Assembly: GCA_002862205.1 (NCBI GenBank)
Contig: PKCN01000011.1
Span: 1 to 42,270, forward strand
Reading direction: 5' to 3'
DNA from: Planctomycetaceae bacterium
Lineage (GTDB): Bacteria; Planctomycetota; Planctomycetia; Pirellulales; Pirellulaceae
DNA: 42,270 nt
Position numbers and translations under genes: made by a program. Positions 1 to 42,270 of this stretch are shown piece after piece. Positions within the stretch are counted from its first letter, which is position 1. Each line of letters opens with the position of its first letter. The notes below the pieces were generated by a model that did not search any database, had not been told where the DNA came from, and saw nothing but the letters and a program-made list of their open reading frames with translations.

Positions 1-770
1 CAAATGCATCACCACTGAGTGATCCGCCCACGACGTCGAGATCATCTCCCGAATCGAAGTTCAGCGGGATTTCACTGAATGTGATGGTGACGGTTGATGT
101 GTTGTTGCTGTTGGAGAGAGTAGACTCGGTGATCCCAACCGTTGCCGAGGGATTGGTCGTGTCGATTGATACTGAGTCACTGCCACCGCTGCCCAGGTTT
201 CCGTTCGAGTCGGTGTAACTATTGAGATGCAGCGTCACTGATCCGGTTCCATTGAGATCGTCATCGGCGGTGTAGGTGGCAGTCCAGACCAGACCAGTCC
301 CGTCAAATGACCCACTGCTGAGTGATCCTCCTACCTCACTGAGATCATCGCCTGCATTGAAGTTCTGCGGGGTTTCACTGAAGGTGATAGTGACGTTGGA
401 TGTATTGTTGCTGTCGTTGAGGTCAGACTCGGTGATCTCAACCGTTGCCGAGGGATTGGTGGTGTTGATGCTCACCGTGTCAGAGTCGCCGCTACCCGGG
501 TTCAGTTCTGCATCGGTGTAACTGCCTGCCAGCAGTGTGACTGACCCGGTTCCACTGAATTCATCATTGGCCGTGTAGATCGCAGTCCAAACCACGTTGT
601 CCACATCGAAGGCTGCAGCACCGATCGATCCTCCTACGAGTACGAGGTCATTGACAGGATCAAAGTTTTCAGGAGCTTCGCTGAAGGCGATCGTGACAGC
701 AGTGGCGTTGTTACTATCGGAGAGAGAGGTTGCACTGATATCGACTATTGCGGACGGATTGGTTTGGACA
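1..770 (-). repeat. 101-residue (303-bp) Ig-like tandem repeats inside the giant surface protein
   Basis: The conserved segment encoding T-N-P-S-A-x-V recurs on the minus strand with its plus-strand copies starting near 137, 440 and 743, exactly 303 bp apart each time. Each unit continues with S/D-x-S-N-N-T/A-x-x-V-T-I-x-F-S-E-x-P and F-D/N-x-G/V-x-D-L, the signature of bacterial Ig-like domains in large adhesins. At least two complete units and one partial unit are visible. The array clearly continues beyond the left edge. Confidence 0.85.
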
Positions 771-2683
771 TATTCGTACGCTCCAATGTCGACGTTCGAG
801 TCACGAGCGACATTTCGTTGATCCACGTTGGGTGCATCAATGCTGCTCCCTGCGTCAATGGCTGCGTTGCCTGATAGAAGTGCATGGGTCAGAGTCGGAC
901 CGCCATTATCACTGAGATCGGCCATCGTGGTCTGAAAATCGTTTGCGTTTTGCTGGTCACCTGTATTCGGTCCAAACGCACTTGCCCCATCCTCGATATT
1001 GAATCCCAGCGAGTTGAGTGATTGATTGGTGTTGTTGCCACTGTTGTTGACGAGGATGGAATTCTTGATGTCGACTGATCCTGAACCCGGTTGAGCATGA
1101 AGCGTTGAGGATCCGGTATTGTTGACAATGGTTGCATTGGTGATGTTCACGTGGCTTTCGGTAAAGACCGCTGCACCTTGAGCAGCAACGTTGCCACTGA
1201 GGGTCACATTTGTGAATGTGCTTTCGTCAGTGGCGACGTTGTAGATCGCGCCCCCCTGTCCACCAAGAGTTTGGTTGTTGCTCAGCGTTGAGCGATCAAT
1301 GGTGAGACTTGTGCCCTCGTTATGGACCCCTGCTCCGGTCATGCCAGCGGTATTGTTGTTGAGTGTGGTGTCCAACAGTTGGATGGTACCCAAGCCCGTT
1401 TGGTGGATTCCGCCACCGGCAGTGTCAGCTGCATTTTCTTCAAAGGTGACACCTTGAAGCACTGCAGTGCCAGCATTGTCGAGTCCACCTCCGTTGAAAC
1501 CGCTGTTCGACTCGAATCGAACATTGTTGACAGTCAGAGTACCGCTGCTATTGCGAATCGCACCGCCGTCACCATCGCTGCTATTTCCGTCGCGGAGTGT
1601 CAAGTCTTCGATCGTGACGGTCACGTTTCCAATGATATCGAAAATTCGGTCAATGTCGTTCGCGTCGATAATTGTTACATCGACACCCGCCCCGATAAGG
1701 TGCACATTGCTCGCGACATCAAAGTCACCACTATCATTGGCGTCTTCGTTCGTGCCATCGAGACTCAGTGTGTAAGTGCCAGCAAGCAGTTCAATGGTTC
1801 CGTTACCCACCGTATTCACAACATCAATTGCTTCGCGAATACTCGTTATCGAGAGGGTTGGTGCGATTCGGTCTACAAAGTCGTCGGCGGTGATGATTGA
1901 TAACTTGTTCAACCATGATTGCTGGAGTTCTTCGCCAAAGATTACGGTCTGATCAATCGACCCAACCTGATGTTCGAGAATCCAGTCACCACCGTAAGTT
2001 GTGTGCCCAGTATCGTCTGAACTGGCAGCGACATCCGCTTCGGTTAGCGATGCAAGTGCACTGATCAGATTTTGGCCGGGTTCACTGTTGGCAAGATTGC
2101 ATCCGTATAAAAGGATGTCTGTATCTGATTGAAATGCGTTTTGCCATGAGGCAATGGCCCCCGCGTAGCCATCCATGTTGGCGTCGCTCAGCCACAGGTT
2201 GCCCAGTCTGATCGCGCCAGTTTCTGCGTGGGAAACAATGTGTAAGGCGGAAACGTCGACTTTGGTATCAAGCAATTCAGTGATTTGTTGAATTCCATCC
2301 CCGTTCCGATCCAGAACCATGATCTCGAGATTCTTGTCCGATTGTTCCAGATCAATCAGCAGTTGCTCGATATCTGGGACTCTCGAGTCAATGATCACGA
2401 CCTCTGAGGGAGGCATTTGGGCAATCGTGGTAGTACCATCGGCATCAGTGGTAGAACCTTGTGTGGTGGAATCGGCATGTTCAGCCGACGGGCTAGCGAC
2501 TTCCTGAGTTTCCGCCAGCACAGTCGGATCCAGTGGTGTCGCGCTGTACAGAATCCGCTCCTCCAGCGAATTGAGCTGGAGCGGTGGATCCTGCAACATC
2601 GGCGATCGTAAAGCGCGCATGCCATAGCACTTCGTCGCGTCAGCTGCGATCAGCCAGCTATGCCACCATTGTTTGATTTGCAT
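1..2683 (-). CDS. Giant LEPR-motif/DUF4347 beta-helix and Ig-repeat surface protein (C-terminus outside window)
   Basis: The frame stays open from an ATG at 2683 to the left edge, giving 894 codons without a stop. An in-frame stop lies just upstream, so 2683 is the first ATG. Residues 40-51 read LEERILYSATPL, close to the LEPR-xLL-type motif at the N-terminus of very large planctomycete and gammaproteobacterial repeat proteins. A DUF4347 domain follows (about 93-235, starting EVVIIDSRVPD and containing a YGCNLA-like segment). Next comes a right-handed beta-helix region rich in N-N-G turns (about 275-590), then a 'choice-of-anchor Q'-like end (GPTLTHALLSG...AIDAG...DIGAYE, about 590-640). From about 640 there are Ig-like repeats with a 101-residue period. 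There is no ordinary signal peptide, which fits a non-classical export route. Likely an adhesin or surface-layer protein. It is divergent from the TolC/SecA-like operon, so it is a candidate substrate (inference). Confidence 0.85.
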   Translation of the reverse strand, partial: MQIKQWWHSWLIAADATKCYGMRALRSPMLQDPPLQLNSLEERILYSATPLDPTVLAETQEVASPSAEHADSTTQGSTTDADGTTTIAQMPPSEVVIIDSRVPDIEQLLIDLEQSDKNLEIMVLDRNGDGIQQITELLDTKVDVSALHIVSHAETGAIRLGNLWLSDANMDGYAGAIASWQNAFQSDTDILLYGCNLANSEPGQNLISALASLTEADVAASSDDTGHTTYGGDWILEHQVGSIDQTVIFGEELQQSWLNKLSIITADDFVDRIAPTLSITSIREAIDVVNTVGNGTIELLAGTYTLSLDGTNEDANDSGDFDVASNVHLIGAGVDVTIIDANDIDRIFDIIGNVTVTIEDLTLRDGNSSDGDGGAIRNSSGTLTVNNVRFESNSGFNGGGLDNAGTAVLQGVTFEENAADTAGGGIHQTGLGTIQLLDTTLNNNTAGMTGAGVHNEGTSLTIDRSTLSNNQTLGGQGGAIYNVATDESTFTNVTLSGNVAAQGAAVFTESHVNITNATIVNNTGSSTLHAQPGSGSVDIKNSILVNNSGNNTNQSLNSLGFNIEDGASAFGPNTGDQQNANDFQTTMADLSDNGGPTLTHALLSGNAAIDAGSSIDAPNVDQRNVARDSNVDIGAYEYVQTNPSAIVDISATSLSDSNNATAVTIAFSEAPENFDPVNDLVLVGGSIGAAAFDVDNVVWTAIYTANDEFSGTGSVTLLAGSYTDAELNPGSGDSDTVSINTTNPSATVEITESDLNDSNNTSNVTITFSETPQNFNAGDDLSEVGGSLSSGSFDGTGLVWTATYTADDDLNGTGSVTLHLNSYTDSNGNLGSGGSDSVSIDTTNPSATVGITESTLSNSNNTSTVTITFSEIPLNFDSGDDLDVVGGSLSGDAF

Positions 2684-3002
2684 GGGGATCCACTCGGTTT
2701 CCGGTGGAGTCCTGGCTTGGGGGTTTTGTCAAAGCAGCGACCAAGATTCCATCTGAACTCTAGGGAACGCCAGTCAGCGAAGCCGGACGATCGGTCTGTC
2801 TGCAGCGAAACGCTAAAGCCGAGGTGCGGGTTATTTACTTTGGGGCGACTTTGACGGCAGTATTTTATACCGACGTAGGGAAATCCATCGAAGTAGCTGT
2901 TTCCGCTCAGTGGACACTGCCGATTCCCCTAAAGCAGAGTCCTGTAACGATCAGAGGGATTCTGCGCTCATTGATATTTGTCAGGGCAAGGAGCCGGCAG
3001 GA
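2684..3002. promoter_or_regulatory. Divergent intergenic region between giant surface protein and TolC/SecA-like operon
   Basis: This 319-bp gap separates two divergent starts, so it should hold promoters for both directions. An AT-rich stretch around 2830-2872 (ttattta, ttttatacc) is the best place for promoters, but no convincing -35/-10 pair with normal spacing was found. The short open frame on the plus strand from 2910 is treated as upstream of the true tolC-like start at 3003. No other gene, repeat or hairpin was recognised. Confidence 0.4.
2988..2993 (+). promoter_or_regulatory. Ribosome binding site deciding the start of the TolC-like gene
   Basis: AAGGAG lies nine bases before the ATG at 3003. 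It favours that start over the in-frame one at 2910, whose first 31 residues precede a typical signal peptide and look non-coding. Confidence 0.75.
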
Positions 3003-4952
3003 ATGATGTCTCTGATTAGGAGATCGCACTGTCTTCGAGTACGCGTGCAACATCGTGTCGTGGCTGCTTGTGTGCTCTGCTGTGTTCTCTGCTGTGTAAT
3101 GAGCGGGCATTCCTGGGCACAAAATCATGTCAGTACTCAGACCCCGGTGGGGATTGAAACCGCATTGATAGCGGCCACGAAGGCCCTGGACGCGGTGGCC
3201 CAATCCACAGCCGTGCCCCAATCCACCGCCGTGGATGTAGAGGTGCTACCATCTACCCAGGGGGTTAGCACCATCCCACAAGTCAACATTCCACTACCGG
3301 TCCAGCACGGACCTTACCGGGGGCAACTGGATCAATACCGGGTTCGAGCTGCGGAAATAAACGATGCCGATGCTGGCACTTCGACTGACCTGACGCTACC
3401 GGTTGCATCGGAGGAGATTTGGTGGCAGGAAATGGTCGCCAGTCCCATTGGGTTGTCCAGAAGAACATTACCTGTGGACTTGAACGGGTTGACGCAGACG
3501 GCCCTCGCCTGCTCCCCATTGGTCAAGAGCATTCTTACCGAACCGCGGATACGTCGAAGTGATCTGGTCGTTGCTGATGCTGAATTTGATACCACCGCGT
3601 TCATCGAAGGAAACTTTGCAGATACCAACGAGCCAGTGGGAAGCTTGTTGACGACAGGCAATGACGCAACCCGCTTTCGTGATCAAACCTTTTCGTCCGC
3701 TGCCGGGCTAAGAAAAAGGTCCCGAGCTGGTGGTTCTCTTGAATTAGTGCAGCGGGGTGGATTTCAAGCCAATAATTCCTCTTTGTTGGATCCCAACCCA
3801 CAGGGAACAACACGGCTTGAAATTAACTTCACACAACCGCTTCTCAAAGATCATGGTCGCGCTGTCAATAATACTCGTGTGCTGCTGGCGCAGATTGATA
3901 TTGAATTGGCGAAAAGTGACGTGCGATCCGAGCTTGAAAAACACCTCGTCGATGTGACCCGGGCCTACTGGGATTTGTTTGGAGCACGGGCGGGCTGGTT
4001 GCAACGCAACAGGTTATTGGAGGGGGCGATTGACTTGCACGCAATTCTGGTTGCACGGGATAGCGTCGATTCATTGAAACGGCAAATTCTGCGTGCTGAA
4101 GTAGCAGTTGCCAGCCGACGGTCAGATCTCGTTCGGGCTGAAACAAGAATTCGGAATGCACAGGCTCGATTGAGAGTGCTGACCGGTGATCCACGATTGG
4201 TCCAAAGTGCGGCCTGGGAACTTACCCCCCAGGAATCACCGCTCAGCATGCCGGTCAGTCTATCGACCAAAGAAGCCACAATCACTGCGTTGGACAACCG
4301 ACCCGACATTGCCAAGTCGATCCGGCAAATTCAATCTGTCTCAGCTCGCGTGGGTGCTGCCCGTAATCAGGTGCTTCCCCGTTTGGATATGATCCTGAGC
4401 ACTTATGTGGCGGGACTTGATCCTCAACGCGATACCTTTGGGGCCTTTGTCAATCAGTTCAGTGATGGACGTCCGAGTTATGCAGCAGGTTTATTGTTTG
4501 AAGTACCACTGGGAAATCGGGCGGGTCGTGCCCGTCTGGAAAGAGGCCGCTGGGAATTAACGCGGGCCATCCACGATTTCCAGCAAACCACAGATGTGGC
4601 GTTCACTGAGGTTGAAGTTGCTGTTCGGGAAACGCACACAGCACTTGGTGAAATGGTGACCAAGCAGCAGGCCATTGAAGCAGCGAGCCATGAGGTCAGC
4701 TACCTCAATCAGCGCTGGAAACTACTTCCCGATCCGGGTGAGTCAGCAGTGTTACTGATCGAAAATCTGCTTGATGCACAAGAACGACTGGCCGATGAGG
4801 AGCGGGGGTTTGTTCAGGCGCAAATGGCATACGCGATGTCATGGGTGCTGTTGCGTCAGGCGATGGGTGTTTTATTGCGATTCGAATCCGTGCCAGAGGA
4901 TTGCATGATCGTGGCAGAGGATGTCCCCCATTCGGGAGCTGCACGCAAATGA
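3003..4952 (+). CDS. TolC-family outer-membrane efflux/secretion channel
   Basis: Predicted 649 residues. The N-terminus has a basic stretch, a hydrophobic Cys-rich core (VLCCVLCCVM) and a likely cleavage after SWA (about residue 39), so the mature protein enters the periplasm and outer membrane. Residues about 50-150 form a spacer of low similarity to other families. Two outer-membrane efflux repeats follow: long amphipathic helices (LEKHLVDVTRAYWDLF, RAETRIRNAQARLRVLTGDP), NRPDI near residue 430, the beta segment FEVPLGNRAGRARL, and the final helix DAQERLADEERGFVQAQMAYA. This is the standard TolC/OprM layout, somewhat longer than usual because of the N-terminal spacer. It heads a tight operon and overlaps the SecA-like gene by ATGA. 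The trimeric channel would accept cargo from the HlyD-type adaptors encoded downstream. Confidence 0.9.
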   Translation: MMSLIRRSHCLRVRVQHRVVAACVLCCVLCCVMSGHSWAQNHVSTQTPVGIETALIAATKALDAVAQSTAVPQSTAVDVEVLPSTQGVSTIPQVNIPLPVQHGPYRGQLDQYRVRAAEINDADAGTSTDLTLPVASEEIWWQEMVASPIGLSRRTLPVDLNGLTQTALACSPLVKSILTEPRIRRSDLVVADAEFDTTAFIEGNFADTNEPVGSLLTTGNDATRFRDQTFSSAAGLRKRSRAGGSLELVQRGGFQANNSSLLDPNPQGTTRLEINFTQPLLKDHGRAVNNTRVLLAQIDIELAKSDVRSELEKHLVDVTRAYWDLFGARAGWLQRNRLLEGAIDLHAILVARDSVDSLKRQILRAEVAVASRRSDLVRAETRIRNAQARLRVLTGDPRLVQSAAWELTPQESPLSMPVSLSTKEATITALDNRPDIAKSIRQIQSVSARVGAARNQVLPRLDMILSTYVAGLDPQRDTFGAFVNQFSDGRPSYAAGLLFEVPLGNRAGRARLERGRWELTRAIHDFQQTTDVAFTEVEVAVRETHTALGEMVTKQQAIEAASHEVSYLNQRWKLLPDPGESAVLLIENLLDAQERLADEERGFVQAQMAYAMSWVLLRQAMGVLLRFESVPEDCMIVAEDVPHSGAARK

Positions 4953-6904
4953 TTGGCAAATGGATCGCGCAAAACAGTTGGGCAACGCGTGCCGGGCACA
5001 CGTCAAACCGCTTCAAATCGAATGATGTCTTTCCCCGGACAATCCAAACAGCAAGACAAGTAGCAGCGAGCTTGCATGGATCCACCACGCGTGAGTTTCA
5101 AAACCATGCACAGAAATTACGTCGCTTTTCACAAATCAACTCATGTCTCAATGATGATTCATTGTTGGCACTTGTCTGCGGCACGGTTTGTGAGGCCGTT
5201 CAGCGTGTGCTTGGATTCGAAATGTTCGATGAGCAGTTGAAGGCTGGGGCGGCGGTGTCCATGGGTGCGACGGTGGAAATGCAAACAGGAGAAGGCAAGA
5301 CGTTGGCCTTGGCAATACCTGCCTGCTGTCATGCCCTGACTGGGTGTGCTGTTCATGTTGTAACCCCCAATCACTACTTGGCTGGGCGGGACTGCCGGCT
5401 GTTGAGGCCCGTTTATGATTTGATGGGAATTTCAGTAGGGCTTCTTCTTGAGAATGCCACTGCAGCGCAGAAGAGAGATGCGTACGATGCAGATCTTACC
5501 TATGGACCAGCTCACGCATTTGGGTTTGATTATCTTAGTGATCAACTGACACTCGGACGCATGGATGAACTGAGCACCGGTGGTCATGCGTACCGGCGAG
5601 TGATGGGACAGGGGCTGGAAAAAGAGCTGCTGCAAAGAGGACTGCATACAGCGATCATTGACGAGGCTGACCATGTGCTCATCGATGACGCGGTCTCACC
5701 TTTGATACTCAGCGAAATGCGGTCTGATGCTAAATCTCCCGATGGCCCGGCACATCTGGCGGCTCGCAACATCCTGAATGACTTGGAGCCGGAATTGGAC
5801 TTTGCGTTCGTCGATCCAAATCAGGTGCAATTGACTCAACGCGGTTTTCAGACCGTTTATCGCGATGCAACGTTTGCAATGTTTCCCGGAATCGTGAGAC
5901 CTTGGCACGAGTATGTCACCCTGGCACTGAAAGCTGAGCACGTTCACCAACGAGACGTGCACTATATTGTGCGTGACCAACAGATCCAGATCGTGGATGC
6001 TTCGACGGGGCGGATTTTTGAGAGCAGAAATTGGTCTGACGGTTTGCATCAGGCCGTCGAAGCCAAGGAGGGGCTCGAAATCAGTTGTGAGTCCCGACCG
6101 CTTGCGCGCATCACGCGGCAACGCTTCTTCCGCAAATACAGGCAAGTTTGCGGTGTCACCGGAACGGCGTCAGGCTGCGAGAAGGAATTGGCAAAGAACT
6201 ATGGAACACCGGTCATTGAGATTCCAGTTCGTCTGCCATCTCAAAGAAGCTATTGGGAAACGCACTTCTCTGAGACTCAGGAACAGAAACAGAACGCAAT
6301 CGTCGCGGAGACGCGACATTGTATCGAGAGCCGTCGAGCTGTCCTGATTGGTACTCCGAGCATTGCGGAGAGTCAGGCGATCTCGCAATTGTTGGAAACC
6401 AACGGGCTCACACATCGACTTCTCAATGGTATTCAGGATGCTGAAGAAGCTGACGTGATCACACATGCTGGACGCGCTGGAGCGATCACGGTTGCCACCA
6501 ACATGGCTGGCCGAGGTACAGACATAAAATTGGAACCACAAGTAGCAGCCAACGGCGGTTTGCATGTGATTGTGACTCAGATGCATTCCTTTGCCCGTGT
6601 CGATCGTCAGTTGATCGGAAGATGTGCGCGTTGCGGCGATCCCGGCAGTAGTCGTGTTTTCGTGGCGTCAGATGATCCACTGCCTTCCGTCGTGGCACCG
6701 TGGATTGGACGTGCGATTCGCCGTTTGCCGACTTCCAAGGGTGCGGCCGTAGTCGCAGTTCAGTCACATCTTGCCAGTGCCCAGAAAAAACAGGAACGTC
6801 TGGCAGCATCACTCAGATGGCGAATGCTGCAGGCAGATAGAGAAACTCAACGGCTGCTCGAAAAAAACAAATTACCCGGACGATGTTTCAGTCTGGTGGG
6901 TTGA
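4949..6904 (+). CDS. SecA-like ATPase, short form lacking most of the C-terminal third
   Basis: The ATG at 4949 overlaps the TolC-like stop (ATGA), giving 651 residues and probable translational coupling. The SecA motor is recognisable: Walker A TGEGKT (K117), Walker B DEAD (238-241), the preprotein cross-linking region and second motor start (HYIVRD...IVDASTGR, GLHQAVEAKEG, VTGTA), TNMAGRGTD (517-525), and the last helicase motif RQLIGRCARCGDPGSS (553-568). Bacterial SecA is about 900 residues. Here only about 85 follow the last motif, so the helical wing, most of the scaffold and the zinc-binding tail are missing. The second motif has Cys at positions usually S/A and Q. It sits among a TolC channel and HlyD adaptors, with no other ATPase in the module, so it may drive export of a dedicated substrate (inference). 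It could instead be a Sec paralogue cooperating with the housekeeping SecYEG. Confidence 0.88.
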   Translation: MIGKWIAQNSWATRAGHTSNRFKSNDVFPRTIQTARQVAASLHGSTTREFQNHAQKLRRFSQINSCLNDDSLLALVCGTVCEAVQRVLGFEMFDEQLKAGAAVSMGATVEMQTGEGKTLALAIPACCHALTGCAVHVVTPNHYLAGRDCRLLRPVYDLMGISVGLLLENATAAQKRDAYDADLTYGPAHAFGFDYLSDQLTLGRMDELSTGGHAYRRVMGQGLEKELLQRGLHTAIIDEADHVLIDDAVSPLILSEMRSDAKSPDGPAHLAARNILNDLEPELDFAFVDPNQVQLTQRGFQTVYRDATFAMFPGIVRPWHEYVTLALKAEHVHQRDVHYIVRDQQIQIVDASTGRIFESRNWSDGLHQAVEAKEGLEISCESRPLARITRQRFFRKYRQVCGVTGTASGCEKELAKNYGTPVIEIPVRLPSQRSYWETHFSETQEQKQNAIVAETRHCIESRRAVLIGTPSIAESQAISQLLETNGLTHRLLNGIQDAEEADVITHAGRAGAITVATNMAGRGTDIKLEPQVAANGGLHVIVTQMHSFARVDRQLIGRCARCGDPGSSRVFVASDDPLPSVVAPWIGRAIRRLPTSKGAAVVAVQSHLASAQKKQERLAASLRWRMLQADRETQRLLEKNKLPGRCFSLVG

Positions 6905-6934
6905 ATTAATGCTCGCTTCATTTTTGTGGAATTC

Positions 6935-7795
6935 ATGATGGATATCATTGACTGGCGAATCACGACTCTCGCTCTGGCGATGCTGGTAGCGAGTAAGGCT
7001 GCGGCACAGGAAATCGAAACCTTTGTTGAACCTTATCGTGCTGCGGCACTGTCGACGACCGAGACGGGAGTCCTGGAACAAATCGTTGTGGAGGATGGTA
7101 GTCGCGTTCAAATTGGGCAAACACTGGCATGGTTGAATGACGATGTCCTGCATGCGTCGCTGAAGGTAGCTGACGCGGGCAGGCAAGCCAAAGCGGCTCT
7201 CAAAATTGCGGTCAATGAGGCTGCAATCTGCTTGCGACAACTTGAAAGCTATCGTTCTCTGCGCGAAAACGGTAACGCGACCGAACGTGAATTGGAACGA
7301 TCGCAAAGTGATTACATGCAGGCCGATGCTCGACTTGAAAACGTGCGAGAGGAACTCGCCGTTCGGTCACTCGAATATGCCCGCGTGCAAGCACAAATCG
7401 AGCAGAAGAAAATCAGGGCTCCTTTTGACGGTATCGTCGTTCGCGTGGACAAGGAAGTGGGGGAACAGGTTTCACCGACAGATCCTGTTGTTCTGCATCT
7501 TGTGCAAATCAAAACATTGAAGGCGCTCTTTTCTGTACCCGTTGATGCAGCCAGTGGTCTGCGTCCGGGCCATGTACTCAGACTGAGTATCGGGAACGGC
7601 GAGGAAACCCGAAACGGTGTGATCGAGCATGTCTCAGTAGTCGCAGACGCGACGAGCGGGACGGTCAGTGTGACAGTGCGAATACCAAATGCAGAGGGAA
7701 AAATAAAAAGTGGTTTGGCATGTCGTTGGAATCTGAAGCAACAGGCGAATGATGAAAATGCAAAACGGTTCGATGCATCACGCAGGGCTTATTGA
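6935..7795 (+). CDS. Secreted HlyD/RND-type periplasmic adaptor, module A
   Basis: The start is placed at ATG 6935. ATG 6938 and GTG 6926 are possible alternatives, as GGA at 6928-6930 is the only ribosome-binding-like sequence. The protein has 286 residues. Its signal peptide ends near AAAQE (about residue 25). A split lipoyl/barrel-sandwich domain follows (TETGVLEQIVVEDGSRVQIGQ, and later IRAPFDGIVVRVDKEVGEQV), interrupted by an alpha-helical hairpin (about 75-160) suited to docking on a TolC channel. A beta-barrel region with RPGHVLRLSIG and a short C-terminal region complete the fold. Adaptors of this size normally bridge an RND or ABC pump to TolC, but no pump is encoded beside it. It is 30 bp downstream of the SecA-like gene and 26 bp upstream of the GAF-adaptor gene. 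Confidence 0.85.
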   Translation: MMDIIDWRITTLALAMLVASKAAAQEIETFVEPYRAAALSTTETGVLEQIVVEDGSRVQIGQTLAWLNDDVLHASLKVADAGRQAKAALKIAVNEAAICLRQLESYRSLRENGNATERELERSQSDYMQADARLENVREELAVRSLEYARVQAQIEQKKIRAPFDGIVVRVDKEVGEQVSPTDPVVLHLVQIKTLKALFSVPVDAASGLRPGHVLRLSIGNGEETRNGVIEHVSVVADATSGTVSVTVRIPNAEGKIKSGLACRWNLKQQANDENAKRFDASRRAY

Positions 7796-7808
7796 AATGT
7801 GTTGCCTC

Positions 7809-7814
7809 AGGAGA
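7809..7814 (+). promoter_or_regulatory. Ribosome binding site deciding the start of the GAF-HlyD gene
   Basis: AGGAGA lies seven bases before ATG 7822. It favours this start over an in-frame TTG at 7792 that overlaps the previous stop codon. Confidence 0.75.
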
Positions 7815-7821
7815 CATTGGG

Positions 7822-9288
7822 ATGCTTGATCCATCGCTGCTTGCCGGTCAGAAACGTGGAACAGATTCTGATTCCAGTCGCGCAGTCGATGCTGCCGAAT
7901 TGGATATGCGATTAACGCAGTCAGATCTTGGTTTGCGGATGTTAGCCACGTTGGTTGAGTTGTTGACAACTCTCGACACACATACAGATCTTCCTGCCGC
8001 AGCAAATTATGTCAGTCGATTGACCAGAGAAATACTCTCTGCAAATCAGGTGATGGTGTTTTGGCGACGTGACTCGCAAAGCGGTCTCAAACGGGTAGGT
8101 GATGCGGGCGATCCGGGGCGTGCAGCGGATCCGGTACTTGACCACCTGGCACTGGCTGCCGCAGAGGAAACGGTTGTTCGCCGTGGGTACTTTTGCTGGA
8201 AAGATCCTTCCGCAGTGCAAATCGGTGGCCCGTCAGGAGATCGGGATGGGATGCTGGCCGTGGCACAGTTTGCACGTGCATGTGGTTCGAGTGTTGTCAG
8301 TGGTATCCCGCTTCAGTGCATCGGTCAGGATGCGTGTGGTGTCATGCTTGTACTGACAGAACAGCAGGATGATTCCGAGATGCTGTTGGAAACAGTTGTA
8401 GAGCCCATTGCACAAAAGCTGGAGAGCATCGAATCGACCCAGCCGAACTGGCTTGAACGGAAAGTCCGTGGCTGGCAAGGTACGTTCAGTCGGGGCAATC
8501 GACGCTTGATCGTTGCAGTGGGGGTGGTGTTGTTCACGATTGGCATGCTTCCGGTGCGTTACGTTGTTCCAGCCAACATTGAATTGCAAGCTGAGCAACG
8601 AAGATTTGTCGCAGTTCCGTTTGATGGGCCATTGCGGTCATCAACGGTTCGCCCGGGGGATCTTGTAAACGAAGGGGACCTGTTGGCGGAGATCGATCCA
8701 CGGGAATTGGAATATGAACTTTCGGGAGTCAATGCTGAATTGGAAAAAGCCCTGCAGGAAAAAAAAGCCAAGATGGTGGAACGCAATGTCGCCGGCAGCC
8801 AAATGGCGGAACTCGATTCACAACGGCTACGCAGCGAAGCAGACTTGCTGATGCTGCGTCGTCAGAATCTTGAAATTCGCAGTCCGATTACCGGCGTGAT
8901 TGTACGAGGGGATCTGGAGCGTTCGTGGGGCATGCCAATGATGCGAGGCGATACGCTCTTTGAGGTTGCCCCACTGGAAGTGATGCAGGTGGAAATCGCC
9001 ATTCCTGAACGGGAAATTCGGCACGTGCGAACCGGAATGACGGTCGATTTCTCCGTTGATGCCTTGCCCGACCGAGCACTGCAGGGAACGTTGCTTTGGA
9101 TTCATCCCCGTGCTGAACTGATTGAAAACGAGAATGTCTTCATTGCCCGCATGGAACTTGTAAATCCAGATTTGCTGTATCGACCCGGAATGCATGGCAG
9201 AGCCCGGATCAGAAGTGACCGACATCCCCTGATCTGGAATTACTTTCATAAGCCGTATTACGCCCTACGCCATTCACTGGGGTGGTGA
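7822..9288 (+). CDS. GAF domain - transmembrane helix - HlyD adaptor fusion, module A
   Basis: Predicted 488 residues. Residues about 30-205 form a cytoplasmic GAF-like domain (NYVSRLTREILSANQVMVFWR, SSVVSGIPLQ, ACGVMLVL). A single membrane helix at about 227-250 (LIVAVGVVLFTIGMLPVRYVV) leads into the periplasm. The periplasmic part is a HlyD-type adaptor: first lipoyl half FVAVPFDGPLRSSTVRPGDLV (about 258-298), a short coiled-coil hairpin, second half LEIRSPITGVIVRGDLE, and a beta-barrel ending YRPGMHGRARI. Classical HlyD has a short cytoplasmic tail, not a GAF domain, so this protein may let a cytoplasmic ligand control the periplasmic machine (inference). It lies only four bases before the M50 fusion gene. 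A one-domain counterpart of the GAF-GAF protein in module B. Confidence 0.85.
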   Translation: MLDPSLLAGQKRGTDSDSSRAVDAAELDMRLTQSDLGLRMLATLVELLTTLDTHTDLPAAANYVSRLTREILSANQVMVFWRRDSQSGLKRVGDAGDPGRAADPVLDHLALAAAEETVVRRGYFCWKDPSAVQIGGPSGDRDGMLAVAQFARACGSSVVSGIPLQCIGQDACGVMLVLTEQQDDSEMLLETVVEPIAQKLESIESTQPNWLERKVRGWQGTFSRGNRRLIVAVGVVLFTIGMLPVRYVVPANIELQAEQRRFVAVPFDGPLRSSTVRPGDLVNEGDLLAEIDPRELEYELSGVNAELEKALQEKKAKMVERNVAGSQMAELDSQRLRSEADLLMLRRQNLEIRSPITGVIVRGDLERSWGMPMMRGDTLFEVAPLEVMQVEIAIPEREIRHVRTGMTVDFSVDALPDRALQGTLLWIHPRAELIENENVFIARMELVNPDLLYRPGMHGRARIRSDRHPLIWNYFHKPYYALRHSLGW

Positions 9289-9292
9289 CCGG

Positions 9293-11479
9293 ATGCCAAA
9301 GCGTGACCTGAATACGATTGACCTTGTGCAACAAAAACTGCGTCTGGCAGAGGATGTGATGGTCTGGCCTGTTCGCGAGTGTGGCGAGCTTGTTTACCGC
9401 TTTGAAATTCCTTCGTTACATCAATTCTTTCGCGTTGGATATGCCGAGTATGTATTGATTTCGATGCTGGACGGGAAAACCACGCTTCCAGAAGCATGTG
9501 GGCTGGCTGCCTCTGAACTGGGGCCAGACGCACCGACAGCCGCTCAGGCATCGACAATCGCTCGCTGGCTGATCGATCATCAACTGGCTTGTCTGGAGGA
9601 TGAGCCTGCACCCGAGCGGATTGCAAAATTCCACAAAGGATCGCCTGATTCGTCACAGCAAGATGGTGCAAACAAAAATCGCCTGAGAGGATTGAATCCC
9701 TTTTGGTTGAAAGTACCCTTGCCAAAATCTGGAACATGGGTTCCCGCGTTAGCAGGCAAACTCAAACCTCTCTGTTCTATTTATGGTGCAGCCGCTTCAT
9801 TGCTGATCTGTTTCCTTGCAGCATGGCAGTTCACGATCCACTCTGATCAGTTTCTCAGCACCTCGGTGGAAGTGTTTCATCGATCCAACTGGATCTATCT
9901 GCTGTTCACTTGGGTTTTTCTCAAGTTTGTGCATGAACTAGCGCACGCTGTCGTCTGCACACAGACGGGTTCCGAGGTGAGTGAAGCAGGGCTGGTGTTC
10001 GTGCTCTTGGCGCCACTTGCTTACGTTGATGTGACAAGTTGTTGGCGTTTGACGAATCGGTGGAAAAGAATTGCTGTCGCTGCAGCGGGTATGTACATCG
10101 AGTTGGTGATTGCATCCATCGCATTTCTCGTGTGGTTGAATGTGACAAGCCTTCAGTCGAAGTTTTTGTTGGATAACGTCATCTGGATGGCTGGTGTTTC
10201 AACGCTGCTGTTCAATTTTAATGTGTTGATGCGTTTTGATGGCTACTGCATTCTTGCTGATCTTGTGGAAATTCCAAACCTCTACGGTGAATCCAGTCGA
10301 GCGGTCCAGAACCTGTTCCGCAGATTGATTGTGGGGCAGGCGTCTGAACCGAGTCACCTGCATGGGTGGCGACGAAAGTTTGTACTGTGGTACGGACTTG
10401 CCGCGCTAGCTTGGCGAATTTTTATCTGTGTGTCACTGACGATCGCCGCATCAGTCATGTTTTCTGGTGCCGGAATTTTACTTTCTCTGGTCGGCATCTA
10501 TTTGTGGTTTGCTGGTCCGCTTAGACGGCTCAGCAAGTTCTGGATGCTGCTCTGGCGTTCCGAGCCCGAGCGAGCCATCAGGTCAACTGTTTTCTCCATG
10601 ATTGGACTTGTTGCCCTCTACATCATGCTGTTTGTCGTTCCCTTTCCAACTGCGATCAAAGTGCCTGCCATCGTCGAATACACTCCCGCAACCATTGTGC
10701 GCAGCGGAGTCACCGGTTTTGTTCGCGAAATTCACGTCACGGAAGGCCAGCAGGTTGAATTGGGACAGACTCTGATGGAAATCGAAAATGATGAGCTGGT
10801 GAATCGACTTGAGCAACTTGAAATCAAAAAACAACAATGCGAAATCGAGATCTCGTTGGCTGTGGATGAACACAACGCAGCGCGGGCTTATGTGAATCGA
10901 CAGGTCTTGGGCTCACTGCTTGAACAGATCGATAATCTGAAGCGACAGGTTCAATGCATGAATGTGACAGCACCGCGTGCCGGAAGGATTGTTGTGCGTG
11001 ATCTGGATGGCCTGCTTGGCACATTTGTTGAAGAAGGTACTCAACTGATGAATGTTGCTGATGAAGCGAGCAAAGAAATCATTGCCATGGTGGGGCAACA
11101 GGAAATTGATGAAGTCAGGGCGTTGGTAAATGCTGAGGTCAATGTCTGTACCGCTGGGTGGAATTTATCGCCTGGAGTCCTTGAGGTGGTTGAGCCGCAG
11201 GCGACAGACACGCTGGCGTGGAAAGCACTGGCTGCGACCGAGGGAGGCCCCTTGCCGGTCCGGGAGTATCGTGACGACCAGGACACGGCTTCGTTACGTT
11301 TGCTGGAACCGCTGTTCCAGGCTAGGATCCAACCAACGGGGATCATGTCGACGGAGTTACCGGCTGGAATGCGTGTCACCGCCTCGATCGGATATCGTAC
11401 AGAAACCATTGCAACGCGCGCCAGTCACTGGGTCTCCCAGTGGTGGCAGGACGCAAAGGCACAGAGTCGCCGGGATTGA
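9293..11479 (+). CDS. PqqD-like / M50 site-2-type metalloprotease / HlyD fusion membrane protein, module A
   Basis: Predicted 728 residues. Residues about 20-105 resemble the PqqD winged-helix fold (FRVGYAEYVLISMLDGKTTLPEA), the peptide-binding element found in many modified-peptide systems. Several membrane helices follow, with the zinc motif HELAH (214-218) and the second M50 motif RFDGYCILADLVEIPN, whose Asp is residue 316. Both metal-binding motifs look intact, so the protease could be active within the membrane. After the last helix (about 440-455) comes a HlyD-type lipoyl domain (VRSGVTGFVREIHVTEGQQVELGQ), a short helical hairpin, APRAGRIVVRDL, and a beta-barrel to the C-terminus. It closes module A. 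It may cleave a leader or act as an inner-membrane platform (both inferred). Its paralogue lies at 15963-18200. Confidence 0.85.
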   Translation: MPKRDLNTIDLVQQKLRLAEDVMVWPVRECGELVYRFEIPSLHQFFRVGYAEYVLISMLDGKTTLPEACGLAASELGPDAPTAAQASTIARWLIDHQLACLEDEPAPERIAKFHKGSPDSSQQDGANKNRLRGLNPFWLKVPLPKSGTWVPALAGKLKPLCSIYGAAASLLICFLAAWQFTIHSDQFLSTSVEVFHRSNWIYLLFTWVFLKFVHELAHAVVCTQTGSEVSEAGLVFVLLAPLAYVDVTSCWRLTNRWKRIAVAAAGMYIELVIASIAFLVWLNVTSLQSKFLLDNVIWMAGVSTLLFNFNVLMRFDGYCILADLVEIPNLYGESSRAVQNLFRRLIVGQASEPSHLHGWRRKFVLWYGLAALAWRIFICVSLTIAASVMFSGAGILLSLVGIYLWFAGPLRRLSKFWMLLWRSEPERAIRSTVFSMIGLVALYIMLFVVPFPTAIKVPAIVEYTPATIVRSGVTGFVREIHVTEGQQVELGQTLMEIENDELVNRLEQLEIKKQQCEIEISLAVDEHNAARAYVNRQVLGSLLEQIDNLKRQVQCMNVTAPRAGRIVVRDLDGLLGTFVEEGTQLMNVADEASKEIIAMVGQQEIDEVRALVNAEVNVCTAGWNLSPGVLEVVEPQATDTLAWKALAATEGGPLPVREYRDDQDTASLRLLEPLFQARIQPTGIMSTELPAGMRVTASIGYRTETIATRASHWVSQWWQDAKAQSRRD

Positions 11480-11526
11480 GAACTCTGATGTGTCGATCGC
11501 ACAGAGTGGTTGAAAGCTGTGCCCAG

Positions 11527-11575
11527 GGGCGGTGTTTTCTGCCAAGGGCGGTGTTTTCTGCCAAGGGCGGTGTTT
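11527..11575. repeat. Three tandem copies of a 19-bp unit downstream of module A
   Basis: GGGCGGTGTTTTCTGCCAA starts at 11527, 11546 and 11565, the last copy being partial. It lies in the 128-bp gap between the convergent M50 gene and the small minus-strand gene, 48 bp after the M50 stop. No open frame and no convincing rho-independent terminator is associated with it. Function unknown. Confidence 0.85.
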
Positions 11576-11607
11576 CAACGGTTTGCAGTTGTCATCACTT
11601 TCATGAA

Positions 11608-11937
11608 TCAATCACCCTCAAAGATGGCATTCTTGATCGACTGAACGATTGATCGACGATTGGTCGATGACTGTGTCGCGCGATCCACATCGACACCAAG
11701 TACTTTTCCCAGCCGAATTGCCAAGTCCAGATCACGGACACCGTGGTATTGATTGGTCGCCCTGTTGGAAACATAAATGGTTTCAGCATCCGTCGTGTAG
11801 CCGGATTCAATGGCATCAGACATCTCCTGAATCCAGGCTTGTGGGACTCCCGAGTTGCGACATGTCTCTTCGTTCCAGATCTCGTCTCCGACACAGAGGT
11901 TCAAGATGGCTAGAGCACGGTGGCGTGGAATGGACAT
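11608..11937 (-). CDS. Small protein of unknown function (109 residues)
   Basis: I do not recognise this family. The start chosen is ATG 11937 (MSIPRHRALAILN). The frame can be extended to 12090, but that part is Arg/Ser/Pro-rich and looks non-coding. No clear ribosome binding site is visible. The protein is mixed alpha-helical, with no signal peptide or membrane helix. It has a hydrophobic N-terminal helix, a central GVPQAWIQEMSDAIESGY, then YHGVRDLDLAIRLGKVLGVDV, and a C-terminal helix SIVQSIKNAIFEGD. The gene lies 191 bp downstream of the other small minus-strand gene and is probably co-transcribed with it. The pair separates the two export modules. Confidence 0.65.
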   Translation of the reverse strand: MSIPRHRALAILNLCVGDEIWNEETCRNSGVPQAWIQEMSDAIESGYTTDAETIYVSNRATNQYHGVRDLDLAIRLGKVLGVDVDRATQSSTNRRSIVQSIKNAIFEGD

Positions 11938-12128
11938 GGGATCGATGGTGGCGTGGCTTGGGACGAGACGTTGTTGAGATACCCGGATGGGCACGGATGG
12001 GAATGAGTTCAGTTCATCATGGCTGTCATCGAAACGCTCTCTGCATGTCGATTCGGGATGGCTGGGACATTCTACCTGCCATGATCTCAACCTATCCCAA
12101 AGCGAGCGAGCATCAGCACTCTGCGGGT

Positions 12129-12536
12129 CTAATCTTTCGACGATTTGGCCAATGTTTGACGAGGCTTCCGCGGCGGCTTCGCGACGAGACGGATGATCGG
12201 AACCGTTTTTCGACCGCCGTGGAAGGTTCGCTTGCCGTCAATGGTGTGATCGAAAACAAAGACTCCACTGCTGTTGCCGCGCGGTGATACACGGAGGATG
12301 GCGGGATGACCGCATTCCAGGCATTGGACACGCAAGCCGTGGCTGTCCAGAAGTTGATGGATCGACTCCGCCAGCTCGCGATTACGCTCCAGTTCCTCGA
12401 ACGAACGGCCTACCAACTTGGAGAGCTGACCCTGAATTGCCATACGGATGGTGCGCTGCAGGCGATTGAGTTCCTGATTCAATTCCAGCAATGCCGTTTC
12501 GGCTTCTGCGGGGGAGATTGTCTGCGGAGCTGACAT
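12129..12536 (-). CDS. Protein of unknown function with helical N-terminus and Cys-pair (135 residues)
   Basis: I recognise no named family. Residues 8-65 are predicted to be a long amphipathic helix or helical hairpin (ALLELNQELNRLQRTIRMAI, FEELERNRELAESIHQLL). A compact C-terminal half contains C-L-E-C followed by GHPAILRVSPRG, VFVFDHTIDGKRTFHGG and a basic tail (AKPPRKPRQ). A single CxxC pair is not enough to claim a zinc ribbon. Start ATG 12536 has no strong ribosome binding site. The gene is divergent from the GAF-GAF-HlyD gene, and a perfect 17-bp-arm palindrome lies 76 bp upstream of its start, so the two transcription units may share control. Confidence 0.75.
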   Translation of the reverse strand: MSAPQTISPAEAETALLELNQELNRLQRTIRMAIQGQLSKLVGRSFEELERNRELAESIHQLLDSHGLRVQCLECGHPAILRVSPRGNSSGVFVFDHTIDGKRTFHGGRKTVPIIRLVAKPPRKPRQTLAKSSKD

Positions 12537-12611
12537 GCAGATGTTGCGAACGTTCGAAAAGGAGGGATACGGTTGGGTAGGGCGAGATTTTGAAAAGAAC
12601 GCCGGTTCTTA

Positions 12612-12646
12612 CTGGACATGTTATACAATTTGTATAACATGTCCAG
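12612..12646. promoter_or_regulatory. Perfect 35-bp palindrome (17-bp arms, 1-bp centre) between divergent genes
   Basis: CTGGACATGTTATACAA is followed by one T and its exact reverse complement. It lies in the 283-bp gap between the minus-strand gene starting at 12536 and module B starting at 12820. The inner part contains TATAC/GTATA, which resembles a -10 box in both directions. Perfect symmetry and position suggest an operator for a dimeric regulator or a bidirectional promoter. The lack of a T-tract argues against a terminator. The rest of the gap shows no other gene or repeat. Confidence 0.6.
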
Positions 12647-12819
12647 AGTGGAGTTTGTTCAGGAGCGTGCAATCCCGAGGAAATTTCAGAAAAATCAGTA
12701 AAATCGCCGGATGGATGAGGTTTTTCCCGCGTAGTTCAACGTGGCGGGAAAACCGCAAATTCACTAGTGTTTCGTTTTGTCCTATCCGTCCTCCCCTTTC
12801 GCACGATCGCTGAACGCCC

Positions 12820-14880
12820 ATGTCGGTCAATCAACAAACCGTCGAGGACACCAAGGCCCAAATCCGGGGGCTGGTGAACGAAATTGCCCAGCTGTCCAAA
12901 AGTGGGGCTACTGCAGAGGAGTTCTATCCGGAACTGCTTTCTCGCATCATTACAGCGTTGGCTGCTGCGGGGGGAGCGATTTGGTTGTTGGATGAGGATA
13001 GGCAACTCAGTCTGCAGTACCAGATCAATGCTGAACCGTCGATCCTGGATGACGAAACCGAAGATGCGATCCGTCATACTCGTTTGATTCAGCGCGTCGC
13101 CAACACGGGGCAGTCACTATTGGTTCCTCCGTATTCCGGGACCACCGATGGTGACGGTGAGGGTAACCCGACGGGATTCCTGCTCTGTCTGGGGGCCTTG
13201 CAGCATGATGGTCACAACGATGGCTTGATCGAGATCTTTCAGCGACCGGGAACCGCACCTGACACACAGAGAGGTTATCTTCGCTTTTTACAGCAGATGT
13301 GTGAATTGGCTGCTGAGTGGTTGCGAAGCCAGAAGTTGAGAACCTTGGGTGATCGTCAGACCTTGTGGCAGCAGGCTGATTCATTCGCCCGTGCCACGCA
13401 CGAATCGCTTGATTTGAAAGAGACGGCTTGCATTGTCGCCAATGAAGGCCGGCGTTTGATTGGTTGTGACCGTGTGAGTATTGCGATCAAAAAGGGGCGC
13501 AAATGCAAAGTCCAGGCGATCAGTGGACAAGACACGATCGAGAATCGTTCCAACATTGTCACTGCTTTGAACAATCTGGCGACGCGGGTTGTCGCTGCGG
13601 GTGAGCCATTGTGGCACGATGGAGCGACGGAGGATTTGCCACCGCAAATCGAGGAAGCGTTGGAAGATTACGTTGACCAGTCATACGGACGAAACATAGC
13701 GGTTTTGCCTCTCCGCGAGCCTGAGCGTCGTTTGGGGGTGGACAATGAGTCCGGAGCCGCGGGTGAGATTGATCGTGACAACGCGCATCGGGGTGAAGTG
13801 ATTGGTGCCTTGATTGTGGAGCAGATTGAAAGCGATATTCCAGAGGATGTGTTCCGTGCTCGCTGCGATCTGGTTTACGAACATGGCACCAGGGCCATTG
13901 CCAATTCACGGGCTTATTCCAATCTGTTTCTGATGCCGTTGTGGAGAACTTTGGGACGAGCCAGTTGGGTGCTCAGGGCCAGGACGCTACCCAAAACCAT
14001 TGGCGTTGTTGGATTATTGCTGACTGTGGTTCTTGGCCTGACCTTTGTCAAGAAAGACTTCAACCTCGAGGCAGAGGGAACACTGGTACCGTCCGAGAAA
14101 CGTGAGATCTTTGCACCCATCGACGGTGAGGTCATTGCCGTTAATTTCGACCATGACGATCCCGTTGAACAGAATGATATTCTGATTGAATTGCGGAATC
14201 GGGATATCGAAATTCAAATCGCTGATATCGAAGGGCAAATTCAAACCAACTTGGCGGAGCAAGCCAAGGTGCAAGGTCAGTTGAGTCGTCGTCAGCTTTT
14301 GAAACCGTCTGAGTTGCGGTCACTGCAAGCCGAGAAAAATGAATTGCTAACCAAAGATACGGTTCTGCAGCGAAAACTGCAGCTGCAGAGGGACCGTAAA
14401 GCGGAGTTGATGATCAGATCGCCCATTCAGGGTAGGGTCGTGTCCTGGGATGTCGAAAAAAATCTACGAATGCGACCGATCATGACAGGACAGGTGCTGA
14501 TGGAAGTAGCTGACCTCGAGCAAAATCTGGTGCTTGAGGTAGAGTTGCCGGAAAAGCGGGAAGGGCACCTCGACGAATACATTGCTCAGCAGGGTTTGAG
14601 CAACTTGGACCAATTGTCTGTCACCTATATCCTGGCAACTGACCCTGATGAACCCATGGATGCCACCCTGCTGATCGATAGCATTGCGAAGCGTGCTGAC
14701 GCAAATGAAGAACACGGAGCAGTGATCAAAATGCGGGTGAATCCAGACCAAGCGACACTTAGAAACCTGCAGCCTCGTCCTGGAGCCAAAGTGATCGCGA
14801 AGATCTACTGCGGTCGCCGCAGTAGTGGTTTTGTCTTTTTCCACGAAATCTATGAGTGGTGCCACAAGTTCTTCTTTTAG
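12820..14880 (+). CDS. GAF-GAF - transmembrane helix - HlyD adaptor fusion, module B
   Basis: Predicted 686 residues. An N-terminal helix leads into a first GAF-like domain (about 25-170: LLSRIITALAAAGGAIWLLDE) and a second (about 195-385: TACIVANEGRRLIGCDRVSIAI, RNIAVLPLREP, GALIVEQ). One membrane helix at about 390-411 (TIGVVGLLLTVVLGLTFV) passes to a HlyD-type adaptor. That part has the first lipoyl half REIFAPIDGEVIAVNFDHDD, a coiled-coil hairpin (about 465-530), the second half LMIRSPIQGRVVSWDVEKN, and a beta-barrel ending PRPGAKVIAKIYCG. The layout matches the module A protein at 7822-9288 with one extra GAF domain. It is the first gene of module B, 50 bp before the secreted adaptor. 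The cytoplasmic GAF domains could couple a small-molecule signal to export (inference). Start ATG 12820 has only a weak ribosome binding site. Confidence 0.85.
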   Translation: MSVNQQTVEDTKAQIRGLVNEIAQLSKSGATAEEFYPELLSRIITALAAAGGAIWLLDEDRQLSLQYQINAEPSILDDETEDAIRHTRLIQRVANTGQSLLVPPYSGTTDGDGEGNPTGFLLCLGALQHDGHNDGLIEIFQRPGTAPDTQRGYLRFLQQMCELAAEWLRSQKLRTLGDRQTLWQQADSFARATHESLDLKETACIVANEGRRLIGCDRVSIAIKKGRKCKVQAISGQDTIENRSNIVTALNNLATRVVAAGEPLWHDGATEDLPPQIEEALEDYVDQSYGRNIAVLPLREPERRLGVDNESGAAGEIDRDNAHRGEVIGALIVEQIESDIPEDVFRARCDLVYEHGTRAIANSRAYSNLFLMPLWRTLGRASWVLRARTLPKTIGVVGLLLTVVLGLTFVKKDFNLEAEGTLVPSEKREIFAPIDGEVIAVNFDHDDPVEQNDILIELRNRDIEIQIADIEGQIQTNLAEQAKVQGQLSRRQLLKPSELRSLQAEKNELLTKDTVLQRKLQLQRDRKAELMIRSPIQGRVVSWDVEKNLRMRPIMTGQVLMEVADLEQNLVLEVELPEKREGHLDEYIAQQGLSNLDQLSVTYILATDPDEPMDATLLIDSIAKRADANEEHGAVIKMRVNPDQATLRNLQPRPGAKVIAKIYCGRRSSGFVFFHEIYEWCHKFFF

Positions 14881-14918
14881 AACGAAGCCACTTCTGCCAA
14901 CCAATATCTATCTTTTCC

Positions 14919-14922
14919 GGAG
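14919..14922 (+). promoter_or_regulatory. Ribosome binding site deciding the start of the module B secreted adaptor
   Basis: GGAG lies eight bases before ATG 14931. That start gives a clean signal peptide. The in-frame ATG at 14856 would overlap the previous gene and hide the signal peptide behind 25 residues. Confidence 0.7.
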
Positions 14923-14930
14923 TTTTCAAG

Positions 14931-15854
14931 ATGCGGTTTACATTATCTGTTTTGTATCTCGCTATCGCCACAACGATTCCTGCATTTGCACAGCAGGCGG
15001 CGGTTTCGAAGCAAGCACTTGAGGTAGAAAACTGTGTGGTGCAGTACATCAACAAGGTCGATGTTCCAGCGAGAGCTGAGGGGACGCTGACTGAGTTGAA
15101 AGTGGATGAAGGGGTCAACGTTGCCAAAGATGAAATACTTGCGATCATCGATGATACGGCAGCCAAAATCACTGTGTCGCTAAAAGAGGCGGAGGAAAAA
15201 GAGGCCATTCTGAATGCGACCAATGAAGTCAATCTGAATGATGCCAAGAACAGCGAAGAGCTTGCCAAGGCTGAGGCCGAGGCCTACGAGGAACTGCGAC
15301 GTGAGCGGGCCATTCCCTATTGGGAGCTCGAAAAGAAAAAACTCGAAGCTGAGCGCGCGCTCCTGCGGATTGATCTTGCCGAAATGCAAAAGAGCATTGC
15401 TCAGGTGCAGGCGTTTGGGAAGAGACAGGAACTGGCCTTGGCAAAGTACGAATTGGAACGCCGTAAAGTGGTTGCTCCGTGGGATGGGTTCATCGAATCC
15501 AGACGGGCACAGCTTGGTGAGTGGGTTCAGCCGGGGACACCTCTTCTGACCCTGATTCAGATGGACAAGTTGCGGGTTGAAGGGGACATCGACGCGTTGG
15601 CATCCCGAAAAGTTGTCAAAGGTACAAAAGTCGAAGTTCGTATTTTTGATAAAAACTCAAGCTCAAGTTCAAGCTCAAGTTCAAGCTCAAGTTCAAGCTC
15701 GGAGCAAAAGCCAATTGAGGGAACCTTGGGCTATGTGAGTATGGAGGTCGACTTGAACAGCCGGCATCGGGTTTGGGTGGAAATCGACAATGTCAAAGAT
15801 GATGGTGTCTGGCGTTACAAGCCAGGGATGACAGCAGAAATCACAATTCCCTGA
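14931..15854 (+). CDS. Secreted HlyD/RND-type periplasmic adaptor with poly-serine tract, module B
   Basis: Predicted 307 residues. The signal peptide MRFTLSVLYLAIATTIPAFA is cleaved before QQ. A lipoyl first half follows (NKVDVPARAEGTLTELKVDE), then a long acidic coiled-coil hairpin (about 80-175, rich in EAE and KKLEAER) and the second half RRKVVAPWDGFIESRRAQLGEWV. A beta-barrel ends YKPGMTAEITIP. Fifteen consecutive serines (243-257) interrupt the barrel between KVEVRIFDKN and EQKPIEGTLG, probably as a flexible loop. This is the module B counterpart of the adaptor at 6935-7795. It would bridge an inner-membrane component to a TolC channel, but module B has no channel of its own and may share that of module A (inference). 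Confidence 0.85.
   Translation: MRFTLSVLYLAIATTIPAFAQQAAVSKQALEVENCVVQYINKVDVPARAEGTLTELKVDEGVNVAKDEILAIIDDTAAKITVSLKEAEEKEAILNATNEVNLNDAKNSEELAKAEAEAYEELRRERAIPYWELEKKKLEAERALLRIDLAEMQKSIAQVQAFGKRQELALAKYELERRKVVAPWDGFIESRRAQLGEWVQPGTPLLTLIQMDKLRVEGDIDALASRKVVKGTKVEVRIFDKNSSSSSSSSSSSSSSSEQKPIEGTLGYVSMEVDLNSRHRVWVEIDNVKDDGVWRYKPGMTAEITIP
15657..15701 (+). repeat. 12-bp coding microsatellite encoding 15 serines
   Basis: Alternating AGC/TCA/AGT/TCA codons form a nearly perfect repeat of AGCTCAAGTTCA across 45 bp. Any gain or loss of a 12-bp or 3-bp unit keeps the frame, so length variation would change only the serine loop of the adaptor. Confidence 0.9.
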
Positions 15855-15962
15855 TCGCTTCTTTCACTCACCGATCAACCTCCAGTTACAACGTTCCAAT
15901 CTTTTTGAGAATCACTCCTTCGCTCTGAATTCTATTCGCAAAGATAATTTGTATCGCGTTTC

Positions 15963-18200
15963 ATGACCACGTTAGCCGAATCCCTCGTTAGCAGCTCATC
16001 AAGGCCGCTGACGGTCCGAAAACGCCCTGACCTGACGGCAAACCGTCAGTTCTATCAGGGTACGGCTTATTGGGTGGTCAAAGAGCCAGTGGGTTTGCAG
16101 TATTTTCGTTTTCACGAAGAAGAGTATTTCATTCTCAAAATGCTCGATGGGCATGTTAGCCTGCAGCAAATCAAAGATGGTTTTGAGCGGCGTTTCGCCC
16201 CTCAGAAAATCACCTTCGGTGATCTACAGCAGTTCATCGGTATGTTGCACCGAAGCGGGCTTGTGATCAGTAATTCACCTGGTCAGGGGAAAGCACTTCG
16301 GGAGCGTGGTCGCAAGAAAAAGAATAAAGAGACGTTGGGCAAGTTCGCTAATGTCTTTGCGCTAAGGTACCGCGGGTTTGACCCTGAAAAAATCCTCAAC
16401 GGGATTCTGCCGTGGTTTGGATGGCTCTTTACAGTACCTGCCCTTCTCTTCTTCACCTTGTTTCTGGCTTCCGCTGCACTGTTGCTCGCTACCCAGTACG
16501 AAACGGTCTACGCCAAGTTACCAACTTTTCAGCAATTCTTTGCCGCAGATCGTTGGCTGATCCTTGCCTGCACCATGGCAATTGTGAAGGTCTTGCATGA
16601 GTTTGGTCATGGCCTGAGTTGCAAGAAGTTTGGTGGTGAGTGTCATGAAATTGGTTTCATGCTGCTGGTGTTTACGCCCTGTCTTTACTGCAATGTATCC
16701 GATTCCTGGATGCTGCCAAACAAATGGAAGCGGGTCTGGATCGGGGCAGCTGGTATTTACGTCGAAATGATCCTGGCATCGATAGCGACGTATGTCTGGT
16801 GGTTTACCGAATCCGGGACGACGATTAATGATCTATGTCTGAATATGATGTTCTTGAACGTCGTCAGTACGGTATTAGTCAATGGTAACCCGCTGCTGCG
16901 ATTCGACGGCTACTACATCCTGATGGACGCGTTGGAAATTCCCAATCTGCGTCAAAAGAGTACTGAGGTGCTGAAACGCTGGTTTCAGGAGACATGCCTC
17001 GGATTGGAATTGCAGGACGATCCTTTTCAGCCCACACGTGGCCGATTCATGTTCGGCTTGTTCACGATTGCCAGTGTCATCTACCGCTGGGTCGTCGTGT
17101 TTTCGATTTGTTGGTTTGTGATCAAGGTCCTCGAGCCTTATGGGCTTCAGGCGATTGGACGGATGGTTGCGGTTATTGGTTTTGCCGGTTTGGTGGGGCA
17201 ACCCATCATCCAAACATGGAAATTTTGTCGAACTCCTGGGAGATTGTCCAAAGTGAAACGCACTCCCCTGTTAATCACATTGGGAATTGTTGCCAGTGTT
17301 CTGGTTGGTGTTTGCTACATACCGTTGCCTCACCACATTGATTGTGCATTTGAAATTCGTCCCAGCAAAGTCGGGACGGTTTATGCCGGTACCTCCGGCA
17401 GGATTGAGTGGGCGATTGAACCTCGCACGTCGGTTGAAGAAGGCCAGCAGATTGCCAGACTGATCAACCGTGATCTTGAAATTCGTTTGGCGGATCTCGA
17501 GGGCCAGGAATTAGTCGCCAATGCCCAACTCAAGACAATTCAATTGAGAAGCCGTGAGGACGTCTATCTGAAGGCTTCGATTGATACTCAGGAAGAACTG
17601 ATCAAGTCGATTCAATCGATGATTGCCGAGACCCAAAAAGAGGTCGAGCGTTTGACCCTGGTTGCCAAGCGATCTGGGGTTGTGATTTCACCACCCACTC
17701 GTGAGCCCCAAAAAGAGAACGACGGAAGATTGCCCGGTTGGACAGGGTCGCCACTGGATCAGGAAAACATTGGCGCACTTTTGACGCCGGGTGATGTGAT
17801 TTGTGAAATCGGAAATGATCAGGACTTCGAGGCCGTACTGATCATCGACCAAGGCGATGTGCAATTGGTCCGTGAAGGGCAGGAGGTCGAAATGAAGCTG
17901 GATTCTCGAAGGCTTGAAACCTTTGGAGGCATCATTGAAGAAAAATCAAATGAACCGCTCGATGCGGCCACCTTGGGGATGTCCAGTCAAACGGGTGGAG
18001 ATCTGCAGACCGAGATTGATCCCACCACAGGCATGATCATGCCAAGAAGTGTGTCCTATCAAGCACGCGTTCCATTGGTGATCGATGGGACACCGCTGAG
18101 GTCTGGGTACCGGGGATCCGCAAAAATTCACGTTGCACCCATGTCGTTGGGCAGCCGACTTTGGCGTGTGATTGTGAAAACATTCAATTTTGAACTTTAG
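15963..18200 (+). CDS. PqqD-like / M50 site-2-type metalloprotease / HlyD fusion membrane protein, module B
   Basis: Predicted 745 residues. An N-terminal PqqD-like region (about 40-105: YFRFHEEEYFILKMLDGHVSL, MLHRSGLVIS) is followed by a basic linker (RERGRKKKNKE). Several membrane helices carry the zinc motif HEFGH (212-216), a Cys pair in FTPCLYCNVSDSW, and NPLLRFDGYYILMDALEIPN with the second-motif Asp at 315. Both metal-binding motifs are intact. After helices to about residue 455 comes a HlyD lipoyl region (YAGTSGRIEWAIEPRTSVEEGQQ), a helical hairpin (about 500-565), and a second half with LVAKRSGVVISPPTREPQ. The beta-barrel contains an insert rich in polar residues (about 660-700). It has the same architecture as the module A protein at 9293-11479, so the two derive from duplication. 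The 108-bp gap upstream is larger than elsewhere in the module. No ribosome binding site was found at 15963. Confidence 0.85.
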   Translation: MTTLAESLVSSSSRPLTVRKRPDLTANRQFYQGTAYWVVKEPVGLQYFRFHEEEYFILKMLDGHVSLQQIKDGFERRFAPQKITFGDLQQFIGMLHRSGLVISNSPGQGKALRERGRKKKNKETLGKFANVFALRYRGFDPEKILNGILPWFGWLFTVPALLFFTLFLASAALLLATQYETVYAKLPTFQQFFAADRWLILACTMAIVKVLHEFGHGLSCKKFGGECHEIGFMLLVFTPCLYCNVSDSWMLPNKWKRVWIGAAGIYVEMILASIATYVWWFTESGTTINDLCLNMMFLNVVSTVLVNGNPLLRFDGYYILMDALEIPNLRQKSTEVLKRWFQETCLGLELQDDPFQPTRGRFMFGLFTIASVIYRWVVVFSICWFVIKVLEPYGLQAIGRMVAVIGFAGLVGQPIIQTWKFCRTPGRLSKVKRTPLLITLGIVASVLVGVCYIPLPHHIDCAFEIRPSKVGTVYAGTSGRIEWAIEPRTSVEEGQQIARLINRDLEIRLADLEGQELVANAQLKTIQLRSREDVYLKASIDTQEELIKSIQSMIAETQKEVERLTLVAKRSGVVISPPTREPQKENDGRLPGWTGSPLDQENIGALLTPGDVICEIGNDQDFEAVLIIDQGDVQLVREGQEVEMKLDSRRLETFGGIIEEKSNEPLDAATLGMSSQTGGDLQTEIDPTTGMIMPRSVSYQARVPLVIDGTPLRSGYRGSAKIHVAPMSLGSRLWRVIVKTFNFEL

Positions 18201-18492
18201 AGATCGAGGATCCAGTGGCGTCTCCTTTCACCCGATGGAAAAGTCGTCAGAGTAAATTGTGAAACAGGAAGAAACTTCAACCGAATAAGGTCGTCTTAGT
18301 TTGTAATCATGGAACCGTTGTTCATTCAGGTTCCGATCGCAAACAGGTGTATTAGCGGGCAACACCACAAGAGGATCCAACCGCCCACTAGGACTCCAGT
18401 TTCTGGGGTCAGTTTCCATTTTTGTTGACGATTACAGATTCCATTGAGTGATCGTCTTCCTAACAACTCCCAACCTTTCGGAGAATTCAACA
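18201..18492. other. Intergenic region before the DUF3467 gene
   Basis: This 292-bp gap contains no credible gene. GGAG at 18480-18483 is the ribosome binding site of the next gene. TTGACG near 18423 could be a -35 box, but no good -10 follows at normal spacing. No terminator for the M50 gene was seen, so read-through into the DUF3467 gene is possible. Confidence 0.4.
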
Positions 18493-18870
18493 ATGGCAGA
18501 TGAGACCAACCAAGAAGACGCGGCAAAGCCTGGCGCCGCCGCTGCAGCACAGACACAACAACCTGTTCAGGTTCAAGTGGTTGATGACGATGCTGCTGCA
18601 ACCTATGCCAACTTTTGTCGCGTGACGGGTTCACCGGAAGAGTTGATTGTTGACTTTGGTTTGAATCCGCAACCGATTGGGGTTCCCAAGGATCCAATTC
18701 AGGTCAAGCAACGTATCATCGTCAACTTCTACACCGCCAAGCGATTGCTGGCAGCTTTGCAGATGTCAGTTGCACGTCATGAGTCAGTCTTTGGAGTTCT
18801 GGAGACAGATATCAACAAACGGGTTCGACCTGGTTTGAGCCAGCAGGGTTCTGCCGAAAAGAAAAGCTAG
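18493..18870 (+). CDS. DUF3467 family protein
   Basis: Predicted 125 residues. ATG 18493 has GGAG nine bases upstream; the in-frame start at 18448 is rejected. The first 40 residues are low-complexity (Ala/Gln-rich, PGAAAAAQTQQPVQVQV). The rest fits DUF3467: YANFCRVTGSPEELIVDFGLNP, QVKQRIIVNFYTAKRLLAALQMSVARHESVFG. It is small, soluble and without a signal peptide. The biochemical function of the family is not known to me. It follows module B on the same strand after 292 bp, and a strong terminator follows it, so it may be the last gene of that transcription unit. The ending (QQGSAEKKS) is polar and probably disordered. Confidence 0.8.
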   Translation: MADETNQEDAAKPGAAAAAQTQQPVQVQVVDDDAAATYANFCRVTGSPEELIVDFGLNPQPIGVPKDPIQVKQRIIVNFYTAKRLLAALQMSVARHESVFGVLETDINKRVRPGLSQQGSAEKKS

Positions 18871-18897
18871 GTTGCAGTCGTTGCTAACCTGTGGTTT

Positions 18898-18916
18898 GAT
18901 CTGCAAATTGCAGATC
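18898..18916. promoter_or_regulatory. Short perfect palindrome (9-bp arms) after the DUF3467 gene
   Basis: GATCTGCAA, one A, then TTGCAGATC. It lies 27 bp after the DUF3467 stop and 15 bp before a terminator hairpin. The one-base centre is too small for a good RNA loop, so a protein-binding site or chance symmetry is as likely as an RNA role. Confidence 0.35.
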
Positions 18917-18931
18917 GCTGTGCAAGTATAT

Positions 18932-18963
18932 CGCGTCGTAGCATTTGCTCGACGCGTTTTTTT
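18932..18963 (+). terminator. Rho-independent terminator
   Basis: CGCGTCG pairs with CGACGCG. The stem can be extended by AGC/GCT past a single-base T bulge, closing on an ATTT loop, and seven T follow. It stands 61 bp after the DUF3467 stop, in the convergent gap before the LOG-family gene, and ends module B transcription. Confidence 0.85.
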
Positions 18964-19073
18964 GTGCCATTCCCGGTTCTTGGGCTGCAGGAATTCCATT
19001 CACCGGGTTGCAGTCAGAACATTCGTTTTGACATCCATCTGCAGACGCGGCAGGATGGGGCAGTCAGTTTTGC

Positions 19074-20117
19074 TCAGTCAGGTCGACCGTTGATACAATC
19101 GATCAACATTCGCAAGCGGCCCAGAGCCCGACGATTGAAGTGGAATACAAGTCGCGGCAATTCTGATAGATCGGGTTCACCGACTTCTTCGGGTTGGGCA
19201 GTCGTCTGCTCGTAGGTTCCGTCGACAAGGATATCGGCGTAGTTCTCCCGAATGTAAGCAAGTTTTGATTCTGCAAGCGGCGCTTTGAGGCGAAAGACGA
19301 GACGGTTTTTGACATACCGCATGCTGTGATAGACACGGTAAAAATTCAGCGTTTCTTCGATCGCTTGGTCAACCGAATTGGTGATCTTGTACAGTCGCAC
19401 ATCTTCGGGGCTGATCATGCCACCATTTCCGAGCTGTTTTTCGATGAATTCTCCAAGGTCCTTCCAGTAGCTTCCGCCTGGATGGTCGAGCAGCACCAGT
19501 GGCGTCATGGTCTGCTTCCCTGTCTGCATCAGGGTGAGTGTTTCCATTGCTTCGTCGAGTGTGCCGAAACCACCTGGCAGGCAAACAACTGCACTGCATT
19601 CTTTCACAAACATCAGCTTGCGTGTGAAGAAGTACTTCATGGTGACGAGTTTTGGGTCGCCCTCAATATATTGGTTTGCACTCTGTTCAAATGGCAGCAT
19701 GATATTCAAGCCGAGTGATGCTTCGCGGCCTGCCCCTCGGTGACCTGCTTCCATGATGCCTCCACCAGCGCCGGTAATGACCATCCAGCCATGCTTTGCC
19801 ATTCGCTGACCAAGTTCGACGGCTGCTTGATATTCGGGGTGATCAGGACTCGTTCTTGCTGAACCAAAGATGGTGAGCTTGCGACGGCGTCGAAAGGGTC
19901 GAAACACCTTGAAGGCGTAACGAAGTTCTCGCAGGGTTCGCGAGAGAATCTTGAGGTCGCCTCGAGCCGTTTGGTCTTTTTCAAGCTTGCCGATCGTGCT
20001 CCGCATGACACGGTACATGTCTTGGGAATCGACAGGCTTGATGGGGTCATCAGCCGGTTGCGGCCGCTGGATTTCGTCTTCGCCAATCGCTTCGAGAGGG
20101 AGGTCGTCCTGATTCAT
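19074..20117 (-). CDS. LOG-family (TIGR00730-like) nucleoside-monophosphate phosphoribohydrolase
   Basis: Predicted 347 residues. The Rossmann core begins LTIFGSARTS (81-90) and continues with VITGAGGGIMEAGHRGAG (113-130). The family signature PGGFGTLDE (181-189) and an upstream R-K pair (TRKLMF) form the substrate site. Members cleave cytokinin riboside or other nucleoside 5'-monophosphates to the base and ribose 5-phosphate, and were long mislabelled lysine decarboxylases. It is longer than the common ~190-residue LOG proteins, with an N-terminal helical extension (about 1-78) and a C-terminal tail of about 90 residues, as in the larger bacterial group. Cytoplasmic, monocistronic or with weak linkage to nhaA upstream. 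AGGA lies ten bases before the start. Confidence 0.9.
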   Translation of the reverse strand: MNQDDLPLEAIGEDEIQRPQPADDPIKPVDSQDMYRVMRSTIGKLEKDQTARGDLKILSRTLRELRYAFKVFRPFRRRRKLTIFGSARTSPDHPEYQAAVELGQRMAKHGWMVITGAGGGIMEAGHRGAGREASLGLNIMLPFEQSANQYIEGDPKLVTMKYFFTRKLMFVKECSAVVCLPGGFGTLDEAMETLTLMQTGKQTMTPLVLLDHPGGSYWKDLGEFIEKQLGNGGMISPEDVRLYKITNSVDQAIEETLNFYRVYHSMRYVKNRLVFRLKAPLAESKLAYIRENYADILVDGTYEQTTAQPEEVGEPDLSELPRLVFHFNRRALGRLRMLIDCINGRPD

Positions 20118-20188
20118 GCGATCATAGTCCTGTTTGGAAGATTTCTTTTGTCTTAGACGAGTGAGTCAGCGATCCTGCGTTCTCATTC

Positions 20189-21553
20189 TCAGCCAGCTTC
20201 GGTTTCTGTTTTCGGATCGACGCTGGCGCGTGGTTCTGGCCGGACCCCGAGCGCCTTGGCAATCAAAATTGCGAGGGGAGCTGCAGCAAAACTGAGCAAG
20301 GCTCCCATTTTCACGGAGTCCTGAACTGGGCCAGCAACCGTAAATGCTGCGACTGATACAAAGAGTGCAACAGTGAATCCGATACCTGCGACCATTCCAA
20401 GGGTGACGACGTGACGGTAGTCCATCCCGGCGGGTTTCTGAAGCTTCAAGCCCTTCTCTGCAAACAGCGTCATTGCAGTGATGCCCAATGGTTTACCAAG
20501 CAACAGTCCGCCCAGGACAAGCCATGTGCCTGTGCCAAGACTGCTCATCACAACACCTGCGTTAGCCAACCCAAAGAGGCCAAGGAAAAATTCAACCGGA
20601 GTTTTCCAGAAGTGTTCGAACTCATTCAAGGTATCTTCGCGATTCTTTTCTGCTTTGGCGAACATGCCCAAGTCAGTGTGGGCATGAGGTAGGAACGGAA
20701 TGATGGGGACCAGCCCCAAAGCTGCGTGAATGTTTGCCTGATAGAAGCTGTACCAGCATAAAACTCCCGGGCCCAGCAAGTAGAACCAATGAGAATGTAC
20801 TTTTCCTCTTTTTAAGAGCAACGCCAGTGCCATTGCACCCACGGTCAGAAGAAACCATTGAATCTGTAAGGGGGCCTGAGGATAAAATACAGCCAGAATC
20901 ATCAGGCCTGCTGCATCATCGGCAATCGCCAGCAACAGCAGGAAAGCGATCGCTGGGTGCCCAACGCCAAATATCATGCGCGCAATCAGATAACTGAAGG
21001 CGATATCCGTGGCACAGGGGACCGCCCAACCCTTGCCGAAAATGTCCTGAGTCCCGGTGAAGTAACAACCGATGATGTACACCAGTGCTGGCCCAGCAAT
21101 TCCACCCACGGTCGCAAGCAGCGGTGTTGCAGCTTTTCTGGGATTGGAAAGCGCGCCACCTGGCAACAGTGATTCCCAGACTTCTTTGGCCGCAATGGCG
21201 AAGAAAAGAGCCATCAATATGTCGTTGATGACAAAGTGGATGGTCAAACCATGATGGCCCCCATGACTTTCCTGGTCATCCTGCTCAGCTCCTTCCGTGG
21301 TTTCAACCGAAGATGTTGTTTGGTTCTCGTCGCTGGCGTGGTCGTCCTCGTGATCACTCCAAAGGGAAGTCAGGTCGAAATCAACAAATCGAGTGTAGCT
21401 GGTTTCGGGAGGAGCACCTGAATCGTCAGACCCTGAGGGGATGGGCGATGCCAAGTTCGCCCAGATCAATGCGGCGATGGCACCTGCGATTAGCAGGAAT
21501 GAGTTGTCAATTAAGGTGCGGACGATACCGCTTTTCTGTTCGTGTCCGGTCAT
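20189..21553 (-). CDS. nhaA: NhaA-type Na+/H+ antiporter with acidic/His-rich loop
   Basis: Predicted 454 residues against about 390 in E. coli NhaA. Key residues are present: ATDIAFS (T182, D183), the paired aspartates AIADD (D212, D213), GLANAGV, and the Lys in GKPLGI. This supports electrogenic exchange of sodium for protons across the inner membrane. The extra length is mostly a loop between helices 1 and 2 (about 66-102) rich in Asp, Glu and His (SDHEDDHASDENQ, SHGGHHG), which might bind cations or sense pH (inference). The C-terminus ends in a short polar tail. The upstream 416 bp has no gene and should hold its promoter. The Asp/Glu/His-rich segment has no effect on frame and is in good coding context. 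Confidence 0.93.
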   Translation of the reverse strand: MTGHEQKSGIVRTLIDNSFLLIAGAIAALIWANLASPIPSGSDDSGAPPETSYTRFVDFDLTSLWSDHEDDHASDENQTTSSVETTEGAEQDDQESHGGHHGLTIHFVINDILMALFFAIAAKEVWESLLPGGALSNPRKAATPLLATVGGIAGPALVYIIGCYFTGTQDIFGKGWAVPCATDIAFSYLIARMIFGVGHPAIAFLLLLAIADDAAGLMILAVFYPQAPLQIQWFLLTVGAMALALLLKRGKVHSHWFYLLGPGVLCWYSFYQANIHAALGLVPIIPFLPHAHTDLGMFAKAEKNREDTLNEFEHFWKTPVEFFLGLFGLANAGVVMSSLGTGTWLVLGGLLLGKPLGITAMTLFAEKGLKLQKPAGMDYRHVVTLGMVAGIGFTVALFVSVAAFTVAGPVQDSVKMGALLSFAAAPLAILIAKALGVRPEPRASVDPKTETEAG

Positions 21554-21969
21554 ATTCCGCAGTCTGGAACATCAGTGAGCAGGGATGTAGTCGGCATTCA
21601 TATTTAATGAAAGCCTCGGGAAGCACGTTGCTGTCTGGAAATATAGTGGTTGGAGGTGAAGTTGGTGAGGTCACTTGAACGCATCGGAATCGCGCGTTTT
21701 GCAATAAAATTGCGTATCAAGTGCCGATAATTCCACCGATGTTGGCTGCCATGGCACTCCAGGGGCAGATTATGAGAGCCAGATTTGAACGAATGCAACC
21801 GTTGTCTTGCCCTTGAAGCGTCAGATTCAACATTCCGACTGCTCACAATCTGCTCCAAAAAAGAACCAGACTGCTTCGGAATGGATGATCTTCAGACTCG
21901 CGAGGTGATGGGAACCATCTCGCCAGCCAGCCCCCTCGGGGCAAAACTTTTATCTGTCCGAAAAACAGC
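21554..21969. other. 416-bp intergenic region upstream of nhaA
   Basis: There is no credible gene; the short frames here have poor composition. A GCCCC-CTC-GGGGC hairpin at 21930-21942 lies 28 bp after the DUF1111 gene stop but lacks a T-tract in the minus direction, so it is at best a weak terminator. The nhaA promoter and leader should lie in the 21554-21750 part. I could not recognise a known sodium or lithium riboswitch. Confidence 0.4.
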
Positions 21970-23691
21970 TCAAAGCTTTGCTTTTGGAACATTGACGGGG
22001 GCTACCAGAGTTTCCATGAACTTGATGATCGCGGATCGATCACGATGAGAGAGATTCAGGAATCGGTCGCGAGTTCCAGCAGCTTCGCCCTCGTGCATGC
22101 TAACGGCTTCCAGCAGGGTGCCCGCTCGGCCATCGTGCATGTAAGGCGCTGAATCCCGCACGCCCCACAACGGCGGGGTACGCCACTCCTGCATGTGATT
22201 CGTGGGCTCAATTTGGATTCTTAATTGGTGTTCCATTTCACGAACTTCACGCGTTCTTCTTGATATACCGAATAAAGTGATTCCTTCTCCAACACTGTTG
22301 GTCTCGCCTGCAGCTTCAGTCAAAGTTTCCGACGCTCGGCCCAAGATCACAAACTGAAGTTTTTTCGGCTGTGTTGCCACATTGAAAACAATCGCTGAGC
22401 CGATGCTCAGTGGATTTCCTGCCGAATCAGTCGACAGATTGTCGGAGATCGCCAGTGGATTTCCTGCCGAATCAGTCGACACACTGCCCGAGATCATTTG
22501 TGTGCCACCATAGTATGACGCGGGAGTGCGGGGGGGACGTGCTGGATTTACGACTCTTTCAGACCTGATTCGATGGGGTTCAGCAAAGTTAATATCCTTT
22601 AATTCATAACCCATGTCGTGGAGTAAGAGGTCACTGTAGATGCCGATGGCATTTTCAAGATTGGGTTGGTGGCAAATCGAGCAACCAATCGATGAAAACT
22701 TTTTTTCACCACGAGCCCTTTGTTCACGCTCGTCGCTATCCAATGAAACGTCACGAATGGGTGCAGGCAGAGCTCTGACAAAATGTGTCAGAGTACGAAT
22801 TTGAGTATCCGTGATGTCGATGGATGTGTTTTTGTAATTGGGATACAGAGGATCTATCGGTTGTTTTCTACGCTTGGTTTCTAGTCCAATTTCTGCTGCG
22901 CAGGCTTGGTCGTTAAAGTCAATCAGCGAGGCAATATTGGCTCGCCAGCCAAACTTTCCATATCGTCCATCCACCAGTGTTGATGGTCGGCCACTAATTT
23001 CCGGATGCGCCTTTTGTGCTTTGGCAACTGCATTCATGGTTTTCCTGCTGACCTGATCGATGAGGCCGCTGCCGAAAAGCGGGGGAGTATTTCGCTGATA
23101 GATGCGTCCATGGACGGTTAATTGGTGTTTTCCTTTTCTCGAGGAGTACACAAAAGGCGTCGCGTTGGCGACCCGCACTTCTTCCGCATTGAGGGGGCCA
23201 CCAGATGGGCTGAACGATGCTCGAGTACCTGACATGATCGCCTCGTTGGCGTTGAGAAATGCGGTGGACCCGAAGTGCTGAAGCGGTATGGCGTTTGTCA
23301 TGCTCCCGTTGGGAGCGACGAATCCGGGGTGGATTTCCGCTAGCATGCTCGGCGCGACAATCGAGGGTGTGAAGCCAGTCAAACGCAACTTTTCGATTCC
23401 AATTGACTTCGCATTGAATCGGGCGCCACCGCTACCCCCAACACCACCCTGATGATGGCAGGCGACACACGACTTGGCATTGTGCAGTGGTCCCAACCCA
23501 TCACTACCTAAACCTGGGTTGCGGCTTGGCCATTCCCGCTCAAAAAGTGCCCTGCCTTGTTGAATTCGCTGTTGGTCGATTGCATTGGGTTCCACTGCCA
23601 CGAGGCAAGCACTGGTGATCAGGCTGAATGCCATGATCAAGTTGGCCGTGATGGTCGCTAAGAGCATTTGCCTCAGGTATGACTCAGTCAT
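21970..23691 (-). CDS. DUF1111 / di-heme oxidoreductase-like c-type cytochrome
   Basis: Predicted 573 residues with an N-terminal hydrophobic export segment (about 9-33). Two haem c sites are visible: CVACHH (75-79) and CSICHQ (337-341). LLLHDMG near 360 and RTPPLWGVRDSAPYMHDGRAGTLLEA near 510 are typical of the DUF1111/di-heme oxidoreductase family, which is related to MauG-type peroxidases. The likely site is the periplasm; the substrate is unknown. An internal duplication of 15 residues (about 400-430) lies between these motifs. The start overlaps the stop of the upstream unknown gene by ATGA (23688-23691), so the two are translationally coupled and probably work together. The C-terminus (RSAIIKFMETLVAPVN) matches the family end. 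Confidence 0.88.
   Translation of the reverse strand: MTESYLRQMLLATITANLIMAFSLITSACLVAVEPNAIDQQRIQQGRALFEREWPSRNPGLGSDGLGPLHNAKSCVACHHQGGVGGSGGARFNAKSIGIEKLRLTGFTPSIVAPSMLAEIHPGFVAPNGSMTNAIPLQHFGSTAFLNANEAIMSGTRASFSPSGGPLNAEEVRVANATPFVYSSRKGKHQLTVHGRIYQRNTPPLFGSGLIDQVSRKTMNAVAKAQKAHPEISGRPSTLVDGRYGKFGWRANIASLIDFNDQACAAEIGLETKRRKQPIDPLYPNYKNTSIDITDTQIRTLTHFVRALPAPIRDVSLDSDEREQRARGEKKFSSIGCSICHQPNLENAIGIYSDLLLHDMGYELKDINFAEPHRIRSERVVNPARPPRTPASYYGGTQMISGSVSTDSAGNPLAISDNLSTDSAGNPLSIGSAIVFNVATQPKKLQFVILGRASETLTEAAGETNSVGEGITLFGISRRTREVREMEHQLRIQIEPTNHMQEWRTPPLWGVRDSAPYMHDGRAGTLLEAVSMHEGEAAGTRDRFLNLSHRDRSAIIKFMETLVAPVNVPKAKL
22408..22497 (-). repeat. 45-bp in-frame tandem duplication in the DUF1111 gene
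   Basis: Two 45-bp units start at 22408 and 22453. Their first 29 bases are identical; the rest have diverged. They encode two copies of STDSAGNPL spaced 15 residues apart. The near identity of the core suggests a recent duplication or selection on the peptide. Confidence 0.85.
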
Positions 23692-25034
23692 CGGATTTTC
23701 TCTTTTGGAATAGGCTGCAAGGCTGATTTGTCAGCTGGCTTGGCTCTTCTCAACAAACCCCAGAACCGTGCAGGAAGATCCTGTTCACGAATGATTTGGG
23801 GGAGGCGGTTGTTGGGTGAGACCAGCAGATAACGAATCATTGACGGTGAAAAGAAGGTTAACGGTTTTAACTCGCGTTGCCGGACGAGTTCAGTGAGTTG
23901 CTGAGGGGTGATGGTGCGAAAAGGAAACTCCGTGGCCGCATCATGTGCTGTCTGCCATGAGGTTCCTTTGCGATGTTTGGGAGCTGTCGTTGGCGGCCAA
24001 GTTCGATGCTGGAGGTGGCTGGGAGATTTGATTGCCATCACAAAAGGCCCAGACTTTTTCTGTTCATCAAACCACGTCAATAAATCAGTTTGATCGCTGC
24101 CGGATGCAACTGCGCACTGTTGCCAGAGCAGTTCGACCACGATCCTCCAATCCTGCCGGACATCCATTCCCGTGATGAAGGGTGCAATCGCCTGGCACCA
24201 TGGATAGCGTGGTTCGGAATGTTGCTCAAGAATGACGAGCCTTCGTCCGTCAAGTTCTGTCGACAATCCAAATCGCGTCTGCACATCGTAGGTGTAAGTT
24301 GGTTGCAACGCTGAAAAGAGTTTGTGCATCCGGATCAATGATGATGCAGGTTCCGCCGCTCCGTCACGGATCAAAGCGTCTTCCCGTTCCTTGATGTCAA
24401 CAATTTCCTGAAGCTTCAAGTTCCATAGACGTCCAAGTCTTTTCTTGCTGCGTTGAACCAGGGTAGCGATGTTCTGTGTTCGATTTGCATCATTCAAATA
24501 AAGCAGCGTTTTTACTTCCTGAGCGTCTTCGAAAAGCGTCAGCAGGTCGTCGACGCTGGGGATTCCTACAGACAGAGCAAGCAGGTTGTAAAAGCCATCA
24601 CACACAAGAAGAATGACTCGAGGAGGCGAATTGCTCACATTACCACCAGACAACTCCGACGGTGTACCGGCAAGGATCGACTGAAGAGAGACTCTGTCTT
24701 TCAGTTCCGGACGCGTTTGCAGTACCTGTTGGCAGGTGTGATGGAATTCCAACGCGCACCACCCATGCTGTGAGTGGTCTATCGGTTTCATCTCAGCAGC
24801 TTTGCCAGCCAGGTTTTCTGCCTGTTTTGCTTTGGCTCCTTGGGAATGATCCAGGAAGGCATCGTCATTGGTCACCAGAATCAAGACCAGTCTGTTGGTT
24901 GGATCGTCCCCAGACTGCCTTGTGAATGGTGTTTGCCATCTCAATTCGGGCTCTTTCGCAGGGTCAGCAGCGAAAATCGAATTTGAATCCGATACCAGAA
25001 GAATAAGCAGTGCCAGTAGTAATGAACTTCGCAT
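23688..25034 (-). CDS. Secreted protein of unknown function coupled to the di-heme protein
   Basis: Predicted 448 residues with a signal peptide (MRSSLLLALLILLVSDSNSIFA, cleaved before AD). I do not recognise the family. The mature protein starts with RLVLILVTNDDAFLDHS and contains an alternating pattern of hydrophobic strands and helices (PPRVILLVCDGFYNLLAL, EVKTLLYLNDA, RRLVILEQHSEPRYPW), compatible with an alpha/beta fold. Cysteines are few (WCALEFHHTC, LVCDG, WCQA, QQCAV) and there is no CxxCH. The C-terminal 90 residues are Arg/Pro-rich. It overlaps the DUF1111 gene by ATGA and would be translated before it, so it may be a periplasmic partner of that cytochrome (inference). Confidence 0.75.
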   Translation of the reverse strand: MRSSLLLALLILLVSDSNSIFAADPAKEPELRWQTPFTRQSGDDPTNRLVLILVTNDDAFLDHSQGAKAKQAENLAGKAAEMKPIDHSQHGWCALEFHHTCQQVLQTRPELKDRVSLQSILAGTPSELSGGNVSNSPPRVILLVCDGFYNLLALSVGIPSVDDLLTLFEDAQEVKTLLYLNDANRTQNIATLVQRSKKRLGRLWNLKLQEIVDIKEREDALIRDGAAEPASSLIRMHKLFSALQPTYTYDVQTRFGLSTELDGRRLVILEQHSEPRYPWCQAIAPFITGMDVRQDWRIVVELLWQQCAVASGSDQTDLLTWFDEQKKSGPFVMAIKSPSHLQHRTWPPTTAPKHRKGTSWQTAHDAATEFPFRTITPQQLTELVRQRELKPLTFFSPSMIRYLLVSPNNRLPQIIREQDLPARFWGLLRRAKPADKSALQPIPKEKIR

Positions 25035-25151
25035 AGCACAACCGAGTTAGATGAGTCTTGGTGTCTCGGGCATATCAAAGCCAAGTTATCAGAGTCGATT
25101 TTGTGAGTCAAATCGAAATTGACAAATGGCCTCACACACGGATGTAGGACT

Positions 25152-26639
25152 TTAGACAACCCGCTCGACAAGTTTTTTGGCTGCTTTGAAAGCTAGCAGC
25201 ATGATCGTTGCGTTGGGATTACCCAAAGTTAGCTTTGGCAGCACGCTGGCATCGACTGCCCATGCTTGCCGTAACCCTCTGAGTTGGAAGTCGGGTGTCA
25301 CCACGGAGGAAGGCATTGCCCCCATATGAGAAGTACCAGTCGGGTGATAAAGCGTTTGTGAGTAGCGGGAGACCGCTTTTTCCAAATCACGATTGGAGTC
25401 ACGTTTTTGCCCGGGAACCGCCTCTGACACCGTCCATTGCGCTAGACTTGTTTCGGTGACGAGGCGTCTAGCAAATCGGATGCCATTGATGGTTTTCTCG
25501 CGGTCGCTAGCGTCTTGAAGATATCGCGGATGAATGCTTACTGGCATTCGTGGATCTGCTGACTGCAGGTGCAACATGCCTGTTGATTGCGGTTGGCTCG
25601 CATTCACACCAATGGTCATGAAGGCATGGTCGGTCGGTTTTGGGTAGTTGAGATAATGCGTAGGGGTCACGTGGATTTGGACTGAGTCCTGAAGGAACAA
25701 TCCGCCGCATTCTGCCAGATTGGAAGCAAGTGGACCGCTGCCCATGGTTTGCCATCTCGCGATGTCCTGAACTGACGAGCGTGATGGAAATTGTCCTGAC
25801 CTGACCTGAAAGATCGTTGGCATGATCAGGTGATCCTGTAGGCCTCGACCGACTTGCTCTGATTCAACGCGAACTTCTATCCCCGTTTTTTCAAGCTGGT
25901 CACGGGGCCCGATCCCGCTTCGCATCAGAATGGCGGGGGTAGCGATTGCCCCAGCACAGAGAATGACACCCTTGTTAGCGAGGATCTCATTCTTGCCGCG
26001 GTCATCCCATGTTTCCACGCCGATGACTCGATCACCTTTGCAGATCAGGCGGTTCACTGTTGCCCGTTGGACTTCAATGCGTCCGTCTGCTTGGGCTGTG
26101 TTGAGAAGCTCGGCAGGGTTCCAGCGTCGGCCAGATCGGTTAAGCCGCAGGTAGGTCCATGCGGTGCCCTCATCCAACTGCTTCGCTGCATTGAGAAAGC
26201 GGTGAGCCGATTCACTTTGCCACGCCGGTTGTTCAGGGCGAGTTAAATGGGTCAGGTTTTGTAAATCCTGCTGCAGCTCCGAGATACTCCATGCACCACC
26301 ACTAGCATTGACCAACATCTGCAAGTCCTTGCGGGTTGGTGGAAACCAGATCATGGCATTGATACGGCAACTGCCACCCAGTCCCCTGCCGCGAGGCCAA
26401 CGTAGTACTCGACGCGCGAGTCGGGCATTTTCTGTTGTCGAGAGATTCCAGTCTTCGCTGGAAGCCAGAAGTTTCAACCAGTGGGCAGGCCGTTCCCGAT
26501 CGATCTGGGGAGCTGTATTTGTGGGTGGTTCCACGATCGTCACCATGCCGCGCCGCGAATCGGTGGCGTTTGCTAATTGGGCTGCGACAATGCAACCTGC
26601 CGATCCGGCTCCCACGACAATCCAGTCTGCGTTACTCAT
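25152..26639 (-). CDS. GMC (glucose-methanol-choline) family FAD oxidoreductase
   Basis: Predicted 495 residues from ATG 26639. A TTG at 26657 is in frame but less likely. The FAD-binding motif is VGAGSAGC (G10, G12, G15). Signature 1 reads RGRGLGGSCRINAM (about 85-100) and signature 2 reads GAIATPAILMRSGIGP. The C-terminal FAD/catalytic segment has YHPTGTSHMG, VDASVLPKL and NPNATIMLLAFKAAKKL, with the His and Asn expected for alcohol oxidation. The enzyme would oxidise an alcohol using FAD; the substrate cannot be told from sequence. No signal peptide is seen, so it is cytoplasmic. It is divergent from the aminotransferase gene and followed by the unknown secreted gene after a 117-bp gap. 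At 495 residues it is slightly shorter than choline dehydrogenase (~550). Confidence 0.9.
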   Translation of the reverse strand: MSNADWIVVGAGSAGCIVAAQLANATDSRRGMVTIVEPPTNTAPQIDRERPAHWLKLLASSEDWNLSTTENARLARRVLRWPRGRGLGGSCRINAMIWFPPTRKDLQMLVNASGGAWSISELQQDLQNLTHLTRPEQPAWQSESAHRFLNAAKQLDEGTAWTYLRLNRSGRRWNPAELLNTAQADGRIEVQRATVNRLICKGDRVIGVETWDDRGKNEILANKGVILCAGAIATPAILMRSGIGPRDQLEKTGIEVRVESEQVGRGLQDHLIMPTIFQVRSGQFPSRSSVQDIARWQTMGSGPLASNLAECGGLFLQDSVQIHVTPTHYLNYPKPTDHAFMTIGVNASQPQSTGMLHLQSADPRMPVSIHPRYLQDASDREKTINGIRFARRLVTETSLAQWTVSEAVPGQKRDSNRDLEKAVSRYSQTLYHPTGTSHMGAMPSSVVTPDFQLRGLRQAWAVDASVLPKLTLGNPNATIMLLAFKAAKKLVERVV

Positions 26640-26910
26640 ACGGGGATCGGCTCCCAAGGATTCCGTTCTCCGTCAGCGTTTGCTGAGACCAGTCTGGATT
26701 TCCAGAGATTGAGACCTTGGGTCGGAAAAGTCCGTTTCTTTCGTGAATATTGAACATTTATCGGCAAGTTCACCGCGAGCTCTTTCAGTTGGGGGAAAGC
26801 AGAAATTTCAGTTTTGATGGTCAATGGTCGATTTGGCTTTTGTTGATTACGATTTCGGGCACGTTACTGAATTCTGGACGGCCTTCCTGTCATTTTTACT
26901 CCTGATTGTC

Positions 26911-28134
26911 ATGACCGAATCAGCAAGCTCACCAAAAATCTCCCGCTTTGGCTCGATCACCACGGCTCCACCCGATGCAATTTTGGGCCTTACCGAGGCG
27001 TTTGTTGCTGACCCGAGTCCTACCAAAATGAACCTCAGCGTCGGTGTTTACAAGGACGCCACGGGAAAGACACCCATTCTTGAGTGTGTCAAAGAGGCAG
27101 AGCGGCAATTGGTTGAGGGTGAAGTCACCAAAGGTTATTTACCCATCAGTGGTGTGGCTGAGTATTGTTCGCAAGTCGGGGATCTGATTTTTGGTGACAC
27201 GATTGATCGATCTCGCTTAGCCACCTTGCAGACCCCCGGCGGGACGGGCGGCTTACGCATTGCAGCAGGTTTCCTCGCAAGTCAGCTCGCGCCCATTCGG
27301 TTGTGGACTCCCAGCCCGACTTGGGCCAATCACCTACCGGTATTCGCCTCGGAAGGCGTGCCCATGGAATCCTATCGTTACTTGTCAGCTGATCGAACTT
27401 CATTTGATATCGAAGGAATGATCGATGATTTGCAATCCAAGGCGAAACCCGGGGAAGCTGTTCTTTTGCACGCTTGTTGTCACAATCCAACGGGCATCGA
27501 CCCTACTCCTGCACAGTGGGCTGAAATTGCCAAAGTGCTAGCGTCCAAACACCTGTTGCCTGTGATTGACTTTGCCTATCAGGGATTTGGAAAAGGCTTG
27601 CAGGAAGATACTGCCAGCATCCATGCCGTCCTCAAAGAAAATGATGAGGCCATTGTATGCAATTCATTTTCAAAGAACTTTGGCCTGTACAGTGAACGTG
27701 TTGGCGGTCTGACCCTTGTTGCTGCGGACGACTCTGCAGCCAAGGCCTCGATGAGTCAGTTAAAGAAAGTTGTTCGTTGCAACTACAGCAATCCGCCTCG
27801 GCACGGCGCTGCGATCGTTTCCACCATTCTCAGTGATGAAGCTCTGACAGCAAGCTGGCATGAAGAGCTTGCAGCGATGCGGGATCGGATTCAACAGTTG
27901 CGAAACCAGTTTGTTGAAACCATGAAAACCAGTGGATCAGGACATGATTTCTCATTCCTGCTGCCGCAGAATGGAATGTTTTCCTACAGCGGTTTGAACA
28001 AGATGCAGGTCGACCAGCTCAAGAATGAGCACAGCATCTATATTGTCGGAAGTGGTCGCATCAATGTTGCGGGAATGAGCGAAAATCGAATGGAACAACT
28101 CTGTGCTGCCGTGGCGCAGGTGCTTGAGAGCTGA
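26911..28134 (+). CDS. Class I aspartate/aromatic amino acid aminotransferase (PLP)
   Basis: Predicted 407 residues from ATG 26911, matching the family length (~400). An in-frame start at 26824 adds a hydrophobic, non-family stretch and is rejected, although no clear ribosome binding site supports either. Family motifs: NLSVGVYKDATGKTPIL, HACCHNPTGIDPT, DFAYQGFGKGL, the PLP-lysine in SFSKNFGLYSERVGG (K255), and SGRINVAGM near the C-terminus. This is the AspC/TyrB subgroup, which exchanges amino groups between aspartate or aromatic amino acids and 2-oxoglutarate. Substrate preference cannot be decided here. It is the only plus-strand gene between 18.9 kb and 41.8 kb and is convergent with the sulfatase. 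The 271-bp gap upstream holds nothing recognisable. Confidence 0.92.
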   Translation: MTESASSPKISRFGSITTAPPDAILGLTEAFVADPSPTKMNLSVGVYKDATGKTPILECVKEAERQLVEGEVTKGYLPISGVAEYCSQVGDLIFGDTIDRSRLATLQTPGGTGGLRIAAGFLASQLAPIRLWTPSPTWANHLPVFASEGVPMESYRYLSADRTSFDIEGMIDDLQSKAKPGEAVLLHACCHNPTGIDPTPAQWAEIAKVLASKHLLPVIDFAYQGFGKGLQEDTASIHAVLKENDEAIVCNSFSKNFGLYSERVGGLTLVAADDSAAKASMSQLKKVVRCNYSNPPRHGAAIVSTILSDEALTASWHEELAAMRDRIQQLRNQFVETMKTSGSGHDFSFLLPQNGMFSYSGLNKMQVDQLKNEHSIYIVGSGRINVAGMSENRMEQLCAAVAQVLES

Positions 28135-28199
28135 TCGTCAATCGCAGAAAAAATCCAGGCAGGAAAATCTGAGCACTCAATTTTCTTCTCAGCCGGAAT

Positions 28200-29693
28200 T
28201 CATGGTCGGTTGGTTTGTTTGCGGCCCAGTTTCTGCAACGCTTCTGCTTCGGCCACAGGGTCGTGTCGTGGATTCCGTTTGGTGGGAATCGGCGCGTTGA
28301 TCTCACGTTGCCAGTTTTGTAGCTGTGAAAGTAATTCATTCGCTTTGGCAGGATTCTTTTTGGACAGGTTCTGTGATTCGCTGATGTCATTTTCGAGATC
28401 GTAAAGCTCGATGCCCCCATCTTCGAAATATTGATGCAGCTTCCAGCGTCCATGTCGAATGATGCTGCAGGGCCGACTGCGATAAAGTAGATCACGCTGC
28501 CCATCGATCCGCTGGTAACTCTGCAGATACGCGGGGAAATGCCAGAACAGAGCCCGATCGTCCAAGGCCGTTTTGTCTTGCAATAAAATTGGTAGCAGAC
28601 TCTCTCCATCGCGTGGCTGATCTGGCGGTAATTCAGCCTTGGTGATTTCACAGAAGGTTGGATAGAAGTCAACGTTGATGACGGGTTCACTGGATTGACT
28701 GCCAGCAGCAATCACTCCCGGCCATGTCACAAACATCGGTTCCCTGATGCCTCCTTCGTAGTAGGTGCCTTTGTAGCCTTTGAGCGGAGTCATGGAGGTA
28801 GCGGGACCGTATCCACCATTATCAGATGAGAAAAAGACAACTGTGTTTTCTTTCAAGCCGGTCTCTTCAAGCTTGTCCATGATGCGTCCCACACCGGTAT
28901 CCACACTCTCAATCATGGCAGCCATGACGGCGTGTGAATGAAGTTCTCCTTTGGGCTTCGCATCGTACTTGGCCACAAGATCGGACTTGCCCTGCAGCGG
29001 AGTGTGGACAGCAAAGTGTGTCAGGTACAGAAACCACTTTTGCTTGCGGTTGCGATCAATGAAGCCGATCGCTTCATCCGTTAAACGATCCGTGAGATAC
29101 TCGTCAGAGGGAGCGTCTTTTAGCCCAGGTGCCTTTGGATGCGGTGGGTAGTAACCACGCGGTGGGCTTCCGCTGTGGGTGCCTGCAAAGTTGAAGTCGA
29201 AACCGTAGGGAAGCGGATCGTCACTAAGATGCCACTTTCCAATGGTTCCAGTGCGGTAACCAGCTGCCCGGATCTGATGAGCCCACGTACGTATTCCCTT
29301 TGGCAATGTGTCTGTGCCGGGAACATGCATCCACTTGCCGAATTTCGCGTTCCCCCGACGCGACGTGCCCACGTTGTAAATTTCATGACGAGGTGTGTAT
29401 TGCCCGGATAGCAGACAAGCTCGGGCGGGTGCACAGTTGGCTGATGCAGAGTAGGCATTCGTGAAGATCATTCCCGATTTGGCCAACGCGTCCAGATGCG
29501 GTGTTTCATAGTAGTCGGAGCCCATGAATCCACAATCCCGCCAACCATAGTCGTCCAGGAAAATGAACAGCACGTTTGGACGGTCCTGTGTCTCTGTCTC
29601 GCTATCTTGTGCAAACAGGTGAGAATGCTCACTGAGAAACGCAAGTGCAATTGCCAACTGCATACAGAGTTTCAGCTTGAATGGGATCATCAT
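28200..29693 (-). CDS. Formylglycine-dependent sulfatase (S1 type), exported
   Basis: Predicted 497 residues with a signal peptide (about 1-28, ending LFAQ). Sulfatase core: NVLFIFLDDYGW (D47, D48 for calcium), the formylglycine motif CAPAR (C87-R91), IGKWHL (K153, H155), and FFSSDNGG for metal binding. The C-terminal part RHGRWKLHQYFEDGGIELYDLENDISE is the usual small domain. The Cys-type motif needs conversion to formylglycine by a maturing enzyme not encoded here. The likely job is desulfation of a glycan outside the cytoplasm. It is the last gene of a minus-strand set with a DUF1501 gene and a PSD1 gene, 57 bp after the former. The exact sulfated substrate cannot be inferred. Confidence 0.93.
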   Translation of the reverse strand: MMIPFKLKLCMQLAIALAFLSEHSHLFAQDSETETQDRPNVLFIFLDDYGWRDCGFMGSDYYETPHLDALAKSGMIFTNAYSASANCAPARACLLSGQYTPRHEIYNVGTSRRGNAKFGKWMHVPGTDTLPKGIRTWAHQIRAAGYRTGTIGKWHLSDDPLPYGFDFNFAGTHSGSPPRGYYPPHPKAPGLKDAPSDEYLTDRLTDEAIGFIDRNRKQKWFLYLTHFAVHTPLQGKSDLVAKYDAKPKGELHSHAVMAAMIESVDTGVGRIMDKLEETGLKENTVVFFSSDNGGYGPATSMTPLKGYKGTYYEGGIREPMFVTWPGVIAAGSQSSEPVINVDFYPTFCEITKAELPPDQPRDGESLLPILLQDKTALDDRALFWHFPAYLQSYQRIDGQRDLLYRSRPCSIIRHGRWKLHQYFEDGGIELYDLENDISESQNLSKKNPAKANELLSQLQNWQREINAPIPTKRNPRHDPVAEAEALQKLGRKQTNRP

Positions 29694-29750
29694 GTCTTCT
29701 TTTTAAACTGACAGAAAGAAAAGGAAGATGGGTTTGCGACTGCTGGACCG

Positions 29751-31208
29751 TCAGGAAAGAATCTCTTTCACGACCCGACTTTCTTCGACACCTGTCAGAC
29801 GTTGGTCAAGTCCTTTGAAGGGGTAGCGGAACCGATCATGATCAATCCCCATCAAGTGCAGGATGGTCGCATTCAGGTCGCGGACATGCACCGGATCTTT
29901 CACGATATTGTAACTGAATTCGTCAGTTTCGCCGTGGACAACTCCACCCTGCACGCCACCGCCCGCCATCCAGATTGAAAAACATTTGGGATGATGATCA
30001 CGACCATAGCTGGTTTTGCTCAGTGGGCCCTGACAGTAGATTGTTCGTCCAAATTCTCCCCCCCAAACCACCAGTGTGTCATCCAGCATCCCGCGCTGGC
30101 GGAGGTCAGTTAGCAGACCTGCAGATGGCTGATCAACATCGCGACACTGATTTGGCAGGTCCTTGGGGATGCCTCCATGTTGGTCCCAACCACGGTGAAA
30201 GATCTGGGTGAACCGAACTCCCCGTTCGGCCATGCGTCTTGCCATCAAGCAAGTATTGGCGAAAGTTCCTGGAGTGGTAACTTGAGAACCGTACAGGTCC
30301 AGAACATGCTGTGGTTCATCACTGATGTCTGACAATTCCGGAACACTGGTTTGCATCCGGAATGCCATCTCATATTGTGCGATGCGAGCGTGGGTTTCCG
30401 GGTCACCGAGTTGCTCAGCCGTTCCCTGATTCAAGCGGGCAAGCGAATCAAGCATTCGACGTCGGACGGTTGGGTCGACCCCGTCCGGATTGGAGAGGTA
30501 CAGCACCTGATCTCCTTTGCTGCGCAGGGCAACGCCCTGATATTTGCTAGGCAGGAAGCCGCTTCCCCATAATCGGTTGTACAACGCTTGCGCCTGCTTA
30601 CGACCACTCCAGGTGGGGGTCATGACCATGAATGCCGGCAGGTTCTCATTCTCGGTTCCCAAGCCATAACTGAGCCATGAACCGAGGCTGGCCTTGCCGG
30701 GCAGTTGATCTCCTGTGCAGATATAGGTGATGGCGGGATCGTGATTGATCGCTTCGGTGTACATTGAGCGAACCAACGCAATCTGGTCGGTTTTCTTTGC
30801 CATATGCGGCAAAAGTTCACTGACCATGGTGCCGCTGGAACCGTGACGTGCAAATTTGTAAATGCTTGGTGCGATGGGAAATCTTGCCTGACCACTGGTC
30901 ATGGTGGTTAAACGCTGACCCTGGCGAATCGAATCGGGAAGATCCTTGTCGTACCAATCTGCCATTTTGGGTTTATGGTCCCACATGTCCATCTGGCTCG
31001 GTGCGCCGGACATGAACAGATAAATGGCACGACGCGCTTGTGGTTGGTGATGCGGTAAACCGGCCAGCCCACCAGTCGACACACCGCGATCGGAGGCACT
31101 TGATTCTTCCGCTTGCAAGGATGCCAACGCTGCGGCACCAATTCCACACGAGGTGCGTGAAAAGAATGCTCGGCGGGTAAGAGCGGCGATTCGTGGATCG
31201 GTATGCAT
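29751..31208 (-). CDS. DUF1501 family protein with twin-arginine signal
   Basis: Predicted 485 residues from ATG 31208. A TTG at 31223 is in frame but weaker. The N-terminus has a twin-arginine motif (TRRAFF, R12-R13) followed by a hydrophobic stretch, so it is probably exported folded by Tat. The body matches DUF1501, which belongs to the sulfatase/alkaline phosphatase fold group: [58 protein letters not shown] and [18 protein letters not shown]. The enzymatic activity of DUF1501 proteins is not established. It lies between the PSD1 gene (72-bp gap) and the sulfatase gene, the standard planctomycete arrangement. Confidence 0.92.
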
Positions 31209-31280
31209 GGGACGGAAATTCAAGGAACAATTGAAAAAGTTGTTACTCAGAGCGAGAAATTTACGAAGCTTGGTGGGCAG

Positions 31281-34200
31281 TTACTTGGAAACGACTTCAT
31301 CCAGATTCAGTACGGTACTGGCCACAATCGTCCATGCGGCCTCTACGGGGTCAGCATTTTTTGAGAACTTTGTGGTCAAGGCAGGCTGGCTGGAATAGTA
31401 GGTGATCAGGTCGGTTAGCAGACTTTTGACTTCAGACTGTTCGGTTTGGGAAGGTGGGCGAGAGGTGACTGTTTCATACAGCCAGTCAATTCGTGCGGCC
31501 ATTCTTTCCCTCTCGGGCAAACTCTGGATTTTCCGCTCGTTCAATGCCCTTCGAGCAAGCTGATGGGCTGAGTCGACATATTGGGTTTCGTTCATCAATA
31601 GCAGAGCTTGCAGCGGCGTGTTGGTTCGTTCGCGGCGGGCTGTGCATGATTCCCGACTGGGAGCATCAAAGGTTGACATTTGTGGCGGTGGACTGGTGCG
31701 TTTCCAGAAGGTGTAGACGCTCCGCCGATAAACTTTATCGCCGATGTCCGGTTTGAAACGGACCGTGTTGCTGCCCGAGTAGCCCACCGCCTTCCACAAT
31801 CCATCTGGTTGTGGCGGTTTGACACTGGGGCCCCCCAGCTGAACGGTCAGCAAGCCAGCAACGAACAAAGCCTGGTCACGGAGAACTTCTGCATCCAGAC
31901 GATGTCGTGGACCTCGAGCGAGCAAGCGATTTTCAGGATCGATTTCTTGAGCTGTTGGGCTGACTCTGGATGACCTGGCGTAGGCTTCTGTCATCACCAA
32001 TGTCTTGAGCAGTCGTTTGACATCCCAGCCGTGCGATTGAAAATCCAATGCCAGAAAATCGAGCAACTCGGGGTGACTGGGTGGCTCGCCCTGAGAGCCA
32101 AAATCTTCACTGGTTTTTACTAAACCAACTCCGAAAATCTGCTGCCAATATCGGTTGACAGCGACACGTGCTGTCAGCGGATGATTTTCCATCGCCAGCC
32201 ACTGAGCAAGTCCCAGCCGGTTGGCCGGCGCGTTGGCGGGCATGCTTGGCAGGAATGTCGGTGTTGCCCGGGATACCGGTGTTCCAGGCTGATCATATTG
32301 GCCCCGAACCAGCACATGTGATTGTCGTGGTTTTGCCAGCTCTTTCCAGACAAGCGTGGTTGATACGCTATCGTTGAGCTTCTTTAGAGCTTTGCGAACT
32401 CCTTTTTCCTGGTCCACCAAAGCAAGCCAGTCCGGGTGCAGGCAATGCACTTTCCGGTAGAAGTTCCTCAGCGAAACCTGATCTTGTTCACTGCGATCTG
32501 CTTTTGCGACGTTCAGCAGTTGATGCAATTGACGCGGAGTATCGATGGCTGGTGAACGGAATGCAAAAGTCAAACGTGATGGTGGGCTGTAATTCACCAC
32601 CTTGAGATAAAGATCATTATCACCTTGTTTGAGATCCAGTTCGTACTCCAACGCCAGTGGATTGAGTTCCCGATTTTCCCTTGAGATGGCGATCTGCTTT
32701 CCGTTGAGGTAAATCGCATGGCCACCATCGGTTCCGAGTAACAAGGTGATCTTTGTTGCTTTGGGTGCTGACAGACGCTGGTGCAGTACCATCACGCTGC
32801 TGCGATCCTGCACCGTGGGCAGGCTCTGTATTTGTACTTCTGTCAGATCCGCCCGTTCCTGCCAACGGTATGGCTGGTCTTCATGGTTGAAGACTTCATC
32901 AGGTTTGAACTCGGTTTGTTGCGATGCGTACTTTCGACCGTAGGCTGCAATGGCGCTTTCGACAGTGAACGGTCCTGCAGTCGAGACGGGACTCAGGGTG
33001 ATCCTCTGGGCCACGGGCACCTTTGGACTCATGTCGCCAACCGAAAGACGTACACGCCTGAGGTGATGGGCTGCAAATTTGGATTGATATTGCAAACGCA
33101 CTCGAATCTTTGCGTTGTTCCCTTCTGCCAGCAGTGCTGGGATCACAAACCAAGCTGAACGTCCCCCTGTTTTTTGATGTCCACCGACAGCCCAGCCCGT
33201 GCTGTCATTGACTTTTGAATCGAACGCCTGGCGGATACTGAAGGAACCAGTCTGCTGTTCAAAATCCGCGAACCCGTACGTGATTGGGACTTGAAGCCAT
33301 TGCCCCTCGAGAAAGTCATCCGTGATTTCGACACTGATTTCCGATAGTACGGCATTGCCATTGTCTGCCATGCCAGCACGGGTGTTCGCATCATCTGCCA
33401 ACGCTTCAAGATGCAAGGTTTGCCATTGCGTTCCTGAAGTGATAGGAGCGACGATGGTCGTCGTGTCTTTGGCGGCCGGTGATGCTGCAAATTCGAACGA
33501 GCCATCAGTGTGGATGGTCATTTCGGTGCCCGCCTCGGAGTGGACAGTGACAGGCATCAATGATTCAATCTTTGGTTCAATTCCTTTGACCAGAGCCTGT
33601 TCCCAGCCATCCTGGGCTGTGTCCACGCTGGGGATTGGATTGACCATGCTTTGCTGCAGGTCAATCAGTGTCTCCTGAAAGTCATCGACTTGTTGTTTCT
33701 GCTCAGTGGTCGGAACCGGAATCACGGGTGCCGGGTTCTTGACGTTTGCATCCAGTGCACGACCGTCCAAACTGTTGAAAAATGAAAACAGTGAGTAGTA
33801 ATCTTCCATCGAGATGGGATCAAACTTGTGATCGTGGCAGACTGCACAACCTGTGGTGAGCCCCATGAAGATCGTGCCAAATGCATCGGTGCGATCGATC
33901 ACGTTTCGTGTGAAAACTTCATCGTAAATGGAACCACCTTCACCAGTGGTGACATTCAGGCGGTTGAATCCACTCGCGATTAGATGTGACTCCTGTGCCT
34001 CTGGGACCAAGTCACCCGCCAGTTGCAGGGTCATGAATTCATCGAACGGCATGTTGTCGTTGATGGCTTGAATCACCCAGTCGCGATACGGCCACATCTC
34101 ACGATAGTTGTCCAGGTGCAAGCCATGCGTGTCGGCATAGCGAACGAGATCGAGCCAATAGCGTCCCACGTGTCGACCAAATTCGGCAGAACTCAGCAAG

Positions 34201-34847
34201 CCATCAACCAACCGTTCATAAGCTGCTGGCGAATCATCGGACAGAAACTTGGCAATCTGTTCCCGAGTGGGGGGCAATCCTGTCAGGTCAAGACTGACTC
34301 GGCGAATCAATGTCCGGCGGTCACTGCGTGTGTTCAATTTCAAGCCAGCAGCGCGGGCCCGCTGGTTGATCAGGTAATCAATCGAAGCAGGGCTGTTTCC
34401 CAGTAACTTGGCGGGAAGATTTGGCTGTGCCGGTGCGCGAAATGACCAATGTTGCTCGATTGTCGCTCCGGACTCAATCCAGTGCTTGAGAAGTGCTTGC
34501 TGCGATGTTGATAAGGGTTTGTGGAACTCCGGCGGTGGCATCAGAATATCGGCATCACTCGAGTGGACCCGGGAAAGCAATTCACTGTCGGATGCGTTTC
34601 CTGCAGTCACAACGCTTGACAGGCCTTCCGCAGTATCAAGTCGCAGGTCAGCCTTGCGAGTCTGTTCATCGGGGCCGTGACAGGCGAAGCAGTGATCCGA
34701 AAGAATCGGGCGAATATCCCTGGAAAAATCGGGCACTTCGAGATGATCGGAATTCTCTGCGACACATCGGTGTGTCAGGGCAGGAACGATCCCGATACCC
34801 ATGGTAACGAGCAGCGTCACGGCAACGAGGTGGGGCCGATTGAGCAT
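31281..34847 (-). CDS. PSD1-type planctomycete cytochrome C protein (DUF1549/DUF1553)
   Basis: Predicted 1188 residues with an N-terminal signal peptide (about 1-30). The N-terminal planctomycete cytochrome C domain has one haem site, HCFACHGPD (C53, C56, H57), followed by RKADLRLDT. DUF1549 (about 160-350) contains RRVSLDLTGLPPT and YWLDLVRYADTHG, and GCAVCHDHKFDPI gives a second CxxCH. A beta-rich insert of about 400 residues (about 400-800) resembles carbohydrate-binding or LamG modules. DUF1553 (about 870-1140) has TARVAVNRYWQQIFG, LVKTSEDFGSQG and RRSVYTFWKRT. Such proteins are paired with DUF1501 genes throughout planctomycetes and are thought to act in oxidative steps of polysaccharide breakdown, without biochemical proof. 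First gene of the set containing the sulfatase. Confidence 0.92.
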   Translation of the reverse strand: MLNRPHLVAVTLLVTMGIGIVPALTHRCVAENSDHLEVPDFSRDIRPILSDHCFACHGPDEQTRKADLRLDTAEGLSSVVTAGNASDSELLSRVHSSDADILMPPPEFHKPLSTSQQALLKHWIESGATIEQHWSFRAPAQPNLPAKLLGNSPASIDYLINQRARAAGLKLNTRSDRRTLIRRVSLDLTGLPPTREQIAKFLSDDSPAAYERLVDGLLSSAEFGRHVGRYWLDLVRYADTHGLHLDNYREMWPYRDWVIQAINDNMPFDEFMTLQLAGDLVPEAQESHLIASGFNRLNVTTGEGGSIYDEVFTRNVIDRTDAFGTIFMGLTTGCAVCHDHKFDPISMEDYYSLFSFFNSLDGRALDANVKNPAPVIPVPTTEQKQQVDDFQETLIDLQQSMVNPIPSVDTAQDGWEQALVKGIEPKIESLMPVTVHSEAGTEMTIHTDGSFEFAASPAAKDTTTIVAPITSGTQWQTLHLEALADDANTRAGMADNGNAVLSEISVEITDDFLEGQWLQVPITYGFADFEQQTGSFSIRQAFDSKVNDSTGWAVGGHQKTGGRSAWFVIPALLAEGNNAKIRVRLQYQSKFAAHHLRRVRLSVGDMSPKVPVAQRITLSPVSTAGPFTVESAIAAYGRKYASQQTEFKPDEVFNHEDQPYRWQERADLTEVQIQSLPTVQDRSSVMVLHQRLSAPKATKITLLLGTDGGHAIYLNGKQIAISRENRELNPLALEYELDLKQGDNDLYLKVVNYSPPSRLTFAFRSPAIDTPRQLHQLLNVAKADRSEQDQVSLRNFYRKVHCLHPDWLALVDQEKGVRKALKKLNDSVSTTLVWKELAKPRQSHVLVRGQYDQPGTPVSRATPTFLPSMPANAPANRLGLAQWLAMENHPLTARVAVNRYWQQIFGVGLVKTSEDFGSQGEPPSHPELLDFLALDFQSHGWDVKRLLKTLVMTEAYARSSRVSPTAQEIDPENRLLARGPRHRLDAEVLRDQALFVAGLLTVQLGGPSVKPPQPDGLWKAVGYSGSNTVRFKPDIGDKVYRRSVYTFWKRTSPPPQMSTFDAPSRESCTARRERTNTPLQALLLMNETQYVDSAHQLARRALNERKIQSLPERERMAARIDWLYETVTSRPPSQTEQSEVKSLLTDLITYYSSQPALTTKFSKNADPVEAAWTIVASTVLNLDEVVSK

Positions 34848-35181
34848 ATGTCAGGGACAATTCAGGGTTTGGAGGGGAATACAGGGCAATGTCATCACGG
34901 CACCACCCAATACAGTTTACCGCTGTTTACCACTCTCTGAAAACGAGAAGCCGACAAACAGTGGCTCTGCCAAGGTGTCGGATGGGTAAAGCGGATAACC
35001 GCTAAAACGAGAGATTTGCAGTGCTTGCCCGGCTTGGGCAGACTCTCGTCGACTTGATGTCTCGGCCAATGGTGAGGGCTTCATGAATTCACACGATTGT
35101 GCTGAACGCTGCGATTGAAGGGATTGCGATTGAAGAAATGATGCGCCAGCAGCAAAAGTGCACCCACACCAGAATGTCTGC
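34848..35181. other. 334-bp intergenic region between the HyuAB-type gene and the PSD1 gene
   Basis: No credible gene. It contains a small inverted repeat AGCGG-ATAA-CCGCT near 34986-34999 and a short direct repeat GCGATTGAAG/GCGATTGAAG near 35110-35130. Neither resembles a terminator. The promoter for the PSD1/DUF1501/sulfatase set should be here. Confidence 0.4.
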
Positions 35182-38100
35182 TTACCGGGGTTGCCCTTTG
35201 GCATTGCGTCCCTCAGAGGCCCTGCCCCAACCGCCGCCACCGGGTGTTTCAATGATCAGTCGATCACCGGCGGCTACGGAGAGAGATGTGGTTGCGCCAA
35301 GCGATTTTGTTTTCCCGTTGTGCACCAGCAGGTTCCGTCCGATTTTACCCGGTTCTCCACCTGACATGCCGTAGGGTCCGACATCACGCCGACCCGTGAG
35401 CAGTGAGATCACCAGAGGTTTCAAAAACTCGAACTCCCGGATCATGCCATCGCCGCCACGCTGCCTACCCGACCCACCACTCTGATTGCGAATGGCAAAG
35501 CGTACCAGACGCACTGGCAATCTCGATTCCAGAATTTCAGGGTCAGTGATGCGGGTATTTGTCATATGTGTGTGCACGGCATCTGCGCCCCGGAGTCCAG
35601 CCGTTGCGCCACTTCCGCCGCCAATGGTCTCGTAATAACCAAACGTCGAGTCGCCGATCAAAAGGTTGTTCATGGTGCCCTGTGAGGCGGCTGCTGCGCC
35701 CAGAGCACCCAGCAGGACGTCGACAATTCGTTGGCTTGTTTCGACATTTCCAGCCACGACTGCGGCACACTTGGCGGGATCCGCATGGTGTGGTGGGTCC
35801 AGCAATCCTTCGGGAATGTGGATGGTCACATCTCGCAGGACGCCGTCACAGAGAGGTAAATCAGAACCCGAGACGCAACGGAGTACATACAGCGTGGCGG
35901 ACGTCACGATGGCTGGTGTTGCATTGAATCCATGGGGGTGGACTGGTGAGGTCTCGAAGCGTACGTCCAGTTTATCCTGATGACGTTGCAATGTTGCCGC
36001 AATGCGGCTGCCGTCATCCAGATGATCTTCGAAGCTCATCGGTCCATCAGGTAACGTTCGTATCCAACGCTGCATGGAATCACCAGCGAGTTCCAATATT
36101 TGACTCATGAATGAGTCAATGATTTTCATGGAGTATCGTTGGGCAAGCTCTCTCAAAGCACGGGCACCATGCGCACCGGCCGCCTGTTGCGCCGTAATGT
36201 CAGCCAGGTTCTCATTGACGCATCGGGAAGGATAGCGACCACTGGAAAGCAGTTGCTCCAGTTCGGCTTCATGGCTCTGACCCGATTGCACGAAGGCAAA
36301 ATTTCGAATCACGACGCCTTCTTCTGCCAGCGAAGTCGCATTGGGAGGCATGGATCCCGGAGTCCGCCCACCAATCTCTGCATGGTGTGCCCGCGATGCC
36401 ACGTAGAAATCAGGTGATCCGTGTGTGGTCTCAGGGTCACAGAAGACAGGCGTGATCGCCGTCACATCAGGCAGATGTGAGCCACCTGCATAAGGATCGT
36501 TACTGAGGTAACAGTCATGCGGGGACATTTCCGGAAACTGCTGCATGATCTGGCGAACGGTATGACCCATGGCTCCAAGATGAACGGGAACATGGGGTGC
36601 ATTGGCAATCAACGAACCGTCCTGGCGGAAAACTGCACAACTGTAATCGCGTCGCTCTTTTACATTGACACTGATTGATGTCCGCCGCAGAACTTCGCCC
36701 ATCGCGTCAGCGATTCCTTGTAGGCGTCGGGCGATGACTTCCAGTAGAACGGGATCGGAGGTCAGGCCCTGGCGTTCTGGTTTTGGGTTTAATTCTGCTT
36801 CACAGCAGGTGACCTCGATCATCCCATCTTGAATCCTCGTGGCCTGCCAGCCCGGTTCCACAACAAGGGTCGAGTGATCGCCCACGATCATCGCGGGGCC
36901 AGTAATCGTTTTGGACAGGGGGAAGGAACAACGATCAATGTGCAGGACGTCGATCCACTGACCATCGTGCCACATTTTCTCTTTCTGCGATGTGCCGATG
37001 TCCGTGACCTGATGTTGTGGCGGCTGTTTTGTTTCAGACCGTAGTGTTGCGTCACATCGTAGAACTGCCAACTCTACGGAACGATCAGCTTGGACATAGC
37101 CAAAAATTTTCTGGTGCTGTTGGTGGAATCTTTCCAATAACGTTTCAAAAGGGTGCAGCGGGATGCTTAGTGGGGCTTCGGTCCCTTGATACCTGACATC
37201 GGCTTCGAAAACATGCTCAATTTGCCCGCCGTGTTGGACTTCTTCTTGCAGTCGATGTTCAGCCTCATTGATCAAGGACGTGACTGTGGTCTGAATGGAC
37301 TGGAAAGTGAGGTTATTGATCAATTCGTAGATGCCACGCGTGATCACTTGGCCCTGGTCAGCCAGTCCCATGCCCAACGCGCTGAGCATCCCTGAATCAG
37401 GATGGTCCAGAATTCGTTTCATTCCCAGAACACTGGCAACCCGGCAGAGGTGTTGGCCTGCAGCACCACCAAATCCGACCAGCACCATGTTACGCACATC
37501 ACTGCCTTCTGCAGTGCTTACTGTGCGCACTGCTTCTGCCATGTGAGTCACAGCAATCGAAAGGAATCCCTCCGCCAATGGTTCGAGCGAAGACAACCCT
37601 GAATCGCGGGGAAGCTGTTGCAGGATGGATTGCAATGCTTCGGTGGCAGCTTGGCGATTGAGCGGAAAGGGAAACCGATTTTCCGGTACCCTTCCAAGTA
37701 ATAAATTGACATCCGTTATGGTCAGTGGACCACCTCGTCCGTAACAGGCAGGTCCGGGATTGGCACCGGCACTTCCGGGACCCACTGCCAATCGTTGGTC
37801 AGTGTTGTACTGACAAATGGATCCACCGCCAGCGGCGACCGTTTCAATGTCCATCATGGCTGTCATGACGCGAACGCCCGCAACGCGTGATTCATAACGC
37901 CGTCCCACTCGCCCCTCATATCGGCTGACATCCGTGCTGGTACCACCCATGTCCAAACCGATTGCATGCTTGGTACCTGCTCGATCAGCAACGTGTCCCA
38001 ACGCGACGACTCCGCCCGCAGGGCCTGACAAAATACTGTCTCGACCGCGGAATGCAGCAGGCGATACCAGTTTGCCGTTACTGGTCATGAGTCGTAAACG

Positions 38101-39075
38101 ACATTGCGAAGTTCCGCCAAACTGCTGCCAGACCCGAGACACATACCCTGACAGGATTGGATTCAGGTAAGCATCCAGAAGCGTGGTCTCAGTTCGCGAA
38201 ACATATTTGATTAGCGGGGCGACTTCGCTGGATCGGGAAATGTTGGTAAAGCCTGCCTGAATGGCCAATTTTTCGACCAGTCGTTCATGCTCATCATTGA
38301 CATGTGAGTGCAGCAGACAGATGGCAAGTGAATCTGTCCCGTCCTGCTTGAGATCATGAAGCAGTGAGGTGACTGAATCGACGAGCAATGGGTGAATCAC
38401 GGCTCCGTGTGCATCAAGCCTCTCGTCGACTTCCAGCACACGATCCGTCAGTGGTGGTGTTTTTTCAATGGACAGTGAGAACAGATCTGGCCGATCCTGT
38501 TCACCAATTCGCAGAAGGTCGGCAAACCCTTTTGTGACCAGAACAGCGGTATTGGCGCCGCCGCGTGTCAACAACGCATTGGTGCCTCGAGTCGTTCCCA
38601 GGCGAACATCCAGCTCAGGTAAGAGAGCATTCAGCGGAATGCCAAGCAGGAGTCGGGTCGCCAGCACGGGTGCTTCCAGCTCGGCATTGAGTTCAAATAG
38701 CAGGTCATGTTTCAGTTCAGGATCTGTTTCAGGTTGGCTGTCTGAAACGTCATTGTGTTGCAGGGTATCGTTGGCAGGCTTACCGGGTGCGAGCCCAGTG
38801 AATGTCAGCAGATCATTTTCGTGCTTGATGATCCGCCCCAGGGGTCGCAGGTGTCCCTCAGTGTCAAGGATGGATATTTTGGCGTTGTTCCAGAATCCGG
38901 GTATCGCCTGTCCGGCAAGTTCGGTCACCTTGAAGCTGTGTGGGGTGATCCACGCTTGAATCTTGGCACGGATCACACCGCTGCTGAGCACTTTGGTGTG
39001 GTATCGCGTTGAACCATCATTGACGATGCAGTCAGTGAAGGTTCCTCCGACATCGGCCCAAACTGTAACGGTCAT
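35182..39075 (-). CDS. Fused HyuA-HyuB 5-oxoprolinase/hydantoinase-type ATP-dependent amidase
   Basis: Predicted 1297 residues, the length of full 5-oxoprolinases (~1290). HyuA part: [13 protein letters not shown] at the N-terminus, [28 protein letters not shown] (the ATP-binding region), and [13 protein letters not shown] near 530. HyuB part from about 770: [82 protein letters not shown] and the closing ETPGGGGWG. This enzyme opens 5-oxoproline (pyroglutamate) or hydantoins using ATP; which one is undecided. Many bacteria encode the two parts separately, so the fusion is like the eukaryotic-type enzyme. It overlaps trkA by ATGA. Cytoplasmic. No truncation is seen. Confidence 0.92.
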
Positions 39076-40415
39076 GAGTTGAATAACGCCAGGCTTTCTT
39101 TTGCTGCTGGTTGATCAATCAACGCGACAGCAACGTCACCCGGTTGCAGGGTGTCATTAGCGGTGGGTACGTGCACAAATCCGTCGCGTTCGACGGCAGC
39201 AATCAAGCAGCGACCTGACAATGGCAGTTCTGCCAACGTCGCTTCAGTGACCTGTGTGCCTTCGGATACCTCAAGTTCATAAATACCGATTGAGCCATTG
39301 GGGATTCGACTTTGGCTGATGATAGCACCCTCATTCAGGAAGCCCAGAATTTGCCGTGCCGCAACATCTCGTTCGCTGACCGCGCGATCAATCCCCAGTT
39401 TGCCAACCACATTGGCATAGTCAGGCCGTCCAACCACACACATCACACGAGCCGCTCCCAGTTCCCGTGCTTCGACTCCTGCCATGATGTTGCTTTCATC
39501 GCTGCCGGTACAGGCAACAAAATAGTCGACGGTTCCACCACCCTCGTCTTCCAGCACGCTGCGGCGATTGGCATTGGCATGAATGACGGTGACTCCCGGC
39601 AACAGCTTTGCCAGCCGATTGCAATGGTCTTCATTGCGTTCGAGCAACACAATCCGGTAATCACGTCGACTCAATGAGTCAGCCAGGTGATAACCTGTCT
39701 CACCGCCACCGGCAATCATCACACGTTGTTTGAGATGCGACTCTGATTCAGGAACAAACATTTCTCTTGTTTTGGTCACCATCTCGGGCGCACCAATCAG
39801 GCTGACTCGATCACCCCCGTGCAGTTCATCTTCGCCACTGGCGATCCACATGCGTCCCTCGCGGGCGATGGATCCGATGCGAACGGCACCCGAAATTTTC
39901 AGGTCTCGCAGTTTGTGTCCCGCGCAAACCGACTTGCCATCGACCTCAACCTCATAGACTTCCAACTGACCGCGGGCAAAGTGCTCCAGCGGAATCGCAT
40001 CCGGATTTCGAATGGCACGTGCCAATTCGAAGGCTGATAGCTGTTCGAGGCTCAGCAAACTGTCAATGTTGAAGTGCCGCTGATAATCGAATGTGCTCAG
40101 GTCATGAAAGGCAGGTGCAAAGACGCGGGCAATGCTTCGGCGTGCACCCAGTTCTTTTGCCATGCTGGCTGCGACAATGTTGACTTCATCGTTGCCAGTG
40201 ACCGCGAGGCACATGTCTGCAGAACCCACTTCTGCCTGAAATAGGACAGTGCTTCTCGATGCGCTCCCGACAATCGCTTTGACATCCAGTTCATTGTTGA
40301 TGCGTTGAACGTTGGCTGCGTTGCTGTCCACGACGGTAACACTATGCCCACGTCTGCACAGCATGTCCGCCACCCAGCGGCCAACTGTTCCAGCACCAAG
40401 AGTCAGAACTCGCAT
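39072..40415 (-). CDS. trkA: TrkA, peripheral NAD-binding subunit of the Trk potassium uptake system
   Basis: Predicted 447 residues against about 458 in E. coli. It has two tandem RCK units. Each has a Rossmann NAD-binding domain: VLTLGAGTVGRWVADML at the N-terminus, and MIAGGGETGYHLADSL starting near residue 230, each ending in an acidic residue (VVD, LLE). Each is followed by a TrkA-C ligand-binding domain (LEVYEVEVDGKS, and IGIYELEVSEGTQ near the C-terminus). It gates a TrkH/TrkG-type channel, which is not encoded in the window. The stop overlaps the start of the HyuAB gene by ATGA. The 390-bp gap upstream contains a 16-bp minisatellite. Confidence 0.93.
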   Translation of the reverse strand: MRVLTLGAGTVGRWVADMLCRRGHSVTVVDSNAANVQRINNELDVKAIVGSASRSTVLFQAEVGSADMCLAVTGNDEVNIVAASMAKELGARRSIARVFAPAFHDLSTFDYQRHFNIDSLLSLEQLSAFELARAIRNPDAIPLEHFARGQLEVYEVEVDGKSVCAGHKLRDLKISGAVRIGSIAREGRMWIASGEDELHGGDRVSLIGAPEMVTKTREMFVPESESHLKQRVMIAGGGETGYHLADSLSRRDYRIVLLERNEDHCNRLAKLLPGVTVIHANANRRSVLEDEGGGTVDYFVACTGSDESNIMAGVEARELGAARVMCVVGRPDYANVVGKLGIDRAVSERDVAARQILGFLNEGAIISQSRIPNGSIGIYELEVSEGTQVTEATLAELPLSGRCLIAAVERDGFVHVPTANDTLQPGDVAVALIDQPAAKESLALFNS

Positions 40416-40805
40416 GAAATTCAGTTTGTATGAAAGGAAAGAAACAGGCTTCAGCCGGCAAACCGTTGTGTGAAAGGGGGCACCAGCGTGCGATGGATTG
40501 GTACGTTGCCAGTTTGAAATTGCAAAAAGACTGCAGGTTGTTACGAAGCAGTCATTTTCGAGCGTGCCTTGCAGACGGGGAATGTTTGCAGGACAGAGCA
40601 GATTGCACTTCGATTTGTCTGGATAATCTTCCCCTGCTCCTTGGGTTTCAGGTGACAGTGGTTTCAGGTGACAGTGGTTTCAGGTGACAGTGGTTTCAGG
40701 TGACAGTGGTTTCAGGTGACAGTGGTTTCAGGTGACAGTGGTTTCAGGTGACAGTGGTTTCAGGTGACAGTGGTTACAGGTGACAGTGGTTACAGGTGAC
40801 AGTGG
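40416..40805. other. 390-bp gap upstream of trkA
   Basis: Bases 40416-40644 hold no credible gene, hairpin or repeat that I can see and should include the trkA promoter and leader. Bases 40645-40805 are filled by the 16-bp minisatellite described separately. Confidence 0.5.
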
Positions 40806-40811
40806 TTACAG
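40645..40811. repeat. 16-bp minisatellite: ten full tandem copies plus a partial
   Basis: GTTTCAGGTGACAGTG is repeated head to tail from 40645. Eight identical units are followed by two with GTTACAGG in place of GTTTCAGG, then a partial GTTACAG at 40805-40811. The variant copies lie at the end next to the 63-residue membrane protein gene, whose TAA stop (40806-40808) is inside the partial unit. There are no unique spacers, so it is not a CRISPR array. Confidence 0.97.
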
Positions 40812-40997
40812 CAACCAGTTGAGAATACAAACCACGATGAAAATAATTCCCATGAAACCGGTAATCCAGCGTCCTGTTTGCAATGCGTGCTGCACAATCA
40901 GTTTCGTATTTTCATGACGCGTACCACCAAAGACCAAGGCGATGGCGATGATCAGTGGCAGGTAATACAGCAGGTAACTGGGAGAGATGGGAAGCAT
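40806..40997 (-). CDS. Small membrane protein (63 residues) of unknown function
   Basis: Two predicted membrane helices (about 9-24, YLLYYLPLIIAIALVFGG, and about 45-62, TGFMGIIFIVVCILNWLL) are joined by a polar loop (RHENTKLIVQHALQTGR). No signal peptide or enzyme motif is seen. The gene lies 64 bp after the DUF6677-like gene and is probably co-transcribed with it. Its last codons and stop sit at the edge of the minisatellite, so repeat changes could alter the C-terminus. There is no strong ribosome binding site, and the composition is otherwise convincing for a small membrane protein. Confidence 0.65.
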   Translation of the reverse strand: MLPISPSYLLYYLPLIIAIALVFGGTRHENTKLIVQHALQTGRWITGFMGIIFIVVCILNWLL

Positions 40998-41061
40998 GTT
41001 GTGTTACCGGGCAAATGTTTTGGCGTGAGGGGGAGTTGCAGGAGCGATTGAAAAGACTTTT

Positions 41062-41715
41062 TCAGGTCGCTGCCTTCTCGGAATTTTCGTCCTTGGGCTT
41101 GTCCCCGGACTCTTTCTTTCTGCCACTGATCGGAACGGACAGTGGTCCACCGTAAGCATCATAGATGACCAGAATATTGAGTAAGCCGGCGATCACGGTG
41201 TACCACGTCCCCATCTCGTAGCCAGCTCCTCGACGGGCATACCACGCTGACACTTCATCCGCCTCGCTCTCCCTGACCGGACGCAGGGGAGGAGCCATGA
41301 ACCCTCCCCAGTAGGGCTCATAATCGTCTGAGGTGACGCCGGTTTTGGGGTCGGTGGCCTTCTTGATCAAATTGGCTTGGATCAAGGCCGGCAAAGCTGC
41401 ACCACCCATACCGGCTTGCAGGACATAGTGCCAACGCTTGTCCCCCGGGACCCAGGATGCATACACCACATGTCCGCCACCCAATGCGAATCCAAGCACC
41501 CAAGCTGACAAAATGCAGACCAGGAACAAAATACTCTTGGCATAACGCCGCTGATAAAAATGGCCAGCTCCGGGAACCAACCACGCTAGCAAGGCGGCCA
41601 ACGCCCGATTTCGGAGATCAATTCGTTCGCCGTCCACCAGAATGGTATTTTCGCTGTCAGCTTTCATCTGTGGCTTCTTGTTGGTGGCCCGACTATCTCG
41701 TTTCTGACCGTCCAT
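41062..41715 (-). CDS. DUF6677-like membrane protein
   Basis: Predicted 217 residues. The polar N-terminus (about 1-37) is followed by a membrane region: LAALLAWLVPGAGHFYQRRYAKSILFLVC, SAWVLGFALGGGHVVY, GGAALPALIQANL, and a C-terminal helix (WYTVIAGLLNILVIYDAYGG). The P-G-A-G-H-F-Y-x-R-R-Y motif is the part I associate with DUF6677-type planctomycete proteins; this name is from memory. A soluble segment between helices 3 and 4 contains KATDPKTGVTSDDYEPYWGG. The C-terminal tail is charged. The start at 41715 is the longest ATG; ATG 41667 (MKADSENT) is an alternative. It is first in a probable minus-strand operon with the 63-residue gene, divergent from the lipoprotein gene. Confidence 0.8.
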   Translation of the reverse strand: MDGQKRDSRATNKKPQMKADSENTILVDGERIDLRNRALAALLAWLVPGAGHFYQRRYAKSILFLVCILSAWVLGFALGGGHVVYASWVPGDKRWHYVLQAGMGGAALPALIQANLIKKATDPKTGVTSDDYEPYWGGFMAPPLRPVRESEADEVSAWYARRGAGYEMGTWYTVIAGLLNILVIYDAYGGPLSVPISGRKKESGDKPKDENSEKAAT

Positions 41716-41847
41716 TGTGAAAGAAAGCGTTTGATTGCGATAGGTGAATCAATTGTGATCAAGTTTGTCTTGACGTGATTCCCCGTAATCCAGTAAATCG
41801 AAAACTCAAGTTTTTTGATCCCTACCATTCGTTCAGACGGCACTCGC

Positions 41848-42270
41848 ATGGCTCGCTTCGCTCTCGGATTCAGCTGTACCTTTACTCTCTTGCTCGCTGT
41901 GGGCTGTGGCTCAGGAACCCCTGTTGCCGACAATCCGACCACACCGGCTCAGCAAGGGATGACGAACAACGTCGGCACACCGCCACCCGCCAGTTTAAAC
42001 CCTCCACCGACCGATATCGTCAGCCAGTTTCTCGACGAAATTCGTCGTGGTGGTGAGGATTCCCGAGCAAATGCACTGCTCACGACCCGAGCACAAAGCG
42101 AACTCAAACGCATTGGGCAAACCATCCAACCCATTGGGTCACCCAACGCCAGCTTCGAAGTGACGCGGTTTGAGTTGCATCCCGAGGATGAGACCGCTGC
42201 CATGGTGCACAGCGTTTGGTCCGAACCTAACGTTGATGGCGGCAATATCGCCTCGTCTCAGGTTGTTTGG
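41848..42270 (+). CDS. Lipoprotein of unknown function (C-terminus outside window)
   Basis: Open from ATG 41848 to the right edge, 141 codons. The N-terminus has a hydrophobic signal and a lipobox ending A-V-G-C (C20), so it is a predicted lipoprotein. A Pro/Thr/Asn-rich linker (about 25-55) is followed by a helical segment DIVSQFLDEIRRGGEDSRANALLT and strands SFEVTRFEL and AAMVHSVWSEP. The pattern of helix plus strands could be an NTF2-like fold, but this is a guess. A possible -35 TTGACG lies near 41771. It is divergent from the DUF6677-like gene. Confidence 0.75.
   Translation, partial: MARFALGFSCTFTLLLAVGCGSGTPVADNPTTPAQQGMTNNVGTPPPASLNPPPTDIVSQFLDEIRRGGEDSRANALLTTRAQSELKRIGQTIQPIGSPNASFEVTRFELHPEDETAAMVHSVWSEPNVDGGNIASSQVVW

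Follow-up and report, generated by a model that had tools for sequence, protein, structure and literature searches.

The window, that is, the whole stretch of 42,270 nucleotides that was analysed, contains two sets of genes for HlyD-type adaptors, referred to here as modules A and B, and the 5' part of a giant gene. Its relevant features are:

2..2683, minus strand: giant gene, 5' part only (runs off the contig), with LEPR-type leader, DUF4347, choice-of-anchor Q stretch and Big_12 repeats
2910..4952, plus strand: TolC-family outer membrane channel of module A (OEP, E = 9.5e-24); translation probably begins at the in-frame ATG 3003
4841..6904, plus strand: secondary SecA_DEAD motor of module A without SecA_SW (Pfam); GEGKT and DEAD motifs intact
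6926..7795, plus strand: HlyD-type adaptor of module A with a signal-peptide-like start, likely at ATG 6935
7792..9288, plus strand: TM-HlyD adaptor of module A, without a GAF match in Pfam
9293..11479, plus strand: M50-HlyD fusion of module A (HELAH, FNVLMRFDGY); its N-terminal domain occupies the place of PqqD
12820..14880, plus strand: GAF-GAF-TM-HlyD adaptor of module B (Pfam)
14856..15854, plus strand: HlyD adaptor of module B, the ORF of which contains a signal-peptide-like stretch
15963..18200, plus strand: M50-HlyD fusion of module B (HEFGH, GNPLLRFDGY); sub-threshold PqqD match
18448..18870, plus strand: DUF3467 small protein after module B (Pfam), recurrent beside such operons

Positions 2910-11479 form a single, closely packed run of plus-strand genes encoding, in this order, the TolC, SecA-like, HlyD, TM-HlyD and M50-HlyD proteins. 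The TolC-family protein matches TIGR01845 and TIGR01844, both below the cut-off. Judging from the reading frame, the SecA-like gene is likely to start at ATG 4949, overlapping the TolC stop. Module B (12820-18200) comprises the GAF-GAF-TM-HlyD, HlyD and M50-HlyD genes, followed by the DUF3467 gene, and contains neither SecA nor TolC of its own. A small minus-strand gene without a Pfam or NCBIfam match (12129-12536) lies between the modules. As far as it was scanned, the remainder of the window is devoted to metabolism and transport and is unrelated to the modules. The gene order of the window is repeated in another locus, L106. DUF3467 small proteins recur near M50-HlyD operons (9/59 and 10/72 loci in two locus sets), and in loci L134, L156, L177 and L184 DUF3467 is found between, or close to, a giant ORF and the genes of the M50 operon.

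The ORF map and domain scans agree with the original prediction of two three-protein adaptor sets of near-identical architecture, with the first two adaptors in reversed order and with TolC and the SecA-like gene in module A only. Two of the predicted architectures hold in part. A GAF-TM-HlyD protein was expected in both modules; TM-HlyD proteins are indeed present in both, but Pfam detects GAF domains only in module B. The module A protein has no GAF match at E ≤ 1, and a relative, L105, has one at E = 0.011, which is under the cut-off. A PqqD-M50-HlyD fusion was likewise expected twice. M50-HlyD occurs twice, but Pfam PqqD (PF05402) has no match in the module A protein and only a sub-threshold one (E = 0.022) in that of module B. 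The view that the set is neither a standard type I nor an RND system is upheld: no ABC family was found among the window proteins scanned (leaving aside three larger ORFs at 31281-39075 and 41815), and the domain scan revealed no RND inner-membrane pump among the operon proteins.

The M50 proteins of the two modules share 21% sequence identity and belong to different clades of a FastTree tree; on these grounds we reject a recent tandem duplication of the modules. The M50 protein of module B clusters with those of loci L019, L027 and L033, which belong to the same order or family. L027 and L033 contain SecA, DUF3467 and an LE.R protein of 1,177 or 1,171 residues with a TM stretch, and in L019 both SecA and a LEPR-type ORF are absent. 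In the module B clade, 29 of 35 rows have neither a SecA nor a LEPR-type label; these labels were assigned per locus, so that module B's own label derives from the neighbours of module A. Module B is related to module A but divergent, and belongs to another clade.

The original prediction turned on whether the three gene types are randomly distributed in related genomes. Instead, one or more HlyD-family genes are present within 6 kb of M50-HlyD in 52 of 59 loci from a draw of Planctomycetota genomes and in 60 of 72 loci from a wider scan, these being the loci in which the M50 ORF was recognised (59 of 63 and 72 of 80, respectively). A short and a long adaptor occur together in 30/59 and 34/72 M50-HlyD loci, where 'long' denotes a length of >420 residues and not the presence of GAF. 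The co-occurrence of adaptor genes with M50-HlyD exceeds chance.

We reject the claim that a new export system has been discovered, as this type of locus was reported by Kamneva, Poudel and Ward in 2015, who described secondary SecA_DEAD / type I-related loci (PMC4452313). As in the window, wing-less SecA_DEAD, M50-HlyD, GAF-HlyD, HlyD and sometimes OEP are found together in these loci, which occur in overlapping phyla and in which, by that account, no ABC transporter was found. The window has the elements that define them, namely SecA_DEAD without SecA_SW and neighbouring M50-HlyD, HlyD and GAF-HlyD (GAF in module B only). It differs from the loci as described there in having a further, divergent set of adaptors that comes with neither SecA nor TolC. 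Kamneva et al. considered SecA as a possible ATPase and M50 as a possible membrane pore, and described the broader biological role of the loci as "completely unknown". The main text of PMC4452313 names no cargo and does not mention LEPR, DUF4347, a giant protein or DUF3467.

The giant gene and its leader

The best clue to function is the giant gene (2..2683, minus strand), which the original prediction had left unused. It starts divergently from module A and encodes a LEPR-type leader, LEERILYSA, at residues 40-48, a DUF4347 domain (PF14252) at residues 95-258 (E = 5e-51, 173 bits, compared with a gathering score of 24.6 bits), and Ig-like repeats, with a choice-of-anchor Q stretch and Big_12 repeats. 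Against the LEPR-XLL HMM (LEPR-8K, NF012209; cut-off 17 bits) the giant gene scores 19.7 bits in the genome scan and 15.1 bits in an hmmscan of the ORF.

The LEPR-type motif reads L-E-x-R-[IV]-[LVM]-[LFY]-[SD]-A and is located near the N-terminus. In 53 N-termini selected with a regular expression for LEPR, the starts of which were taken from ORFs and may be wrong, the motif is located at residue 34 (median), the net charge over up to 40 residues upstream of it is +3 (median), and a TM-like stretch is present within the first 70 residues in 2. The letters covered by the regular expression are conserved by construction, which is not the case for the preceding positions, where Glu is found at -2 in 32, Phe or Leu at -3 in 37, and Leu at -5 in 24 of the 53 sequences.

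A predicted model of DUF4347 (pLDDT 88) superimposes onto the type VI secretion effector Tce1 (9qpe), itself named as a DUF4347 protein, with a TM-score of 0.61 in Foldseek. With caspases the TM-scores are only about 0.4-0.47; the Foldseek E-values of these matches as a whole start at 4e-5. Neither His61 nor Cys104 varies among 15 DUF4347 sequences, and they follow strands 3 and 4, which we take to be the caspase topology. DUF4347 is thus predicted to have a clan CD caspase-like fold with a conserved His and Cys; that it acts in self-processing is a guess. The same genome contains two further DUF4347 genes. One of them, on C160, shares its contig with a gene for a SecA of the wing-less type, and the two are again oriented divergently. 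Around the other (contig C90), a profile search found no exporter gene within the 20 kb examined.

Association of LEPR proteins with M50-HlyD

LEPR giants, which mostly have no signal-peptide-like stretch, need some exporter. Our main reading, to which we assign a probability of about 60%, is that module A is a secondary-SecA_DEAD / M50-HlyD exporter locus whose cargo is the divergent giant with the LEPR-type leader. The cargo link draws on two genome draws and on gene neighbourhood in several phyla; the mechanism outlined further below is an inference.

At the genome level we used the LEPR HMM NF012209 (E ≤ 0.01 in Planctomycetota, E ≤ 0.001 in a gammaproteobacterial order) and, for M50-HlyD, NF041824 (E ≤ 1e-15 in Planctomycetota); these HMM tests are independent of the regular expression. 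Among 197 Planctomycetota genomes, LEPR is found in 15, spanning ten families, M50-HlyD in 46 and both in 14 (P = 3e-9, ignoring kinship). Among 194 genomes of the gammaproteobacterial order, that of a Pseudomaricurvus genome, the corresponding numbers are 18, 45 and 17 (P = 1.6e-11, again ignoring kinship). DUF4347 exceeds its cut-off in 15 of the 197 Planctomycetota, 12 of which have M50-HlyD (P = 2e-6); for strong DUF4347 matches (E < 1e-10) the numbers are 10 and 8 (P = 1.6e-4), kinship being ignored in both cases. Exceptions exist in both directions. LEPR occurs without M50-HlyD in G153 and G376 and, in a looser scan (E ≤ 0.05), in Deinobacterium chartae, and strong DUF4347 occurs without M50-HlyD in G037 and G063. 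Conversely, 32 of the 46 Planctomycetota and 28 of the 45 gammaproteobacterial-order genomes with M50-HlyD have no LEPR match by HMM.

The genes are also close to each other. Of the 22 LEPR genes in the gammaproteobacterial order, 13 are located within 10 kb of M50-HlyD; by a rough estimate from ~1.3 M50 genes per 4-Mb genome, well under one of the 22 would be expected by chance. Six of the eight Planctomycetota genomes with strong DUF4347 and M50-HlyD have both within 10 kb on one contig (G000, G005, G024, G034, G086, where this occurs twice, and G116). By our reading of the scans, only 3 of 35 HMM-found LEPR genes adjoin M50-HlyD in Planctomycetota (G000:C37, G144 and G160), and one machine serving distant cargo must therefore be assumed there.

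With the regular expression, ORF matches were obtained in 14 of 63 M50 loci compared with 1 of 20 control stretches from the same genomes; these are raw counts, the expression was written after the sequences had been seen, and the control is small and its stretches were not extended. A false match inside the M50 gene of L017 and a control match that does not look like LEPR (L104) were set aside, though both are included in the raw counts. Extending loci with open giant ORFs added three LEPR starts (LEERIAPAA, LEQRKMLTT and LEPRILLSA). We did not count the giant ORF upstream of L050 (L078), which has no visible start, or L024 (LEDRIAPAM), which fails the regular expression. In a wider scan of several phyla, 21 of 80 named M50 loci have a LEPR-type ORF within about 10 kb, including contigs titled Verrucomicrobia, Gammaproteobacteria, Desulfofustis, Desulfobulbaceae, delta proteobacterium and Omnitrophota. 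For 20 loci without a LEPR-type ORF, 16 of the genomes have a LEPR HMM match at E ≤ 0.05. In L156, L159, L161, L163, L177 and L184, a LEPR start and its open frame agree in their coordinates with the giant ORF reaching into the locus beside the operon, giving frames of 4,601 to 14,390 residues.

The LEPR giants might instead leave the cell by conventional type I secretion, through a HlyB-type ABC transporter encoded elsewhere in the genome, with M50-HlyD doing other work, such as anchoring or trimming. HlyD adaptors and a TolC-type channel are indeed common to the window and the HlyB-HlyD-TolC system, and a Vibrio LEPR-XLL protein of about 8,000 residues is described as carrying a C-terminal RTX region (PMC10868602). 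However, the HlyB model TIGR01846 exceeds its cut-off in a single genome among the 197 Planctomycetota (G148, which has no LEPR match). Loose HlyB-like ABC matches (E ≤ 1e-110) show no enrichment, occurring in 4 of 15 LEPR genomes compared with 112 of 197 overall, and there is none in the genome of the window; as this search scored only five candidates per genome, the absences are soft. Given the lack of enrichment in this search, we reject a HlyB-type exporter as the explanation of the LEPR link. ABC-like ATPase ORFs, recognised by motif, are found within 8 kb of M50 in just 4/59 and 4/72 loci, so that SecA is not generally replaced by an ABC gene. Apart from having no ABC transporter among the proteins scanned, the window differs from a type I locus in that an M50 protease is fused to an adaptor and that the cargo signal is predicted to be N-terminal rather than C-terminal. 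We regard type I export of the giants as improbable.

Components and proposed export route

PqqD-like domains are of a leader-binding type. The N-terminal domain of M50-HlyD matches PqqD over the curated cut-off only in relatives (L145 and L161), and among 42 aligned M50-HlyD proteins 10 have a match at E ≤ 0.1. Because this PqqD-like domain comes before the membrane part, it may be exposed to the cytoplasm. The M50 part matches models of RiPP leader-processing M50 proteases (daptide NF041824 and YydH/LiaK NF058609; 140 and 182 bits), and the daptide model also covers part of the N-terminal domain. M50-HlyD differs from these proteases in remaining below the daptide cut-off of 300 bits and in being fused to HlyD, and no peptide-modifying enzyme was noticed beside it. 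The Foldseek matches listed for the M50-HlyD model are of the adaptor type only (MacA, AcrA, MexA and kin) and are uninformative on the PqqD and M50 parts.

Intact M50 motifs (HExxH is kept in 60 of 60 ORFs examined) and the GAF domains of module B would also suit trans-envelope signalling, in which GAF sensors and a site-2-like M50 protease control the production of a giant surface protein rather than its export. A regulatory role for the GAF protein was in fact suggested by Kamneva et al. (PMC4452313). Such a system would not account for HlyD parts on all three proteins and for TolC and a SecA-type motor in one gene run, and giants that mostly lack a signal-peptide-like stretch would still require an exporter. 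Signalling in place of export thus seems to us a poor fit to the locus, and we give it little weight.

The SecA-like protein of the window has no Pfam match to SecA_SW, a domain that was detected in the canonical SecAs L197 and L198 used as positive controls; the two-helix finger and wing therefore appear to be missing. The profile of the wing-less family aligns to solved SecA only up to ~residue 610, and the preprotein-binding domain is retained. SecA2 accessory Sec motors share the DEAD, preprotein-binding and P-loop domains with the window protein, which differs from them in the missing SecA_SW match, and no SecY was seen in the operon.

Wing-less SecA, called by profile coverage and frame length, tracks LEPR in one group yet is dispensable. 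Among M50-HlyD genomes of the gammaproteobacterial order, it occurs in 10 of 17 with LEPR compared with 1 of 20 tested without (P = 5e-4), leaving 7 of the 17 devoid of it. The Planctomycetota numbers, 11 of 14 compared with 17 of 30, are not significant (P = 0.14), and the three without it are G144, G160 and G186. Two doubtful SecAs, that of G161 and the only one of G160, carry SecA_SW and are canonical. Given that several LEPR genomes do not have the wing-less form, we reject SecA as an obligatory motor, and the motor step is not general.

In L050 (11557-13509, genome G028), the SecA-like protein of the M50 operon has lost its Walker A and DEAD motifs, and its gene adjoins a giant RTX-like ORF of 6,566 residues that is open at both ends and fills the upstream stretch L078. 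The genome of the window encodes a third wing-less SecA-type protein (G000:C94:24911-26827, L083; 751 residues, no SecA_SW) near a contig end, with no match to the LEPR regular expression in the surrounding stretch.

That several LEPR genomes have only canonical SecA, and that wing-less SecA keeps its preprotein-binding domain, could point to a two-step route, in which canonical SecYEG/SecA delivers the giant to the periplasm, the adaptors and TolC lift it out, and wing-less SecA is an accessory. Against this, LEPR leaders do not resemble Sec signal peptides, as seen from the scarcity of TM-like stretches among the N-termini described above, and the PqqD-like domain, being positioned ahead of the membrane part, may be cytoplasmic. 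We consider a two-step route unlikely.

We infer that LEPR proteins are exported through the M50-HlyD machine, which may work as follows. The giant would lack a recognisable Sec signal peptide and carry the LEPR-type motif near its N-terminus. The PqqD-like domain with which the inner-membrane M50-HlyD protein begins would recognise the leader, and the wing-less SecA motor, where encoded, would feed the chain using ATP. The M50-HlyD, TM-HlyD and HlyD adaptors would join TolC, allowing the chain to exit in one step. The leader may be processed by M50 or by the caspase-like DUF4347 just behind it.

More tentatively, these elements could together constitute a distinct, ABC-free one-step pathway present in several phyla, with an N-terminal LEPR leader, a PqqD-M50-HlyD gate, giant cargo, a SecA-derived motor that is optional and a caspase-like domain for self-processing in some of the cargo proteins; we hold this broader proposal to be possible rather than probable. 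Relative to the known locus type, the candidate cargo, the LEPR giants, is the new element, and we found no literature in open-licence PMC that links LEPR or DUF4347 to an M50-HlyD exporter. A cargo class defined by sequence makes the function of loci whose role was given as "completely unknown" (PMC4452313) directly testable. If correct, the proposal would suggest an exit route for proteins of 4,000 to 14,000 residues in Planctomycetota, Verrucomicrobiota and some Proteobacteria, and a first joint function for DUF4347, LEPR-XLL and the M50-HlyD family.

The longest LEPR open frame found, of 14,672 residues, is located in a gammaproteobacterial genome beside wing-less SecA and M50-HlyD (G282:C1:3514097-3518859), where the M50 frame shows two stops. 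Locus L063 (9674-16698) contains three adjoining genes for proteins of 676-695 residues with the leader LEERVLFDA and DUF4347 beside M50-HlyD, a putative small cargo family.
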